DNA of 64,000 nucleotides, from the NCBI GenBank assembly GCA_017416805.1, contig JAFQBB010000020.1, positions 186,001-250,000 of the forward strand. Reading direction: 5' to 3'. This DNA comes from Bacteroidaceae bacterium. Lineage in GTDB: Bacteria; Bacteroidota; Bacteroidia; Bacteroidales; Bacteroidaceae. The translations under genes were made by a program, and so were the position numbers. Each line of letters starts with the position of its first letter. Positions within the stretch are counted from its first letter, which is position 1. The notes beneath the pieces were generated by a model. It searched no databases. It saw only the letters and a program-made list of their open reading frames with translations, and was not told the DNA's origin. This document shows, one piece after another, positions 1 to 64,000 of this stretch.

Positions 1-1688
1 GAAATTTCTGCCGTGTCTGAAAGTTTTTTTTCTCCTGTAGGGGAAAAAGAATTTGCAGGTATGGAAAGTTTGTCGAGTGAGTCAATGCGTTTTTTTTGAA
101 GAAAGTCATAAATGCCGCCCAAGTGTTCGCGCACCTGTCCGCCACCGAATTCATACACCTTGGTGACAAGGCCGTCAAGAAACTCACGGTCGTGGCTGAC
201 AACGATGACTGTTCCATCGAATTCGCGGATGGCTTCCTTCAGCACATCCTTTGAACGCATGTCGAGGTGGTTGGTCGGCTCGTCGAGGATAAGCAGGTTG
301 ACAGGCTCGAGCAGAAGACGAATCATGGCCAAACGGCTACGTTCGCCACCGGAAAGCACCTTCACCTTCTTCTCTATTGCTTCGCCCCCAAACATGAAGG
401 CGCCCAAAATGTCCTTGATGCGCGTGCGGATGTCGCCCACGGCCACGCGGTCAATCGTATCGAAGACGGTCAGGTTCTCATCCAATAATTGTGCCTGGTT
501 TTGTGCAAAATAGCCAATCTGTATGTTGTGCCCAATCTTCAAGTTGCCGTCAAAAGGTATTTCTCCCATGATACACTTGACGAGGGTGGATTTTCCCTCA
601 CCGTTCTTTCCTACGAAAGCCACCTTTTCGCCACGCTTGATGGTAAGGTTGACGTGGGAGAAAACGGTATGTTTGCCATACACTTTCTCTACCTCTTCGC
701 AAATGACCGGATAGTCACCGCTACGTTGGGCAGGAGGAAACTTCAGGCGGAGGGCAGAGTTATCGACCTCGTCCACCTCGATGGGAATAATCTTTTCCAA
801 TTGCTTGATGCGGCTCTGCACCTGCACGGCCTTGGTGGGCTTGTAGCGGAAGCGTTCGATGAAGTCTTTCGTCTCCTGAATCTCCTTTTGTTGGTTCTCG
901 TACGCATGGAGTTGCTGCTCGCGCCGCTCGGCACGGAGTTGCATGAACTCGTCGTACTTCACGCGGTAGTCGTAGATGCGTCCGCAAGAAATCTCAATGG
1001 TGCGGGTGGTGACATTGTTAATGAAGGCACGGTCGTGGCTCACCAGCACCACGGCATTACACCGTGTAGCCAAGAAGTTCTCCAGCCACTGGATACTCTC
1101 AATGTCGAGGTGGTTGGTCGGCTCATCAAGCAGAAGCACATCGGGGCGGCGCAAGAGCAACTTGGCCAACTCGATACGCATACGCCATCCGCCTGAGAAC
1201 TCCGACGTAGGCCGGTCGAAATCTGTCCGTACAAATCCTAATCCTTGCAGGGTGCGCTCTATCTCGGCATGATAATTGTTGCCACCCATCATCTGATAGT
1301 GCTCGTTGGCATGGGTGAACTTCTCTATCAGGGCCTGATACTCCTCGCTCTCGTAGTCGGTACGCTCGGCCAGTTGGTTGTTCATCTGTTCGATGCTTGC
1401 CTGCAATTCGCTGATATGCTCAAAAGCCTGTTCGGCCTCCTCCATCACCGTACGCGAATCGCTGAGCACCATCACCTGCGGCAGATAGCCCACCGAAATG
1501 TCCTTAGGAATGGCAACGTTGCCCTCGGTGGGCGATTGCAAACCGGCCAATATCTTCAATAGGGTACTCTTGCCCGCCCCGTTTTTGCCCACTAAAGCGA
1601 TACGGTCTTTCTTGTTGACCACAAACGTCACGTCCGCAAACAACGGCTTGGCGGCAAATTCCACCTGTAACTGTTCTACTGAAATCAA
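1..1688 (-). CDS. ABC-F family ATPase (translation-associated), 3' end outside the window
   Basis: Two ATP-binding cassettes lie on one chain with no membrane segments, the layout of ABC-F proteins, which act on the ribosome rather than in transport. Cassette 1 has Walker A GKNGAGKST near residues 34-42, signature FSGGWRMRIELAKLL and Walker B VLLLDEPTNHLD. Cassette 2 has GKNGEGKST, VLSGGERSRLAMAKLLL and LLILDEPTNHLD. A charged linker separates them. About 562 codons are visible and the frame is still open at base 1, so the extreme C-terminus is missing. I chose the TTG at 1686-1688 because the protein then begins MISVEQLQVEF, as in homologues, and no in-frame ATG lies upstream. Whether it serves antibiotic protection or a housekeeping EttA/Uup-like role cannot be told. 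Confidence 0.93.
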   Translation of the reverse strand, partial: MISVEQLQVEFAAKPLFADVTFVVNKKDRIALVGKNGAGKSTLLKILAGLQSPTEGNVAIPKDISVGYLPQVMVLSDSRTVMEEAEQAFEHISELQASIEQMNNQLAERTDYESEEYQALIEKFTHANEHYQMMGGNNYHAEIERTLQGLGFVRTDFDRPTSEFSGGWRMRIELAKLLLRRPDVLLLDEPTNHLDIESIQWLENFLATRCNAVVLVSHDRAFINNVTTRTIEISCGRIYDYRVKYDEFMQLRAERREQQLHAYENQQKEIQETKDFIERFRYKPTKAVQVQSRIKQLEKIIPIEVDEVDNSALRLKFPPAQRSGDYPVICEEVEKVYGKHTVFSHVNLTIKRGEKVAFVGKNGEGKSTLVKCIMGEIPFDGNLKIGHNIQIGYFAQNQAQLLDENLTVFDTIDRVAVGDIRTRIKDILGAFMFGGEAIEKKVKVLSGGERSRLAMIRLLLEPVNLLILDEPTNHLDMRSKDVLKEAIREFDGTVIVVSHDREFLDGLVTKVYEFGGGQVREHLGGIYDFLQKKRIDSLDKLSIPANSFSPTGEKKLSDTAEI

Positions 1689-1898
1689 AACGCTGTCTTC
1701 TTTAATATAATTATGTGTATAACGCGGCAAAGGTACACCTTTTCGAGCAGATAAACAAACAAATTGAGGTGGATGTAAACGCACACAACGAACTTGCATA
1801 TTTATTCAAAAAGAAAGCAAAAGGATACTGTTTATTTAAAAAGTGTTATAAAATTGTTCTTTTCTGTGTCATTTCTTGCGTATGTTATCGAACACGAT

Positions 1899-1975
1899 TA
1901 TCTTTGCATCGTGTTTTTCATAGTATTAGATTTAAGGTTACAAAAGGTTGGGTCAAGGCGTTGACCCTTTTTTTT
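1899..1975 (+). ncRNA. candidate short RNA: promoter plus intrinsic terminator about 55 nt apart
   Basis: A Bacteroidetes-type -7 box TATCTTTG lies at 1899-1906, with TTG 20 bp upstream (1876-1878) as a -33 element. A clean intrinsic terminator follows: stem GGGTCAA (1950-1956), loop GGCG, stem TTGACCC (1961-1967), then eight T. The predicted transcript is about 64 nt, from roughly 1912 to 1975. No convincing ORF fits inside. It lies in the gap between the divergent ABC-F start and the convergent U32 3' end. It may be an independent sRNA or an orphan leader. Similar A/T-rich sequence downstream of such a box seems familiar from other Bacteroides, but I cannot verify that here. Confidence 0.5.
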
Positions 1976-2038
1976 ATGTCCTATCTGTGAAGTGCTGACT
2001 CTCCGGCATACATAATCAGAAACATTTGCCTTTCAGGC

Positions 2039-3280
2039 TCACTTCTTCTCCAACTTATACAATTTGTCGCTGGGGCGTACCTTTGATGGCACTTTGATGG
2101 AAATGTGTTCGCCCTTATGAGCCGTCTGTACAGGTTTGAGGTCGTAGCGAATCTCGTCGAGGTCGATAAAGATAGCACCAGTGGTGGGGCCGGTGATGAG
2201 CAACTTGTCGCCCACAGAGATTTCCGATGCTTCGATAAGGAATTCGGCCACACCAATGTTGCTGAAGTATTTGATTCCTTTGCCTACATATACTTTACGT
2301 TCGGTGGCTTCCGAGCCGTAGGTCTTGCTCCATTCGCCAAGGCGTTGGCCCAAGTAGTAGCCATCCCAGAAGCCACGGTTGAATACGGTTTTCAGTCGTT
2401 CGTCCCAAGCATCCTTTTTCTCTTCGGTCAGTGTGCCGTCCAGATAGCTTTGGATGGCCTCTTTATAGCAACTCACTACGGTGTGTACATATTCAGGTCC
2501 TCGGGCGCGTCCCTCAATCTTGAACACACGCACACCGGCTTCTATCATTTTGTCCATGAAACGGATGGTCTTCAGGTCCTTGGGCGACATGATGTACTTG
2601 TTATCGACTTCGAGTTCGATATCGCTCTCCTTGTCGTGCACAATGTACGAGCGGCGACATACCTGCATGCAAGTTCCACGGTTGGCCGAATGCCCCAGGT
2701 TGTCAAGGCTGAGGTAGCATTTGCCACTGACGGCCATGCAGAGGGCACCGTGGCAAAACATTTCGATGCGTACTTGTTCGCCCCGAGGGCCACAGATGTT
2801 CTCGCGTTGGATGGTGCGGTAAATCTCGGCCACCTGGTCGAGGTTCAGTTCGCGTGCCAGTACCACCACGTCGGCAAAGCGGGCGTAGAACTTCAGGGCC
2901 TCGCTGTTACTGATGTTGAGTTGGGTGCTTAAATGAACTTCCTGTCCTACCTGATTGCAATACGCCATTACGGCTACGTCGGCGGCAATTACGGCCGAGA
3001 TGCCTGCCTCTTTGGCGGCATTGACAATCTTCTGCATCAGACAGATGTCCTCGTCGTAAATAATGGTGTTCACCGTCAGGTAGCTCTTTACATCGTGTTC
3101 GGTACAGATGGCGGCAATCTCGCGTAAATCATGAATGGTGAACGTGCTGGCCGATCGGGCGCGCATGTTCAAGTTTTCGATACCAAAATAAATGGAGTCG
3201 GCACCGGCATGTATTGCCGCCATCAATGATTCGCGACTCCCTGCCGGAGCCATTATTTCAAAATCTTTCAGCATATTCAT
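2039..3280 (-). CDS. U32 family peptidase-like protein (TrhP/YegQ-like)
   Basis: The 413-residue protein opens with the U32 pattern MAPAGSRESLMAAIHAGADSIYFG and carries the family signature EMFCHGALCMAVSGKCYLS, followed by two more cysteines (GTC, QVC). These four cysteines are the usual conserved set. U32 proteins are annotated as collagenase-like peptidases, but the best-studied bacterial members, TrhP/YegQ, act in tRNA 5-hydroxyuridine formation. The length and C-terminal beta-barrel-like region fit that subgroup. I chose ATG 3278-3280 (MNMLKDFEIMAPAG). The longer upstream frame reads into a repeat-like sequence and is unlikely. Substrate is not determinable from sequence. Confidence 0.9.
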   Translation of the reverse strand: MNMLKDFEIMAPAGSRESLMAAIHAGADSIYFGIENLNMRARSASTFTIHDLREIAAICTEHDVKSYLTVNTIIYDEDICLMQKIVNAAKEAGISAVIAADVAVMAYCNQVGQEVHLSTQLNISNSEALKFYARFADVVVLARELNLDQVAEIYRTIQRENICGPRGEQVRIEMFCHGALCMAVSGKCYLSLDNLGHSANRGTCMQVCRRSYIVHDKESDIELEVDNKYIMSPKDLKTIRFMDKMIEAGVRVFKIEGRARGPEYVHTVVSCYKEAIQSYLDGTLTEEKKDAWDERLKTVFNRGFWDGYYLGQRLGEWSKTYGSEATERKVYVGKGIKYFSNIGVAEFLIEASEISVGDKLLITGPTTGAIFIDLDEIRYDLKPVQTAHKGEHISIKVPSKVRPSDKLYKLEKK

Positions 3281-3374
3281 GTTTTTATTTGAACTTAGAG
3301 TGTCTCTGTGTTCCATAAAAAGTTAATTATGACACTCCCTCTAAAGAAGGGCTTCATCCGTTACTAATACCTTG

Positions 3375-3405
3375 CAAAAGTAGTACAAGCTGGGATAATG
3401 GCAAA
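3375..3405 (-). promoter_or_regulatory. promoter of the U32 gene
   Basis: On the minus strand, -7 box TACTTTTG (plus-strand CAAAAGTA, 3375-3382) and -33 TTTG (CAAA, 3402-3405) are spaced 19 bp apart, matching the Bacteroidetes primary-sigma consensus. The predicted leader to the ATG at 3280 is about 90 nt. Confidence 0.6.
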
Positions 3406-3445
3406 ACAAATTCATTACTTTCTTGTCATTTTGAGTAAAAAAGCC

Positions 3446-3453
3446 TACCTTTG
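3446..3453 (+). promoter_or_regulatory. promoter of proB
   Basis: The -7 box TACCTTTG has TTG at 3423-3425, 20 bp upstream. The start site would fall near 3460, leaving a leader of only about 15 nt before the proB ATG at 3475. This supports that start over an upstream alternative. Confidence 0.65.
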
Positions 3454-3474
3454 CGCGTCAAAAAGAACGAAAAT

Positions 3475-4557
3475 ATGGTAAATCACTTTACAAGAATAGC
3501 TGTAAAGATAGGTAGCAACGTGCTTACGCGCACAGATGGCACACTGGATGTCACCCGTATGTCGGCTTTGGTGGATCAGGTGGCCGAACTTCGTCGCGAA
3601 TGCATTGAGGTCATCCTCATCTCTTCCGGTGCCGTAGCATCGGGACGTAGCGAGTTGCATATAGACAAGAAGATGGATAGTGTGGAGCAACGCCAGCTCT
3701 ACTCGGCCGTTGGACAGGCCAAACTCATCAACCGCTACTACGAGCTTTTCCGCGAACATCATATACCCGTGGGGCAGGTGCTTACCATGAAGGAGAACTT
3801 CGGCACACGCCGCCATTATTTGAACCAACGTGGTTGTATGACCGTGATGTTAGAGAATGGCGTCATCCCCATTGTCAATGAGAATGACACTATCTCCGTG
3901 ACCGAACTGATGTTTACTGACAACGATGAGCTGAGCGGCCTCATTGCCTCCATGATGGATGCACAGGCATTGGTCATCCTCAGCAATATTGATGGCATTT
4001 TCACGGGGTCACCCGCCGACCCGGCAAGCCGCCTCATCCCTGTGGTGGAGTTGGGTAAGGATCTGACGGAATATATCCAAACTGAAAAATCGGGCTTTGG
4101 TCGTGGCGGTATGATTACCAAGACCAATATCGCCCGCAAGGTGGCCGACGAAGGCATCACCGTGTTCATTGCCAACGGCAAGCGTGACAATATTCTGGTG
4201 GACCTTATGCACGACCCTGAGGGGACACGTTGTACCCGTTTTGAGCCCAACCGCGAGGCCATGGGCAGTGTGAAGAAATGGATTGCCCACTCCGAAGGTT
4301 TTGCTAAGGGAGAGATTCATTTGAATGAACGTGCAGTCGAAGTGCTCACGGGCGATCGGGCCGTCAGCTTGCTTCCTGTGGGTGTCACTCGCGTTGAGGG
4401 CGATTTTGAGAAGGACGACATCGTCAGCCTGATGGATGCGCATGGCATCCGCATCGGTGTCGGCCGCGTGGCCTGCGATGCATCCGAGGCCCGTAGTGTG
4501 GCGGGCAAGCACGGACAACGCCCCCTGATTCATTACGACTATCTTTATTTGGAATAA
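3475..4557 (+). CDS. proB: glutamate 5-kinase (ProB)
   Basis: ProB phosphorylates L-glutamate to gamma-glutamyl phosphate, the first step of proline synthesis, in the cytoplasm. The 360-residue product has the amino-acid-kinase fold: VKIGSNVLT near the N-terminus, ILISSGAVASG, the NENDTIS substrate loop, and FGRGGMITK. A C-terminal segment (about residues 275-360: GEIHLNERAVEVLTGD onward) fits the PUA domain of full-length ProB. The ATG at 3475 sits about 15 nt after the predicted transcription start. The gene is followed 8 bp later by an esterase gene, then proA, so proB and proA are probably co-transcribed with an unrelated gene between them. Confidence 0.95.
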   Translation: MVNHFTRIAVKIGSNVLTRTDGTLDVTRMSALVDQVAELRRECIEVILISSGAVASGRSELHIDKKMDSVEQRQLYSAVGQAKLINRYYELFREHHIPVGQVLTMKENFGTRRHYLNQRGCMTVMLENGVIPIVNENDTISVTELMFTDNDELSGLIASMMDAQALVILSNIDGIFTGSPADPASRLIPVVELGKDLTEYIQTEKSGFGRGGMITKTNIARKVADEGITVFIANGKRDNILVDLMHDPEGTRCTRFEPNREAMGSVKKWIAHSEGFAKGEIHLNERAVEVLTGDRAVSLLPVGVTRVEGDFEKDDIVSLMDAHGIRIGVGRVACDASEARSVAGKHGQRPLIHYDYLYLE

Positions 4558-4565
4558 TATTTATT

Positions 4566-6098
4566 ATGGCAAGAAGATTCTATTTCAGCCTCTGTCTGGC
4601 CGTCGTTTTTAGCCTCTCTCTCATGGCAGGCCGCCCTGCCCGTGTGATTATTACCGCCGGGCAATCCAACACCGATGGCCGGTGTCCCAATACCGAATTG
4701 CCTGCTTATATCAAGGCTTTGGCCAAAGATACCATTACCTTCCAGCGTGGTGCCTACAACTTTTGCCGCATATCCCAAAATCGTACGGATGGACAGTTTG
4801 AGCGCTTTTGGCCCCAAGCCACCAAGCAGGGTGTAGAGAATTCGTGGGCTTATGATGCTGTCACCTATCTGTGGCTCGACCAGATGGTGCGCGACCCTCT
4901 GTACATCATCAAATGGGCCGTTGGGGGAACTTCCATCGCTATTAATAAGAATTCAGAGAGCAGTGCCCATTGGAGTTCCGACAAGGGTTGGTTGAAACGT
5001 ACCCGTAGCACCGCTGAGGGTGGGCGCTCACTCCTTCTGTCACTCACCCGGCAGATAGATGCTTGCATAGACAGTACCCTCTCTGCATTGAAAGATGGCT
5101 ATCAGGTCGATGCCCTCCTTTGGCATCAGGGCGAGAGCGACTACAAACAAGGAAAAGCCTATTACAAGAATTTGAAGGGCGTCTTTGCCCACATCCGCCG
5201 CCATCTGACCGAGAAGACAGGCAAGGACTATTCCCGTTTGCCCATCATCATGGGCACCGTAGCCCGTAGCAACAAGTGTTATAGTGCAGAGGTGGAAAAG
5301 GCCATGAAGCGGTTGGCCGACGAAGACCCCGACATCTACCTGATAGACATGAGCAAGGCAGGTCTTCAGCGCGATCGCCTGCATTTCGATGCTCAAGCCG
5401 CTGAGTACTTGGGCATACAGGTGTATGACCGCCTGCTGAAGGTGGCTTATGCCCCCGAGGGAGTGCAGACAACAGAAGAGGGACCTTTGGCCGGCAAACG
5501 CATTGCATTCCTTGGAGACAGCTATGTGCGCAACCATCGGGAACCCGCCATGCTCACCTGGCAATACAAATTCGCCCGCAAGCATGGCATGACCTACTTC
5601 AACTATGGACGCAACGGTAGCAATGTGGCCTACAATAGCCAACAATGGGGACCTGCCATGTATGTGCGCTACAAGGATTTGCCCGCCCAATTGGACTATA
5701 TCGTAGTGGTGGGCGGACACAACGACAGTTGCAACCCCAATATCGCAGAAGAGATGGAGACGTACAAAACACGTCTGGCCGAACTCTGTGAAGGACTTAT
5801 AGCCCGCTATCCTACCGCACAGATTTTCTTCTTTACCCGTTGGGTGACGGCTGACTTTGCCGGAAGCAATTTTGAAAAAGTGGTGGATGCCACGTTGGAA
5901 GTGTGTGGCAACTATAGCATCCCGGTGTTCGACAGTGCCCGTCGGGGAGGTATCTATATAGGTAATGAGACTTTCCGCAAGACATTCCTCCAGCCCAAGA
6001 AGGGAAACACCGATACGGCCCACCTCAATGCACGCGGACATGACCGTTTCCTGCCCGTGGCCGAAGCATTCCTATTGCAATACATGCCGCGCCAGTGA
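4566..6098 (+). CDS. secreted two-domain SGNH/GDSL esterase (sialate O-acetylesterase/CE6-like plus GDSL-like)
   Basis: The 510-residue protein starts with a signal peptide ending near AGRPA. The first SGNH unit (about 25-290) has block I GQSN with Ser34, the block HQGESD, and a late D-x-x-H (DRLHFD), as in carbohydrate acetylesterases. A second unit (about 305-505) restarts with FLGDS (Ser319) and has GGHND and a terminal DTAHLNARGHDRF. It is likely a periplasmic or secreted deacetylase of glycans; which acyl substrate is unknown. It lies 8 bp after proB and 134 bp before proA, an odd place for a polysaccharide esterase. Its TGA stop is itself part of a 7-bp repeat array. Confidence 0.85.
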   Translation: MARRFYFSLCLAVVFSLSLMAGRPARVIITAGQSNTDGRCPNTELPAYIKALAKDTITFQRGAYNFCRISQNRTDGQFERFWPQATKQGVENSWAYDAVTYLWLDQMVRDPLYIIKWAVGGTSIAINKNSESSAHWSSDKGWLKRTRSTAEGGRSLLLSLTRQIDACIDSTLSALKDGYQVDALLWHQGESDYKQGKAYYKNLKGVFAHIRRHLTEKTGKDYSRLPIIMGTVARSNKCYSAEVEKAMKRLADEDPDIYLIDMSKAGLQRDRLHFDAQAAEYLGIQVYDRLLKVAYAPEGVQTTEEGPLAGKRIAFLGDSYVRNHREPAMLTWQYKFARKHGMTYFNYGRNGSNVAYNSQQWGPAMYVRYKDLPAQLDYIVVVGGHNDSCNPNIAEEMETYKTRLAELCEGLIARYPTAQIFFFTRWVTADFAGSNFEKVVDATLEVCGNYSIPVFDSARRGGIYIGNETFRKTFLQPKKGNTDTAHLNARGHDRFLPVAEAFLLQYMPRQ

Positions 6099-6190
6099 CT
6101 AGTGACTAGCTACTAGTGACTAGTGAGCAGATACGAGTGGGGCCATGTGGTATTGAACTTGTAGCTCGTAGCTGATAACCCGTAGCTCAG
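6095..6190. repeat. 7-bp-period arrays flanking a GGCCATGTGG core
   Basis: From 6095 the sequence runs GTGACTA GTGACTA, then GCTACTA, GTGACTA, GTGAGCA. The first unit contains the esterase stop codon (TGA 6096-6098). GGCCATGTGG follows at 6141-6150, the reverse complement of the CCGCATGGCC core seen elsewhere with one difference. A second array of AGCTCGT-like 7-mers covers about 6156-6190. No ORF is present. Confidence 0.75.
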
Positions 6191-6232
6191 ACATTCGGTT
6201 TTAACTCCTTATAATAAAAGATAATTTGTAAA

Positions 6233-7474
6233 ATGAAAAAGATTTTTGAACAAGTGCAGGCGGCCAGCCGCGAACTGATGATGTTGGAGGGTGACCGCAT
6301 CAACGAAATCCTGTTGGCCGTGGCCGATGAGGCCGTGGCACAAACCGACTATATCCTGGCAGAGAATGCCAAGGACTTGGCCCGTATGGACGAGGCCGAC
6401 CCGAAGTATGACCGATTGAAGCTTACCGCCGAACGCATCGGGGGCATAGCCTCCGATATGCGCAAAGTGGCCCAGTTGCCCAGTCCCCTCGGGCGTGTGT
6501 TGAAGCATCATGTCCTGCCCAACGGACTTGAACTGACCCGTGTGAGCGTGCCTTTCGGTGTGATAGGTATCATCTACGAAGCCCGCCCGAATGTGAGTTT
6601 CGACGTCTTCTCGCTCTGCCTCAAGAGTGGCAATGCCTGTGTGCTGAAAGGCGGTAGCGATGCCGATAGCTCCAATCGCGCCATTGTAGGTGTCATCCAT
6701 AGTGTGCTCAGCCGCTTCGGTGTGAATCCCCATGTGGTAGAACTTCTTCCTGCCACCCGCGAGGCCACGGCCGAGATGCTTCATGCCAACGGCTACATAG
6801 ACCTCATCATCCCACGCGGAAGCAGCAATCTTATCAACTTCGTCCGTGCCAATGCCACCATCCCTGTCATCGAGACAGGAGCCGGCATCTGTCATGCCTA
6901 TTTCGACCGTGCGGCCGATTTGGAGAAGGGACGTGCCATTGTCAACAATGCCAAGACCCGTCGCGTGAGTGTATGCAATGCCCTCGACTGCCTTGTTCTT
7001 CACGAGGAGCGTCTGTCCGACCTTCCAGTCTTGTGTGCTCCGTTGGCCGATAGCCGTGTGCTCATTTATGCCGACGAACCAGCCTATGCGGCATTGCAAG
7101 GGGCTTATCCGGCAGAGTTGCTGAAACCCGCCACCCCGGATAGTTTCGGCACCGAGTTCCTTTCTTACACCATGGCTATCAAGACTGTGCCCACGTTGGA
7201 CGCCGCCCTTGAACATATACGCCGCAACAGCTCCAAGCATAGCGAATGCATCATCACCGAAGATGAGGCTACGGCCGACCGCTTCCTACGCCTCGTGGAT
7301 GCCGCCTGTGTCTATGCCAACGCGCCCACCTCGTTCACCGATGGAGCCCAATTCGGACTTGGTGCCGAGATTGGTATCAGTACCCAGAAACTCCATGCCC
7401 GCGGCCCCATGGCCTTGGAGGAAATCACCTCCTACAAGTGGATTATCAAGGGAAATGGGCAGGTGAGAGGATAG
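6233..7474 (+). CDS. proA: gamma-glutamyl phosphate reductase (ProA)
   Basis: ProA reduces gamma-glutamyl phosphate to glutamate semialdehyde with NADPH, the second proline step. The 413-residue sequence is full length. It has the aldehyde-dehydrogenase-like pattern [20 protein letters not shown], the IPRGSSNLI loop, [10 protein letters not shown], and the catalytic cysteine in [13 protein letters not shown], plus the end motif [11 protein letters not shown]. The ATG at 6233 gives the standard N-terminus. It shares an apparent operon with proB, interrupted by the esterase gene. The TAG stop is directly followed by a duplicated ACTCTCCCCCTG word. Confidence 0.96.
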
Positions 7475-7785
7475 ACTCTCCCCCTGCGGACTCTCCCCCT
7501 GAGGGTGTGTCATAATTAACTTTTTAGACGCAGATGACGCGGATGACGCGGATTTTCTTGATTATTATACCCGATAGGTTATAATTTATCTGCGAAGTTT
7601 CCTTGAGCAAAGCGAAAAATCCGCGTCATCCGCGTCTAAAGAATGAAAAGAAAGCATTTTGACACATTCCCGTGAAATGATTTGTAAAGAGATGAAGGAA
7701 ATAATTAATAAATATAATAATAAGTAAAGACTATCCACTCCCCTCCCTTGTGGAGGGGCAAGGGGGAGGGTCTTCCGTTTAGATT
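7475..7785. repeat. repeat-filled gap with a 9-bp-unit foldback
   Basis: No gene is seen. The gap opens with two copies of ACTCTCCCCCTG at the proA stop. The word at 7507-7526 is the exact reverse complement of 3316-3335. A foldback follows: left arm 7523-7556 has three GACGCNGAT units and right arm 7615-7640 has the complementary ATCCGCGTC units ending TCTAAA. A C-rich/G-rich palindrome lies at about 7738-7772 just before argF'. Confidence 0.75.
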
Positions 7786-8742
7786 ATGAAGAACTTTACC
7801 TGTGTGCAGGACATCGGCCCGTTGGACGCCGCCCTGCAAGAAGCTTTTGAGATTAAGAAAGACCGTTTCAAATACGTAGAATTGGGACGCAACAAGACGT
7901 TGATGATGATTTTCTTCAACAGTAGTCTCCGCACCCGACTCAGCACCCAGAAGGCAGCCCTCAATCTGGGCATGAATGTCATTGTCCTCGACATCAATCA
8001 GGGAGCTTGGAAGTTGGAGACCGAACGTGGTGTCATCATGGATGGCGACAAGCCCGAACACCTGCTGGAAGCTATCCCCGTGATGGGATGCTATTGCGAT
8101 GTCATCGGTGTGCGCTCTTTTGCCCGTTTCGAGAATCGCGACTACGACTACGAAGAGGTTATCCTCAACCAGTTCATCAAGTACAGCGGCCGTCCCGTCT
8201 TCTCCATGGAGGCAGCCACACGCCACCCCCTGCAGAGCTTTGCCGACCTCATCACCATCGAGGAGTACAAGCAGACCGCCCGTCCGAAGGTAGTCCTCAC
8301 ATGGGCACCACATCCCCGTCCGCTTCCGCAAGCCGTCCCCAACTCTTTTGCCGAGTGGATGAATGCGGCCGACTATGATTTTGTCATCACCCACCCCGAA
8401 GGCTACGAGCTCGACCCCAAGTTTGTGGGAAATGCCCGCGTGGAGTACGACCAGATGAAAGCCTTCGAAGGAGCCGACTTCATCTATGCCAAGAACTGGG
8501 CCGCCTATACGGGCGACAACTACGGACAGATACTCTGCAAAGACCGTGCATGGACGGTGAGCGACCGCCAGATGGCCGTCACCAACAATGCCTACTTCAT
8601 GCACTGCCTGCCCGTGCGCCGCAATATGATTGTGACCGACGAAGTCATCGAGAGTCCCCGCTCCATCGTCATCCCCGAAGCGGCCAATCGCGAGATTTCG
8701 GCCACCGTCGTACTGAAACGGTTGATTGAAGGAATAGGTTGA
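7786..8742 (+). CDS. argF': N-succinyl-L-ornithine transcarbamylase (ArgF')
   Basis: This is a 318-residue transcarbamylase. It has the carbamoyl-phosphate motif SSLRTR (in FFNSSLRTRLSTQKAA), HPLQSFADL, and the C-terminal HCLPVRR. A proline-rich loop (APHPRPLPQAVPNSF) and overall likeness to the Bacteroides enzyme point to the variant that carbamoylates N-succinylornithine in arginine synthesis, established for Bacteroides fragilis. Ordinary OTCase or acetylornithine specificity is less likely but is not excluded by motif reading alone. It follows proB-proA, so proline and arginine genes are clustered. The 3' end carries a 17-bp tandem duplication spanning the stop codon. Confidence 0.92.
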   Translation: MKNFTCVQDIGPLDAALQEAFEIKKDRFKYVELGRNKTLMMIFFNSSLRTRLSTQKAALNLGMNVIVLDINQGAWKLETERGVIMDGDKPEHLLEAIPVMGCYCDVIGVRSFARFENRDYDYEEVILNQFIKYSGRPVFSMEAATRHPLQSFADLITIEEYKQTARPKVVLTWAPHPRPLPQAVPNSFAEWMNAADYDFVITHPEGYELDPKFVGNARVEYDQMKAFEGADFIYAKNWAAYTGDNYGQILCKDRAWTVSDRQMAVTNNAYFMHCLPVRRNMIVTDEVIESPRSIVIPEAANREISATVVLKRLIEGIG

Positions 8743-8761
8743 TTGAAGGAATAGGTTGATT
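8720..8761. repeat. 17-bp tandem duplication across the argF' stop
   Basis: GGTTGATTGAAGGAATA occurs at 8720-8736 and 8737-8753, followed by a partial third copy GGTTGATT. The TGA stop (8740-8742) is in the second unit. Reading through the duplication gives an RLIEGI-type tail. Confidence 0.85.
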
Positions 8762-8785
8762 TCCTGACTGTTATAGGTGTAAAAT

Positions 8786-8871
8786 AAGACATCCCGGCGT
8801 CACGAGAATTGACGTCGGGATGTCTTGTATAATGAGACCTCGGTGTCATGCATAGTGACGTCGGGGATGTC
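8786..8871. terminator. two related hairpins after argF'
   Basis: Hairpin 1 pairs 8786-8802 with 8810-8826 (17 bp, one G-U, 7-nt loop). Hairpin 2 (about 8834-8848 with 8856-8871) is an imperfect relative sharing TGACGTCGGG(G)ATGTC. They lie between the 3' ends of argF' and the convergent gp36-like gene, so they may terminate both. T-tracts are weak. Confidence 0.6.
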
Positions 8872-8896
8872 ATTTTGGTCCCTAATTTTGGGTGAT

Positions 8897-8944
8897 TTAC
8901 CAAATGGTCACGCGCTCAGCCTTGGGCACGAACATGCTGTCCTG
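8897..8944. repeat. 48-bp copy of the M13 peptidase 3' end
   Basis: This segment matches 11448-11495 at 47 of 48 positions. It encodes, on the minus strand, the residues QDSMFVPKAERVTIW and stop. Similarity ends exactly after the stop codon on one side and at the codons for gp36-like RQD on the other. Confidence 0.95.
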
Positions 8945-9217
8945 CCGGATGGAGGACAGTTTCTGGGGGTTGTGTATGCAGAAGATGTGATAGACGGCAA
9001 TGTCGAGTGCCATCATCAGCACCAGCGGGTGGCGCTCTTCGCCGCGGGCGCCGAACACGGCCTCCACGTCATAGACCGGGGCCAGATAGCTTTTCATCTC
9101 GCTGATGGCACGCTCTTCGCAGATGTCGATGATGGCGGCATCCTGGCGGGTCAGTGCGTCGAGGATTTCGCGATGCACGGTGGCATCATAGTCGGTGGGG
9201 TTGATGAATTGCGACAT
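8897..9217 (-). CDS. truncated Mu gp36-like (DUF1320) phage protein fused to an M13 peptidase tail
   Basis: Residues 1-92 (FINPTDYDATVHREILDALT, then IDICEERAISEMKSYLAP, then LVLMMALDIAVYHIF, then IHNPQKLSSIRQD) match the DUF1320/Mu gp36 family of virion assembly proteins. Family members normally continue with RYDRAxEWL and end near 140 residues. Here the last 14 residues (SMFVPKAERVTIW region) are those of the M13 peptidase encoded about 2.5 kb away. The 106-residue ORF is therefore a chimera of a decayed prophage gene, and function is unlikely. The upstream MuF gene in the same orientation fits Mu-like phage order with intervening genes lost. Confidence 0.75.
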   Translation of the reverse strand: MSQFINPTDYDATVHREILDALTRQDAAIIDICEERAISEMKSYLAPVYDVEAVFGARGEERHPLVLMMALDIAVYHIFCIHNPQKLSSIRQDSMFVPKAERVTIW

Positions 9218-9276
9218 GATTTTGATTTATGAGTTTTTTATTATATCCTTCATTTGTTTATTCGGAAAAATGTTTG

Positions 9277-9367
9277 TACTTTTGCGGTGTCGTGATGAAA
9301 GAGTCCTGGCATTGCTGGGGTTGTTTTTTAAGCGACACCCCCGAAGATTCTACTCTTCGGGTTTTTT
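9277..9367 (+). ncRNA. candidate small RNA convergent with the MuF-like gene
   Basis: A -7 box TACTTTTG (9277-9284) has TTTG 20 bp upstream (9253-9256). Downstream, GGTGTCG (9286-9292) can pair with CGACACC (9333-9339). A terminator CCCGAAGA/TCTTCGGG (9340-9347 and 9354-9361) is followed by seven T. The predicted RNA is about 75-80 nt. Its terminator overlaps the 3' end of the MuF-like CDS (stop at 9350-9352) on the opposite strand. No ORF is evident. Confidence 0.45.
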
Positions 9368-10414
9368 TATTTCTATGAAATCAAAGCCTTCCTTACCTTT
9401 ATTTACTACGCAAATAACCTTTTTGATGCTGACGGGAATTTTCTTTCCTCGGGTATATTCAAGCCAGCTGCCCAGTTGGGCATATTTGTCAGCCACTTGT
9501 TCTTGGTCAAAGACATTTGCATCGTGAAAATAAAGAACTGCCGTTTCAACCCGTTGTTTGTTCGCGCGATTGAGTGCATACAGTGGATTTCCTTCAATAC
9601 CCTTTATATCCATCAGGCTGCCGTTGATATAACCATCGGGTTGTGGAACTCCCTGAGTACGGTCATCCTCTTTTATCAATTCAACCACATATCCCTTTTT
9701 ATATAAGGCATCGGCCGTAATTTTCTCATACTCTCCACGAGGAATGCCGTATTTGCCGACTGTCTCTTCAAAACTGTGCCCCACATGCGTGGCCTTCACT
9801 CCTCCGCTCTTAGGGTCAAACTTCACATCGGTATAGTCGGGGTCGGCCTTGAGGCGTTCATAGGTCTGGCGGGCTGCGGTGAGCTGTTCTTGCTCGTCCA
9901 TTTCCCTCATCAGCGCATCCACGGCCTTTCGGGCGGCTTGTGCGGCTCCGCGGTAGGCATCCTTGTTGTAGGGGTGCGAGGGGCTGAAGAGCTGTGCTTC
10001 GCGGTCGGGGCGAGTGTCCAGTCCGGGAGCGGGTCGGTCTTGGGGCTTGTCGTCGGAGGCGGCGGGTGGTGCGGTGGGCTCGTCGTCGGTCTGCTCGAGC
10101 GAGCACTTGCAGTTCCATCGGTCGCCCGGGCGGTGGCTGTCCCAGAATGGGTGGCCCACGGGGAGCACCGTGCCCCAGAACTGCCGGTGGTCGGCCCCGG
10201 GCTGTGCGCTGGTGCTGGGCATCCAGCGCAGGCAGGGCAGTGCGTCGGCCTCTTGCCGGAAGCGTTGCCATTCGGCAGCCTCGTGGGCACGGCGCACGGC
10301 GGTGTTGTACTCGGTGCGCAGCCAGTGGCGGCACTGGTGGTCGGCTATCGTCCGAACGTCGTTCGACCACTGTTCGAAGGGTTTTTTAGGGTCAGTCCGA
10401 AAAACAGGTTGCAA
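9350..10414 (-). CDS. truncated phage MuF head-morphogenesis protein with C-terminal nuclease-toxin-like domain
   Basis: The N-terminal part (about 1-115) is the end of a Mu gpF domain: HWLRTEYNTAVRRAHEAAEW, LRW, HRQFWGTVLPVGHPFWD and WNCKC. The usual N-terminal half is absent. The only starts are non-ATG (TTG at 10412) right after an in-frame stop, so this is a 5'-truncated gene. A Pro/Asp-rich linker leads to a C-terminal domain (about 200-354) with HSFEETVGKYG, ADALYKKGYVVELIKE, PDGYINGSLMDIKG and a late IKKVICVVNKG strand. The PD-x7-DIK pattern resembles the CdiA_C/PD-(D/E)xK-like tRNA-nuclease toxin fold. MuF proteins with toxin C-termini are a known phage polymorphic-toxin class. Toxin assignment is inference. 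Confidence 0.68.
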   Translation of the reverse strand: MQPVFRTDPKKPFEQWSNDVRTIADHQCRHWLRTEYNTAVRRAHEAAEWQRFRQEADALPCLRWMPSTSAQPGADHRQFWGTVLPVGHPFWDSHRPGDRWNCKCSLEQTDDEPTAPPAASDDKPQDRPAPGLDTRPDREAQLFSPSHPYNKDAYRGAAQAARKAVDALMREMDEQEQLTAARQTYERLKADPDYTDVKFDPKSGGVKATHVGHSFEETVGKYGIPRGEYEKITADALYKKGYVVELIKEDDRTQGVPQPDGYINGSLMDIKGIEGNPLYALNRANKQRVETAVLYFHDANVFDQEQVADKYAQLGSWLEYTRGKKIPVSIKKVICVVNKGKEGFDFIEIKKPEE

Positions 10415-10880
10415 TTCCCTTTTCTTCTATTCTTAGATTACCGTTTGAACAAACTTCGAATCATAATTGAAATGTAAAAGAATATTACCAAAATATCCAA
10501 TTTTGTAACTTGTTGATTGATAAGGCGGTATAGAAGAGGTAGGGAAAAGGTACACTTTAGCCTACATTAGGTACGACTTGAGGTAGGCTAAAGTGTACCT
10601 TTTCCCTACCTCTTCTTGGGGTGTTTTTTGACATGTCATAATATTTCAGCAAAATGAATGACATTGCAATCGACTTCTCAGACAGCCCCGTTTTTTAAGT
10701 ACAAAAAAATACCGCCCGGCGGAGCACCCGCGAGCGGTTTGACGAAATAAGGAGGAGACTGGCGGATAGTGAATAGCTACAAGGGCCATGCGGCGTGAAA
10801 TAGCCAGACTATCAAACCTGTCTGCCGACAGGCAGGTCGTAAACAAACAGTGTAAATAGCCAAATCGTAAATAGAGCGAA
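10415..10880. other. non-coding gap in the prophage remnant
   Basis: No credible gene is seen. The gap holds the 34-bp palindrome (10532-10616), a reversed core GGCCATGCGGC at 10784-10794 preceded by a 7-bp-like array, an imperfect palindrome CCTGTCTGCCGACAGGCAGG at 10817-10836, and a degenerate GTAAATA/CGTAAAT array to about 10874. Confidence 0.6.
10532..10616. repeat. perfect inverted repeat, 34-bp arms, 17-nt loop
   Basis: Arms at 10532-10565 and 10583-10616 are exact reverse complements. Each begins or ends with the AGAAGAGGTAGGGAAAAGG word or its complement. The stem is much longer than a typical intrinsic terminator, and only a short T-run (about 10624-10629) follows. It could be a processed RNA stem, a bidirectional transcription stop or a recombination relic. 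Confidence 0.9.
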
Positions 10881-11150
10881 TCACCGGCGGCGGAAAGCCC
10901 TGTCCAGCAATACCACCAGCCACAGGGGGACGACAATCACCGCCACACGGGCCAACGTCAGGAGGGGACGGGCACACAGCTCCGACCACAGCGGCACCAA
11001 CACACCGCCCCACAGCGAATCCGCCACCAGACGGACACCCCCGCCACCCGTCAGCACCACCGCCACGGCCACGGCCAACAAACCGAACACCACCACGGCA
11101 GCACCCACATTCACCCCATCGCCACGAAGACGGGAACCGGAAGATTTCAT
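10881..11150 (-). CDS. small hydrophobic protein of unknown function in the prophage remnant
   Basis: From ATG 11148-11150 the 89-residue product begins MKSSGSRLRGDG. It has two likely membrane helices (about 14-35, NVGAAVVVFGLLAVAVAVVL, and about 62-82, LTLARVAVIVVPLWLVVLL) and ends in basic residues DRAFRRR. DNA is very GC-rich compared with the flanks. It could be a phage holin-like or virion-associated protein, but I do not recognise a family. The longer upstream reading frame is less plausible because it runs through the tape-measure-like stub on the other strand. Confidence 0.45.
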   Translation of the reverse strand: MKSSGSRLRGDGVNVGAAVVVFGLLAVAVAVVLTGGGGVRLVADSLWGGVLVPLWSELCARPLLTLARVAVIVVPLWLVVLLDRAFRRR

Positions 11151-11232
11151 AAGCCACATACAAGGTAAAAAGTTGAACATGCGGCAAAAATAAAAAAAAA
11201 TATCCGAAACGACAAAAAAGAAACAGCGGAAT

Positions 11233-11334
11233 ATGAGTAACGAAGTGAACATCGTACTGAAACTGAAAGAGAACGTAGCCGACGGACTGGAACGGGTACA
11301 GTCAGCCTTTAGTGTAACTGTGTTGTATAAATGA
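11233..11334 (+). pseudogene. 5' stub of a phage tape-measure-like gene
   Basis: An ATG-initiated 33-codon frame reads MSNEVNIVLKLKENVADGLE then RVQSAF, the style of N-termini of Bacteroidetes tape-measure proteins, before ending after SVTVLYK. The break comes just before the peptidase terminator at 11338, suggesting that the prophage/host junction lies near 11320-11337. It runs opposite to the gp36-like and MuF fragments, so the remnant has been rearranged. Confidence 0.4.
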
Positions 11335-11337
11335 AAA

Positions 11338-11376
11338 TTCTCCCCTTGCCAGCAAATATGAGGCAAGGGGAGAATA
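11338..11376 (-). terminator. intrinsic terminator of the M13 peptidase gene
   Basis: ATTCTCCCCTTGCC and GGCAAGGGGAGAAT form a 14-bp perfect stem with an 11-nt loop. On the minus strand it is followed by a T-rich run. It sits about 70 bp beyond the peptidase stop, so the downstream host context of that gene appears intact. Confidence 0.75.
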
Positions 11377-11447
11377 TCTTTTCGATAAAGTCTTCTGTCT
11401 GATTGGAAATATTTGCCAATCAGATTGATTTGCATTATCAGTGACTC

Positions 11448-11495
11448 TTACCAAATGGTCACGCGTTCAGCCTTGGGCACGAACATGCTGTCCTG
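11448..11495. repeat. 48-bp repeat, copy inside the intact M13 gene
   Basis: This is the last 15 codons plus stop of the M13 gene. It matches 8897-8944 with a single C/T difference. The two copies are direct repeats 2551 bp apart and bracket the prophage remnant. Confidence 0.95.
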
Positions 11496-13481
11496 TTCGG
11501 TGATGCCGAAGGCCTCGTACCAGGCATCGATGTGGGGCAGGGCACCGTTTACGCGCCATTCGCCCAATGAGTGGGGGTCGCTCTTGGTGCGGCGGTGCAT
11601 CTCGGCTTCGCGGATGTTGCCGGCCCACAGGTTGGCGTATGCCAAGAAGAAGCGCTGCTCGGGGGTGAAACCGTCCTTGTCGGTCAAGGGAGCATTGGCC
11701 GTTGCATTCTTCAGAGCCTGAAAGGCAACCATCAGACCTCCGTGGTCGGCCAGGTTCTCACCAAGGGTGAGTTTGCCGTTACCCATGAGGCCGGGCAGAA
11801 TCTCGATGTTGCTAAAGAAGTCGTCCATCACCTGTGCACGCTCTTGGAAACGGGTAGCATCCTCGGCTGTCCACCAGTCGCGCAGATTGCCGTCCTTGTC
11901 GAAACGACGGCCGGAGTCATCGAATCCGTGTGTCATCTCGTGGCCAATCACTACACCGATACCACCGTAGTTGAACGCGTCATCGGCAGCCATGTCGAAG
12001 AAGGGCGGTTGCAGAATGGCGGCGGGGAAACAGATTTCGTTGGTGGTGGGGTTGTAATAGGCATTCACTGTCTGGGGAGTGATGAACCATTCGTCGCGGT
12101 CAACGGGCTTGTTGTAGTTGCGGGCTACCATGTCGCGCATCTCCCATTCGCTGATGCGGCGTACGTTGGCCAAGTAAGAGTCGTCAGCGATATCCAATGA
12201 GGAGTAGTCCTTCCATTTGTCGGGATAACCGACCTTCACGTAGAAGGTGTTCAACTTCTCGATAGCAGCGGCTTTGGTGCTGTCGCTCATCCAATCCTGA
12301 GCCATGATGCGCTCGCCTAATGCCACTTGTAGGTTCTTCACCAAGTTTACCATGCGCTCCTTGGCTTCGGCAGGGAAATATTTCTTCACATACATTTCGC
12401 CCACAGCTTCGCCCAACGAGCCGTTCACCACACCGATGGCACGCTTCCAACGGGGTTGCTGCTCCTTACGTCCGGAGAGTTCCTTGCCGAAGAAGTCGAA
12501 CTGTGCATCGCGTACCTCATCGCTCAGGTAGCTGGCGGCAGAGTTGATGGTCTTCCATTCGAGGAGTGACTTCAACTTCTCTACGGGCACGGTGGCGAGG
12601 ACGTCATTAATCTCCTTCAACTGGTCGGGGTGTCCGAAGTCGAGTTGCTTCAGGTCAGTAATGCCCATAGCGGCAAAGAACTTGTCCCAATTGATATCGG
12701 GGCAGAGGGCCTTCACCTCGTCGAGGGTCATCTTCTTGTAGTTGGCCTCGGGGTCGCGCATCTCTGTGGCGCTCTTGAACTTTGTGGCCAAGCGTGTCTC
12801 TATCTCTATCACATCGTTCATCTTGCGCTGTGCTTCTGCCTCGGTGTTACCGAAAAGCTTGAACATGCGTACCAGATGCTGTTGGAACTTGGTGCGGATA
12901 TCCACGGTCTTTTCATCGCTATCGATGTAGTAGTCGCGCTGACCCAATGAGAGTCCGCCCTGACCGATGCTCACCAGGTTGTTCTTGCTGTCCTTGGCAT
13001 CGGCTCCTACGTAGAAACTGAACATGCGGCCCATGCCTTTGAGGTGCATGTCGAAGAGCAAGTTCTGCAATTCTTCGCGTGTCTGTACGGCAGCTACACG
13101 GTCGAGGTCAGCCTTCAGTGGCTCGATGCCCTGTGTGTTCTGCTTGGTGCTGTCCATCACCACGTTGTAGAGGGTACCAATCTTCTGTCCTACACTACCG
13201 GCCTCGTGGGGCTGTGCGGCCAATTCGTTCAGCAGGCTCTTCACTTGCTCTACACTCAGTTCGTCAAGGGCTTCGAAACTGCCGAAGCGTGCATACTCGT
13301 CGCGCAAGGTGTGTGTGTCCATCCATCCGCCACAGGCGTAGCGGTAGAAGTCGGTACCTGGTGCCACGGTGGTGTCCATGTTGGCCAAATCGATGCCCGA
13401 AGTCATACTCTTTTCTCCTTTCTGATTACAGCCCGTAGCCAGCATACTTATGGCGGCAAGGGCCCAAATTAACTTTTTCAT
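11448..13481 (-). CDS. M13 family zinc metallopeptidase, lipoprotein (PepO/neprilysin-like)
   Basis: The 677-residue protein has a lipoprotein signal with the lipobox LATGC (Cys18), an M13 N-terminal domain (about 40-430: DFYRYACGGW), and the catalytic domain with VIGHEMTHGFDD (zinc ligands and catalytic Glu) and the downstream GENLADHGG ligand. The C-terminal SLGEWRVNGAL and EAFGI are family landmarks. It should be an envelope oligopeptidase. It ends with QDSMFVPKAERVTIW, the segment duplicated at 8897-8944. Two TonB-C-terminal genes lie upstream in the same orientation, about 100 bp away. Confidence 0.95.
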   Translation of the reverse strand: MKKLIWALAAISMLATGCNQKGEKSMTSGIDLANMDTTVAPGTDFYRYACGGWMDTHTLRDEYARFGSFEALDELSVEQVKSLLNELAAQPHEAGSVGQKIGTLYNVVMDSTKQNTQGIEPLKADLDRVAAVQTREELQNLLFDMHLKGMGRMFSFYVGADAKDSKNNLVSIGQGGLSLGQRDYYIDSDEKTVDIRTKFQQHLVRMFKLFGNTEAEAQRKMNDVIEIETRLATKFKSATEMRDPEANYKKMTLDEVKALCPDINWDKFFAAMGITDLKQLDFGHPDQLKEINDVLATVPVEKLKSLLEWKTINSAASYLSDEVRDAQFDFFGKELSGRKEQQPRWKRAIGVVNGSLGEAVGEMYVKKYFPAEAKERMVNLVKNLQVALGERIMAQDWMSDSTKAAAIEKLNTFYVKVGYPDKWKDYSSLDIADDSYLANVRRISEWEMRDMVARNYNKPVDRDEWFITPQTVNAYYNPTTNEICFPAAILQPPFFDMAADDAFNYGGIGVVIGHEMTHGFDDSGRRFDKDGNLRDWWTAEDATRFQERAQVMDDFFSNIEILPGLMGNGKLTLGENLADHGGLMVAFQALKNATANAPLTDKDGFTPEQRFFLAYANLWAGNIREAEMHRRTKSDPHSLGEWRVNGALPHIDAWYEAFGITEQDSMFVPKAERVTIW

Positions 13482-13582
13482 TTTTCTATAAATAAATGGG
13501 TAATTAGCTGAATTCGGGCGCGAAATTACTCATTTTTATTGGATTGACCACAATCTTTGTCGGATTGTTTCAGACATATTGT

Positions 13583-14386
13583 TTATTGCAAGTGTAGAGT
13601 GAAGGGAAGAGTGAATTTCACTTTTACCTTTTTGCCCTTCTGTTCTCCCGGTATCCAGCGGGACATGGATTTGACGAAGAGCAAGGCTGCTCTGTCGGAG
13701 TGAGCTTCAGAACTCCTTACGATGACCGCATCGGTAATCTGCCCGTTTTCGTGAACAGTGAATGTGACAATACTTCGTTTTAGTCCTTTTGCATCCGGCC
13801 ACCAATAAGGGTTATTCTTGTCATCGGGGAAATGTTTCTTTCTGTACTTCAGAGCAAAGAACTGCGCATCCCGAACTAATTGCTCTATCCCTCCCGGATA
13901 CTCCGGCATCTTTTCCACCACCTTATATACAGTGGTGTCGGTGGATTGCTGTTCTTCCCTTTCCAACAGGCGCAAGTAGTAGGGATGGACAAGCAGGGGC
14001 ACGGTGAACTTCACGCTCCAAGGTTTTCCATCAAAAGCACCGGGCTTGAAGCGGGGCAATTGGCGGACATAGCGGAGGGCTTCATTGTCAAGTACCGGAT
14101 GGAGACCTCGGAAGAGAGAGGCCATTTGGACTTCTCCCTTTTTGTCGATGGTGAATTGTACAATGATTCTCCGCTTTGTCTCGTCGGTGGCCAAGCTGTC
14201 GGGGTGTGCTTCGGGGAAGAGTTCCTTCAGCCTCGTCTCCATGTAGGTATCCCTATCCTTTTTCCATTGCCTTTCCCCACCGGGGTATTCGGGCTTTTTT
14301 TCGTAATGGACAAATATGCCCTCTTGTGCCATGGTCATGTTGCACAAGCCTATCAAGAGGAAGAATGTAGTGATGAACTGTTTCAT
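13583..14386 (-). CDS. periplasmic protein with two TonB C-terminal-like domains
   Basis: A signal peptide ending at MTMAQ precedes two repeats of the TonB C-terminal fold. The first is around residues 27-130 (EKKPEYPGGERQW, IIVQFTIDKKGEVQ, ALRYVRQLPRFKPGAFDGKPW, VKFTVPL). The second is about 150-267 (VVEKMPEYPGGIEQL, IVTFTVHENGQITDAVIVRSSE, SMSRWIPGEQKGKKVKVKFTLP). There is no N-terminal membrane anchor or proline-rich linker, so it is not a classic TonB energy transducer. Bacteroidetes have many such secreted TonB_C proteins of unknown role. The next gene, 11 bp upstream in the transcript, encodes a one-domain relative. Confidence 0.85.
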   Translation of the reverse strand: MKQFITTFFLLIGLCNMTMAQEGIFVHYEKKPEYPGGERQWKKDRDTYMETRLKELFPEAHPDSLATDETKRRIIVQFTIDKKGEVQMASLFRGLHPVLDNEALRYVRQLPRFKPGAFDGKPWSVKFTVPLLVHPYYLRLLEREEQQSTDTTVYKVVEKMPEYPGGIEQLVRDAQFFALKYRKKHFPDDKNNPYWWPDAKGLKRSIVTFTVHENGQITDAVIVRSSEAHSDRAALLFVKSMSRWIPGEQKGKKVKVKFTLPFTLHLQ

Positions 14387-14397
14387 AGTCGGATATA

Positions 14398-14820
14398 TTA
14401 AAACATGACAGGTAGGGTAAATCTCACTTTCACTTTCTTTCCTTTATGCTCTCCCGGTATCCAGCGGGGCATGGACTTGATGATGCGGATGGCCTCTTTG
14501 TCAAGGTCTTTATCTACACGTCTCAGCACCTCGGGATCGGTCACTTGCCCGTTTTCGTTGATGGTAAAGATAACAACAACTCTACGATAAATGGATTCCA
14601 CATATATAAATTGGTGCTTAACTTTGGGGTCAACTTTATCCCAATATTTTTCAGTGGATGTCCGTATGTATTTCATAAGTTTATCTATCCCTCCCGGATA
14701 TTCCGGCATTTTCTCCACTACTCTATAGACGGTGGTGTCGGTGGGAGTCTCTTGCGCCATGGCCTTCAGTGCGAAGAGTGGCAATGCCATCAAGGCAAAG
14801 GTGAACAACATCTTTTTCAT
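14398..14820 (-). CDS. periplasmic single TonB C-terminal-domain protein
   Basis: The 140-residue product (start MKKMLFTFALMALP at 14820) has a signal peptide cut near AMAQ, then one TonB C-terminal unit: VVEKMPEYPGGIDKLMKYI, VVVIFTINENGQVTDPEVL, AIRIIKSMPRWIPGEHKGKK, VKVRFTLP. It is closely similar to the second half of its neighbour, suggesting local duplication. A promoter sits upstream at 14858-14865. Together these probably form a two-gene operon; partner receptors are not evident nearby. Confidence 0.85.
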   Translation of the reverse strand: MKKMLFTFALMALPLFALKAMAQETPTDTTVYRVVEKMPEYPGGIDKLMKYIRTSTEKYWDKVDPKVKHQFIYVESIYRRVVVIFTINENGQVTDPEVLRRVDKDLDKEAIRIIKSMPRWIPGEHKGKKVKVRFTLPVMF

Positions 14821-14857
14821 AAGCATGAATATTAATTAGTTTTGCAATTGTCTGGTG

Positions 14858-14889
14858 CAAATGTAGGATGATAGAAAAGACAGGGCAAA
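14858..14889 (-). promoter_or_regulatory. promoter of the TonB_C gene pair
   Basis: On the minus strand, -7 TACATTTG (plus-strand CAAATGTA 14858-14865) and -33 TTTG (CAAA 14886-14889) are 20 bp apart. Confidence 0.6.
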
Positions 14890-15084
14890 CAAAAAGGGAA
14901 TAATTTGTAAGCGAAAGGCGCACACCTGTTGGGCATATCCTCTTTTGATATGTTTGTAATTTGTTGTTAATCAAAGATTAGAAGGGCGAAAACTCCTTTT
15001 TGATGAAAACCGAACAGTTTGATGAGTATGTGAGGATGAATCTACTTTTTATCCAAAACGCTTGGTGGGAGGGAGAAGAATCCT

Positions 15085-15092
15085 TACCTTTG
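15085..15092 (+). promoter_or_regulatory. promoter of the GH106-like gene
   Basis: A TACCTTTG -7 box lies 29 bp before the chosen ATG (15122). The gap 14821-15121 otherwise shows only this and the divergent promoter. Confidence 0.55.
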
Positions 15093-15121
15093 TACACATT
15101 GTGGAAAATGATATAGAGCGT

Positions 15122-18100
15122 ATGCGAAAAGGAATAAAATACGTATCTCTGTTTGGATGGATGTTGGCCATGTGTCTGCTGGTTGCTTGTCGGCAATCGT
15201 CGGCTCCGGCTATAGGCGACGTGTATGCTGAATTCCAACGTGTGCCCGACTCTACACGCACCAAAGTCTGGTGGTTTCATGGTGAAACGGCCACCACACG
15301 CGAAGGTATTACGGCCGACTTGGAGGCTTTCCGCCAAGCCGGTGTTGGTGGGGTGGTGTACTACGACCAAGTGCATGGCAAGGCCGAAGGGGCCGACACG
15401 GTGTTCTCCACCGCCTGGTGGGAAGCCTTAAAGTTTGCCGCATCCGAGGCCCGTCGGTTAGGGCTGACGTTTGAAATCAGCCTCTCCAACGGATATGTGG
15501 CTGGTGGTCCTTGGATAACCAAAGCGCAGAGCATGAAGCGCCTTTGCCAGAGCGAAGTGGTGGTGGAGGGAGGAGGTCGGTTCGATGACCTGTTGCCTGC
15601 ACCTTCGTCCGATGAGTTTTGGGATGTCAGGACATTGGCTTTCCCCGTCCCCCAAGAGGTAGAGTGGCAGAGGCATACGCTGATTGACAAAAAAGTGAAG
15701 TTCGATATCCCTACACGTCTTGTCTATGACTTGAAGGTGCCTTTCACCGCCCGTTCGTTTACCTATAGCGAATACAATCCGGCCAAGCATCCCACCTTGT
15801 GCATGAACTGGCCGGGCACACCCAGTGACACCTTCTATGGCGATGGATATGCTGAATATCCGCCCGTGGGAGAATTGGAAGCTTCGGACGATGGCGTGCA
15901 CTATCGCAAGGTGTGCGATCTGCCTACGCTTTACCGCATGCACCATCGGGTAAAAACCCTCTCTTTCCCACCCGTTACGGCACGTTATTTCCGCTTGAAC
16001 CTGCATGATTGGGATTTGCCCGACAAACACCGCCAGTTGGAGTTGCGTAGTGCCATCCTTTCGGCACAGGCAATGACGGAAGCATGGGAAAGCCGCGCGG
16101 GAGTGGTGAGTGAATACATCACAGAGAATCATACCCCTGACTATACCCTTCAAGAGGTGATTGACCCCAAACGGATTATTGACCTGACGGAGAAACTGCA
16201 ACCTGACGGAAGACTCACCTGGACGGCACCTGACGATGCAGATAAGTGGGTCGTCCTGCGTGTGGCACAGACCTCTACCCGTGGGCGCACCAAACACGGT
16301 CGGCCGGGGCAGATGGGGCTTGAGTGCGACAAATTGTCGGCCGGGGCGGCTTGCCTGCAATGGAAGAACTTTGCCCAAGTAATCATCGACACCTTGGCGA
16401 AGTATGACCTGAAGCCCATGGGTGTGGTGATGGACAGTCACGAGGTGGGTAGCCAGAATTGGACACACGGCTACGAGCAGGAGTTCGTCCATTTGCAGGG
16501 CTATGAGCTTACTACCTACTTGCCCGCTTTGTTGGGATATGTGGTCGGCTCGAAGGAGAAGAGCGAAGAGGTGTTGTTGCACCATCGTCAGACGTTGGCC
16601 CACTTGGTAAACCTCCGCTACTTTGCCACCCTCGACTCGTTGGCCATGGAGGCAGGGGTGAACCTCACCGCCCAAGCCATGGGCAATGCCCAACACATGG
16701 TATGCGACAACATTGCGGCCAAGGGTAGCGTGCGTCGTCCGCAAGGTGAGTTTTGGGCGAAGCACAATCATGGGAGCTATGACATCAAAGAGGTCTCTTC
16801 GGCTGCTCATCTCTACGGTCGTCAGGTGGCTTCAGCCGAAGCCTATACCGATGCCAAGTACAGCCAGTCGCTGGCCTATCTGAAGTCGTTGGCCGATTAT
16901 GCCTATGCCTTCCAGCTGAATGAGTTTATGGTGTGCGCCAGTGCCTATCAGCCTTGGTTGGACAAGCAACCGGGCAACACGGCCAACGGACGCGAGTATT
17001 GCCTCAATCGCAACAACACCCAATGGCCATTGAGTCGTGGCTTTTGGGATTATCAGGCACGTTGCGCCTACCTGATGCGGCAAGGCACTCCCGTGGTGGA
17101 TTTGTGTATCTATGCAGGCTGTGAACTGCCCGTCAAATTGTTGTCGCACCGTCTGCCCCACATCCCCGAAGGGTATGATTGGGACCTCTGTACCGACGAT
17201 GCCTTGTTGCACATCCTCTCGGCGGACAATGGCCGGTTGAAGGCGCGGGGAGGCGTGGAGTATCAGGCATTGGTGGTAGAGCGGCTGGCCCGCTTGACCG
17301 ATGAGGCTGAAGCCAAGATTGCCTGGCTGAAAAAGCAGGGCGTGCCGGTGTACGATGCCCGCATGGCCGGTGACGATGGATTGAAAGTCTTCTTGGATAA
17401 GAAAGGCATTGCACCGGATGTGGCGCTGGAAAGTGGCAATGCTCCGGACAACCGGGTGCTCTTTGCCCATCGCAAATGTGGGGAGGCCGACATCTATTTC
17501 TTCTACAATCATAGCGAAAGCCCCTTCAAACAGTCTGTTACCCTCCGTCAATCCCAAGGGCAGGTGCCTGAGTATTGGAATCCGGATAATGGCCGAAGGT
17601 ATTCGTTGGAGCATCGCATCCTTCCGGATGGTAACTTGGAGGTGTGGCTTGCGTTGGCCCCCTACGAAGCGGGCTTTGTGGTGACGCATCTGGCAGAGGC
17701 TATGGACGAGCCTGCCCTTTTCCGTACATGGGGAGGGGAGGAACTGGTTATCCCGATGAACCATGATTGGCTGGTCGATTTCATCCTGCCCGATGACACT
17801 ATACAGATAACGATGCCCACCTTGACAGATTGGTGCATGGTGGACACGTTGCCAGTCAATGACCTGTCGTTGGCTGTGAAGGAAAAGATAAAGCACCATT
17901 CGGGTGTGGCCCGCTATAGCCGATTGTTTGTGAAACCATCTGTTGCAGATTCGGTTAAGCGCGTCTATTTGCGTATCAACGGATTGCATACGGTGGCCCG
18001 AGTGTGGGTGAACGGTAAGGAGACCGGACACTTGTGGGCCTCTCCTTGGGAAGTGGATGTGACCGATTGCTTGCAAGCAGGGGAAAACAAAGTGTGTATA

Positions 18101-18253
18101 GAAGTGGCCAACCAACTGACCAACCGCATGATTGGCGACACGGCCTTGCCCGAAGAGCAACGCACTACCTTTGCCACCACCCCTATAGTGAGAAGTGATG
18201 ACCCGTTGCTTCCCGCCGGCATTACCGGAGGGGTAGAGTGGGTGATAAGATGA
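15122..18253 (+). CDS. GH106-like glycoside hydrolase (probable alpha-L-rhamnosidase), lipoprotein
   Basis: The 1043-residue protein begins with a lipoprotein signal (LAMCLLVACRQ; Cys about 23). The first domain has KVWWFHGETATTREGITADLEAFRQAGVGGVVYYD, written here as adjoining blocks of the GH106/PF17132-type barrel. ISLSNGYVAGGPW, then VVMDSHEVGSQNW, and a large central region follow. A C-terminal jelly-roll-like domain (about 930-1040) contains VYLRINGLHTVARVWVNG and LWASPWEVDVTD. GH106 enzymes remove alpha-L-rhamnose from pectic rhamnogalacturonan, fitting the PL11 lyase 3 kb downstream. Rhamnosidase specificity is inferred from family resemblance. Confidence 0.82.
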   Translation: MRKGIKYVSLFGWMLAMCLLVACRQSSAPAIGDVYAEFQRVPDSTRTKVWWFHGETATTREGITADLEAFRQAGVGGVVYYDQVHGKAEGADTVFSTAWWEALKFAASEARRLGLTFEISLSNGYVAGGPWITKAQSMKRLCQSEVVVEGGGRFDDLLPAPSSDEFWDVRTLAFPVPQEVEWQRHTLIDKKVKFDIPTRLVYDLKVPFTARSFTYSEYNPAKHPTLCMNWPGTPSDTFYGDGYAEYPPVGELEASDDGVHYRKVCDLPTLYRMHHRVKTLSFPPVTARYFRLNLHDWDLPDKHRQLELRSAILSAQAMTEAWESRAGVVSEYITENHTPDYTLQEVIDPKRIIDLTEKLQPDGRLTWTAPDDADKWVVLRVAQTSTRGRTKHGRPGQMGLECDKLSAGAACLQWKNFAQVIIDTLAKYDLKPMGVVMDSHEVGSQNWTHGYEQEFVHLQGYELTTYLPALLGYVVGSKEKSEEVLLHHRQTLAHLVNLRYFATLDSLAMEAGVNLTAQAMGNAQHMVCDNIAAKGSVRRPQGEFWAKHNHGSYDIKEVSSAAHLYGRQVASAEAYTDAKYSQSLAYLKSLADYAYAFQLNEFMVCASAYQPWLDKQPGNTANGREYCLNRNNTQWPLSRGFWDYQARCAYLMRQGTPVVDLCIYAGCELPVKLLSHRLPHIPEGYDWDLCTDDALLHILSADNGRLKARGGVEYQALVVERLARLTDEAEAKIAWLKKQGVPVYDARMAGDDGLKVFLDKKGIAPDVALESGNAPDNRVLFAHRKCGEADIYFFYNHSESPFKQSVTLRQSQGQVPEYWNPDNGRRYSLEHRILPDGNLEVWLALAPYEAGFVVTHLAEAMDEPALFRTWGGEELVIPMNHDWLVDFILPDDTIQITMPTLTDWCMVDTLPVNDLSLAVKEKIKHHSGVARYSRLFVKPSVADSVKRVYLRINGLHTVARVWVNGKETGHLWASPWEVDVTDCLQAGENKVCIEVANQLTNRMIGDTALPEEQRTTFATTPIVRSDDPLLPAGITGGVEWVIR

Positions 18254-18283
18254 AAGAATGAATATAAAACTGACAAATAACAG

Positions 18284-18856
18284 ATGTCTATGAAAAACTT
18301 AATGAAAGAATTGGCATTGGCCGTCCTGTTGCTTGCAGGAGCAGGCAGTGCCATTGCTCAAGGTACAGTGGAGGACTATAAGCGTGCATATTCGTTGTAT
18401 GGAAAGTTCTCAAATGACAAAGTGTTTTATTCGGGTGTATCCCCCCGATGGATTGGTGACACGCACACTTTCTGGTATGTGCGCCATACACTCGAAGGCG
18501 ACCGTTACGTAAAGGTGGATGCCGATAAGCTGATGCGCACCGACTTGTTCAATCACGGCAAGTTGGCTGCCTCTTTGGCCAAAAGTACCGGTCGTGAGGT
18601 GGATGGGAAGAAATTGAACTTGCAACGTGTGGAGGTGAACGAACGGATGGATACCCTACGGTTTCAGTACGATGGCAAGAACTTTATCTATGCCATAAAG
18701 AAGAACCGGTTGGAGGATAAGGGTCTCATCCATTATCCCCAACGTGGCCGCCAGCGTCATTGGATGGAGGTGGATGATGAGAAAGGTGGCCGTCCTGTGA
18801 CCTCGCCCGATGGCAAGCACGAGGCCTTCATCAAGAACGACAATATATATATATAA
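18284..18856 (+). CDS. N-terminal fragment of S9/DPP-IV-like peptidase (frameshifted)
   Basis: The 190-residue product has a signal peptide (ending AGSAIAQ) and the start of the dipeptidyl peptidase IV beta-propeller (VEDYKRAYSLYGKFSNDKVF, then GDTHTFWYVR, then TSPDGKHEAFIKNDNIYI) before a TAA. The stop arises inside the (AT)6 tract at 18843-18854. Removing one AT unit restores RNRADGRERALSIDGT and joins the frame to the following ORF without a break. It lies 30 bp after the GH106-like gene. As written, this piece lacks the catalytic domain. Confidence 0.85.
   Translation: MSMKNLMKELALAVLLLAGAGSAIAQGTVEDYKRAYSLYGKFSNDKVFYSGVSPRWIGDTHTFWYVRHTLEGDRYVKVDADKLMRTDLFNHGKLAASLAKSTGREVDGKKLNLQRVEVNERMDTLRFQYDGKNFIYAIKKNRLEDKGLIHYPQRGRQRHWMEVDDEKGGRPVTSPDGKHEAFIKNDNIYI
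18843..18854. repeat. (AT)6 dinucleotide tract at the S9 frameshift
   Basis: There are six AT units, then AAGG. With six units the reading frame ends at TAA 18854-18856; with five the S9 protein would be full length. Confidence 0.95.
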
Positions 18857-18885
18857 GGAATAGAGCGGATGGTCGCGAACGTGCA

Positions 18886-20547
18886 TTGAGCATCGACGGC
18901 ACCTTGGGTAACTACTATTCGTCGTACATCCAATGGTCGCCTGACTCACGTTATATCTTCTCAGCCCGCATCCGCCCGGTGGAGAAACGCTATGTCTATT
19001 ACGTAGAGTCGTCTCCCAAAGACCAATTGCAACCCAAACTTCATAAGCAGGAATATGCCAAGCCGGGCGATGAACTGCGTTCGAAAGTGCCTTGTATCTA
19101 CGAAGTGGAGACGGGACGTGCCATTATCCCCTCTACCGAACTGTTTGACAAGCAATATGAACTCTTCTGGTTCCGTTGGAATGAGCAGGGCACAGGTGTC
19201 ACCTTCGAGTACAACGAGCGTGGGCATCAGGTGTATCGTCTGCTTGAACTCTCAGTCGAGACGGGTCAGGTGCGCACCGTGGTGGAAGAGAAAAGCAACA
19301 CTTTTGTGAATCACCAGCGTATGTACCGCCGTTTCCTTCGTGGAGGCAAGGAACTCATCTGGATGAGCGAACGCGACAATTGGAACCACCTTTATCTCTA
19401 TGACTATGAGACGGGCAAGGTGAAGAACCAGATAACCAAGGGACCGTGGTATGTGCGCGAAGTATTGCACGTAGATGAAGATGCCCGACAAATCTATTTT
19501 ACGGCAAACGGGATGGAGAAAGAGGAAGATCCATACCTCATCCGCTATTACCGCATCAACTTCGATGGAGACGGCCTTACTTGCCTGACTCCCGATGAAG
19601 GACACCATACGGCAACCTTCTCGCGCGACCGCAAATATCTGGTGGATGTGCATTCGTTGGTGGACCGTGCGCCTGAAGCTGCCGTGCGCCGCGTGAGTGA
19701 CGGTTCCTTGGTGATGCCGTTGGAGAAAGCTGACATTACGAAACTGGTTGAATCCGGATGGCAGGCACCGGAGCCGTTTGTGGCTAAGGGACGCGATGGA
19801 AAGACTGATATATGGGGCATCATTGTGCGACCTACCAACTTCGACCCCAACAAGAAATATCCGGTCATTGAGTACATCTATGCCGGTCCTGGTAGTCATT
19901 ATGTGCCCAAGAACTTCTCTACCTATAATTACAACATGACGGCGTTGGCCGAATTGGGCTTCATCGTGGTGCAACTCGATGGTATGGGTACCTCTTTTCG
20001 CTCAAAGGAGTTTGAGGATGTCTGCTATAAGAACCTGAAAGATGCCGGTTTCCCTGATCGTATGGCATGGATACGTGCCGCTGCCGAGAAGTATCCTTAT
20101 ATGGACATCGACCGCGTGGGTATTTTTGGCGCTTCAGCCGGAGGTCAGGAGAGTACGACAGCCGTCCTGCTTCATCCCGAGTTTTATAAGGCTGCCTATT
20201 CTGCCTGTGGATGTCATGATAATCGCATGGATAAGATCTGGTGGAATGAGCAATGGCTCGGCTATCCCTTGGGCGACCAGTACAAAGAAGGCTCCAACGT
20301 GGAGAATGCCCACCTGCTAAGCCGTCCGTTGATGCTGGTAGTGGGCGAGTTGGACGATAATGTTGACCCTGCATCGACCATGCAGATGGTGAATGCTCTC
20401 ATCAAGGCCAATAAAGATTTTGAGTTGGTGGTTCTTCCTGGTGTAGGGCATACCATGGGTGAAAGTTATGGCGAACACAAGCGCTTCGACTTCTTCGTCC
20501 GCCATCTGATGGGAGTCAATCCTCCGAAATGGAATGAAATAAAGTAG
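18886..20547 (+). CDS. C-terminal part of S9/DPP-IV-like serine peptidase (frameshifted)
   Basis: This holds the rest of the beta-propeller and the alpha/beta-hydrolase catalytic domain. The latter has nucleophile motif GIFGASAGGQES, Asp in VVGELDDNVDP, and His in VLPGVGHTMGESYG. The only start is a TTG at 18886 with no ribosome site, and the natural frame continues back to 18857, so it is the downstream half of the gene starting at 18284. DPP-IV family enzymes remove N-terminal dipeptides in the periplasm. A terminator follows. Confidence 0.88.
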   Translation: MSIDGTLGNYYSSYIQWSPDSRYIFSARIRPVEKRYVYYVESSPKDQLQPKLHKQEYAKPGDELRSKVPCIYEVETGRAIIPSTELFDKQYELFWFRWNEQGTGVTFEYNERGHQVYRLLELSVETGQVRTVVEEKSNTFVNHQRMYRRFLRGGKELIWMSERDNWNHLYLYDYETGKVKNQITKGPWYVREVLHVDEDARQIYFTANGMEKEEDPYLIRYYRINFDGDGLTCLTPDEGHHTATFSRDRKYLVDVHSLVDRAPEAAVRRVSDGSLVMPLEKADITKLVESGWQAPEPFVAKGRDGKTDIWGIIVRPTNFDPNKKYPVIEYIYAGPGSHYVPKNFSTYNYNMTALAELGFIVVQLDGMGTSFRSKEFEDVCYKNLKDAGFPDRMAWIRAAAEKYPYMDIDRVGIFGASAGGQESTTAVLLHPEFYKAAYSACGCHDNRMDKIWWNEQWLGYPLGDQYKEGSNVENAHLLSRPLMLVVGELDDNVDPASTMQMVNALIKANKDFELVVLPGVGHTMGESYGEHKRFDFFVRHLMGVNPPKWNEIK

Positions 20548-20587
20548 GAGTCTGCTATGAGTGATGAGCTACGAACTGCAATTTGCG

Positions 20588-20615
20588 GGTGACGAACTTC
20601 GGGAGTCACCTTTTT
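20588..20615 (+). terminator. intrinsic terminator after the S9 gene
   Basis: GGTGAC (20588-20593) pairs with GTCACC (20605-20610), with an 11-nt loop, followed by five T. Confidence 0.65.
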
Positions 20616-20635
20616 ATCGTTGCCATCATTCATTC

Positions 20636-20763
20636 TTTAGACGCAGGTGACGTGGATAACATGGATTAATACCTATGGGTAATAAATTATCCGTGTTATC
20701 CGCGTCATCCGCGTCTAAAATGCTTTGTACCGCATGGCCACTAGTAGCTAGTAGCTAGTCACT
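20636..20763. repeat. 9-bp-unit foldback, then CCGCATGGCC core and 7-bp array
   Basis: Left arm 20636-20670 has TTTAGACGCAGG and 9-bp units; right arm about 20686-20720 has ATCCGTGTT ATCCGCGTC and a third ATCCGCGTC ending TCTAAA. CCGCATGGCC follows at 20730-20739. CTAGTAG units at 20741-20763 then run over the stop codon of the small minus-strand gene. Confidence 0.8.
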
Positions 20764-20938
20764 CTTTCGCCTGCCACTTGCAACGCACGGGTGAAAAGAT
20801 TTTCTCCTCCTTCTTCAGCGTTGCCATAGCTTTATCTACTTCCTTCTTGTCAAGTCCAGTTTCCTTTGCCAATGTGGTGGCATTCACGGGAGCACCCAGC
20901 TCCTTCATCTTTGCCAATACAAGTTCTACAGTATCCAT
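20759..20938 (-). CDS. small winged-helix-like DNA-binding protein (59 aa)
   Basis: ATG 20936-20938 opens a 59-codon frame reading MDTVELVLAKMKELGAPV, then NATTLAKETGLDKKEVDKA, then MATLKKEEKIFSPVRC, ending KWQAKE. The pattern helix-turn-helix (LAKETGLDKKEVDKAMATLKK) followed by a beta-wing-like KIFSPVRCKW fits a minimal winged-helix domain. Similar small proteins are annotated as transcriptional regulators in Bacteroides. The gene stands alone between the S9 and PL11 genes. Targets are unknown. The end of the gene coincides with a 7-bp repeat array. Confidence 0.72.
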   Translation of the reverse strand: MDTVELVLAKMKELGAPVNATTLAKETGLDKKEVDKAMATLKKEEKIFSPVRCKWQAKE

Positions 20939-21057
20939 GTCTAATTCTATTTTATTGGGTTGATAAATACAAATGCAAAAGTATATATTCTCAAGGAGAA
21001 ATGCAATGAATCAGGACGTTTTCTTTCTTTAAATTCTGTTTGAAAAGAATAAATATC

Positions 21058-21065
21058 TACCTTTG
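21058..21065 (+). promoter_or_regulatory. promoter of the PL11 gene
   Basis: A TACCTTTG -7 box lies 29 bp before the ATG at 21095. A well-spaced -33 element is not clear. Confidence 0.5.
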
Positions 21066-21094
21066 CAGTCAAGTAAAATAACAAGAGTAAAACC

Positions 21095-24000
21095 ATGAAA
21101 ATAAAGAAAACAATTATATGCAGCATCTTATTGTTGTCAATGGCCATGACGGCTGGTGCCCAACGCATGATGGAGAACTTGAGTCGGGGGCTGGTGGCGG
21201 TGAAAACCACCGAGGGTGTTTATCTCAGCTGGCGTCTGTTGGGACAAGAGTGGTACGATGTCACCTACAATGTCTATCGCGATGGCGTGCGAGTGAATAG
21301 CGAGCCGTTGGAAACTTCCAATTATCAGGATGCAGGGGGGACAGAGTCTTCTACCTATTCCGTCAAGGCCGTAGTGCGTGGGGTGGAGCAGGAGGGCTCG
21401 GAAACGGTCACTCCCTGGAAAGGACAATACTTGGACATACCGATGCAACCCGTATTGGATGCATCAGGAGCGGATATTACAGACAAATATTCGCTCAACG
21501 ATGCCAGTGCCGCTGACCTTGATGGTGATGGGGACTATGAACTCATCGTGAAGCGCATGAATTCCGACTTCTCGAAGGCGAATACGGCTTACACGCTGTT
21601 TCAAGCCTACAAACTGGACGGGACATTGATGTGGACGATTGATGTGGGGCCCAATATCATGAACTCAAGACATGTGGAGACCAATTGCATGGCTTATGAT
21701 TTCAATCAGGATGGAAAGGCAGAGGTGGTTATCCGTTTGGCCGATGGAAGTGTCTTGCCCGACGGCACGGTTGTGGGTAATCCTTTGGCCAATTATCGGC
21801 CAGCAGGTGAATACGACGGGTTGACCATCTATCAGACGCAGTATGACGAATGGCTATACGTGCTCAACGGTGAGACGGGGGCTATGATAGATAATGTGAA
21901 ATTCGATGAGACAACCAATAACTTGGCTATCCGCAACGCTGCATTCTGGTGGGAGGGAAACAGCAAAGCTTATGGACACCGGGCCAACAAGTTCCATTTT
22001 GGTGCTCCCTATCTGGACGGTCGCAATCCCAGCATTTATGTGGGGCGAGGATGTTATACGAATATCCACATGGCCACTTTTGATCTGGTGGACAATAAAC
22101 TGGTGCTCCGGTGGACCTATGCCAATGACAATCCGGCCAGCAAGTTTTACGGACAGGGTTATCACAACTTTTCCATCGTGGATGTGGATGAAGACGGTCG
22201 TGATGAAATATGTCATGGCAATATGGTCATTGATGAATATGGCAAAGAACTCAGTTCGACAGGATTGGGGCACGGTGATGCACAACATTATGGCGATCTC
22301 GACCCCTACCGCAAAGGGCTTGAAGGTTTCCGTTGTTTGGAGGATAATCCGGGGGCTGTATTGGTCGATGCAACCACCAATGAAATACTTTTCCGTTGGC
22401 TTCGTGCCAATGACAATGGGCGATGTCTGGCCGGAAACTTTACGGACAAGTGGCCGGGAGCAGAATTGTGGACAACTGATGGAAAACTATGGAGCGCCAC
22501 ACTCAGCCGAGGAGCTGATGAAACGGTTGCATCATCGGCACCGGGAGTGACGATGAATTTCCGCATCTATTGGGATGGCGATATACTGGAAGAATCGTTT
22601 GACTATGCCAGTCGCAATGATAATGGAGACGGCATTGAAGGGGCTGTGTATAAGTATGGTAACAGTTCGCCCATCTTTGTCAGCAATGGATGCATGACCA
22701 ACAACAACACGAAGGGCAATCCCTGCATCCAGGCCGACCTCTTCGGAGATTGGCGCGAAGAGATAGTGCTCCGCACCAATGATGACAGGAAACTGCGTAT
22801 CTACACCACCATCATTCCTACGGCTCACCGGAATTATACCCTGATGCACGACAAGCAATACCGGCAAGCCATTTACTGGCAGATGACGGCTTATAACCAA
22901 CCGCCACATGTAAGTTACTTTTTGGGAAATGCCGAAGGTATCACTGTGCCGCCTCCACCTGTGATGACAAACGGACGTACGTTGGTGGATACGGAGATTA
23001 CCTCCATGCACAACGACAAGCACATCCTGTTGACTGATGCAGAGGGAGGTGTCGTCAATGTCGCCGAGGGAGCTTCGCCCCATATTCTCACGGTGAATAG
23101 TTTGAAGAACAATTGGACATTGGAGGGCGTCCCATTCACAGGAGATATGCGTCTTGTCAAACAGGGACAAGGAGCACTTACGTTCAGTGGCAATCAAGTT
23201 TATACAGGAAAGACTGAACTGTGGGAGGGTATTACCCATTTTGAAGGCTCTATGCAGAGTCCTGTATGGCTGAACCGTTTTGCCGAACTCAATACGGGAG
23301 CTATATATAATAAAGGTATAGAGATGGAGTATGGAGCCATCCTGCGTGTGGGAGGGGCAGACCATAAGGGTACAGTCACGGCCTCTTCATTTAACGTAAA
23401 GAGAGGCGCGGTCGTGGAGATGGATATCTATTCAGACGATTTGACGGCAGACAAATTGATGGCAGACGGAACCTTGGTGATTGCCGATGAGGCAGTCTTC
23501 CGCTTTGTATCACATAATCGGGTAGGAGAAGAGAAGCCTGTGGCCGGGGAATATCTGATAGCCGAAGCTACAGAATGGAATGCCAATGTAGAAAAGATTC
23601 ATGTTGAAGGCTTGCAGGGCGTAGCTTGTGAACTGAAGATTGCAGAAGGTAAAATGTACCTTGTCATATATGACATGCGTACGGCTACAGATGTGGTATG
23701 GAGTGGCGTCAATGGTAATGTATGGGACCTTTTCCATACAGAGAACTTCACGGTGGACGGTGTACCTACCACCTTTGTGACTGGTGACCGTGTGGCGTTT
23801 GACGAAACGGCCTCCACCAAAACGGTGACGATAAATGAAGAGGTGGTGCCTGAGACCGTATCTGTCAAAGGAAGTGCCGGATATACGTTCAATGGTGATG
23901 GTGGTATCGGAGGAGATGCCAGTTTCACAAAAGACGGTAACGGTATATTGACTATCAACAACATCAACCCCTATACGGGAAAGACCATTATTGCAGGCGG

Positions 24001-25537
24001 AACCGTCAAGCCTGCCTCTTTGGCTACGGCACAAAGCGCTGGTTCGTTGGGCGCTCTCAGCAACGATGCCGCCAATTTCGTGATACAGAACGGTGCGCAA
24101 ATGATTATCAGTGGTGAGGCTTTCCAAGAAAGTCCGATGACTTTGGGCGAAGGGGGCGGCATACTGAACGTGAGCGGCGCACTCCATCTGAAGGGACAAA
24201 TCAAAGGTACGACATTGACCAAGAATGGTGGTGGCACACTCCATATCTATGCCACACCCAATACCTATAAGAAGACCGTCTTGAATGGGGGAACCCTGAA
24301 AATTGCAGAAGAGTATAACGGTACGGTGAATGGCATGTTGGGTGATACCGTTGTGTTGAATGGAGGTATGTTGCAATGCAAAGAGGGTAATTCATCCTAT
24401 AGCAAAGCTTCGTGGCATCTTGTCGTACCTACAGGGAAAACGGCTACCATCCGTATGGACGGACGATGCAATTATACAGGCTCATTGACTGGGGCAGGGA
24501 CATTGAATGTCTATATTCCTTATGTGCGTTCTTATCTGCAAGGAGATTGGTCGAAGTTTGAGGGGACAGTCAGCTGTTCGCAGGGCACTAACGGTGATTT
24601 CACTTTTGACAACAACTATGGTATGCCATTGGCTACACTGAATGTAGAAAGTGGATGTGTCGTCCGCAATAACAAAGGAAGCAATATGCGGATAGGCGCC
24701 GCCACGGGAATCGGTACATTAGGCGGAACTCATGGATGGACAATCGGTAAGGATGATGTCGGGACGAATACGTTTGATGGTGTGATAGAAGGGTCACTTA
24801 CCAAAGTCGGAAGCAATACATTGCGCCTGGAGGGAGCCAATGTCTTCACGGGTGCAACGGCGGTGAAGGGTGGCACTTTGCTTGTGGCGAATACAGGGAA
24901 GAGTGTCAGTGCTACAGGTACAGGCAATCTGACGGTATATGACGGAGCGGTATTGACCGGTTGGGGGTATATCGGCAACAAGAAGGTGACCATTGCTGAT
25001 GGCGGAACCTTTCGGCCAGGACTGAATTATATTGGTCGATTGACCGTTGCTTCTGATGTGGAACTTCAAAAAAGTGGCGCCATTGAATGGCGCTTGAACA
25101 GTAAGACCAGTGTGGCTACTGTCACTGGAGTAGGTGAAATGGTGCTCAATGGAACTGTACGTGTTATATTGAAGGATGGTTTTGTCCCGGAATTGGGTCA
25201 TAGCTTTGAATTGTGGAATTGTGAAGAGGTCGATGCAACCAGTGCCCCCCTGTTGGATTTGCCGGAACTTTCTGAAGGCTTGGCTTGGGATACGACAGAC
25301 TTGTTCACCTCTACGGGCACTTTGCGTGTGACAGATGCTGCGGGCATCCGTTTGGAAAGTTGGGATGAAGAGGTTCGTGTGACCGTTGTAACATTGGATG
25401 GTGTACAGGTCGGGGCTTTCAGATGTGTCTATAATCAAATGCAAGAAACGCTGGATGCAACTTCTTTGCCGCAAGGGATTTATCTCATGAAGATAGAAGG
25501 GAAGAATGGTTGTACTATTCAGAAGGTTTGGAGATGA
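21095..25537 (+). CDS. PL11 rhamnogalacturonan lyase with autotransporter-type beta-strand repeats and C-terminal tail
   Basis: The product is 1480 residues, about twice the length of a typical PL11 lyase. A signal peptide (ending AGAQ) is followed by the PL11 module (about 24-640): RGLVAVKTTEGVYLSWRLLG, DLDGDGDYELIVK, DFNQDGKAEVV, GHGDAQHYGDLDP and NGCMTNNNTKGNPCIQADLFGDWREE-type blocks. The rest contains at least four YTGKT-type autotransporter-associated strand repeats (about 690, 955, 1045 and 1245), ending LPQGIYLMKIEGKNGC and QKVWR, which resembles a type IX secretion sorting tail. PL11 enzymes cleave the rhamnogalacturonan-I backbone. The repeats may form a beta-helix stalk or display unit. 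It pairs functionally with the GH106-like enzyme upstream. Confidence 0.88.
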   Translation: MKIKKTIICSILLLSMAMTAGAQRMMENLSRGLVAVKTTEGVYLSWRLLGQEWYDVTYNVYRDGVRVNSEPLETSNYQDAGGTESSTYSVKAVVRGVEQEGSETVTPWKGQYLDIPMQPVLDASGADITDKYSLNDASAADLDGDGDYELIVKRMNSDFSKANTAYTLFQAYKLDGTLMWTIDVGPNIMNSRHVETNCMAYDFNQDGKAEVVIRLADGSVLPDGTVVGNPLANYRPAGEYDGLTIYQTQYDEWLYVLNGETGAMIDNVKFDETTNNLAIRNAAFWWEGNSKAYGHRANKFHFGAPYLDGRNPSIYVGRGCYTNIHMATFDLVDNKLVLRWTYANDNPASKFYGQGYHNFSIVDVDEDGRDEICHGNMVIDEYGKELSSTGLGHGDAQHYGDLDPYRKGLEGFRCLEDNPGAVLVDATTNEILFRWLRANDNGRCLAGNFTDKWPGAELWTTDGKLWSATLSRGADETVASSAPGVTMNFRIYWDGDILEESFDYASRNDNGDGIEGAVYKYGNSSPIFVSNGCMTNNNTKGNPCIQADLFGDWREEIVLRTNDDRKLRIYTTIIPTAHRNYTLMHDKQYRQAIYWQMTAYNQPPHVSYFLGNAEGITVPPPPVMTNGRTLVDTEITSMHNDKHILLTDAEGGVVNVAEGASPHILTVNSLKNNWTLEGVPFTGDMRLVKQGQGALTFSGNQVYTGKTELWEGITHFEGSMQSPVWLNRFAELNTGAIYNKGIEMEYGAILRVGGADHKGTVTASSFNVKRGAVVEMDIYSDDLTADKLMADGTLVIADEAVFRFVSHNRVGEEKPVAGEYLIAEATEWNANVEKIHVEGLQGVACELKIAEGKMYLVIYDMRTATDVVWSGVNGNVWDLFHTENFTVDGVPTTFVTGDRVAFDETASTKTVTINEEVVPETVSVKGSAGYTFNGDGGIGGDASFTKDGNGILTINNINPYTGKTIIAGGTVKPASLATAQSAGSLGALSNDAANFVIQNGAQMIISGEAFQESPMTLGEGGGILNVSGALHLKGQIKGTTLTKNGGGTLHIYATPNTYKKTVLNGGTLKIAEEYNGTVNGMLGDTVVLNGGMLQCKEGNSSYSKASWHLVVPTGKTATIRMDGRCNYTGSLTGAGTLNVYIPYVRSYLQGDWSKFEGTVSCSQGTNGDFTFDNNYGMPLATLNVESGCVVRNNKGSNMRIGAATGIGTLGGTHGWTIGKDDVGTNTFDGVIEGSLTKVGSNTLRLEGANVFTGATAVKGGTLLVANTGKSVSATGTGNLTVYDGAVLTGWGYIGNKKVTIADGGTFRPGLNYIGRLTVASDVELQKSGAIEWRLNSKTSVATVTGVGEMVLNGTVRVILKDGFVPELGHSFELWNCEEVDATSAPLLDLPELSEGLAWDTTDLFTSTGTLRVTDAAGIRLESWDEEVRVTVVTLDGVQVGAFRCVYNQMQETLDATSLPQGIYLMKIEGKNGCTIQKVWR

Positions 25538-25610
25538 AGAGAGGACGGAAAAAACGAAAACTTTGTGGAATAAGAAATAATAGTCCAAATACCTGTTTCG
25601 CCGCTTTTTA

Positions 25611-26555
25611 TTAGAGATTTTTTGTTATGAATTCTCTGACCTTTTCGGTATATTCTTTCGGGAAATTGTGATAAGAGCGGGCATGACCTTCGCTGGGTAC
25701 GAGCCACAATTCTTTGGGTTGTGGCTTTGCTTCATATAGGGGATAAACCATGTTGGTAGGGACGAATGTGTCGTTTTCTCCGTGAATGAAAAGCATGGGC
25801 CGTTTGCATTTGGTGACTTGTTTTAGGGCACTGGCCTCGGTAAAGCTCCATCCGTGGCGGAGTTTGCATATCAAATTGGAGATATGAAGGAGGGGGAAAG
25901 CCGGGAGGTTGAATTGCTCTTTTAATTCATTCTTGAATTCGTCCCAAACACTGGTGTAACCACAATCTTCTACAAAACATTTTATATACTCGGGTTGCGG
26001 GTCGCCCGCAAGCATCATGGTGGTGGCGGCCCCCATAGAAATACCGTGTACAACGACCTCTATCGAATCTCCAAAAAGGGTGGGGAGGAGATTAATCCAT
26101 TGTGCTACATCTTTACGGTCGAACCATCCCATTTGCAGGTGATTGCCTTCGCTTAGCCCTGAATAACGGAGGTCAGGAAGGAGAATGTTGAACCCTAAAT
26201 CCTGGTTGTACATATACCCTATCATCATCATGCGGATAGCATTGTCGGTATAACCATGTACAATGACGGCTGTTTGCTGGGTGGGTACGGAAGCCTTTAC
26301 GTAAAAGCCGTGGAGACGTATGCCGTCAATAGTGGTGATAAAGGTGTCTCGTAAGGCTTTTGTTTGTTGGAGGCTATCCATGTAGGGGCGTAAATGAGGG
26401 TATTCTTTATACATGTACTCATAAGATCCCTCGATGTCTTTTCCTCGGTTGGGAGGAGTTAAAGCATAGTCAACCATGTAATATCCGCCTACACTCAAAA
26501 GAATGAGTAGGACGAGAAAAGCGAACAGAAACGTTTTCAGCGATTTCTTCATCAT
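25611..26555 (-). CDS. membrane-anchored alpha/beta hydrolase
   Basis: An N-terminal transmembrane helix (about 8-27, LFAFLVLLILLSVGGYYMV) precedes an alpha/beta-hydrolase domain. It has AVIVHGYTDNA (oxyanion region), the nucleophile elbow HGISMGAA, Asp in FIHGENDTFVPT, and His in PSEGHARSY. The layout matches BAAT/YfhR-type serine hydrolases on the inner membrane facing the periplasm. Substrate unknown. Two adjacent ATGs (26555 and 26552) are possible starts. It lies 70 bp after the aroE stop in the same direction. Confidence 0.88.
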   Translation of the reverse strand: MMKKSLKTFLFAFLVLLILLSVGGYYMVDYALTPPNRGKDIEGSYEYMYKEYPHLRPYMDSLQQTKALRDTFITTIDGIRLHGFYVKASVPTQQTAVIVHGYTDNAIRMMMIGYMYNQDLGFNILLPDLRYSGLSEGNHLQMGWFDRKDVAQWINLLPTLFGDSIEVVVHGISMGAATTMMLAGDPQPEYIKCFVEDCGYTSVWDEFKNELKEQFNLPAFPLLHISNLICKLRHGWSFTEASALKQVTKCKRPMLFIHGENDTFVPTNMVYPLYEAKPQPKELWLVPSEGHARSYHNFPKEYTEKVREFITKNL

Positions 26556-26591
26556 AGGATGCCAACCTTGTTGTTTGTTTGCGGAGAATCG

Positions 26592-26621
26592 TTACTCACC
26601 AGTCACTATTCACTATTCACT
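26592..26621. repeat. 7-bp-unit array beside the aroE stop
   Basis: TACTCAC CAGTCAC TATTCAC TATTCAC ends five bases from the aroE stop codon (26626-26628). Confidence 0.7.
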
Positions 26622-26625
26622 AAAA

Positions 26626-27372
26626 TTATCCATTCCATATATCCCATGCAGCCATGGCTTGTAGGAGTAACATCTCAAGACCATTCTTCACCGTTGCGCC
26701 TTGTGCCGCTCCTTTACGCATAAATAGGGTGGTGTCAGGATTGTAAAGAAGATCGTATAACAGATGTTGCGAGTTCAGGCACTCATACGGGATGTCAGGA
26801 CATTTGTTTGTATTAGGATACATGCCCAACGGAGTGGTATTGACAATAACGGTGTACTCCTCCATGATTTGCGGGGTCAATTGCTTGTAGCAGATGGCCA
26901 CTTCTGTTTCTGTGCGTGAAACCAATTGATGCTCCAACCCCAGCATTTCCAATCCGTGACACACGGCTTTCGAGGCGCCTCCTGTGCCTAACACCAGTGC
27001 TTTTGTATGGTGTGGTTTCAACAGGCCTTCTAAAGATTGGGTAAATCCTAATACATCTGTGTTGTGACCGATGAGCTTGTAATCTTTGCCATCCTTTGAG
27101 CGGACAATCTTGATGACATTTACGGCTTTGATGGCCATGGCGTTGGGAGTCAGTTCGTCCAGATAATCCAGCACCTTTTCTTTGTAGGGGATGGTTACAT
27201 TTAATCCGCGCAACTCAGGATTCTCCTCCACCACGTCAGGCAGATCGTGGATGGTCGGTATCTCAAAGTTGATGTACTCAGCGTCAATACCTTCGTTTTT
27301 GAATCGGTCGTTGAAAAAACCTTTGGAGAAAGAGTGTCCCAAAGGATACCCGATAAGTCCGTATTTGTCCAT
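26626..27372 (-). CDS. aroE: shikimate dehydrogenase (AroE)
   Basis: AroE reduces 3-dehydroshikimate with NADPH in the aromatic amino acid pathway. The 248-residue chain has the substrate-binding YGLIGYPLGHSFSK, NVTIPYKEKVLDYLD with the catalytic Lys, NTDVLGF with the catalytic Asp, and the nucleotide loop VLGTGGASKAV. NTTPLGMYPN and KNGLEMLLLQA complete the set. It is slightly short compared with the about 270 residues of E. coli but complete. Upstream of its ATG are 7-bp arrays that continue to the purC stop. Confidence 0.94.
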   Translation of the reverse strand: MDKYGLIGYPLGHSFSKGFFNDRFKNEGIDAEYINFEIPTIHDLPDVVEENPELRGLNVTIPYKEKVLDYLDELTPNAMAIKAVNVIKIVRSKDGKDYKLIGHNTDVLGFTQSLEGLLKPHHTKALVLGTGGASKAVCHGLEMLGLEHQLVSRTETEVAICYKQLTPQIMEEYTVIVNTTPLGMYPNTNKCPDIPYECLNSQHLLYDLLYNPDTTLFMRKGAAQGATVKNGLEMLLLQAMAAWDIWNG

Positions 27373-27380
27373 GTTTTTTT

Positions 27381-27463
27381 TAGTTATTAGTTACGAGCTA
27401 CGAGCTACAAGTAACTGTGTGTATTAAACCTGCCACTCATAGCTCGTAGCTTGTAGCTCATCA
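27381..27463. repeat. two facing 7-bp-unit arrays between purC and aroE
   Basis: Array 1 (27381-27416) has GTTACGA/GCTACGA units. Array 2 (about 27432-27463) has AGCTCGT/AGCTTGT units, roughly the reverse complement of array 1, and ends on the purC stop codon (27461-27463). Confidence 0.8.
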
Positions 27464-28402
27464 CTTACTCAAATATTCCGTCACATTCTTCTCGATGCGG
27501 GCGGCGATGTCATCAGTTGCTTCCTTTACGAATTTCTCGCCAGTGATGTGCTCGTAAAGTTCAATGTAGCGTTCGCTGATGCTGTTCACGATTTCGTCAG
27601 TCATTTCAGGCACTTGCTGACCTTCCTTGCCTTGGAAACCGTTGTCCATCAACCATTCGCGCACGAACTCTTTAGAGAGTTGCTTCTGGGGTTCGCCCTT
27701 TTCGAAGCGCTCCTCGTAGCCTTCGCTATAGAAGTAGCGACTTGAGTCGGGAGTGTGGATTTCGTCCATCAGATAGATTTTGCCATCGTGTTTGCCGAAC
27801 TCATACTTGGTGTCCACCAGGATGAGGCCACGCTCGGCGGCAATCTCCGTACCACGCTTGAAGAGGGCCAGTGTATATTGCTCCAACAGAGCGTATTCTT
27901 CGGGAGTGGCAAGTCCTTGGGCGAGGATTTCTTCCTTGCTGATGTCTGCATCGTGTTCACCAATCTCGGCCTTAGTTGTCGGAGTGATGATAGGTTCGGG
28001 GAAACGCTCATTTTCGCGCATACCCTCGGGTAACTTCACACCGCAAATTTCGCGTACGCCGCTCTTGTAGGCACGCCAAGCCGAGCCGCACAGGTATCCG
28101 CGTACGATCATCTCTACGGGGAAACCTTCGCACATTACGCCCACGGTCACCATGGGGTCAGGAGTCGCCAGCTTCCAGTTGGGGCAGATGTCAGTGGTGG
28201 CATCCAAGAATTTGGCCGCTATCTGGTTCAGCATCTGTCCTTTGAAAGGGATTCCTTTGGGTAATACTACGTCAAAGGCCGAGATGCGGTCAGTAGCTAC
28301 CATCACCAGTTTGTCGCCCATGTTATACACGTCACGTACTTTTCCGTGATACACTCCCACTTGTCCGGGGAAGTTGTACTCTGTTGCTGTTAATGCTTTC
28401 AT
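27461..28402 (-). CDS. purC: phosphoribosylaminoimidazole-succinocarboxamide synthase (PurC)
   Basis: PurC joins CAIR and aspartate to make SAICAR in purine synthesis. The 313-residue protein is the long Bacteroidetes form. Blocks include [84 protein letters not shown] and the [10 protein letters not shown] tail. Each is a family landmark. It stands upstream of aroE in the same orientation but separated by repeat arrays, so co-transcription is uncertain. Confidence 0.95.
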
Positions 28403-28440
28403 ATCTTTATTGTTATGTGGTTGAATTCCTTATTTTAATT

Positions 28441-28516
28441 AAAACACAGAGACACGGAGACATAGAGTTTTCTTTTTCTCGTTATTTCCCCTCCGTGTCT
28501 CTGTGTCTCTGTGTTC
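28441..28516. repeat. 8-bp-unit foldback overlapping the 3' end of phoH
   Basis: Left arm 28441-28467 is ACACAGAG ACACGGAG ACATAGAG. Right arm 28489-28516 carries the reverse complements of such units. The phoH stop (28482-28484) lies in the loop, and the right arm encodes the last residues (RTQRHRDTEGK) of PhoH. Confidence 0.85.
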
Positions 28517-29477
28517 TTTCCTCTTTATTGAGTTCCTTCTGCTCCTTATCGAAACGTTCATATGCCTCCACAATTTTCGTCACCAGTTTGTGGCGAACGA
28601 TGTCCTTCTTGTTCAGCTCTACGAAACTGATGCCTTTCACCCCTTTCAGGATTTTCAGGGCTTGTACGAGGCCCGATGTCTGAGAGTGTGGGAGGTCAAT
28701 CTGCGTCATGTCGCCCGTCACAATCATTTTTGTGTTCATACCCATGCGGGTGAGGAACATCTTGATTTGTGCCGACGTAGTGTTTTGCGCCTCATCGAGG
28801 ATGACTACGGCATCGTTCAGCGTTCGTCCGCGCATAAAGGCCAATGGGGCTATCTGTATGACGTTCAGCTCCATGTATTCCTTCAACTTGGCCGCCGGTA
28901 TCATGTCTTGCAGGGCATCGTAGAGGGGTTGCAGATAGGGGTCAATCTTCTCCTTCATGTCGCCTGGCAGGAAACCTAACTTTTCGCCTGCTTCCACGGC
29001 CGGGCGTGAGAGGATGATTTTCTTTATTTCCTTGTTCTTCAGTGCCCGCACCGCTAAAGCGATGGCCGTGTAGGTCTTTCCCGAGCCGGCAGGGCCGATG
29101 GCGAACACCATATCGTTCTTCTCGTACTCCTTCACCAACTTCAGTTGGTTGTCGCTTCGCGGAGTGATGGCCTTGCCGGTGACGCTATAGACGATGACGT
29201 CGCCCGTCTTCTCCACCTGCGGTTTGTTGCCCTTGATGATGTCGAGGATGACCTCCTCCTTCAGCGAGTTGTATTTGGCGCAATGCTTTTCCAAAGCCAT
29301 GATGTGTTCTTCGAAGGCACACATCTGCTCTTCGTCACCCATAACCTTGATGACGTTGTCTCTGGCCACAATACGGAGTTTGGGGTACAGTGCCTTTATC
29401 ATTTGCATATTGGCATTGTTTACCCCATAGAAAACCACCGGGTCAACATCCTCCAGTACGATATGTTTTTCTATCAT
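28482..29477 (-). CDS. PhoH family ATPase
   Basis: The 331-residue protein has a KH-like N-terminal part and a P-loop NTPase domain: FAIGPAGSGKTYTAIALA (Walker A), SRPAVEAGEKLGFLPGD, RGRTLNDAVVILDEAQNT (Walker B), MIVTGDMTQIDLP and KDIVRHKLVTKIVEAYE. This is the PhoH/YbeZ type, linked to RNA metabolism together with the RNase YbeY. The C-terminus after NKEE is translated from an 8-bp repeat and is unlikely to be functional. A promoter lies at 29504-29534. Confidence 0.93.
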   Translation of the reverse strand: MIEKHIVLEDVDPVVFYGVNNANMQMIKALYPKLRIVARDNVIKVMGDEEQMCAFEEHIMALEKHCAKYNSLKEEVILDIIKGNKPQVEKTGDVIVYSVTGKAITPRSDNQLKLVKEYEKNDMVFAIGPAGSGKTYTAIALAVRALKNKEIKKIILSRPAVEAGEKLGFLPGDMKEKIDPYLQPLYDALQDMIPAAKLKEYMELNVIQIAPLAFMRGRTLNDAVVILDEAQNTTSAQIKMFLTRMGMNTKMIVTGDMTQIDLPHSQTSGLVQALKILKGVKGISFVELNKKDIVRHKLVTKIVEAYERFDKEQKELNKEERTQRHRDTEGK

Positions 29478-29503
29478 GCTTCTGTTTTTCGCGAATTAAG
29501 TAG

Positions 29504-29534
29504 CAAAAATAGTGCAAATTGTCCTCTTGGCAAA
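29504..29534 (-). promoter_or_regulatory. promoter of phoH
   Basis: On the minus strand, -7 TATTTTTG (CAAAAATA 29504-29511) and -33 TTTG (CAAA 29531-29534) are 19 bp apart. Confidence 0.6.
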
Positions 29535-29585
29535 AGGAAATGTTGCTTTTTTCGTAAAAAAGGTATGTTTTTTCTCTTTTGCCTG

Positions 29586-29637
29586 AAAAATATTTCTCCC
29601 CTACCTGGAAAAAATATTTCTCAGGTAGGGGAGAAAA
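29586..29637 (-). terminator. hairpin between the PLDc_N gene and phoH
   Basis: TTTCTCCCCTACCT and AGGTAGGGGAGAAA pair across a loop of about 16 nt. On the minus strand the stem is followed by ATATTTTTC. It fits a terminator for the upstream PLDc_N gene. Confidence 0.6.
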
Positions 29638-29685
29638 TAGATGTCATTAAGCCTTAACCTTGGGATAATGTAGCTTTTCTTATAT

Positions 29686-30054
29686 CTATATTGTATTCCA
29701 AACCTTCACAAGCAGGAGAAGGGTTACGTAAACCGCTATGATGATAAGGACAATATTGTTGTTTGTCAAGAAACTTGATTTCTTCGGCTCCTCTTTTTCA
29801 TCTCTTTTTCCTTCTACGCTCTCTTCAAACTTCTTTTCATAGCGCTCGCGATAGGTGGTGCGGGGGTCTTGGTGAGCACCCAGTGCTTTGGCAAAATAAT
29901 AGGCACACACACCTAAAAAGTTGAAAGCCAGAATGACAATCAACCACAGAAGTTGGTGAGTTCGCTCCATTGGGTGGGTGAATATGTCCTTTATTGCAAA
30001 TGCCATCATCAATAATACGGCAAGAGGGAGTAAGAGAATAATCAGTTCTATCAT
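29686..30054 (-). CDS. PLDc_N-domain small membrane protein
   Basis: This 122-residue protein has two N-terminal helices (about 1-20 and 36-55) with the phospholipase-D N-terminal signature HQLLWLIVILAFNFLGVCAYYF. A charged middle follows (YRERYEKKFEESVEGKRDEKEEP), then a C-terminal helix (NIVLIIIAVYVTLLLLVKVW). It has no catalytic HKD motif, so it is not a phospholipase. Function unknown. A -7 TATCTTTG (CAAAGATA 30091-30098) precedes it. Confidence 0.8.
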   Translation of the reverse strand: MIELIILLLPLAVLLMMAFAIKDIFTHPMERTHQLLWLIVILAFNFLGVCAYYFAKALGAHQDPRTTYRERYEKKFEESVEGKRDEKEEPKKSSFLTNNNIVLIIIAVYVTLLLLVKVWNTI

Positions 30055-30177
30055 TCGATCTGTTTGATTTAATGGTTTGTATTTTTTTTACAAAGATAAA
30101 GAATCTCTACATACCAGTATTACGTATCAATAATAGTTGCGCACTTTTTGTAAAAGATTAACACACGGGTCGTTCTT

Positions 30178-30816
30178 TTACTCGCAATACCCTACGGTTT
30201 GTCCGAGTACTACAATCATGGAGTCCTTCAGTTTCAGTGTCTCCACCACCTTCTGCTGATTCCATCCGCCACGTGCCCGGCTTCCAATGCCTGCACTGGC
30301 GCAATAGAGATAGACGTTTTGTGACACATAACCTACGTTGACGTACGACACCGTGTTAGCATCGCCCGGTTTGTGGCCTGGGCCTGTCTTGTCCGTGTCG
30401 GCTATGAAGAGCAGGTTCAAGTAAGCCTTCTGTGCATCAGCACGTCCGGTGATGGCGCGATGGTCACCTTCGGCCACCAACTCTAAAGTGTGGTTCTTGT
30501 AGTTGTAATAGTAAGCACCGTGTTTGAAGAAGGCATACAATTCAATCTCTTGTCTGTTCGACCCTGTAGGAGCTGTGCGCTTGCCATCGGGACGGTTGAT
30601 GCCCAAGGCTGCCCACATCAGGTTGGAGATGTCTTGCAGGGAAATTTCCTTCTCGGTAAATCCCTTAGATGACTGACGGTTCTTCAATGCTTCCATGAGT
30701 TTCATTCCTTCGTTGAATGTTGGAGTGTTCAATTTGATTACCTTCGGGGCTTCCTGTCCCATTACGCAAGTCAATGTGATTAGCATGAAAGCTAATGTAG
30801 AAATAAGTTTTTTCAT
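30178..30816 (-). CDS. exported SagB-type nitroreductase family protein
   Basis: A signal peptide (ending CVMGQ) leads into a 190-residue FMN-nitroreductase fold: LMEALKNRQSSKGFTEKEIS, LQDISNLMWAALGINRPDGKRTAPTGSNRQEIELYAF, and VNVGYVSQNVYLYCASAGIGSRARGG near the end. This matches the SagB/ThcOx-like branch common in Bacteroides. The export signal suggests a periplasmic flavoenzyme; the substrate is unknown. No peptide-modification genes lie nearby. Confidence 0.85.
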   Translation of the reverse strand: MKKLISTLAFMLITLTCVMGQEAPKVIKLNTPTFNEGMKLMEALKNRQSSKGFTEKEISLQDISNLMWAALGINRPDGKRTAPTGSNRQEIELYAFFKHGAYYYNYKNHTLELVAEGDHRAITGRADAQKAYLNLLFIADTDKTGPGHKPGDANTVSYVNVGYVSQNVYLYCASAGIGSRARGGWNQQKVVETLKLKDSMIVVLGQTVGYCE

Positions 30817-30871
30817 ACGATGTTTTTTATTAAAGTGAATAAATTGAAATAAAGGTCAATGTTTCGTTCTC

Positions 30872-30897
30872 TCCCCCTTGGGGGAGTTGGAAAGGGC
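30872..30897. repeat. C-rich/G-rich palindromic word at a stop codon
   Basis: CTCCCCCTTGGGGGAG lies just beside the phosphodiesterase stop (30899-30901). Related words occur at 7475-7503 and 7738-7772. Confidence 0.6.
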
Positions 30898-30898
30898 T

Positions 30899-31390
30899 TC
30901 AATCGCTCAACTCTATCACCTCCATGTCTTCAAACTTGGCACCGTTGACGGTAAAGCGGACGAGGGTGCGTACTTTATGAAAGCCGTAATTGCCGGCCGC
31001 GCCGGGATTGATGTGGAGCATGTCGAGGGTCTTGTCGTATTTCACCTTCAGTATGTGTGAATGCCCACTGATGAAAAGCTTGGGTGGGCGCACCATCAGG
31101 CTTCCTACAATTGAAGGGTCGTATTTCCCCGGATAACCGCCAATATGTTTCATCACCACCTCTGCCTTTTCTACAGTGAAGCGTAATGTCTGCGGATAAA
31201 GGCGACGGATTTCTTGTCCGTCGATGTTGCCATACACCGCCCGTAGGGGACGGAAGGCGGCTAACCGCTCGGCCACCTCCAGTGAACCGATATCGCCTGC
31301 ATGCCATATCTCATCGCAACTTTCGAAGTATTTCAGGTATTTTTCATCCCAAAAAGCATGTGTATCCGATAATAATCCAATTCTTTTCAT
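30899..31390 (-). CDS. YfcE/MJ0936-type metallophosphoesterase
   Basis: From ATG 31388-31390 (MKRIGLLSDTHAF) the 163-residue protein has the calcineurin-like metal sites: SDTH, HAGDIGS, YGNIDGQE and SGHSHI, then LHINPGAAG. Family members are cytoplasmic phosphodiesterases with broad activity on small substrates. A -7 box TACATTTG (CAAATGTA 31412-31419) lies just upstream. It partly overlaps the spacer of a divergent promoter toward ppk. Confidence 0.9.
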   Translation of the reverse strand: MKRIGLLSDTHAFWDEKYLKYFESCDEIWHAGDIGSLEVAERLAAFRPLRAVYGNIDGQEIRRLYPQTLRFTVEKAEVVMKHIGGYPGKYDPSIVGSLMVRPPKLFISGHSHILKVKYDKTLDMLHINPGAAGNYGFHKVRTLVRFTVNGAKFEDMEVIELSD

Positions 31391-31397
31391 CTTTTTC

Positions 31398-31428
31398 TTG
31401 GGTTTGTGGTGCAAATGTACTACTTTTG
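31398..31428 (+). promoter_or_regulatory. ppk promoter, interleaved with the divergent phosphodiesterase promoter
   Basis: A plus-strand TACTTTTG (31421-31428) with TTG at 31398-31400 abuts the minus-strand box at 31412-31419. RNA polymerase binding on the two strands may be mutually exclusive. Confidence 0.5.
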
Positions 31429-31460
31429 ACGAGAAAAAGAAAAGTTCGCAAAAAATATTT

Positions 31461-31497
31461 TGAGAACATAGAGGCACGGAGACACAGAGTCTCTGCG
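31461..31497. repeat. 8-bp-unit repeat upstream of ppk
   Basis: This contains ACATAGAG, GCACGGAG and ACACAGAG, the same unit family as at 28441-28516 and, inverted, at about 3290-3313. Confidence 0.7.
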
Positions 31498-31516
31498 TGC
31501 TAATAAATATTAAGCC

Positions 31517-33583
31517 ATGAAAGATAAGAAGAATACGGCCCCTGTTTTCCGTTATTTCAACAGAGATATGAGTTGGCTCTCGTTCAACTACCGTGTGTTG
31601 TTGGAAGCCGCCGATGAGCAGTTGCCCCTCTATGAGCGTATCAATTTCATTGCTATCTATACCTCTAACCTCGAGGAATTCTACAAAGTGCGTGTAGCCG
31701 AGCATCGCGCCGTGGCTTGCGGGTTGAAGGTGACCGAAGAAACCGACCGTAATGAAGCAATAGCCTTGCTCGAACAGATTACTGCCGAGACGAGCCGCCA
31801 GTTAGCCGAACGTACACGTATCTTTGAGCAAATGATTGTACCTACTTTGCGGCTCAACCGTATTATCTTCTATCAAGACCCGTCGGAGGTGGAAGATGCC
31901 CATCGCTTTTATTTGCAACACTATTTTACGGATGAAATATTTCCCTATCTGCAACCTGTGCCTATTCGTCGGGGAGTAGTCAGCACCTTTTTGCGTGACA
32001 ATCGTCTGTATATGGCTATGCGTTTGCGCCGTAGAGGAAAATTCGAATACTTCCTCTTGAAACTTCCTTATAGTAAAGTGCCCCGCTTTATCGAACTTCC
32101 CCGTTTGGGAGAGTGCGACTACATTATATATATGGAGGATATCATCCAGATGTACGCCGTACAGATGTTTCCCGGCTATGAGTGGGATAGCTGTTATTGC
32201 TTCAAGATTTCGCGCGATGCTGATATCTTGGTGGACAATATAGCAACCAATGAATTGCTACAACAACTGAAAACCAAAGTGAAACGGCGTAAGAATGGAG
32301 CTATCAGCCGTTTTCTCTACGACCGGCAGATGCCCGATGACTTTTTGGCTTACCTGACACATGCTTTTGGCATTACTCAAGACGAACTGGTGGTAGGCGA
32401 CCGCCATCTGAATCTTGAAGATTTGCGTCATCTGCCTTGCCCTAACCCCATGCTGAAGCAGGAAGAAGAGCGCCCGACAACCATGCCTCACAAGGCACTT
32501 GAAGAAATGAAGGGGTCAGTCTATCGCTATGTGGCAAAGCGTGATCTGATGCTTTTCTATCCTTATCATTCCTTCAACAATTTCATAAACTTCCTTTACG
32601 AAGCGGTGCACGATCCCCTATGTACCGACATCATGATAACCCAATACCGTGTGGCCGAAAATTCGGCCGTCATCAGTTCGCTGATTGCCGCAGCACAAAA
32701 TGGTAAGCGGGTGACGGTTTTCGTAGAGCTGAAAGCGCGCTTTGATGAAGAAAACAACCTTGAAACGGCCGAACTGATGCGTGCGGCAGGTATCAATATT
32801 ATATTCAGTATCAAGGGACTTAAAGTTCATGCAAAGGTGGCACTTGTCCTTCGGCGCAATCGGCAAGGTGGCCTGATTCGGAGCTATGCTTACGTCAGCA
32901 CGGGCAATTTCAACGAAAAGACTGCCCGCCAATATGCCGATATAGGCCTCTTTACCAGTAATCGGACCATCGTGGCTGACCTTCAGAAACTTTTTGCCTA
33001 TTTGCGTAAGGAAGCGGACGATGCCACGTTCAAACACCTGTTGGTGGCCAAATTCAATTTGGTGCCCCGATTAAAACAACTGATTGAGAATGAAAAGCGT
33101 CTGGCACGCAAGGGCAAGGGAGGGCACATCATCCTTAAGATGAATGCCCTTCAAGATCCCGTTATGATAGACGAACTCTATAAAGCAAGTATGGAAGGGG
33201 TACAGATAGACCTTATTGTGCGTGGCATCTGTTGTCTTATCCCTGGCGAAGAGTTCAGTCGCAATATCCGTGTGACCCGTATAGTGGATAGTTTCCTCGA
33301 ACATGCTCGTGTCTGGTGCTTTGCGGGTGATGGAAATCCGAAACTTTTCTTGGGCTCACCGGATTGGATGCGTCGCAATCTGTATCGCCGTATCGAGGTG
33401 GTAGCGCCTGTCCTTGACCCTTCATTAAAACGTCAGCTTACCGACATGCTCCACATCCAACTTACCGATAATAGAAAAGCTTGTCGTGTGGACAATCGTT
33501 TGCGGAATGTCTTCAAAATGCCATCAGATGAAGGTAATATCCGTTCGCAATACGCCTTTTATGACTATCTTTGCGGATTGTGA
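31517..33583 (+). CDS. ppk1: polyphosphate kinase 1 (Ppk)
   Basis: Ppk1 polymerises the gamma-phosphate of ATP into polyphosphate. The 688-residue protein shows the four-domain layout: N-domain RDMSWLSFNYRVLLEA, head domain FYKVRVAEHRAV, and two PLD-like catalytic domains. The autophosphorylated histidine is in GLKVHAKVALVLRR and the second catalytic histidine in FLEHARVWCFAGDG. YVSTGNFNEKTARQYADIGLFT and LIVRGICCLIPG are also typical. It is monocistronic, with a structured RNA region downstream. Confidence 0.95.
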   Translation: MKDKKNTAPVFRYFNRDMSWLSFNYRVLLEAADEQLPLYERINFIAIYTSNLEEFYKVRVAEHRAVACGLKVTEETDRNEAIALLEQITAETSRQLAERTRIFEQMIVPTLRLNRIIFYQDPSEVEDAHRFYLQHYFTDEIFPYLQPVPIRRGVVSTFLRDNRLYMAMRLRRRGKFEYFLLKLPYSKVPRFIELPRLGECDYIIYMEDIIQMYAVQMFPGYEWDSCYCFKISRDADILVDNIATNELLQQLKTKVKRRKNGAISRFLYDRQMPDDFLAYLTHAFGITQDELVVGDRHLNLEDLRHLPCPNPMLKQEEERPTTMPHKALEEMKGSVYRYVAKRDLMLFYPYHSFNNFINFLYEAVHDPLCTDIMITQYRVAENSAVISSLIAAAQNGKRVTVFVELKARFDEENNLETAELMRAAGINIIFSIKGLKVHAKVALVLRRNRQGGLIRSYAYVSTGNFNEKTARQYADIGLFTSNRTIVADLQKLFAYLRKEADDATFKHLLVAKFNLVPRLKQLIENEKRLARKGKGGHIILKMNALQDPVMIDELYKASMEGVQIDLIVRGICCLIPGEEFSRNIRVTRIVDSFLEHARVWCFAGDGNPKLFLGSPDWMRRNLYRRIEVVAPVLDPSLKRQLTDMLHIQLTDNRKACRVDNRLRNVFKMPSDEGNIRSQYAFYDYLCGL

Positions 33584-33816
33584 TATGCTTTATTGACTGC
33601 TGATAAATAGATAATTGAATATTGTACTTCATACACAAAGAAATCTTGCTCTTATTGTGTCTGTTACACTAAGTGATTGGAGGTGTTATCCTTCTTATTG
33701 TGTATTGTATGATAACATGAGCTGTAAAGCTCTGATAAAAGGCGATTGCAACATTTTGTGTATATGATTTTCTGAAAATAATCATCAAAATATTTATATT
33801 GAATAATCAATTCTTG

Positions 33817-33970
33817 TACCTTTGCATTGTCAGAGTTCGGTTATGAGGTCTTTCAAAAGCCGAAGAAACGGACGAAGACTACTTAGGTTATATGTTTTGA
33901 AGATTCTGTTTTTAAAGTTTTGATGGTAAGGCTACGGCTCGTTTCTTCGGAAATGAGCTGTAGTTTTTTT
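33817..33970 (+). ncRNA. candidate structured RNA with terminator and alternative pairing
   Basis: A TACCTTTG box (33817-33824) is followed by a strong terminator: CTACGGCTCGTTTC (33932-33945), loop TTCG, GAAATGAGCTGTAG (33950-33963), then seven T. Upstream CCGAAGAAACG (33861-33871) is exactly complementary to CGTTTCTTCGG (33940-33950), which overlaps the left arm and loop of the terminator, so an antiterminator is possible. No ORF fits. It lies between ppk and the cobalamin riboswitch, whose own promoter is at 34036. Confidence 0.5.
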
Positions 33971-34010
33971 AGCCATGAGAACAGGGAAACGGAAAAAAGG
34001 ACAAAAAATC

Positions 34011-34043
34011 TTTGGTTGTATTATTTGTAAGTACTATCTTTGC
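34011..34043 (+). promoter_or_regulatory. promoter of the btu operon
   Basis: -33 TTTG (34011-34014) and -7 TATCTTTG (34036-34043) are 21 bp apart. The start site would be about 34050, giving a leader of about 275 nt. Confidence 0.7.
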
Positions 34044-34049
34044 ACCGTT

Positions 34050-34300
34050 TTGTTCCGACAAGCCTTTGCGGCCGTGTAGGATGAAAAGGGAATCGGGTGA
34101 AAGTCCCGAACAGTCCCGCTGCTGTAAGCTCCAATTCTTTCAGGACGTTTGCTTAAGCATGAAAGCCACTGTTCCTTTATATATAATAAGGTATGGGAAG
34201 GCCAAGCAAGCGACGGAGTAAGTCAGAAGACCTGCAAAACAGAGTCAAAAATCCCTGTGCTTCGAGGAAAGGTGCAGAGAATGTAAAAGTTTTACAAGCG
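34050..34300 (+). promoter_or_regulatory. cobalamin (adenosylcobalamin-class) riboswitch
   Basis: The leader has the conserved core GGGAATCGGGTGAAAGTCCC, then GAACAGTCCCGCTGCTGTAA, a variable stem, GGAAGGCCAAGC, and the B12 box AGTCAGAAGACCTGC (34221-34235). These elements are in the canonical order. It precedes a TonB-dependent receptor, so vitamin B12 presumably represses uptake. There is no clear terminator before the ATG, suggesting translational control. Confidence 0.95.
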
Positions 34301-34323
34301 AAGAATACTTTGTAGGCAATGCT

Positions 34324-36348
34324 ATGAGAGGGCGTAATGTACTCTGTCAGTTTGCTTTTTGCACAATGTGGATAGGTGGATTTTCTCCTGTACACCTGTA
34401 TGCTCAGTCGGTGGATTCGATTGTGGCAGATTCACATCTCATAGAGGAAGTGAATGTGAGAGCGTATCGGCCTTCGGTTACCATATCGTCAGTACATCCT
34501 TTGCAAACCATGAAGCGTGAGCAACTTGAGGATTTGGGTATGCAGAGTGTCGCTGATGCTGTGAAACGTTTTGCAGGTGTCACCGTACGCGATTATGGAG
34601 GCGTTGGCGGATTAAAAACTGTGTCTGTGCGTAGTCTTGGTGCGGCACATACGGCCGTAAGTTATGATGGAGTGACGGTAAGCAATACGCAAGCAGGACA
34701 AATTGACATCGCCCGTTTTTCGTTGGACAATGTGGAAGAACTCTCGTTGGCCGTAGGGCAGGGAAATGATCTGCTTCAATCGGCTCGTTCCTATGCTTCA
34801 GCTGGAATTTTGAGTATTCGCACGTTACAACCTGCTTTTCCTGAAGGAAGAAAAGATTTTTGGCACGCCTGTTTGAGTGGGGGGGCTTTTGGCTATATGG
34901 CTCCTTCGCTACGTTATGCCCGTAAGTTCTCTTCTCGCACATCTGTGATGTTGGAGGGTGATTACATGCGTGCTGATGGTATTTATCCTTTCACCTTAAA
35001 GAATGGACGGACGGAGACCACTGAGCGTCGTCGTAACTCTGATGTGGAGAGTTGGCATGTGGAAGGTAATCTGTATCATTCCTTCCGGGATGAAAGCCGT
35101 CTGTCAGGAAAGGGCTATTTCTATAAGTCGGAACGTGGATTGCCAGGCGGAGTTATCCTGTATAATCCAACAGCGCGCGAACGTCTGTGGGATGAGAATT
35201 TCTTTACCCAGTTTGCTTACGACAAGAAATTTTCTGCGCAATGGCAACTGCTTGCATTGGCCAAATATAACCATTCATGGAATCGTTACGAAGATACTAA
35301 CGTGAAGTATGAGGGTGGCCGTCAGGTAGATGTACACCGGCAAGATGAGTATTACGTTTCGGCAATAGCCAAGTGGAGTCCGATAGCTGTGCTTTCCTTT
35401 TCTTTGGCACAAGATGGTTTTGTCAATACTTTACGCAACAACATTGATGATAGTCCTAACCCTGTACGGTTGACATCTTTGACAGCTCTGAACGCAGACC
35501 TCCGGTGGAATGGTTGGCATGTTTTTGCTAATCTTACTGGTACTTATACGACAGACGAGGTTCGTTCGGGAATGAAACCTGATGACCGTCGCCACCTTTC
35601 CCCATCGCTTTCTTTGTCATGGCGTCCGTGGAGTGCAGAGGCTTTTTATGTGCGTATGTTATACAAGAATACCTTCCGTGTGCCAACTTTCAATGACCTC
35701 TATTATCGTCGTTCGGGTAACACGGCTTTACGCCCCGAGGATGCTACGGAGTACAATGTGGGCTTGACATGGAGCACTCATCCTACCGCTTCGTGGCTCA
35801 ACAACCTTTCATTGACGGTGGATGCCTATTATAATAAGGTACAGGATAAGATTGTGGCATTTCCTTCGGTATATGTGTGGCGAATGGCTAACTATGGTGA
35901 AGTGGAGATTCATGGATTGGATGCTACGTTGACAGCTTCTTTCTTCCTTTCTCGTGGATGGGAAATGGATGTGACGGGAAACTACACCTTCCAACAGGCG
36001 CTTGATTTGACCAATCCGAAAGCTAAGAATTATAAAGACCAACTCCCTTACACACCGCGTCATAGTGGAAATGCTTCGCTTTTGTTCAAAACTCCGTGGA
36101 TGCATGTGGGATATACACTAATGGCCGTAGGAAAACGATATTTCATGGATCAGAACATACGGGCCAATGAAATTGACGGTTATATGGAGCATGGGCTTAC
36201 AGTTTCAAGAAACTTTCCGTTCAAAAGGGTTGGAGAATTGCGCTTACAGGCCGATGTGGTGAATCTTACGGATAAACAATACGAGGTCATCAAGTACTAT
36301 CCTATGCCCGGACGTTCATGGCGGATTAGTGCAACGGTGAGGTATTGA
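34324..36348 (+). CDS. btuB: TonB-dependent cobalamin receptor (BtuB)
   Basis: The 674-residue outer-membrane protein has a signal peptide (ending HLYAQ), then a plug domain (about 55-170: LEDLGMQSVADAVKRFAGVTVRDYG, then SVRSLGAAHTAVSYDGVTVSN) and a 22-strand barrel ending RSWRISATVRY with the terminal aromatic. The N-terminal extension of carboxypeptidase-like type is absent, as in BtuB rather than SusC. The cobalamin riboswitch upstream and BtuG downstream fix the substrate. It imports corrinoids using TonB energy. Confidence 0.94.
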   Translation: MRGRNVLCQFAFCTMWIGGFSPVHLYAQSVDSIVADSHLIEEVNVRAYRPSVTISSVHPLQTMKREQLEDLGMQSVADAVKRFAGVTVRDYGGVGGLKTVSVRSLGAAHTAVSYDGVTVSNTQAGQIDIARFSLDNVEELSLAVGQGNDLLQSARSYASAGILSIRTLQPAFPEGRKDFWHACLSGGAFGYMAPSLRYARKFSSRTSVMLEGDYMRADGIYPFTLKNGRTETTERRRNSDVESWHVEGNLYHSFRDESRLSGKGYFYKSERGLPGGVILYNPTARERLWDENFFTQFAYDKKFSAQWQLLALAKYNHSWNRYEDTNVKYEGGRQVDVHRQDEYYVSAIAKWSPIAVLSFSLAQDGFVNTLRNNIDDSPNPVRLTSLTALNADLRWNGWHVFANLTGTYTTDEVRSGMKPDDRRHLSPSLSLSWRPWSAEAFYVRMLYKNTFRVPTFNDLYYRRSGNTALRPEDATEYNVGLTWSTHPTASWLNNLSLTVDAYYNKVQDKIVAFPSVYVWRMANYGEVEIHGLDATLTASFFLSRGWEMDVTGNYTFQQALDLTNPKAKNYKDQLPYTPRHSGNASLLFKTPWMHVGYTLMAVGKRYFMDQNIRANEIDGYMEHGLTVSRNFPFKRVGELRLQADVVNLTDKQYEVIKYYPMPGRSWRISATVRY

Positions 36349-36454
36349 GGAGTTTTGAATTCTAACTACAAATGTTAGTGCCTTTCAAAAACGAAAATAG
36401 AATAACCGGTTATAAAATAGCATAGATTAAGTTAAACCAAGAAAAAGACGAATT

Positions 36455-37570
36455 ATGAAATTTAGAAGTTTATTTTTGAGCGCCTTCTGTTTAGTGACAA
36501 TGGGGGCTTTGTTTACAGCTTGCGAAGAAGATGATGAGGAGGAGATGGACAATGAAGGTCCTGTAGAACTTCCTGGTGGTGATGCGGAGAATGGAATGGG
36601 AAGAACTCCGCGTGCTTTCATTCTGAACGAAGGAATCTATGGTATGAACAATGCCAATGTTTCTTTTTATAATCCTGCTACAGGGGAAGTGATAGCCAAT
36701 ATTTATGCCCGGCAAAATAATGGACGTAGTTTGGGCGACACTGGGCAGGATATGATTGCTTATGAGAGCAATATCTATGTGGTGTTGAATGGATCCAGTT
36801 ACATCTGCCGTTTGGATACTACAGGTGTGGAACAAGCCCGCTATACCTTTACTGAAGAGCAGGGACAGCCTCGTTATGTTGTAGCCGATGATGGTAAGGT
36901 CTATGTCACTTTGTATAGTGGTAATGTGGCCCGATTGGATGCCAAGACATTGGCTTTCGAGAAGATGGTGGCCGTGGGTAATAATCCTGAGCAATTGGTG
37001 GAAGAGGATGACAAACTTTATGTGATCAATAGCGGATGGGGATATGATAACCGCCTTTCCATCATTGATTTGAATTCTTTTGCAGAGGCCGAGCATGTGG
37101 AGATTATGACCAACCCGCAACGGATTATAGAGGTGGACGATCATATATTCATCCAAGGTTATGGAGCAGCCTATCCCGAACCTTATACTTATCCGGTACA
37201 ATTGTATGACCGTGAGACAAAAACGGTCACAACCATTGGAAAGGGCACTCACATGGCTGCGTATGGCGACAAACTCTATGTGGCCTATTGCAGTACTGCC
37301 GATTGGGTGAACTATACGACCACTTTTTACACTTATGATACCCGTACAGGGCAGAAGAGTGAAGCCTCATTCTTGAAGGATGCACCTGCTGAAGTCGTCT
37401 GTGGCAATGTCTATATGCTGGAGGTGAATCCTGAGAATGGAGACATCTACGTGGGTATTACCCACTATGCGGCAGGTGAGGGTGACATCTATCGCTTTGC
37501 GGCCGACGGAACTTTCCTCTCTTCTTTCGAGAGCGGCGGACAAGGACCTAATAATATGGTGTTCTTTTAA
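36455..37570 (+). CDS. btuG: surface cobalamin-binding lipoprotein (BtuG-like, DUF5074)
   Basis: A lipoprotein signal (LFTACEEDDEEE; Cys about 23) is followed at once by an acidic run, the Bacteroidetes lipoprotein export signal for surface display. The rest (about 50-371) is a YncE-like seven-bladed propeller: FILNEGIYGMNNANVSFYNP, then VVLNGSSYICRLD, then YVTLYSGNVARLDAKTL, ending GGQGPNNMVFF. BtuG binds corrinoids very tightly and hands them to BtuB, as established for Bacteroides. The gene follows btuB by 106 bp in the riboswitch-led operon. Confidence 0.93.
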   Translation: MKFRSLFLSAFCLVTMGALFTACEEDDEEEMDNEGPVELPGGDAENGMGRTPRAFILNEGIYGMNNANVSFYNPATGEVIANIYARQNNGRSLGDTGQDMIAYESNIYVVLNGSSYICRLDTTGVEQARYTFTEEQGQPRYVVADDGKVYVTLYSGNVARLDAKTLAFEKMVAVGNNPEQLVEEDDKLYVINSGWGYDNRLSIIDLNSFAEAEHVEIMTNPQRIIEVDDHIFIQGYGAAYPEPYTYPVQLYDRETKTVTTIGKGTHMAAYGDKLYVAYCSTADWVNYTTTFYTYDTRTGQKSEASFLKDAPAEVVCGNVYMLEVNPENGDIYVGITHYAAGEGDIYRFAADGTFLSSFESGGQGPNNMVFF

Positions 37571-37578
37571 TTTTGAAT

Positions 37579-37605
37579 AAGGAGTTGTCGGTTCTTTAAC
37601 TCCTT
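37579..37605 (+). other. hairpin just before btuF
   Basis: AAGGAGTT (37579-37586) and AACTCCTT (37598-37605) form an 8-bp stem ending eight bases before the btuF ATG, without a T-tract. It may modulate btuF translation or stabilise the upstream message. Confidence 0.45.
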
Positions 37606-37612
37606 CAATAAT

Positions 37613-38755
37613 ATGCGAAGTCTTGTTTTTTATACTATAGCTGTTTGTGTGTTCATGTTCCTCTCCTCGTCGTGTGGCGGGGGGAGGACTGCCGGCACTT
37701 TCTCCGGGCAAGGGGATACATTGGACATCCGCCATGCATCGTACTTGCAGGTGGTGGAGTATCCGGGATATACCGTTGTGAATTTGCGTAATCCGTGGGA
37801 CACACTCAAGGTGCTTCACACATACATACTTATGCCGCGCGAAAAGGTGTATGATTCTGATTCTCTGCCCGTAGGTACCGTTGTGCGTGTACCTTTACAA
37901 CGTTCGGTGGTTTACACTTCAGTGCATTGTGCCCTGTTGGAGGAGTTGGGGGCTTTATCATCCATTGTCGGAGTGTGCGATAGCCAATATATCTATCGTC
38001 CGGCAGTGCGCGAACAACTTCGTTTGGGGGGTATCCGACATGTGGGCAGTGGTATTTTTCCCGATGTGGAACGCATCATAGAGTTGCAGCCCGAGGCTCT
38101 CTTGCTTTCTCCTTTTGAAAATAGTGGAGGGTATGGCACAGTTGGCCGTTTGGAAGTACCCATTGTGGAGTGTGCCGACTACATGGAGACTTCGGCCTTA
38201 GGGCGTGCCGAGTGGATGCGTTTTTATGGTCGCCTGTATGGTTGTGCCTCGCGTGCTGATTCACTTTTTGCAGCCGTGGAGCACGATTATTTGATGTGGA
38301 AACACCGGGCACAGGGATGTTCCGAACGTCCTACGGTGTTTACCGACCTTCCCGCAGGCAGTTCTGCTTGGTATGTTCCCGGTGGCAATAGCACTATTGG
38401 CGGCATGTATGCCGATGCCGGTGCCCGATACCTTTTTGCTGACAATGCCAATAGCGGGTCAGTGCCTTTGTCTTTTGAAACGGTTTATGCCGAAGCGAAG
38501 GATGCCGATTTCTGGCTTATCCGTTATCATGCACCCGTGGATCGTACCTATGCTTCATTGGCCATGGAGCATCAGGCTTATACCCATTTCTCGGCCTATC
38601 GGACACGTAGTATGTATGGTTGCAATACGGCCAATTCCACTTTCTATGAGGAAATTCCTTTTCATCCCGAACGTCTCTTGGCCGAGTTTGCCTATATCTT
38701 CCATCCTGAACTTCGTGATGATACTGTTTTGTGTTACTATAAGGCGTTGGAGTGA
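37613..38755 (+). CDS. btuF: cobalamin ABC-transporter substrate-binding lipoprotein (BtuF-like)
   Basis: The lipobox FLSSSCGGG (Cys about 21) marks a periplasmic lipoprotein. The 380-residue chain has the Fe3+/B12-binding helical-backbone fold (PF01497): LLEELGALSSIVGVCDSQYI, VERIIELQPEALLLSPF, VPIVECADYMETSALGRAEWM, and the C-terminal SFETVYAEAKDADFWLI. In the btu context it should deliver corrinoids to BtuCD. No btuCD genes follow; the next 800 bp are non-coding, so the inner-membrane permease must be elsewhere. Confidence 0.9.
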   Translation: MRSLVFYTIAVCVFMFLSSSCGGGRTAGTFSGQGDTLDIRHASYLQVVEYPGYTVVNLRNPWDTLKVLHTYILMPREKVYDSDSLPVGTVVRVPLQRSVVYTSVHCALLEELGALSSIVGVCDSQYIYRPAVREQLRLGGIRHVGSGIFPDVERIIELQPEALLLSPFENSGGYGTVGRLEVPIVECADYMETSALGRAEWMRFYGRLYGCASRADSLFAAVEHDYLMWKHRAQGCSERPTVFTDLPAGSSAWYVPGGNSTIGGMYADAGARYLFADNANSGSVPLSFETVYAEAKDADFWLIRYHAPVDRTYASLAMEHQAYTHFSAYRTRSMYGCNTANSTFYEEIPFHPERLLAEFAYIFHPELRDDTVLCYYKALE

Positions 38756-39310
38756 GGTAATGCTTACATTTTGTCAATCAATTAATTTCTGTTATGGAAC
38801 AAAATAGTGTATAAATATGCGCTTTTGGGTGTGTTTATGCATAAATAAGCCCTAATCACCCCTTCTTTCCCCTTGCGTTTAGAGTAATATAGCTCATTCT
38901 ACGTCTCAAAATCGGCTTGATTGGGGGATTCGAATATTCTGGAAGGGCCATTTCTCAATCTGCGGCTTGCAAAAATTGAAATGCGGCTTAGGTTTTGCCA
39001 AATGCAAGTCACTTTATGTCATACTGCAAGCCGCAGATTCTTTTTTGCGCCTTGCTTTTTCGCTAATTGCAGTCAGATAAAATCCTTTTCCTCCTATTTT
39101 TATCAGGAAGTAATAGCTGAAATATTCTATTATGAGCAATGCTGTTCTTGTCTATGTTACAGTGAATCAATGCTGTAAACCTTTTTTTGAGTCCTAAAAA
39201 TCGCATAAAACCTTCCAATGTCTCTTATTAATGAATATGCGCGATTCTCGCAACGTAAATATACAGTTTGACATTTTGTCAGAAATCAAGATGAAATTTG
39301 AACAGAGATA
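38756..39310. other. non-coding gap with a long-loop stem
   Basis: No gene is seen. AATCTGCGGCTTGCA (38957-38971) pairs perfectly with TGCAAGCCGCAGATT (39025-39039), followed by C and six T, so it may end the btu transcript. A second TGCGGCTT (38982-38989) in the loop could compete for the same 3' arm. Confidence 0.55.
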
Positions 39311-39444
39311 AAGGGGGTTGATTCCTATTTGGATTTAGAAGCACTTAGGATTGTAAAAAAAATCCTCGTTGGCCCCCCGGTAAGCAACGTGGGAAGCCTG
39401 TTAGAGTAAAGTTTACACTTCCTGTTCAATTTCGCCTTGAGTAG
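39311..39444 (+). pseudogene. 3' remnant of a TonB C-terminal-domain gene
   Basis: Frame pieces read KGVDSYLDLEALRIVKK, then, after a one-base deletion near 39363, PRWPPGKQRGKPVRVK and FTLPVQFRLE with a TAG stop (39442-39444). This matches the end of TonB_C domains, such as the neighbours at 13.6-14.8 kb (MPRWIPGE, VKVKFTLP). No start or upstream half is present. It is a decayed fragment directly ahead of the tamB promoter. Confidence 0.8.
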
Positions 39445-39536
39445 AAAGGGGATAATTATTTAAGTAGTGGTGAGAAGGCATTCCTTAAAGATATTTAAAT
39501 AACAGACATTATGCCCCTCTTCAGGCAGGTTTGCAT

Positions 39537-39544
39537 TAACTTTG
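39537..39544 (+). promoter_or_regulatory. promoter of tamB-tamL
   Basis: A TAACTTTG -7 box lies about 25 bp before the chosen tamB ATG. Confidence 0.5.
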
Positions 39545-39569
39545 TCGCTTCAGTTTGTTAATACAACAT

Positions 39570-42500
39570 ATGGAAGCGAGTAAAGGCAACAAGGTCAGAA
39601 TCTGGAAAAGGGTGGCAAGATGGGTGGCATGGATAATGGCCGTCCCCTTCCTGCTACTCTTTTCCGTTATGTTGCTCCTTTACTTGCCGCCTGTCCAGTC
39701 GTGGCTTACTCCGCAGGTGATGCGCTCGGTTTCGGAAGCTACGGGGATGGATGTCCGCATTGGGCATATAACGCTTGCTCTACCATTTGACTTATGTTTG
39801 ACAGAAGTTGTTGTGTGTGACACGTTGCAGGGTGATACGTTGGCTGCAGCCGATGAACTTCGTGTAGGTGTTTCACTGCTACCCTTGCTTGGCGGACGTG
39901 TGCAAGGTGGACTTGGAGTTAGTGGACTGCAGCTGCATACCGGTGAGTTGATGAAAACGGTTGAGGCCGACGGATGGATAGGAAGCCTTCGTGTGGAGAA
40001 CGTGGAAGCCGACTTGGGACAAGGGAGATTGGATATAGGAAACCTGTGTTTGCAGGATGCTGATGTCCAAGTGAATCTTTTCCCCACTGATGAACCTGTT
40101 GATACGGTCTCCTCGCCTATAGGGTGGAGTTTCTTTTTGAATGAGATAGAAATCAATCGGACAGGCTTTGTGCTGGCTATGCCTTCACGGCAGATTCAGG
40201 TGTTTGCCGGATGGGACCGTTTGCAGGTGGTAGAGGTTGCATTGAATCCTGATGCTTTAACGTATGGTTTGGTGCATTTCCTGCTCGATGGGGGCAATGT
40301 ATCGTATCATTCTGGTGAAGTATCTTCCGATACAGTGGGGCTCGACCCTTCTCACATTGTGGCCGAAGGGGTGAATGTCGTGCTTGACAGCCTCTTCTAT
40401 GAAGGTGGGACAGCAGGGGAGGTCATAGTCCGCCAGTTAGCCTTTCGCGAGCGGTCAGGTTTGTGCATAAAACAAACAAAGGGATGTTTACAGATGGACA
40501 GCACGGGTGTCACTCTTCCCATGCTGCAACTTTCGACCCCCCATTCCGACATAAAGACGAAGGGTCGCTTGGATTGGAGAGCCTTGACCAAAGGGGGGAA
40601 AGGGGATATGGACTTTCATGCCTCTATGAATATAGGGAAACCGGATCTCCTTGCTCTGCTTGCTTCGTCATTATCGGAAGATATGAAAACCTTTCTTCCC
40701 GATAAACCTGTAGCATTTCGTCTTGAAGCAGAAGGGAATGTGGACAGCTTCCTGTTAAAAACTCTTGATTTGGCGATGGATAGTGTGGTGGCAATCCGGG
40801 CAGAGGGACATGGCGAGAATCTGTTGGACAGTGCCGGTCGCCGAGGGAATGTCCGCCTGCAATTGGATGCTTATGATATGAGTTTCCTGACTTTGGCCTC
40901 TGATTCGCTTGGCCGGTCCGCTTTTGTCATTCCTCAAGGCATGAACCTCGAAGGAGAGGTCAGTGTGGATTCCCAATGCTATAGTGCCAATTTTGACTTG
41001 TATGATGGAAAGGAGAAAGGACACCTTGCGGCTATGGGGCATTACAAGATACCTGTGCAGGAATATGCCTTGAAGGTGCATGCCGACAGCTTGGATTTGC
41101 ATCGTTTCTTGCCCGAAGATTCATTATCTCTTTTGGTGGCTCATGCCGAGGTTCATGGCCAGGGTACGGACTTATACGATGCTGCTACTGCCTTGTCGGC
41201 CAGTGTTGGTATAGACCGGTTGCAATATGGTAGTCGGAACTTGGACAGCCTTTCATTGGATGCCTCTCTGAGAAGTCATAAAGCGCATGTCACCGTAGGA
41301 AGTGATAATCCTTCTCTGAAGATGCAGACTGATGTACATGCATTGCTGTATCGCGACTCTTTTCAGGGTCATGCAGAGATGGATATTACGGAAGCCGACC
41401 TCTATGCCTTACGTCTGACCGATGCCCCTCTGACGTTTTCTGTCCGTACCCGACTGTCGGGGGAAACGGATTGGCATAACTCGCATGCTTTGAGAGGCCG
41501 TATTTATGATATGAGCCTGCTCACCCAACAAGGGGACTTTGCTCCTAAAGATTTGGATATTGATGCTTTTTCCAGACCCGACTCCGTGTGGGCATGTATA
41601 AAGGCCGGTGACCTTGATTTCTCTCTGAAAGGAGGTGATAATGTGCCTGCTATCCTATCGGGAATCAATCATGTTGCCCGTCAGGTTTGGACACAATTGG
41701 GACAACGCTCTGTGAACCTGGCAGAAATAAAAGGATTGTTGCCCAATGTATCTTTGAGTTTGAAGGCTGGCGATGATAATCCGATTACCAATTTCTTGCA
41801 TTATGCCAGTGGTGTGGAAATGGAGGCAGTTGACATTTCCCTTTCCACTTCATCTTATACAGGAGTGTATGCCGATGCTTTTGTTAACAAATTCCGTATG
41901 GATAGTTTGGAACTGGATACCATCCGTTTGTATGTCAGCCAGGACACGGCTACTATCCGTCTCCTGACTTCCGTTTCAAATTCACAAGGGAAGCAGAAAC
42001 CTGCATTCAGAGCGCTGCTCGATGGAACAGTTTCCGAGAGTGGAGGTGATGCGTTGATTCACTTCTTCAACGGCAAGAATGAATTGGGACTTGAACTTGG
42101 CGCACGGGCTATGATAGAAAATGATGGGTTGCGTGTATCTTTCTTTCCTGAACGGCCAACAGTCGGATTCCGTCCCTTCAAACTGAATGAAGAGAATTAT
42201 ATAGTGTTTAGCGATTCGGGACGTGTCACAGCCGATGTAGCATTGGTGGATGAAGCTGGTACCGGATTGCGTATTTATTCTTCGCAGGGTGAAGAGACGG
42301 CACAAGACTTGACAATCGATATCTCACACCTGCATATTGATGAAATCCAACGGATGCTGCCATACGTGCCGGAATTGGCGGGAATGCTCGATGCGGAACT
42401 TCACTATATGCAGGATTTTAATGGAAACAATACTTTTTCTGTTGCCCTGCAGGCTCATGATTTCATGTACGAGAAGCAGCTTTTGGGAACGTTAGGGGCA

Positions 42501-44240
42501 GAAGCCGTCTATCTGCCGGTATCATCGGGTAAGCACTTTGTCAGTATGCAGCTTTTGAGAAATGGCGAAGAAATAGCTTTGGCTGAGGCTGACTATAAGG
42601 TGCAGGAAAAAGAAGGTATGATAGACGGGCGGTTGGAGTTGCAGCATTTCCCTTTGGAATTGGCCAATGCTTTTATGGCGGCCGAGCTGATAAGAGTGGA
42701 CGGATGGCTTCAAGGAGGGCTGGAGGTAAAAGGAAATGTTTCTAATCCCCGTTTTGACGGACAGGTGATATTTGACTCTGTGACGGCTCATTCTCCATTA
42801 TATGCTTTGGACTTCAAATTAGCGAAGACTCCTTTGAAGGCAAAAAACAATTGTCTTTATTTCGAGGGATTTGACATCTATGCTCAAGGGAAGAATCCTT
42901 TTGTTCTGACGGGGACGGTTGATTTTGACAACCTCTCGATGCCGATGGCCGATTTGCGTATGCAGGCTGTGGAATATGAATTGCTGAATGCCAAGGAGAA
43001 TAAGAACTCGCTGCTTTATGGTAAGGTTTTTGTCTCCTTGTTCTCTACCATTAAAGGAAATCTGGCCGCTCCTGTTGTGCGTGGAACGATGAATGTGTTG
43101 GGCAATACGGATGTCACGTACGTGCTGAAGGAATCTCCGCTGACCGTGGAGGACCGTTTGGGAAGTATGGTAACCTTTGTCAATTTCAGTGATACGGCAG
43201 CAATCGGACAGATGCTTCCCCGGCAGGTTTCACTCGGAGGATTGGACCTGTTGCTGAATGTACAGATTGATCCGGGGGCAGAATTTCAGGCCGATATGGG
43301 GAATGACAGTTATGTGGAGGTGCAGGGAGGCGGTAACCTTTCATTGCAATACACTCCGCAATCCGACTTCTCGCTGACGGGCAGGTATGTGTTGAATAGT
43401 GGGGAAATGAAATACTCGTTGCCTATTATTCCGCTGAAGACATTCAGTATAGCCACAGGCAGTTATGTGGAGTTTATGGGTGATCCAACCAATCCATACT
43501 TGAACATTACGGCAACTGAGCGGGTGCGTACAGCTGTGACAGAAGAGAACAACTCGCGTTATGTCAATTTTGATGTCGGTATTTCTATTTCTAACAGTTT
43601 GGACAATATGGGGCTTTCCTTTTTGCTTGATGCTCCTGAGGATGTATCAGTCCAGAATCAATTGGTGGCTATGTCGGCTGAAGAACGGGGTAAATTGGCC
43701 GTGACCATGTTGGTAACGGGTATGTATATGGGAGGGCAAGGCAATTCTTCGGGAGGCTTCAGTACAAACAATGCGTTGAATTCATTCTTGCAGAGTGAAA
43801 TCTCCAATATAGCAGGCAATGCTTTGAAGACTGTAGATGTCAGTATTGGAGTTGAAGATAAAAACTCTGCAGACGGGACCTCGCAAGGAGGCACAGATTA
43901 TTCGTTTCGTTTTGCCAAACGTTTTTGGAACAATCGTTTGAGTGTTATTATTGGCGGGCGTATATCGACAGGCGATGAAGTGGCTGCAGAAAAGGAGGGA
44001 AACTCATTTATTGATGATGTTTCTTTGGAATGGCGTTTGGATGATACGGGTACACGCTATATAAAACTCTTCCATACAAAAAATTATGAGAGTATTCTTG
44101 AAGGAGAGATAATCGAGACAGGAGTAGGTTTGGTGCTGCGCCGTAAGGTAAACAGGTTGGGCGAACTCTTTATCTTCAAGAAACAGCCTGTAGTGATGCC
44201 CGGTAAGGCAAGAAAGGAGGAAGAGCATGATGAAGAATAA
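39570..44240 (+). CDS. tamB: TamB-like translocation/assembly module protein
   Basis: The 1556-residue protein has an N-terminal membrane helix (about 15-40, WVAWIMAVPFLLLFSVMLLLYL), a long repetitive beta-rich AsmA/TamB-type groove, and the C-terminal TamB (DUF490) domain: AEGVNVV-type repeats, then VQIDPGAEFQADMGNDSYVEVQGGGN, then YSLPIIPLKTFSIATGSYV and RVNRLGELFIFKK. TamB bridges the inner membrane and an outer-membrane BamA-superfamily partner and is thought to carry phospholipids or assist barrel assembly. The start at 39570 (MEASKGNK) is preferred over one five codons upstream because it lies closer to the transmembrane segment. It overlaps tamL by 14 bp. Confidence 0.92.
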   Translation: MEASKGNKVRIWKRVARWVAWIMAVPFLLLFSVMLLLYLPPVQSWLTPQVMRSVSEATGMDVRIGHITLALPFDLCLTEVVVCDTLQGDTLAAADELRVGVSLLPLLGGRVQGGLGVSGLQLHTGELMKTVEADGWIGSLRVENVEADLGQGRLDIGNLCLQDADVQVNLFPTDEPVDTVSSPIGWSFFLNEIEINRTGFVLAMPSRQIQVFAGWDRLQVVEVALNPDALTYGLVHFLLDGGNVSYHSGEVSSDTVGLDPSHIVAEGVNVVLDSLFYEGGTAGEVIVRQLAFRERSGLCIKQTKGCLQMDSTGVTLPMLQLSTPHSDIKTKGRLDWRALTKGGKGDMDFHASMNIGKPDLLALLASSLSEDMKTFLPDKPVAFRLEAEGNVDSFLLKTLDLAMDSVVAIRAEGHGENLLDSAGRRGNVRLQLDAYDMSFLTLASDSLGRSAFVIPQGMNLEGEVSVDSQCYSANFDLYDGKEKGHLAAMGHYKIPVQEYALKVHADSLDLHRFLPEDSLSLLVAHAEVHGQGTDLYDAATALSASVGIDRLQYGSRNLDSLSLDASLRSHKAHVTVGSDNPSLKMQTDVHALLYRDSFQGHAEMDITEADLYALRLTDAPLTFSVRTRLSGETDWHNSHALRGRIYDMSLLTQQGDFAPKDLDIDAFSRPDSVWACIKAGDLDFSLKGGDNVPAILSGINHVARQVWTQLGQRSVNLAEIKGLLPNVSLSLKAGDDNPITNFLHYASGVEMEAVDISLSTSSYTGVYADAFVNKFRMDSLELDTIRLYVSQDTATIRLLTSVSNSQGKQKPAFRALLDGTVSESGGDALIHFFNGKNELGLELGARAMIENDGLRVSFFPERPTVGFRPFKLNEENYIVFSDSGRVTADVALVDEAGTGLRIYSSQGEETAQDLTIDISHLHIDEIQRMLPYVPELAGMLDAELHYMQDFNGNNTFSVALQAHDFMYEKQLLGTLGAEAVYLPVSSGKHFVSMQLLRNGEEIALAEADYKVQEKEGMIDGRLELQHFPLELANAFMAAELIRVDGWLQGGLEVKGNVSNPRFDGQVIFDSVTAHSPLYALDFKLAKTPLKAKNNCLYFEGFDIYAQGKNPFVLTGTVDFDNLSMPMADLRMQAVEYELLNAKENKNSLLYGKVFVSLFSTIKGNLAAPVVRGTMNVLGNTDVTYVLKESPLTVEDRLGSMVTFVNFSDTAAIGQMLPRQVSLGGLDLLLNVQIDPGAEFQADMGNDSYVEVQGGGNLSLQYTPQSDFSLTGRYVLNSGEMKYSLPIIPLKTFSIATGSYVEFMGDPTNPYLNITATERVRTAVTEENNSRYVNFDVGISISNSLDNMGLSFLLDAPEDVSVQNQLVAMSAEERGKLAVTMLVTGMYMGGQGNSSGGFSTNNALNSFLQSEISNIAGNALKTVDVSIGVEDKNSADGTSQGGTDYSFRFAKRFWNNRLSVIIGGRISTGDEVAAEKEGNSFIDDVSLEWRLDDTGTRYIKLFHTKNYESILEGEIIETGVGLVLRRKVNRLGELFIFKKQPVVMPGKARKEEEHDEE

Positions 44241-46593
44241 GTATAAGATGGTTATAGGGGATTGTGGACGAAGAGAATATGTGGGACATAGGGGCATTTT
44301 TGTTTGTTTGTCGTGTATAATCTGTGTCTTTATGTTCTCGTGCAGTACCACCCGAAACCTGCCAGAGGGCGAAATCCTTTATACGGGTATTGAACATATT
44401 GACTATGTGAATGACAGTGCTTTATCATTGGCGGATAATGCTCTTGATGAGGTTGAGGCTGCATTGTCTTATCCGCCCAATAATGCAATTTTGGGGAGTT
44501 CGGTCTATCGTTTTCCATTGCCTGCAGGTCTTTGGATTTATAATGCTTTTGTGAATAAGCAAAAAGGAATAGGGAAATGGATTTTCAATACTTTTTCCAG
44601 TGAACCGGTATTTCTTTCAAAGGTCAATCCTGAAGTGCGTAGCCGGGTTGCCACTAATTTATTGCGCGATTATGGCTTTTTCCGTGGTCGGGTAAGTAGT
44701 GAAATAGTTCACCAGAGGAATCCGCGTAAAGCAAAAGTTACTTATCGAGTGAATGCTGGTCATCTTTTTACGCTTGACTCCATCCGGTATTGTGATTTTC
44801 CTTTTGTGGCCGATACATTGGTACGTTCCACTTGGGATGAACGCCTGTTGCATGTGGCTTCTCCTTTCAGTGTGGTGCAGTTAGAAAGCGAACGGAACCG
44901 TTTGGCTTCCCTTTTTCGTGACAATGGATATTACTATTACCGTAGCAATTACATTACATTTTTGGCCGATACCATTCAGACACTTGGTAAAGTATGGTTG
45001 CAGGTACAGCCAGAATCAGGATTGCCTCCGCAGGTGAACCGGCAGTGGTATATTGGACGTATGACGATAAACTTAAGAAAAGACAACTATTTCCGGATGG
45101 AGGATTCTTTGCAGATAAGACATTTGAGAATAAACTATACGGGCAAGAAACCGCCTCTAAGGCCAAGTGTGTTGTTTCATAACTTCCGGTTCCGGCATGG
45201 TGAGCTCTATTCGCAGGAGAAACAGCGGCAAAGCCAAGAGAATATGGCACGTATGGGGGTGTTCAGTTCTGTGAATATGCAGTTCGTGCCGAGGGACACT
45301 TCGGATTTTTGTGATACTTTGGACGTAGTTGTCAGTGCTACTTTTGACAAGCCTTTGGATGTGGAACTGGAGGTGAATGCCACCAGTAAGAGTAATGACC
45401 AAGTAGGCCCGGGATTGTCGTTTGGTGTTTCAAAGAAGAATGTTTTTCGTGGTGGAGAGACTTTCTCGGTCAAGCTTGATGCCTCTTACGAATGGCAGAC
45501 GGGAGGGACGGCTACAGGAAAGAGTGCAGAAATCAATTCGTGGGAATTGGGACTTTCCACGTCGCTTTCCTATCCGCGCCTGATGTTTCCGGGGTTGAAT
45601 ACCCGACGTTTCCGTTTTCCCTCACAGACTGAATTCAAACTTTATGCCAACCAGTTGAACCGTGCCGGGTTCTTCCGCCTTCTCTCTTTTGGAGGTAGTG
45701 CTGCCTATACGTTTCAGCCAACAAGGACTTCGAAACATATTCTTACCCCTTTCCGTCTTACCTTTAATATGTTGCAGGACCATACGGCCAAGTTTGACTC
45801 TGTGATGAGTCAGAATCGTGCTTTGGCTGTCAGTTTCCGCAATCAGTTCATACCTTCCATGAGTTATACCTATACGTTCGATGATGCTTCCATCACTTCG
45901 CGCCGTCATCATACGTGGTGGAGCAGTACAGTGACTTCAGCTGGCAATGTCATGTCGGCTATTTATGGCATTCTCGGTGAGCCGTTTGACAGGTTGGATA
46001 AAGATTTCTTGGGTAATCCTTTTGCACAGTTCCTTAAAGTCACTACCGAGTTGCGCAACCTCTTCAAGGTAAGGGGACGTACCCATGTGGCTACCCGTTT
46101 GTTTGCAGGAGTGGTTGTTCCTTATGGGAACTCCCAGTATGTGCCTTATAGCGAACAATTCTATATTGGGGGTGCCAATAGTATCCGTGCCTTTACGGCT
46201 CGTTCCATAGGACCTGGCAGTTATCATCCAGAGGCGGGACTTTATTCTTATCTTGACCAAACGGGTGATGTGAAGTTGGAGGCAAACGTTGAACTTCGTT
46301 TCCCCATTATCGGTAATCTGTATGGAGCAACCTTTCTTGATGCGGGAAATGTATGGTTGCTCCGTCAGCAAACGGACCGCCCAGGAGGAGAACTGGCGTT
46401 AAAGGATTTTGGAAATGATGTAGCTGTGGGTACAGGATTGGGATTACGTTATGATTTGGAGTTCCTGGTACTTCGTCTTGACCTTGGTATGGCTCTTCAT
46501 CTTCCTTACGATACGGGTAAAGGTGGATGGTACAATGTGCCCCGCTTCAAGGACGGATTGGGACTCCATTTGGCTGTAGGATATCCGTTCTGA
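44227..46593 (+). CDS. tamL: TamL: lipidated TamA-like BamA-superfamily outer membrane protein
   Basis: The 788-residue protein carries a lipobox (FMFSCSTTRNLPEGE; Cys about 39), POTRA-like repeats (about 55-400: VTYRVNAGHLFTLDSIRY, then LEVNATSKSNDQVGPGLSFG) and the Omp85 barrel with the lid motif YIGGANSIRAFTARSIGPG, ending in LHLAVGYPF. Lipidated TamA variants paired with tamB are a Bacteroidetes feature. The 14-bp overlap with tamB implies translational coupling. Alternative in-frame ATGs at 44230 and 44248 would leave the lipobox intact. Confidence 0.93.
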   Translation: MMKNKYKMVIGDCGRREYVGHRGIFVCLSCIICVFMFSCSTTRNLPEGEILYTGIEHIDYVNDSALSLADNALDEVEAALSYPPNNAILGSSVYRFPLPAGLWIYNAFVNKQKGIGKWIFNTFSSEPVFLSKVNPEVRSRVATNLLRDYGFFRGRVSSEIVHQRNPRKAKVTYRVNAGHLFTLDSIRYCDFPFVADTLVRSTWDERLLHVASPFSVVQLESERNRLASLFRDNGYYYYRSNYITFLADTIQTLGKVWLQVQPESGLPPQVNRQWYIGRMTINLRKDNYFRMEDSLQIRHLRINYTGKKPPLRPSVLFHNFRFRHGELYSQEKQRQSQENMARMGVFSSVNMQFVPRDTSDFCDTLDVVVSATFDKPLDVELEVNATSKSNDQVGPGLSFGVSKKNVFRGGETFSVKLDASYEWQTGGTATGKSAEINSWELGLSTSLSYPRLMFPGLNTRRFRFPSQTEFKLYANQLNRAGFFRLLSFGGSAAYTFQPTRTSKHILTPFRLTFNMLQDHTAKFDSVMSQNRALAVSFRNQFIPSMSYTYTFDDASITSRRHHTWWSSTVTSAGNVMSAIYGILGEPFDRLDKDFLGNPFAQFLKVTTELRNLFKVRGRTHVATRLFAGVVVPYGNSQYVPYSEQFYIGGANSIRAFTARSIGPGSYHPEAGLYSYLDQTGDVKLEANVELRFPIIGNLYGATFLDAGNVWLLRQQTDRPGGELALKDFGNDVAVGTGLGLRYDLEFLVLRLDLGMALHLPYDTGKGGWYNVPRFKDGLGLHLAVGYPF

Positions 46594-46668
46594 TTGTTTG
46601 AAGTCTGTTTGAACGGTGTTCGAAAGCCTGCAGAATGGTTGGCGTGAATCTGTGCATCCCTCTTCTTC

Positions 46669-49206
46669 TCAGTCTTTCCATCTGATTTCCATTGATTCGA
46701 GCACTGTTGCGCTGGCACCGGTTGATCCAGTGTGCTGTATGCAGATGCCTCCATGGTGGTTCGCTTGTATGGGGGCACTCAGGTTCACTTCACTTGTCAA
46801 ACCTGGGCGATGTGGTGCTGGTAGGGGGAGTTCGTTGTGTACATTCGCTATCAGTTTATTGCCTTCTGTTTTCAGATGAATAATGCATCCGGTACGGTAA
46901 CAGATGCTGGATATTGCTTCGCTGATGGGAGATGCTGTACCGTCCTTATACTCCATCAGTTGGAAATCTACCGCTTTGTCATGTTTGGTGGTGCGGATTA
47001 TACGTAGGGCATATCCTGTCATGGTATGGGTGTCCATTTTGATTCCTATGTCCATATATTGTCCTGTGGCACTCCCGAATCCTTGTCCGGCAGTTTTGCA
47101 AGGTGCAACATGCAAAAGAATTTCCATATCTCCATATTCTCCAGACAGGGGAGTATAGCGTAAACGGGCTCCTCGAACGTTCTGTATCAGTCCCTTCCGA
47201 TGTATGGCTCCATCCACACCATTCCCATATGTCCAAGAGGGGCGGATGGTGTCGGCCTTCCATTCGTGTTCGTGTGTGTCGTCCGGTTTATGAGCATCGC
47301 TTGTCCAATGTCCGGCAATGAGTCGTGGTTGACGCTCGGTGGGAAAGTCTGAAAAATCTGTTTTGTATTGATTGATTCTTTTTCCTTTGATACGTGTTTT
47401 CTTCTTGGAAATGGTGTTGAAAGGCTTTCCGTAAGGGCTTCGTGGGTGTTTGGGAGTTATTGTGGCTTGGATGTATTTGTCTTTGTCGGCAGCTGTCAGT
47501 ACATATTTGTTTCTTTGATGAATAGGTTTGTCCGGGCGGTTTACGGCTACCGGTATGGCCTCTTCTCCTTTATGGGAAATGCAGCGATACCAACTGATTA
47601 TGGATTCGTCTGCTCGTCCATTCAAATCAAGGGCATAGTTTACGGTCAGTGTATCTCCCTTACGGCTGATGGTTGGCGATGTGGTAAAATTAGGAGCAGG
47701 AAGTTGCTGTGGTCTTACCGTAAGCACACAGGCTGTTTCCAATCCTGTGGAATCGACACAGAGAATGTTTATAGTTTCTGTATTCTCTCCCATGTTCTGC
47801 CCTGTTACGATAAGGCTCCCATCTGCTTGAGGCTCTAATTTTACGCACGTGGTATTTTTTTCTGCCACGTACCAGCGTAATTTTTTCCAGGTTTGGGAAA
47901 AATCCGGCCGCTCCATGAAGGTGAGCAGGCTGGCCTTAAGGTGTAGGGTGTCTTTGCCAGTTTCTACAGTAGCACGCCGGTGGTTCAGAACTAATCCCAC
48001 ATGTTTCTTGGTGTACTCCTTCATTATTTCCACAGATTGTTTGGCCGGATTCCATCCGTCCAGGTTTCCCGTCAGGTTCAGTAGGTTATAGACAATGGTG
48101 TCTCCTGTACTTCCTGCGTGGAAAAGTTTTTTCGGGAGTTGTAATCTGTAGGCTTCGAGTAAGGTTTTGTTTTCCATATCAACGGTGAGATGTGGACGTT
48201 GTTGGTCTATATAGAGAGGCAAGTTGTTTTGTGTCAGATTGTACTGATAGCTCCGCAGGTCATCTGTAGGGTCTTGTGTCCAATTGATGACGAGGTTCTT
48301 ATTCTCGCATTTCCAACGGCAATCAACCATCGTCACAGGACTTCCTGCTTTTACAAGGTATTGTTGTCCGTTAGTCAACGTGTGCAGGTCACAATTCAAG
48401 AATATGGCTCCAGTGCCTTGTGTACTATAGAATGGTTTCCCACTGAACAGTTTGAATTGGCATCGGTGGTGTATGCCTGTGCCACACAAGGCATCGTCTG
48501 TACACTCAAAGTAGCAATCCTCGAAATAGGTACGTTTTGCTCCTACCAGAGGGCAACTGTTCAGTCGGCTGATGAAGTGGCAGTTGTATGCAGCTATACG
48601 GTCTCCGTGACAAATAGCCAATTGTGCCTGCACGATAGCGTCGGCTCTGCGTTTCCTGTTTAGCGAGGAGTTGGGGCTGTATTCCAAATCAATATTGCAA
48701 TAATTTCCCAATGTCAGATTCTCGAGGCTGATGTCTTCACCTTCCAGATGTAGCATAGTGAAATTGCCGACCGCTCCTTGAGTCTGCCCTCGATTGCAGG
48801 CCAGAATAGTGTATTCAGGATTGTCGCTGAGACCAATGAGGCGTATGTGGCTGACCTTCACTTTTAGTCCATAAGGTATGCCTTCGCCTTTCAAAGGTCG
48901 TCTTACGGTTGGGTCATCTGGATTGTCCATCCAATAAACCCATGGAGCGATGTATATTCGGAGGGGGTGCTCCCCAGTGAAGGTATCTGTTGGGATTGTT
49001 CGTTGTAGGCTGTCGGCAGCAATCAGAGCCTCCCGTACAGAACAAAACACCCGGCTACTTCCGGTTTCGTCTTTTGGGGCTTGTGGCTTCACTAACCAAG
49101 TGTGCAAGTTTGTTTCCAATAGCCTTGTCCCATGTTGGAAAGTGATTTGTGCTGTGGCGTTTATAACTACAGTCAAAATCAATATAAAAGTGTATAGCCT
49201 TTTCAT
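46669..49206 (-). CDS. secreted pectinesterase-like right-handed beta-helix protein
   Basis: ATG 49204-49206 gives a signal peptide (MKRLYTFILILTVVINATAQ). Residues about 55-420 resemble pectin methylesterase-type parallel beta-helices: VREALIAADSLQ, LRIYIAPWVYWMDNP, VSHIRLIGLSDNPEYTILACNRG, ISLENLTLGNYCNIDLEYSP, AAYNCHFISRLNSCPLVGAK and DCYFECTDDALCGTG. The canonical CE8 catalytic pair is not obvious. A middle Ig-like part (about 520-640) and a C-terminal LamG-like jelly roll (about 650-845) follow. It could be a glycan lyase, esterase or binding protein. It is divergent from the xylan cluster. Confidence 0.7.
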   Translation of the reverse strand: MKRLYTFILILTVVINATAQITFQHGTRLLETNLHTWLVKPQAPKDETGSSRVFCSVREALIAADSLQRTIPTDTFTGEHPLRIYIAPWVYWMDNPDDPTVRRPLKGEGIPYGLKVKVSHIRLIGLSDNPEYTILACNRGQTQGAVGNFTMLHLEGEDISLENLTLGNYCNIDLEYSPNSSLNRKRRADAIVQAQLAICHGDRIAAYNCHFISRLNSCPLVGAKRTYFEDCYFECTDDALCGTGIHHRCQFKLFSGKPFYSTQGTGAIFLNCDLHTLTNGQQYLVKAGSPVTMVDCRWKCENKNLVINWTQDPTDDLRSYQYNLTQNNLPLYIDQQRPHLTVDMENKTLLEAYRLQLPKKLFHAGSTGDTIVYNLLNLTGNLDGWNPAKQSVEIMKEYTKKHVGLVLNHRRATVETGKDTLHLKASLLTFMERPDFSQTWKKLRWYVAEKNTTCVKLEPQADGSLIVTGQNMGENTETINILCVDSTGLETACVLTVRPQQLPAPNFTTSPTISRKGDTLTVNYALDLNGRADESIISWYRCISHKGEEAIPVAVNRPDKPIHQRNKYVLTAADKDKYIQATITPKHPRSPYGKPFNTISKKKTRIKGKRINQYKTDFSDFPTERQPRLIAGHWTSDAHKPDDTHEHEWKADTIRPSWTYGNGVDGAIHRKGLIQNVRGARLRYTPLSGEYGDMEILLHVAPCKTAGQGFGSATGQYMDIGIKMDTHTMTGYALRIIRTTKHDKAVDFQLMEYKDGTASPISEAISSICYRTGCIIHLKTEGNKLIANVHNELPLPAPHRPGLTSEVNLSAPIQANHHGGICIQHTGSTGASATVLESMEIRWKD

Positions 49207-51836
<2,630 letters not shown>

Positions 51837-51857
51837 TAATGTGTAAATTGTTGATTG

Positions 51858-54401
51858 ATGAAAAAACTGCTTTTATCCATTATATCAGTTTTGTGTTTGG
51901 GATTTTCCGTTCAAGCACAGGATGCCACGTTGCGTATTGATGGACAGACAAAATATCAGCATATAACGGGGTTTGGAGGTTTTGTATGTAGCCCTCAATT
52001 TGGGTACAATCATATGAGCCAGACGGAAATAAAGAAAGTCTGGGGCAATGGAAGTACCGTAGGGTGTAATATCATGCGTCTTTACATTCCTATTGGACGG
52101 AATAGTTGGGGACAATCTCTGCAAACCGCCAAATGGGCCAAGCAGATGGGACTTATTGTTTTTGCTTCTCCTTGGGGACAACCGGCAGAATGGAAAACCA
52201 ATGGTACCATTAATGCCAAGAATGAAGATGGCACTACAGGTAAATTGAAACGTGAGAATTGGGCCGATTATGCCCAATATCTTGAGGATTATGTGCAATA
52301 CCTGCGCGAGAATGGGGTAGAGTTGGACGCCATTTCTATCCAGAATGAACCTGATTGGGCCGCCTCTTATGCCGGTTGCCTTTGGTCAGCCAGTGAAATC
52401 GCTGAATTTGTGAAAACATACGGGCGTACTATCAGTTGTAAAATTATGGCACCTGAAACATTGGCCGTGAATGATTCATACGTTAACGAATTGAACAAGA
52501 CTGATGTGTTGCCATGCTTTGATATTTACGGAGGTCATCAATATGGTGGTATTCAAGAAGGTTACAAGAAACTGGGTGCGCAAGGTAAGGAACTTTGGAT
52601 GACCGAATATCTTATCAATTGGAATGAAAATAGCAGTACATCGCGCAATTTTGATTATTCTAAGGATATTTTTAATTTCTTCCGTAGTATCAATACATGT
52701 ATGTTGGGCGGTTTCAATGCTTGGATTCACTATGCGGCCAAACGTTATTACGGAATGTTGGGCGATGGCCAATGTGGCACGACCAATGGTTCAGTCACTA
52801 AGCGTGGATACGTCATGGCCCATTTCTCACGTTTTGTTACGGGTATGACTCGTGTCGGAGGGACTTTTGTGGATGATGCTTCAACTCCTTTGGAAGGGTC
52901 TGTTTATTTGTCACAGACGGGTGATACCGTAGTGGCTGTGATAGCCAATCCTTCGGATGTGGAGCGTACTTTGACCGTTGATTTACCCTTCTACACAGAG
53001 AAAGGTCGGATGCAATCAACCACGCGTACACAGAATTTTGCGTACAAGAATTTGTCTCCGGAAAGCGAAACATGTCGCCCCGAAGTACAAGTTCCCGCAT
53101 CCAGTGTAAGTACCATCTTGTTTGAACGTTCGCGTGATCGTCAAGTTTCTGATATGAAGGCTACAACCAAACGGTTTGACCGTATAGATGACTTGACTCG
53201 TTCCAAAACGTCATTTGGAACAGCTTATAAGATGTCTGGGAATAGCAAGAAGTTGGATCATTCGAATCCGTTGATTTCTACTAACACCTCAGCCTCTAAT
53301 GGTTATCTTCAATTGGCAGACCGTTATAGCCAATTGGTATTGCAAGTGAAAAAACTCTCTTCAACCATGAATTATACGTCGGCCATTACTACCTTATATT
53401 ATATAAATGGTAAGGGCACGTTGTCATCGCACAATTATGGTGATTTGGAGTTTGGGCAACGTGAGAATTTCAATCTTGTATTTGACTTGTCACCTAATAC
53501 ATTGAAGGATGGATGTAAAGGTATTATCTCTATAACCAACAACAATTGGTCATCGATTCTGACTTTTACTTTTGGCGATGTATATTTGACTCATGCCAAT
53601 GGTTTGTATTCAGCTACGATGAGTGGCGCTTTTGTTGCCGATGACGGTTATCTGCTTGATTACACCGCAGATGCTACTTGTACAAGTTTGGACATGACGT
53701 CCGTTACCGGATTGCCGGAGGCATTGCCTTGGGCAGAGACAAACCGGGTTGTATATTTGGCAGAAGGCTCGACAACTACAGGCAATAACCTGGTGATTGG
53801 CAATGAGTGCCGGCAACTGCTTCTTTCGTCCGAAGGTGGAGACTTCCGTCCGATTAAAGCTTTTCAGGCTACGCAAGCCTCATTCACCTGTACGGTGGAT
53901 GGCTATCGTATGCTGATGCTTCCTTTTGCCGCTCAGGTTCCCGAGGGAGCAAACGTTTATAAAGTATCAGGAGATATGAAAGTGACCGAGTTGGAGTCCA
54001 TAGTTGCTCATCAGCCGATTCTTGTCGCCGCTCAGGGCGAAGTTACTTTTGTTGGCTCGGGTGATGTCTCTTATGCTACATCAGCCTTGACGGATGTATT
54101 TCGCGGTACTTATATTCATCGGAATTTGTATGCCGGCGATTATCTCTTGGGTCAACAGAATGGCCAGTGGGGCTTTATCCGGCAGACGGCAACATCCGTC
54201 CTTACTCCGTTTGATGTGTATGCTACCCCAACCGCTACATCAACCTTCTTGCCGCTCGATTTCAGTGCTACGGCTATTGATGTAGTTGAACTTGATCTTG
54301 TGCAACGCGACCAACCTGTCTATAATACGATGGGACAACGTGTCGGAGCCGACTATAAGGGGCTTGTCATTGTTGGTGGTAAGAAAGTGTGGAGGAAGTA
54401 A
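51858..54401 (+). CDS. GH30 xylanase/glucuronoxylanase with C-terminal extension
   Basis: ATG 51858 gives a signal peptide (SVQAQ) and a GH30 barrel (about 22-430): ITGFGGFVCSPQFG, acid/base Glu164 in SIQNEPDW, nucleophile Glu250 in LWMTEYL. A beta-domain follows (VAVIANPSDVERTLTVDLP). Residues 440-847 are extra modules of unclear family, possibly carbohydrate-binding (about 450-600) and a Gly/Thr-rich beta region. The C-terminus VYNTMGQRVGADYKGLVIVG resembles the short tails of Bacteroidetes secreted proteins. The xylan context and GH30 motifs favour activity on glucurono- or arabinoxylan. Confidence 0.9.
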   Translation: MKKLLLSIISVLCLGFSVQAQDATLRIDGQTKYQHITGFGGFVCSPQFGYNHMSQTEIKKVWGNGSTVGCNIMRLYIPIGRNSWGQSLQTAKWAKQMGLIVFASPWGQPAEWKTNGTINAKNEDGTTGKLKRENWADYAQYLEDYVQYLRENGVELDAISIQNEPDWAASYAGCLWSASEIAEFVKTYGRTISCKIMAPETLAVNDSYVNELNKTDVLPCFDIYGGHQYGGIQEGYKKLGAQGKELWMTEYLINWNENSSTSRNFDYSKDIFNFFRSINTCMLGGFNAWIHYAAKRYYGMLGDGQCGTTNGSVTKRGYVMAHFSRFVTGMTRVGGTFVDDASTPLEGSVYLSQTGDTVVAVIANPSDVERTLTVDLPFYTEKGRMQSTTRTQNFAYKNLSPESETCRPEVQVPASSVSTILFERSRDRQVSDMKATTKRFDRIDDLTRSKTSFGTAYKMSGNSKKLDHSNPLISTNTSASNGYLQLADRYSQLVLQVKKLSSTMNYTSAITTLYYINGKGTLSSHNYGDLEFGQRENFNLVFDLSPNTLKDGCKGIISITNNNWSSILTFTFGDVYLTHANGLYSATMSGAFVADDGYLLDYTADATCTSLDMTSVTGLPEALPWAETNRVVYLAEGSTTTGNNLVIGNECRQLLLSSEGGDFRPIKAFQATQASFTCTVDGYRMLMLPFAAQVPEGANVYKVSGDMKVTELESIVAHQPILVAAQGEVTFVGSGDVSYATSALTDVFRGTYIHRNLYAGDYLLGQQNGQWGFIRQTATSVLTPFDVYATPTATSTFLPLDFSATAIDVVELDLVQRDQPVYNTMGQRVGADYKGLVIVGGKKVWRK

Positions 54402-54472
54402 TCAAATCGTGTATCTCTTGTTGATACATTCATCTGTAAGTAATGACAATAAATAAAAATAAAGAATTCAGA

Positions 54473-56524
54473 ATGAGAAAAAGAATTTTGCAATTGTTGC
54501 TTTTGCTTGTGGCAACCTCTGTGAATGCACAGAATCCCTATTTGCCTTTGTGGGAACATCTTCCAGATGGTGAACCTCGTGTGTTTGAAGATCCCGATAA
54601 TCCGGGCAAGTATCGTGCTTATATTATTGGTTCGCATGATATAACTTATTCCGCTTATTGTGGTAGCGACATCCGTATGTGGTCAGCCCCTGTTGAAGAT
54701 CTCAGTCAGTGGCGTGATGAAGGTCCTATTTTCACACATTTTGTAGATGGTCAGTGGGATACCATGTTTGCTCCTGACCTTGTGGAGGTGAAAGATCGTC
54801 AGACGGGTAAGAAGACCTATTATCTCTATCCCCATTCACGCGGATGGCGTCGTGTGCCTATGGTGTGCAAAGGCGATCGTCCCGATGGTCCTTTTACTCC
54901 GATAAATCTTACACCTGATGGTCGTCAGTGCTTGCCTGGTTCCATCATTGATTTTGACCCTTCGGTATTTGTTGAGAATATCACAGACAAAAAAGATCCG
55001 GATTATGACAAGGGCTTCCGTGCGTATGTGTTCTATGGCTTCCAGCACTCAACAGCTTTTGAGCTGGATCAGAATACCATGTACTCCATGCGTCCCGGTA
55101 CCGAGTTGCACGACTATTTCATCCCGGCCAGTAGCCGTTATGGGGTAGTGCGCGATCCCGAGGGAACTCAGTATCCGGCTCTTTATAAAGGACAGAATCC
55201 TGGGGACTTCAATTTCTTCGAAGCCTCTTCTATCCGTCAGGTGGGTAATAAGTATGTGATGGTCTTCTCCGGTTATTCCGGCCCCGATTATGGATTGGGC
55301 TCTACCAATTCAGCCCTGCGTTATGCGTTTGGCGACTCACCGCTTGGCCCGTGGCGTTCGGGAGGTGTCCTGGTTGACTCTCGTGGCGTGGTTCCCAATC
55401 AGGATGGCACTCATCTGACCACAACTAATTTTGCTCACAATACTCACGGCTCTATTGAAGAAATCAATGGCCAATGGTATGTGTTCTATCATCGTCCTCC
55501 CCGTGGATTTGGCAATGCCCGTCAGGCGATGGTTGCTCCGGTGAAGATCACTTGGGACAAGAAGAAAGTGGCTGATGGCGGTGTAGTCAGAATCACAGGT
55601 TACGACCCCTATATAAAGGGTAATGAGTGGACAGCTAAAGCTTCTGATGGTACCGAATATACAGGTGCAGAAGTTACCAGTGAAGGTTTCCAGATATTTG
55701 GTTTGCCTCCATACAATTATTATTCTGCCGGATATGCTTGCTACGTGACGGGAAATAATTGGATGCAGGACAATCATGATGTATGGGATAATAATATGGA
55801 TTTGGCAGGCATCACCAATAGAGGTGTTGTCGGGTTCAAGTACTTTGGATTTGGTGGTTTGGAAAAGGACACCAAAGGCGTGAAGGCTTTTGAGGGCGCA
55901 AAGAAAGGTGATGGGGCCATGCTGAATCTGAATCTTACTCCGGGCGGACATGGCGCTTTCAAGATTCATGTAATGTTGGACGGACCTTATGCCAACGAAA
56001 CATGGAAGGGCAAGGAGATTGCGGTCGTAGAAGTGCCGGCCGATGCTCCGCGTGTGGCCAAGAATTATCAGGTAGCCGTCCCGGCGGTAGAAGGTCTGAA
56101 GGGCAAACACGCCATCTATCTGGTGGTTGAAGGCCCCGAGGTACAACAGCCCCAGGCCAATAATCGTCAAGGCTTCGGAGGCCGCCAGCAACAACCTCAA
56201 CGTCCCGTAGGGTTGTTTGACCTTCATGGGATTGGCTTCTCCAAAAATGGCAAAGTATGCGAACGTCCGATTGTTCCTCAGGTGACAATTACGGCTGATG
56301 GCAAGAAACTCAATCTTCCGACCACTCCTATCCGTTGCACCAATGCCAACGGTCTGACCGATGCCATTCGTTATCAGGTTTATGGCCCGTTGGAGGAAGG
56401 TACAATTCTCAATGCAACGGCTACGGATCCTTCTGTGATTTTCGAGATCAGTCCTATTGTGGAGGGACGTGCTACCGTTAAGTGTACCTACCATGGTTTA
56501 CAGAAGATTTATTTGATAAATTGA
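54473..56524 (+). CDS. GH43 glycoside hydrolase (arabinofuranosidase/xylosidase-type) with CBM6-like region
   Basis: ATG 54473 (MRKRILQLLLLLVATSVNAQ) is the natural start with a signal peptide. The five-bladed GH43 propeller (about 20-340) shows base Asp in EPRVFEDPD, MFAPDLVEV, and acid Glu in FFEASSIRQV. HNTHGSIEEINGQWYVFYH is also typical. A beta-sandwich region (about 400-560) may be a CBM6-like module, with a Gln/Asn-rich linker (about 560-580) and a small terminal beta domain. It should remove arabinose or xylose from xylan. It is third in the xylan operon, 71 bp after GH30. Confidence 0.88.
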   Translation: MRKRILQLLLLLVATSVNAQNPYLPLWEHLPDGEPRVFEDPDNPGKYRAYIIGSHDITYSAYCGSDIRMWSAPVEDLSQWRDEGPIFTHFVDGQWDTMFAPDLVEVKDRQTGKKTYYLYPHSRGWRRVPMVCKGDRPDGPFTPINLTPDGRQCLPGSIIDFDPSVFVENITDKKDPDYDKGFRAYVFYGFQHSTAFELDQNTMYSMRPGTELHDYFIPASSRYGVVRDPEGTQYPALYKGQNPGDFNFFEASSIRQVGNKYVMVFSGYSGPDYGLGSTNSALRYAFGDSPLGPWRSGGVLVDSRGVVPNQDGTHLTTTNFAHNTHGSIEEINGQWYVFYHRPPRGFGNARQAMVAPVKITWDKKKVADGGVVRITGYDPYIKGNEWTAKASDGTEYTGAEVTSEGFQIFGLPPYNYYSAGYACYVTGNNWMQDNHDVWDNNMDLAGITNRGVVGFKYFGFGGLEKDTKGVKAFEGAKKGDGAMLNLNLTPGGHGAFKIHVMLDGPYANETWKGKEIAVVEVPADAPRVAKNYQVAVPAVEGLKGKHAIYLVVEGPEVQQPQANNRQGFGGRQQQPQRPVGLFDLHGIGFSKNGKVCERPIVPQVTITADGKKLNLPTTPIRCTNANGLTDAIRYQVYGPLEEGTILNATATDPSVIFEISPIVEGRATVKCTYHGLQKIYLIN

Positions 56525-56722
56525 TAGCGGATAAATTCTGAATGGCAAGTTGCAGACCGTGAGTGATAGACTTATATTTACTTCCGATTTGCAACTTGTC
56601 GTTGTTTATAATACTTCAGGCTTGGCTCTTTATGATAGAGGGGGATTCTTTGTCAACATTTCTTTCGGGGGATGATTGGTGATTATTTTACCTTGTGTAT
56701 CTTGATTTCGCTTAAAAGGTTC

Positions 56723-56730
56723 TATATTTG
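56723..56730 (+). promoter_or_regulatory. promoter of the second GH43 gene
   Basis: A TATATTTG -7 box lies 37 bp before the ATG at 56768, in a 243-bp gap. It suggests separate transcription from the three upstream xylan genes. Confidence 0.55.
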
Positions 56731-56767
56731 CAGCCGAGAATTTACTAACATATCATAGATTTATATC

Positions 56768-58000
56768 ATGAATAAAAAACAACTGCTTTTTGTTGGCATT
56801 GCTTGCTTGTTTGCAGGTATGCCTCTGGTGGGTTCGGCTCAAAAGGCTGGCAGGTCCCCTTATGAGAGCTATCTTTTTGCTTTTTTCTCGGACAATTCAC
56901 CTTATGGTGAACAGATTCGTTATGCGGTGAGTGATGATGGATATAATTATCGTTCGTTGAACGATGGACGACCTGTCGTATCCTCAGATTCCATTGCTCG
57001 CAAGCGTGGTGTACGTGATCCGCATATTATCCGTGGTGTCGATGGCAAGACATTTTATATGGTACTTACAGACATGCGTTCGAGCCAAGGGTGGCAGAGT
57101 AATGACGGTTTGGTGCTGATGAAAAGTACTGATATGTTGCATTGGCAGCATACAGCCATCCATTTCCCTGAGCGTTTTCCCAATTTGGAAGGTTTTGATG
57201 AGAAGAATCTGCATGCAGTGTGGGCTCCCCAGACTATTTGGGACGAAAAAGAGCAGAAGTATATGATATATTACTCTATCGGGCGTCATGATTGGGAGTA
57301 TCCGACTGATGATCCGCGTTTCAATCAACCATACTTCAAGATATTCTACTCTTATGCCAATGAAGACTTTACAGATCTCACAGAGCCTCGTTTGCTCTTT
57401 GATTTCGGTACGGCAGCTATTGATGGTGATATCGTGTATGATGAGAAGAATCAGGAATACGTACTGTTCTTCAAAGACGAAGGACGTTCGGTGATGAATA
57501 AGGACTTCCGTACCCGTCAAGGGGTTATGCGTGCCACTTCAAAGAGTCTTACCGGTCCATATACTGTAGAGTATCGTCATCTGCAGAAGCCCGGACAATA
57601 TCCGGTAGAGGGTTCCAGCGTATTTCCGCTTATCGGAAGCGATGAGTATGTGCTGATGTACGATTGTTATGCGAATGGTCATTATCAGTTCTGCAAGAGT
57701 TCAGATCTGAAGAACTTTGAATTTGTGCAGAATACTCCAACTCGTGGCAATTTCACTCCCCGTCATGGATCGGTGATGCATATTACGCAGGCTGAGTGTG
57801 AATATTTGGAGGCTTGGGATGGATTGCTGGAGACACTTGATGAATTGAGAAGAATCCCCGTGCCTGCTTTTACATTGGAGCAACTCGAGTTGCGCAAGGA
57901 CATGATGGACGAAGCTAAGGATGTGTTGGCTGCGCCTTCTACAAAGAAAGATTATATTAAAACCACGAAGAAACTCCGCAAGTTCATAGGGAAGTTCTGA
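56768..58000 (+). CDS. GH43 family glycoside hydrolase (second)
   Basis: The 410-residue enzyme has a signal peptide (VGSAQ) and a single GH43 propeller: RGVRDPHIIRGVDGKTFYMVLTD (base Asp), AVWAPQTIWDEKEQKYMIYYS, AIDGDIVYDEKNQEYVLFFKDE and YPVEGSSVFP (acid Glu). A C-terminal helical tail (EQLELRKDMMDEAKDVL) follows. The exact activity (xylosidase, arabinofuranosidase or exo-arabinanase) cannot be told. A bidirectional-type terminator follows. Confidence 0.87.
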   Translation: MNKKQLLFVGIACLFAGMPLVGSAQKAGRSPYESYLFAFFSDNSPYGEQIRYAVSDDGYNYRSLNDGRPVVSSDSIARKRGVRDPHIIRGVDGKTFYMVLTDMRSSQGWQSNDGLVLMKSTDMLHWQHTAIHFPERFPNLEGFDEKNLHAVWAPQTIWDEKEQKYMIYYSIGRHDWEYPTDDPRFNQPYFKIFYSYANEDFTDLTEPRLLFDFGTAAIDGDIVYDEKNQEYVLFFKDEGRSVMNKDFRTRQGVMRATSKSLTGPYTVEYRHLQKPGQYPVEGSSVFPLIGSDEYVLMYDCYANGHYQFCKSSDLKNFEFVQNTPTRGNFTPRHGSVMHITQAECEYLEAWDGLLETLDELRRIPVPAFTLEQLELRKDMMDEAKDVLAAPSTKKDYIKTTKKLRKFIGKF

Positions 58001-58041
58001 TAGCGAAATTCTGTATATATTTATATAATGTATATGAAAAA

Positions 58042-58067
58042 GGGGGTGCATTGAATGCATCCCCTTT
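58042..58067 (+). terminator. terminator after the GH43 gene
   Basis: GGGGGTGCAT, loop TGA, ATGCATCCCC forms a near-perfect stem (one G-U) followed by TTTATTTTC. On the minus strand A-to-T symmetry allows it to serve the convergent pepD as well. Confidence 0.8.
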
Positions 58068-58124
58068 ATTTTCTTATTTGCGTCTAAAAGATGAATTATA
58101 CACATCTTTTCTTCTGCATAATTC

Positions 58125-59585
58125 TTATTCTTTACAAGGCACCTGCTTCAGAGTTTCCAACAGGAAGTCGTAGAACTTCTGTACTGAAGGGATGAACACG
58201 CGCTCGTCGGGAGAATGAGGTGAACGCAAGGTCGGGCCGAAGGAAATCATGTCGAGTCCCGGATGGGTGGCACCGATGATACCGCATTCGAGTCCTGCAT
58301 GGATCACTTTCACTTCGGGTTGTTTGCCGAACTGGATGTTATAGCTCTCCTTCATGGCTTTCAGGATGGGCGAGTTCACGTTGGGTTGCCAGCCTGAGTA
58401 GCTTCCGCTCAGCTCCACCTTCATACCTGCCATATTGAAGCAGCACTCCAGTGATGTGGCCACATATTCCTTCATCGATTCGCTACTGCTACGTGCCAGG
58501 ATGTTGAACTCCGCGTGTCCGTCACCTATGCGGATAATGGCCAGGTTGGATGAGGTTTCCACTGTGTCGGGGATGGTGGGGATGTAGCGCACCACACCGT
58601 CATGGCAAGCAAAGATAGCGTCCACGAGGTTGTCCTGAATCTCTTCGGGGACTTCGCCCTTCGGAAGCTCTACGCGTTCGGCCTTCAACGTGATAGGGGT
58701 CTCTACGGCGCTGTACTCTTCGTTGAACAGTTCTTCGCAATACTTCACCAGCCCCATCAGTTCCTCCTCGTTTTCAGTGGGGATGGTCAATACGGTTTCA
58801 CATTCGCGGGGGATAGCGTTGCGCATGTTTCCTCCGCTCCAGCTGGCCAGGCGTGCTTCATAGTCGGCAATGGCTTCGCGCACCAGACGCACCATCAATT
58901 TGTTGGCGTTGGCACGACCTTCGCAGATTTCGAGTCCTGAGTGTCCGCCGCGCAACCCTTTGAGGGTAATCTTCACTGCCACGTCCGTTGGGTCAGTCTC
59001 CACCTCCTTGTATTCGAGTGATGCCGTCACGTCGATACCGCCGGCACATCCGATGTAGAGTTCGCCCTCTTCTTCCGAATCGAGGTTGAGCAACATTTTT
59101 CCCTTCAGCGTACCCTCTTTCAATCCGAAAGCACCGTACATGCCCGTCTCCTCATCGGCCGTGATGAGAGCTTCCAACGGACCGTGTACCAGTGTATTGT
59201 CCTCCATGATGGCCATGATGGCGGCCACGCCCATACCGTTGTCGGCACCGAGTGTCGTACCCTTGGCACGTACCCATTCACCGTCGATGTAAGTTTGTAT
59301 GGGATCTTTTACAAAGTCGTGTATTGTGTCGTTATTCTTCTGTGGCACCATGTCCATGTGGGCCTGCAGGACAACCGTTTCGCGATTTTCCATACCTGCC
59401 GTAGCCGGTTTGCGGTAGATGATGTTCCCAGCTTCGTCCATGCAGGTCTCCACACCGACCTGTTTGCCAAAGTCGAGCAGGAATTGTTGGATAGCTTCGA
59501 GGTGTCCCGATGGACGGGGTACTTGTGTCAGCGAGTAGAAATGTTTCCACACTGCCTGTGGAGCCAATGATTGGATAGTTTCCAT
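58125..59585 (-). CDS. pepD: aminoacyl-histidine dipeptidase (PepD)
   Basis: PepD is a cytosolic M20-family zinc dipeptidase that cleaves carnosine-like and other Xaa-His dipeptides. The 486-residue protein matches the family length. Metal and catalytic sites are VVLQAHMDMVPQKN, TLGADNGMGVA, ITADEETGMYGAFGL and LNLDSEEEGELYIGCAGG. The lid-domain HSGLEICEGRANAN and terminal HAGLECGIIGATHPGLDMISFGP, then SPHSPDERVFI, are characteristic. The gene is alone, with flanking repeats on its upstream side. Confidence 0.95.
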   Translation of the reverse strand: METIQSLAPQAVWKHFYSLTQVPRPSGHLEAIQQFLLDFGKQVGVETCMDEAGNIIYRKPATAGMENRETVVLQAHMDMVPQKNNDTIHDFVKDPIQTYIDGEWVRAKGTTLGADNGMGVAAIMAIMEDNTLVHGPLEALITADEETGMYGAFGLKEGTLKGKMLLNLDSEEEGELYIGCAGGIDVTASLEYKEVETDPTDVAVKITLKGLRGGHSGLEICEGRANANKLMVRLVREAIADYEARLASWSGGNMRNAIPRECETVLTIPTENEEELMGLVKYCEELFNEEYSAVETPITLKAERVELPKGEVPEEIQDNLVDAIFACHDGVVRYIPTIPDTVETSSNLAIIRIGDGHAEFNILARSSSESMKEYVATSLECCFNMAGMKVELSGSYSGWQPNVNSPILKAMKESYNIQFGKQPEVKVIHAGLECGIIGATHPGLDMISFGPTLRSPHSPDERVFIPSVQKFYDFLLETLKQVPCKE

Positions 59586-59636
59586 ATTTCAGTTTTTATT
59601 TATAGGTTAATAGTTCTTGTTCTATTTTTGAGGATA

Positions 59637-59727
59637 GGCCACGGATGACACTGATGATAGGGATTTACACAGATTTTTTTCTTTGTTTGTCAGTGTTCTT
59701 CTGTTTCATCGTTTCATCTGTGGTCTA
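59637..59727. repeat. 9-bp-unit foldback ending on the YbhN-like stop
   Basis: Left arm 59637-59680 has GGCCACGGATGA, CACTGATGA and ACACAGATT units. The right arm (about 59697-59727) is a degenerate reverse complement (TTTCATCTGTGGTC) whose end is the stop codon of the next gene (59725-59727). Confidence 0.7.
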
Positions 59728-60717
59728 TTGTTTCAGTAGTACTTTTGTCCTCCCCAATGCCACCATGCTCCATACCCCCAACAGGATGAGAGCGGCCGTC
59801 TGGGTGCCGTGTACGATGAGGGCAAACACTCCTGCGTCAGTTTCGCTCACTCCGTAGAGCATTGTCAGCATCGAGATGACCACATAATGCCACGGGCCTG
59901 CCCCGTTGGGTGTGGGCACAAGCACGGCGAAACTTGTGGTGATGAACACCGCAAGGCCTGCTCTGAAGCCCAAGTCGGCCGTGAACGGAAAGCAATAGAA
60001 CGTCAGGTAGAACTGCATGATATAGCTTCCCCAAATGGCAGCGCTATAGAAAAGGAAGAGCGGTAAGTTCTTGACCTTTCGTACCGAACAGATTCCTTCC
60101 CAAAATCCGCGCAAGGTGCCCTTTACTTTTTCAGCAAATGAGAATCGCCGAAGCACGTAGTAAGCGCCCACGCAGAGCGCTATCAATACACCTGCCCACA
60201 GGTAGAGACTTCCTGATGTAAGGAGCGAACGTAACGAGTCGAAGTTTGTCCCCTTCTCAACAAAGAAGGTGCGTAACACATCAAACTGGAGCATCACCAC
60301 CAGCAGGGCTATGAGCATGACACACACCATATCCACCACACGTTCCGTCACCACCGTACCTAACGATTTGGTGAACGACACCCCATCGTATCGCTTCAGC
60401 ACACCGCATCGTGCCACCTCGCCCGAGCGGGGAATCACCAGGCTGGCCGCGTAGGATAGGAAAATCGAGTTGATGCACGTCCCCGTGCGCGGCCGTTCGC
60501 CCAATGGCTCCAACGTCTGTTTCCAACGGAGACCACGGAACACATGGCTCAGCACCTCGAATACCAGCGACAATGCCAGCCACCACAGGTTCATCTCGTA
60601 CAGAAACGTGTGGCTCACGGCCGAGAAGTCGAAGTCGCGATATGTCCAATAGAGTATCCCTCCACCCAATGCGAGGGGAAACAATATCTTTATGAGGCTT
60701 TTCAGGTGTTTTCTCAT
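59725..60717 (-). CDS. YbhN/UPF0104-type membrane protein (lysylphosphatidylglycerol synthase TM-like)
   Basis: This 330-residue polytopic protein has about eight helices and the PF03706 landmarks: GLRWKQTLEPLG, FLSYAASLVIPRSGEVARCGVLKRYDGV, VVTERVVDMVCVML and FVLVPTPNGAGPWHYV-like end (FAVLVPTPNGAGPWHYVVIS). It lacks the MprF catalytic domain. Relatives are thought to move lipids or polyprenyl-linked glycans across the inner membrane, but the substrate is unknown. No glycosyltransferase genes are adjacent. Confidence 0.88.
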   Translation of the reverse strand: MRKHLKSLIKILFPLALGGGILYWTYRDFDFSAVSHTFLYEMNLWWLALSLVFEVLSHVFRGLRWKQTLEPLGERPRTGTCINSIFLSYAASLVIPRSGEVARCGVLKRYDGVSFTKSLGTVVTERVVDMVCVMLIALLVVMLQFDVLRTFFVEKGTNFDSLRSLLTSGSLYLWAGVLIALCVGAYYVLRRFSFAEKVKGTLRGFWEGICSVRKVKNLPLFLFYSAAIWGSYIMQFYLTFYCFPFTADLGFRAGLAVFITTSFAVLVPTPNGAGPWHYVVISMLTMLYGVSETDAGVFALIVHGTQTAALILLGVWSMVALGRTKVLLKQ

Positions 60718-61100
60718 ATCTGCTCGTTATTCCTTGCAAAGGAACAACTTTTATTTGAGTTGGCAAAACCAAAATCTATAAAAAGAGTGAAGACGATGCT
60801 ACAAGGAACATGCAGGATTGCAACGAAAGATTGGCCGTAAATCCTAACTCAAAACTCAGAACTCAGAACCCCAAAAATCAGTACTCTTCGAGGTAATTCC
60901 CGTTCCCTTTAACGGTAACTTTTGTATCCTAACGTTTCCACTTTTTTATTTCACCGTAGAAAAATTAAGGAAACTGTAGTTTGTTGATTTTCAGATTGGT
61001 ATATGCTTTTCTTTGAGAATCCCCTATTTTGAAGGTAAAGAATGCAAAAAGATGGAAATGTAAAGCAAAAAGGGTCTGTGATGTGAGCGAAGGGGGAATC
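60718..61100. other. non-coding gap with a short 7-bp array
   Basis: Only one feature stands out: ACTCAAA ACTCAGA ACTCAGA at about 60847-60869. A weak minus-strand -7 box (CAAAGGAA 60737-60744) precedes the YbhN-like gene. Nothing else is supported. Confidence 0.6.
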
Positions 61101-62024
61101 TTACCTTGCTCCGAGATAAAGGAATATCATACCTAAGAGGACGAGGAGGAGGTCGATGGCTTTGCTCTTCAGGTTTCTTTCGCGGAAGAACATGGCGCCA
61201 CAGAGGAAGGAGACGATGACACTGCTACGGCGCACCATGGAGACGACGGAGATGAGTGCTCCATCGAGGCTGAGCGAATAGAAATAGACGAAGTCGGCGG
61301 CAGAGAGGAACAGGGAGATGAGCGGTATGCACCAGTGCCAATGGAAAGGGGTGGTGGTCTTGCGTTTGGGATACCATAGGAACATGAGTACGGTTCCCAT
61401 CATGATGAGTTGGTAGATGTTGTACCACGATTGTACCACCATGCGGTCGAGCCCGAGGCCGCCATCGGTGACGGGGGCCATCAGGTATTTGTCATACAAT
61501 CCGCTGACAGCTCCCAGCATGGAGGCCAGCACTACGAAGTATATCCATTTGTCGTGCTTGAAGTCTATGCCTTCCTTTTTCCCGCTCCGGCTCAGCATGA
61601 AGAAGGAGATGATGGCCAGCAATACACCAATCCACTGATAGAGGTTGAGGCGTTCGCCAAAGACGAGCAGGGCGCCGACCAGTACCATGACGGGGCGTGT
61701 GGCATTGATGGGGCCTACGATGGTGAGCGGCAGGTGTTTCATGCCAAAGTAGCCGAATACCCATGAGGAGAGTACGATGAGCGATTTCAGTACCACATAC
61801 TTGTGTACCTCCCAACCGGCCGTAGGGACATGGAAGATGGTGCCTTCCAACGCATTCCCCTTTTCCAGAGAGAGGAGGATGAACGGGAGAAATATAAGAC
61901 TTGAAAACAGGGTGTTGAGAAACAATACGGGAATCACCGCATTTTCCTTCAACGATTGTTTCTTGAACACATCATAGAATCCCAGCAATGTGGCTGAGAG
62001 AAAAGCTAATCCTAACCAGAGCAC
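61101..62024 (-). CDS. EamA/DMT-superfamily transporter
   Basis: The 307-residue protein has ten predicted helices in two EamA repeats (LWLGLAFLSATLLGFYDVFKK; then WIYFVVLASMLGAVSGLYDKYLM). TIVGPINATRPVMVLVGALLVFGERLN and LSLDGALISVVSMVRRSSVIVS are the conserved loops. DMT proteins export or exchange small metabolites such as amino acids or nucleotides; specificity is unknown. The gene starts next to a repeat-rich gap and is probably monocistronic. Confidence 0.9.
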   Translation of the reverse strand: MLWLGLAFLSATLLGFYDVFKKQSLKENAVIPVLFLNTLFSSLIFLPFILLSLEKGNALEGTIFHVPTAGWEVHKYVVLKSLIVLSSWVFGYFGMKHLPLTIVGPINATRPVMVLVGALLVFGERLNLYQWIGVLLAIISFFMLSRSGKKEGIDFKHDKWIYFVVLASMLGAVSGLYDKYLMAPVTDGGLGLDRMVVQSWYNIYQLIMMGTVLMFLWYPKRKTTTPFHWHWCIPLISLFLSAADFVYFYSLSLDGALISVVSMVRRSSVIVSFLCGAMFFRERNLKSKAIDLLLVLLGMIFLYLGAR

Positions 62025-62062
62025 TTTTGATTTATGATTTATGAATTATGATTTCTTTTTTG

Positions 62063-62304
62063 AACACTGAGACGCAGAGTTTTTTTGAGTTCTGAGTTTT
62101 GAGTTCTGAGTTTTGAGTGAGTAGTGCCGCATGGCCAATTTCAATCCGCGTCATCTGCGTCATCTGCGGATGAAAAATTTTCCGCGCCGCATGGCCACTC
62201 AGCACTCATAACTCAGCACTCAGCACTCAAAAGGAGGAGCGCCGCATGGCCTACTCGTCACTCGTAGCTCGTCACTCGTAGCTCGTAGCCCGTCACTCGT
62301 AGCT
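62063..62304. repeat. triple GCCGCATGGCC + short-repeat array block
   Basis: Three exact 11-bp cores lie at 62126-62136, 62186-62196 and 62241-62251. Each is followed by a different array: 9-bp ATCTGCGTC units; 7-bp CACTCAG units (62197-62230); and 7-bp CTCGTAG/CTCGTCA units (62252-62304) that stop three bases before the truA stop. GAGTTCT/GAGTTTT units (62090-62120) and an 8-bp-type word (62065-62080) precede the first core. Confidence 0.88.
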
Positions 62305-62306
62305 AA

Positions 62307-63041
62307 TTAATATCCTACATCTTCCAGAAAGAGGGCGTGTCCGGGGGCAGAGGTGCCTGCTTTGCCACGGTCTTTCTCTTCGATGACTTTCCGGAAACCT
62401 TCGATGGAAAGTTTGCCACGACCCACTTCGAAGAGGGTGCCTACGATGGCGCGCACCATGTTGCGCAGGAAACGGTCGGCTTGGATGGTGAAGACCCACT
62501 CCGTCTCGCTTGTCTGCTCCCAGCGGGCTTGCATGATGCGGCAATTGTTGGTCTTTACATCGGTATGCAACTTGCTGAAGCTGGTAAAGTCGGTGTAGTC
62601 GAAGAGTGTTTCGGCTGCACGGTTCATGGCCTCGAAGTCGAGCGGTTTTCCGATAATCCGGCACATGAATTGGCGGTTGAAGGGTGTCTTGCGGGTGGTC
62701 ACATAGTAGCGGTAGGTGCGACTTGTGGCATCGAAGCGGGCATGAGCATCGGGCTTTACCTCACAGACCTTATATATACAGATGTCTGGCGGAAGGATGC
62801 GGTTCAACTTTTCGGCTACGGCTTCGGTGTCCAACGGCTCTTCCCAGTCGAAGTGTGCCACCATCAGGCGGGCATGTACTCCGGCATCCGTCCGTCCGGC
62901 ACCTGTCACCTCCACTTTCTTTCTGAGGAAAGTCTCCAGTGCCTCCATCAGAGTCTGTTGCACACTCCTGCCGTTCGGTTGGATTTGCCATCCGTGGTAG
63001 TTGGTGCCATCGTATCCTAAATAGATGAAATACCTGTTCAT
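62307..63041 (-). CDS. truA: tRNA pseudouridine(38-40) synthase (TruA)
   Basis: TruA converts U38-U40 of tRNA anticodon arms to pseudouridine. From ATG 63039-63041 ([19 protein letters not shown]) the 244-residue protein has the catalytic Asp in [11 protein letters not shown], then [23 protein letters not shown] and [17 protein letters not shown]. All are family landmarks. The start is preferred over one nine codons upstream because it gives the usual N-terminus. It follows the DUF5715-like gene by 31 bp, so they are likely co-transcribed. Confidence 0.95.
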
Positions 63042-63072
63042 GTACAATTTACGATTTACAAAGTACATGCCT

Positions 63073-63744
63073 TTATCTTGCCGTGATGTGGAAGCATCCT
63101 TGCTTCAGTTCGTACTTCACGTAGCAATCGCCCTGCTTCTTCAGGTCGCGCAATACCTCGGCAAGCACTATCTTCAGGGTGTCTTCCCTTACCGGTTGCA
63201 GGGGATATCCGTCGGGGTCGGCCACTTGGTCGAAGCGCTTGTAGCTGATGTCAAACGTGGTGCCATGGCGATGGGCCGACTTGTCCGAAGCGTTCACATT
63301 TCTTTTACGCAACTTTTTCACATCTGCATCGGTGCGCAATACGGAAGTGACGATGACTTTATAGGGATTCAGCCCTTTGTTTTCCAGCGAGTCGAGGAAG
63401 TTTTTGCCCACATTGTCCAGCAGGTCGTTTGCTTTGGGCACCAGAAAGGGGATGGAGTGGGTGAGTGGGTCGAGCGTGTAATAGTCGCATGTCTCCACCA
63501 GATCCAGTTTGCGTGTCATCTGTTCGGCCGCTTCCCGGTCGGCAATGGGCCTGATGCCTATAGCTTGTGCCGCTTTCAGGTGTGTGTCGTTCAGGTCGTT
63601 GAATGCCCGCTTGTAGCTCACCACACCACGTATGTTTCGTGGATTGTTCATCTTCATGGGCTTTTCCCCTTGGCAGGCATCGAATGTGCTTATGCCCAAT
63701 AGGGCCAGTGTCCCGATGAATACATATTTGAGTAGTCTTTTCAT
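63073..63744 (-). CDS. DUF5715/M15-like lipoprotein or secreted protein
   Basis: From ATG 63742-63744 ([24 protein letters not shown]) the 223-residue chain has a lipoprotein-like signal with Cys about 24. A C-terminal region shows [18 protein letters not shown], then [16 protein letters not shown] and [15 protein letters not shown]. The SxHxxGxxxD and final H-x-T fit the zinc site of M15/VanY-type D-Ala-D-Ala carboxypeptidases, found in Bacteroidetes DUF5715 proteins. A peptidoglycan role is inferred. A -7 box TATCTTTG (CAAAGATA 63768-63775) precedes it. Confidence 0.78.
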
Positions 63745-63781
63745 ATCGTTTGTAAGATTTTGCGGAGCAAAGATACTGAAT

Positions 63782-64000
63782 TTATGCATAACTATGCATT
63801 CCCCCGAGGAAAAAGTTCACACCGAAATAGGTAATCAGCACCGCAAGGAAGGCAAAGATGAGGTAGATGTGGAAAAACTTGGGGCGCTTGAACCACGGGA
63901 GGGAAGCCGCGTGCAAGGGGAGGGCATAGATGAGCATGGTGATGAGTGCCCACACCTCTTTGGGGTCCCATCCCCAATATCTGCTCCACGAAACATTGGC
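63782..64000 (-). CDS. ccsA: cytochrome c biogenesis protein CcsA, C-terminal part
   Basis: The last 72 residues are visible. They begin with the haem-handling WSRYWGWDPKEVWALIT block (the tryptophan-rich WWD-type motif), followed by a helix with MLIYALPLH, a charged loop (WFKRPKFF), and a final membrane helix (IYLIFAFLAVLITYFGVNFFL) ending MHSYA. This is the conserved end of CcsA/CcmC-type haem exporters in system II cytochrome c maturation. The 5' portion lies beyond base 64000. Confidence 0.9.
   Translation of the reverse strand, partial: ANVSWSRYWGWDPKEVWALITMLIYALPLHAASLPWFKRPKFFHIYLIFAFLAVLITYFGVNFFLGGMHSYA

Follow-up and report, generated by a model that had tools for sequence, protein, structure and literature searches.

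The 11-bp sequence GCCGCATGGCC (the core) marks the point where one short-period repeat block changes to another in one clade within an uncultured genus of Bacteroidaceae, and repeat modules assort there. In sister species of the same genus, the core is the apex of an inverted repeat, and the arms consist of repeats of a single 7-8 bp unit. Our tentative explanation, to which we give somewhat less than an even chance, is that the elements are non-autonomous intergenic hairpin repeats, which would spread by copying and exchange their arms by template switching at the core.

Core copies, arrays and composites in the host genome

The window, a 64,000-nt stretch of the host genome (G000), contains eight core sites with at most one mismatch, as compared to 1.43 expected and a maximum of 4 in the shuffles (n = 100); three of them (4463, 7404 and 17358) are coding and without an array. 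The exact cores reported by a sequence-only reading at 62126, 62186 and 62241, and in reverse at 10784, were all recovered by the window search, and its variant at 20730 is present at 20729 (Table 1). The site at 6141, to which it ascribed one change, carries two. The core at 10784 is inside a small ORF predicted by a crude ORF caller. Rfam returned a single sub-threshold snoRNA match for positions 61900-62400, which was disregarded.

Table 1 Repeat features and neighbouring genes in the window
Position	Strand	Feature	Remark
6094..6126	+	7-bp array AGTGACT	Upstream SASA/GDSL hydrolase ORF (4566-6098) has its stop codon in the first bases
6141..6151	-	Core variant ACCACATGGCC, 2 changes	
10784..10794	-	Exact core	Nearby 7-bp periodicity weak, by eye
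20687..20715	+	9-bp array TTATCCGCG/TCATCCGCG	Right arm of a 9-bp-unit hairpin, by eye
20729..20739	+	Core variant ACCGCATGGCC, 1 change	Core and array have orthologues in G002 (L033)
20740..20763	+	Short CTAGTAG/CTAGTCA array	Extends to the end of a small ORF (20759-20938) on the minus strand
61101-62024	-	EamA transporter gene	
62025..62054	+	7-bp array TTTATGA	Spacer of the truA-like and EamA genes
62083..62118	+	7-bp array TGAGTTC/TGAGTTT	Left arm, inverse of ACTCAGC
62126..62136	+	Core copy 1	
62137..62185	+	9-bp module ATCCGCGTC/ATCTGCGTC	Core on either side
62186..62196	+	Core copy 2	
62196..62229	+	7-bp array CACTCAG	Right arm, inverse of 62083-62118
62241..62251	+	Core copy 3	
62253..62304	+	7-bp array CTCGTAG/CTCGTCA	Stops 2 bp short of the truA-like ORF
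62307-63068	-	tRNA pseudouridine synthase gene (truA-like)	

Across the 3.16-Mb genome, the core occurs in 23 exact copies and its reversed control in none, a frequency that base composition does not account for; the exact copies cluster, and therefore do not represent 23 independent cases. With a strict score, an array was located within 60 bp of 17 of the 23 exact cores, as compared to 3.7% of all bases, 17.8% of intergenic bases and 14.0% of intergenic bases away from cores in the 384 kb examined. With a looser score, 21 of the 23 had a short-period array in the flank. The corresponding share was 4.5% for random positions in the window, 30.5% for random intergenic positions and 23.9% for intergenic ones away from cores. 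The fair baseline is the intergenic one, since the 4.5% control is unmatched for intergenic location; the array excess at the cores stands under the matched control, although it is smaller than the unmatched control implied. The earlier claim that every copy adjoins an array thus held for about 21 of the 23 copies and failed under the strict score at 10784, which has no array within 60 bp. A chance origin of the core-plus-array pattern was rejected on the basis of the reversed, shuffle and matched-position controls.

The window contains 10 arrays at score 14, and the shuffles at thresholds 13, 15 and 17 (four each) yielded none. Intergenic DNA accounts for 319 of the 324 array bases in the window and for 84 of the 96 arrays in the 384 kb examined, 52 of these 84 having period 7 and 22 period 9. 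STRR/LSSR-type repeats are characterized by units of 5-11 bp (in most cases 7) in tandem, above chance and between genes; the arrays here both exceed chance and lie between genes. As judged from crude ORFs, 25 of the 37 copies have a right-hand gene that points toward the core; the copies are not independent, and the count was given no weight.

Most core copies in the host genome are composites. Among 37 copies, 88 pairs have a neighbouring module in common, 12 of them on both sides and 76 on one side only. Of 12 nine-bp modules with a core at their end, 8 have one at their start too, as judged by eye. Near-identical core-module-core blocks were found at several places, and a 9-bp module plus core present at C36:25597-25657 is absent at C36:26250, between similar neighbours. 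The notion of a fixed core with changing arrays, put forward from the window, extends genome-wide and across species, including one orthologous spacer where the core has three changes. The accompanying proposal of replication or recombination in place of simple copying is supported in part: modules assort at the core, and copying occurs as well, as the recurring near-identical blocks indicate.

Hairpin anatomy, distribution and turnover among relatives

The flanking arrays in related species are frequently inverted copies of one unit, a feature absent from the sequence-only reading. Seven unit families have the core at their apex. The core is exact in four of them, between arms of AGTTGACA, GTGCTAAT, CTACGAG and, in a short version, TTCTTCACTC; it has one change between TGAGTTA/ACTCAGC arms and between TAATTCA arms, and three changes between TTTACAA arms. 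The two sides of the exact core share an inverted 8-mer in 14 of 20 cases in G007 (swapped-flank control mean 8.3, maximum 13), 5 of 8 in G006 (mean 2.2, maximum 6) and 6 of 8 in G008 (mean 2.2, maximum 5), with 500 swapped-flank controls. In the host genome itself, pairing across the core (7 of 23, control 6.2, maximum 12) was not above the control, and the hairpin design therefore rests on the sister species. The predicted folds of five core-bearing elements had z values of -4.3 to -6.4 relative to shuffles, and a GCC-GCAT-GGC tip was predicted in all four exact-core elements folded, two of the tips standing beside a large one-sided bulge and the other two with a small bulge or a side hairpin. 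The arms are not exact copies, and derivation of one from the other was not supported: states at the variable position of the unit do not mirror each other between arms (56 of 118, 58.5 expected), and a comparison of matching positions also revealed no mirroring (72 of 171, 86 expected). Inverted arrays of the same design with other centres were found across Bacteroidota.

We then consider the range of the core. The string MGYGCCGCATGGCC is present in 51 of 399 genomes of the family, with 19 copies in G000, 13 in G007 and at most 5 elsewhere, and none of the 25 matches fetched from other genera had an array in the flank. The idea that exact cores with arrays occur throughout the family was accordingly rejected; the combination is restricted to one clade. 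Array hairpins held 11 of the 88 degenerate core sites that differ by one change, 11 of the 801 that differ by two and 16 of the 5,625 that differ by three, in loci mostly fetched because of their cores or arrays. On these counts from preselected loci, the two-change cores in array hairpins of Bacteroides (L241), G001 (L040) and G004 (L428) are suggestive only; the latter two genomes are supposed non-carriers, and the core may thus predate the clade. Viral contigs contained no match to one core-plus-TTGTCAAC pattern. One 281-bp composite had no match in phages; it matched a Parabacteroides distasonis plasmid once, over 36 bp of array. Among the matches listed by a literature text search with the core and five unit strings, no title concerned bacterial repeats.

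Orthologous spacers show turnover: the arms differ, the core varies between present, altered and lacking, and some spacers have no element. In the L093 slot, G007 and G006 carry GTGCTAAT arms with the core, and differ in unit number while the adjoining core is unchanged. In G008, the sister of G006 (support 0.80), the arms there are TTTACAA and the apex is ACCGCACGGCA, the core with three changes; the L084 slot of G008 has the same arms with the core missing. This may represent arm replacement with the core kept, at a single slot and with a three-change core; a second independent insertion would also fit. Arrays are absent from L083 and L091 in G008, L097 in G006 and L003 in G003. At these empty sites, inspection by eye revealed no constant target duplication and one possible 8-9 bp case (L003 versus G003).

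Processes that could generate the elements

In the explanation that we tentatively favor, GCCGCATGGCC would be the apex of a small non-autonomous hairpin family in the intergenic spacers of one clade. The basic element would comprise an array of 7-9 bp units, a short stretch often ending in AGT, the core, with its putative GCC/GGC stem and GCAT loop, and the inverted array. Copies would spread inside the genome, and slippage would lengthen and shorten the arms. In the simplest version, a replicating strand might pause at the hairpin tip, switch to another core and copy the array past the new core, and an occasional switch back at a further core would leave a core-module-core composite. We infer movement by copying, exchange by template switching rather than by an enzyme, and hairpin formation in the cell.

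The composites and the assortment of modules at the core would also be expected if the core were a site-specific recombination site, recognized like attC as a structured single strand, so that a module with one core moves into another core via a dedicated recombinase. The pair of C36 sites is consistent with such a step. We nevertheless consider this unlikely, because 4 of the 12 nine-bp modules with a core at their end lack one at the opposite end and the families searched, PF01797 and PF00078, provided no candidate enzyme. Reverse transcriptase (PF00078) was detected in 3 of the 6 carriers, with one match in G000, and in 4 of the 9 non-carriers (7 of the 15 genomes in all), and did not track the core. 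Mobilization by a REP-associated tyrosine (Y1, HUH) transposase, an enzyme that the sequence-only reading suggested looking for, is highly improbable. Intergenic hairpins with a small tip do resemble REPINs as portrayed in the excerpts of PMC3116915, and PF01797 exceeded the cut-off in 3 of 6 carriers (G003, G007 and G008) versus 2 of 9 non-carriers, within an intact 343-aa frame in G007 and G008. However, PF01797 had no match in G000, the genome with the largest number of exact copies, or in the carriers G002 and G006 (91%, 72% and 76% complete, respectively); no array-flanked core lies within about 1.5 kb on either side of the G003, G007 and G008 genes, around which the sole near-core is inside the transposase frame itself; and the arms are unrelated arrays around a constant tip, with no conserved REP sequence.

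The 9-bp arrays of the genus also sit in a clear MITE, which has terminal inverted repeats of the GAGGGTGTGTCA/TGACACACCCTC type and the constant centre TTATACCCGATAGGTTATAA (39 copies with at most two changes in G000, controls 0), part of which resembles the core-adjoining 9-bp module, and a minisatellite-bearing MITE is known in P. gingivalis (PMC4596501, in excerpt). The core elements might likewise be mobilized in trans by an insertion-sequence transposase with the arrays as cargo, but by eye they have neither a common terminal repeat outside the arms nor a constant target duplication, making this quite unlikely. A selected function, as an RNA hairpin or a site for a nucleoid or regulatory protein, would let the arms drift while selection keeps the inverted symmetry and the tip. 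It would explain why unrelated arms at one spacer repeatedly form inverted repeats, and the paired heptamer arrays of Geobacter were interpreted as putative global regulator sites in the available part of PMC2700814. We regard it as very unlikely, since several relatives have no array in their spacers, unit changes are not mirrored between arms, and G003, with 90% identity to G007 in the L093 flanks, has an array by only 1 of the 9 exact cores examined.

A broader proposal, which we also rate as unlikely, is that the core is a dedicated exchange point, cassette-like and transposase-independent, with unrelated arrays shuffled between intergenic hairpins by switching at the constant tip and other clades using other tips. 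If so, the Bacteroidota inverted arrays with other centres would together form a single general class of modular intergenic DNA that has yet to be described. Since the inverted-array design recurs across Bacteroidota, knowing how the core elements arise would bear on the spacers of many gut bacteria, and also on assembly breaks caused by repeats.

Relation to known repeat systems

The STRR of cyanobacteria are intergenic heptamer tandem repeats, and small dispersed repeats of 20-odd bp in Nostoc, which Elhai is said to have described in 2008, reportedly lie in part within or adjoining heptamer arrays. Intergenic heptamer arrays have long been noted, with no settled origin in the portions of the literature drawn on here; the constant 11-bp tip with many arrays, along with the empty, swapped and slipped states at sister-species spacers, offers a natural before-and-after series for reading the generating process. 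According to the excerpts of PMC4679880, LSSR (Mrazek 2007) and TAACTGA arrays are also intergenic heptamer tandem repeats, and STRR/LSSR-type repeats occur in some Bacteroidetes. They resemble the present arrays in being intergenic, mainly of 7-bp units, present as many sets per genome and missing at the equivalent spacer of relatives, but they are direct arrays of one unit with other heptamers beside them (PMC4679880, same excerpts), whereas in the present elements several unit families share a constant core, in many cases as its inverted arms. The paired heptanucleotide sites of Geobacter metallireducens are similarly multicopy, mostly paired heptamer arrays drawn as loop strands, although the available part of PMC2700814 does not mention a constant core joined to different units. 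BrickBuilt/MITE464 of Porphyromonas gingivalis is likewise a small intergenic Bacteroidales element with tandem repeats, but its units are 23 and 41 bp and it has IS5-like terminal repeats (PMC4596501, in excerpt), none of which were seen at the core elements. REPINs, associated with RAYTs, are also non-autonomous intergenic hairpins at many sites, and differ in the Y1 transposase that the host genome draft did not yield. In REPINs, as presented in the excerpts of PMC3116915, conserved ends enclose a variable spacer, whereas in the core elements variable arms enclose a conserved tip.

The core word and its neighbouring arrays

The 11-bp core, GCCGCATGGCC, has 23 exact sites in the draft of the window's own genome (G000; 3.16 Mb, 64 contigs, 91% complete), each of which was inspected, against none for the same word reversed as a control. 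The sequence-only reading was correct in placing exact copies at 62126, 62186, 62241 and 10784; the copy at 20729 is present with one change, and that at 6141, reported as one change away, has two. Arrays were scored with an autocorrelation script, which found 10 in the window at a score of 14, nearly all of their bases intergenic, and none in the shuffled window (four shuffles at each of the thresholds 13, 15 and 17). Across 384 kb of G000 (the window plus 17 stretches, mostly picked for holding the core or a known array), 84 of 96 arrays are intergenic. A strict array lies within 60 bp of 17 of the 23 exact cores, compared with 17.8% of intergenic bases; under looser scoring, the 90-bp flanks of 21 contain one, the corresponding figure for random intergenic positions being 30.5%, or 23.9% where these lie away from cores. 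This intergenic-matched control replaces one drawn from all window positions (4.5%), which flattered the association. The claim that every copy lies near a short-period array holds for these 21 and fails for the remainder, 10784 among them.

The exact core occurs in nine of 15 genomes of the genus (G000 included), many copies being chance matches in coding sequence. By the loose score, arrays flank 14/20 exact cores in G007, 6/8 in G006, 5/8 in G008, 2/4 in G002, one of the nine examined in G003 (10 copies in total), and none of the 10 examined in G001, G012 and G014 (4/8, 3/11 and 3/4 of copies, respectively). Across 399 family genomes, the counts of a stricter 14-mer are highest in G000 (19) and G007 (13) and never exceed five elsewhere, and none of the 25 matches fetched from other genera has an array in its flank. 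On the basis of these flank counts and the 14-mer scan, the exact core with arrays is, within the genomes sampled, a trait of a single clade. An older and broader distribution is hinted at by two-change cores that lie within array hairpins of G001 (L040), of G004 (L428) and of one draft Bacteroides genome (L241).

A predicted hairpin with one apex and several arm units

In G006, G007 and G008, an inverted repeat is often centred on the core, and a typical G007 copy runs from (AGTTGACA)n through a short spacer with an AGT end and the core to (TGTCAACT)n. In G007 and G008, inverted 8-mers common to both core flanks are more frequent than in any of 500 swapped-flank controls; those in G006 exceed the mean of 500 such controls and not their maximum, and those in G000, where most copies are composites, are not above control (7/23 versus 6.2). 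Folded as single-stranded DNA, six elements all lie far below their shuffles, with z from -4.3 to -6.4 for five core-bearing elements and -7.9 for the centre of a separate 9-bp MITE. Copies of that MITE centre at no more than two changes number 39 in G000, 24 in G008 and 16 in G006; several of them lie where a contig ends. A GCC-GCAT-GGC tip is predicted in all four exact-core elements folded (one a joined sequence), accompanied in two of them by a 5'-side bulge of 6-7 bases, in another by a smaller bulge and in the last by a side hairpin; the tip is not formed in the predicted fold of a variant core from G008.

The predicted hairpin of the sister species has an apex common to unrelated arms: inverted arms at the exact core have the units AGTTGACA, GTGCTAAT, CTACGAG and TTCTTCACTC (short), those at a one-change core TGAGTTA/ACTCAGC (L253) and TAATTCA (L335:1980), and those at a three-change core TTTACAA (L378). 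With the core disregarded, a pattern scan of named genomes found at least 116 stretches of inverted AGTTGACA arrays, which are spread far more widely than the core. Hosts among the matches listed, named from 80 of the at least 116 stretches, are Prevotella, Bacteroides, Phocaeicola, Parabacteroides, Dysgonamonadaceae, Niastella and one Jacksonbacteria draft. Centres within three changes of the core number 25 of 120, mostly in RGIG6190 and RGIG6310; the arrays of other clades therefore have different central sequences.

Assortment of modules at the core, and turnover of orthologous spacers

The 39 tabulated core or near-core sites show a recurrent polarity, often with AGT or CGC before the core and ACT or AACT after it. 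Modules were compared at 37 of them (L335:1980 and L345:5975 were dropped), and the 666 pairs share a module on both sides in 12 cases, on the right only in 52, on the left only in 24 and on neither in 578. With 12 pairs alike on both sides and 76 on one, similarity that reaches the core therefore usually ends there. By eye, 8 of 12 nine-bp modules with the core at their end also start at it.

Orthologous spacers turn over. We compared the spacer between the truA-like pseudouridine synthase and EamA transporter genes across eight genomes and inspected the L093 spacer in 13. For ten of 15 G007 core loci (a 16th, with a repetitive flank, was left out), the counterpart spacer in G008 or G006 could be delimited at both ends. 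The 15 comparisons, classed by eye, comprise two with the exact core kept, two with a changed core, one with the same arms without the core, seven with other arrays or repeats without the core, and three with no array. At L093, the G008 arms were probably replaced, because the flank tree groups G008 with G006 (support 0.80); a second insertion is a possible alternative account of these arms. No constant target duplication was seen at the empty sites compared by eye. The synteny break at window 20559-20741, set between stretches 98% and 93% identical to G002 when other stretches compared between these genomes are 67% to 83% identical (a few 95-98%), suggests a recent exchange with its breakpoint at an array spacer.

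Features of the window and of fetched loci (L numbers), with spacer contents by genome (G000, the window's genome; other G numbers, relatives in its genus)
Sequence	Position	Genome	Feature
Window	6094-6126	G000	array providing stop codon for upstream hydrolase ORF (4566-6098)
Window	7501-7670	G000	MITE copy: GAGGGTGTGTCA-type ends, 9-bp inverted arrays (GACGCGGAT), constant centre TTATACCCGATAGGTTATAA
Window	20559-20741	G000	synteny break versus G002; flanks 98% and 93% identical, on different G002 contigs
Window	21095-25537	G000	large ORF: rhamnogalacturonan lyase domains, then passenger-associated transport repeats, weak secretion-tail match
Window	62083-62118, 62196-62229	G000	arms flanking one nine-bp module bounded by core on each side
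truA-like spacer	62025-62306	G000	composite
truA-like spacer		G006	CCCTCCC hairpin and inner array
truA-like spacer		G007, G008	GAAGAACG/TTCACTC hairpin without core
truA-like spacer		G002, G004, G005, G009	no clear array
L001 spacer		G000, G007	AGTTGACA-type arms and core
L001 spacer		G003	different hairpin
L001 spacer		G002	plain, 46 bp
L093 spacer		G007, G006	GTGCTAAT arms and core; unit numbers differ
L093 spacer		G008	TTTACAA arms with ACCGCACGGCA
L093 spacer		G000	CAGAGACA-type arms and CTCGTAG array, without core
L093 spacer		G003	CCCTCCC hairpin
L093 spacer		G009	unrelated sequence
L093 spacer		G002, six distant members	short
L340	12972-13252	G000	very long (~280 bp) 7-bp CTACGAG/CTCGTAA array, alternating variants
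L341	7686-8183	G000	as L340, ~500 bp
L237	3735-3804	Candidatus Jacksonbacteria draft, far outside Bacteroidota	AGTTAACG inverted array
L162, L161	1261-2292, 967-1998	G007, G008	Y1-type (RAYT-like) 343-aa frame with PF01797 match

Candidate mechanisms and known systems

The hairpin repeat may spread by copying, with arms exchanged through template switching at the core and slippage within the arms. We regard copying with template switching as plausible, somewhat short of probable; our confidence was lowered slightly by the finding of PF01797, the profile of REP-associated Y1 transposases (RAYTs), in 3/6 core carriers and by the weaker array association against the intergenic-matched control. 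The main competing explanation is that a dedicated recombinase would act at the core. The unit states of the two arms are not mirrored, which speaks against simple fold-back copying between them. REP/REPIN-type elements moved by a RAYT are an improbable explanation: the carriers with PF01797 are G003, G007 and G008, compared with 2/9 non-carriers, but no array-flanked core lies in the fetched flanks of the G007 and G008 frames. The drafts of G000, G002 and G006 have no match, and the REP-associated transposase that the sequence-only reading had proposed to look for in the host was accordingly missing from G000 by this profile; such absence is weak evidence because the drafts are incomplete. 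The reverse transcriptase profile PF00078 occurs in 3/6 carriers versus 4/9 non-carriers. A nearly closed relative (G010:C1) has 13 PF00078 matches, mostly 476-aa frames, which would fit a multicopy element, e.g. a group II intron.

Among the open-licence papers listed by our searches, none was found to describe one constant core linked with many arrays. Heptamer arrays occur in Bacteroidetes, cyanobacteria and Beggiatoaceae (PMC4679880). The core elements have part of their design in common with those arrays, with the paired heptamer arrays of Geobacter (PMC2700814), with the minisatellite MITEs of Porphyromonas (PMC4596501) and with REPINs (PMC3116915).
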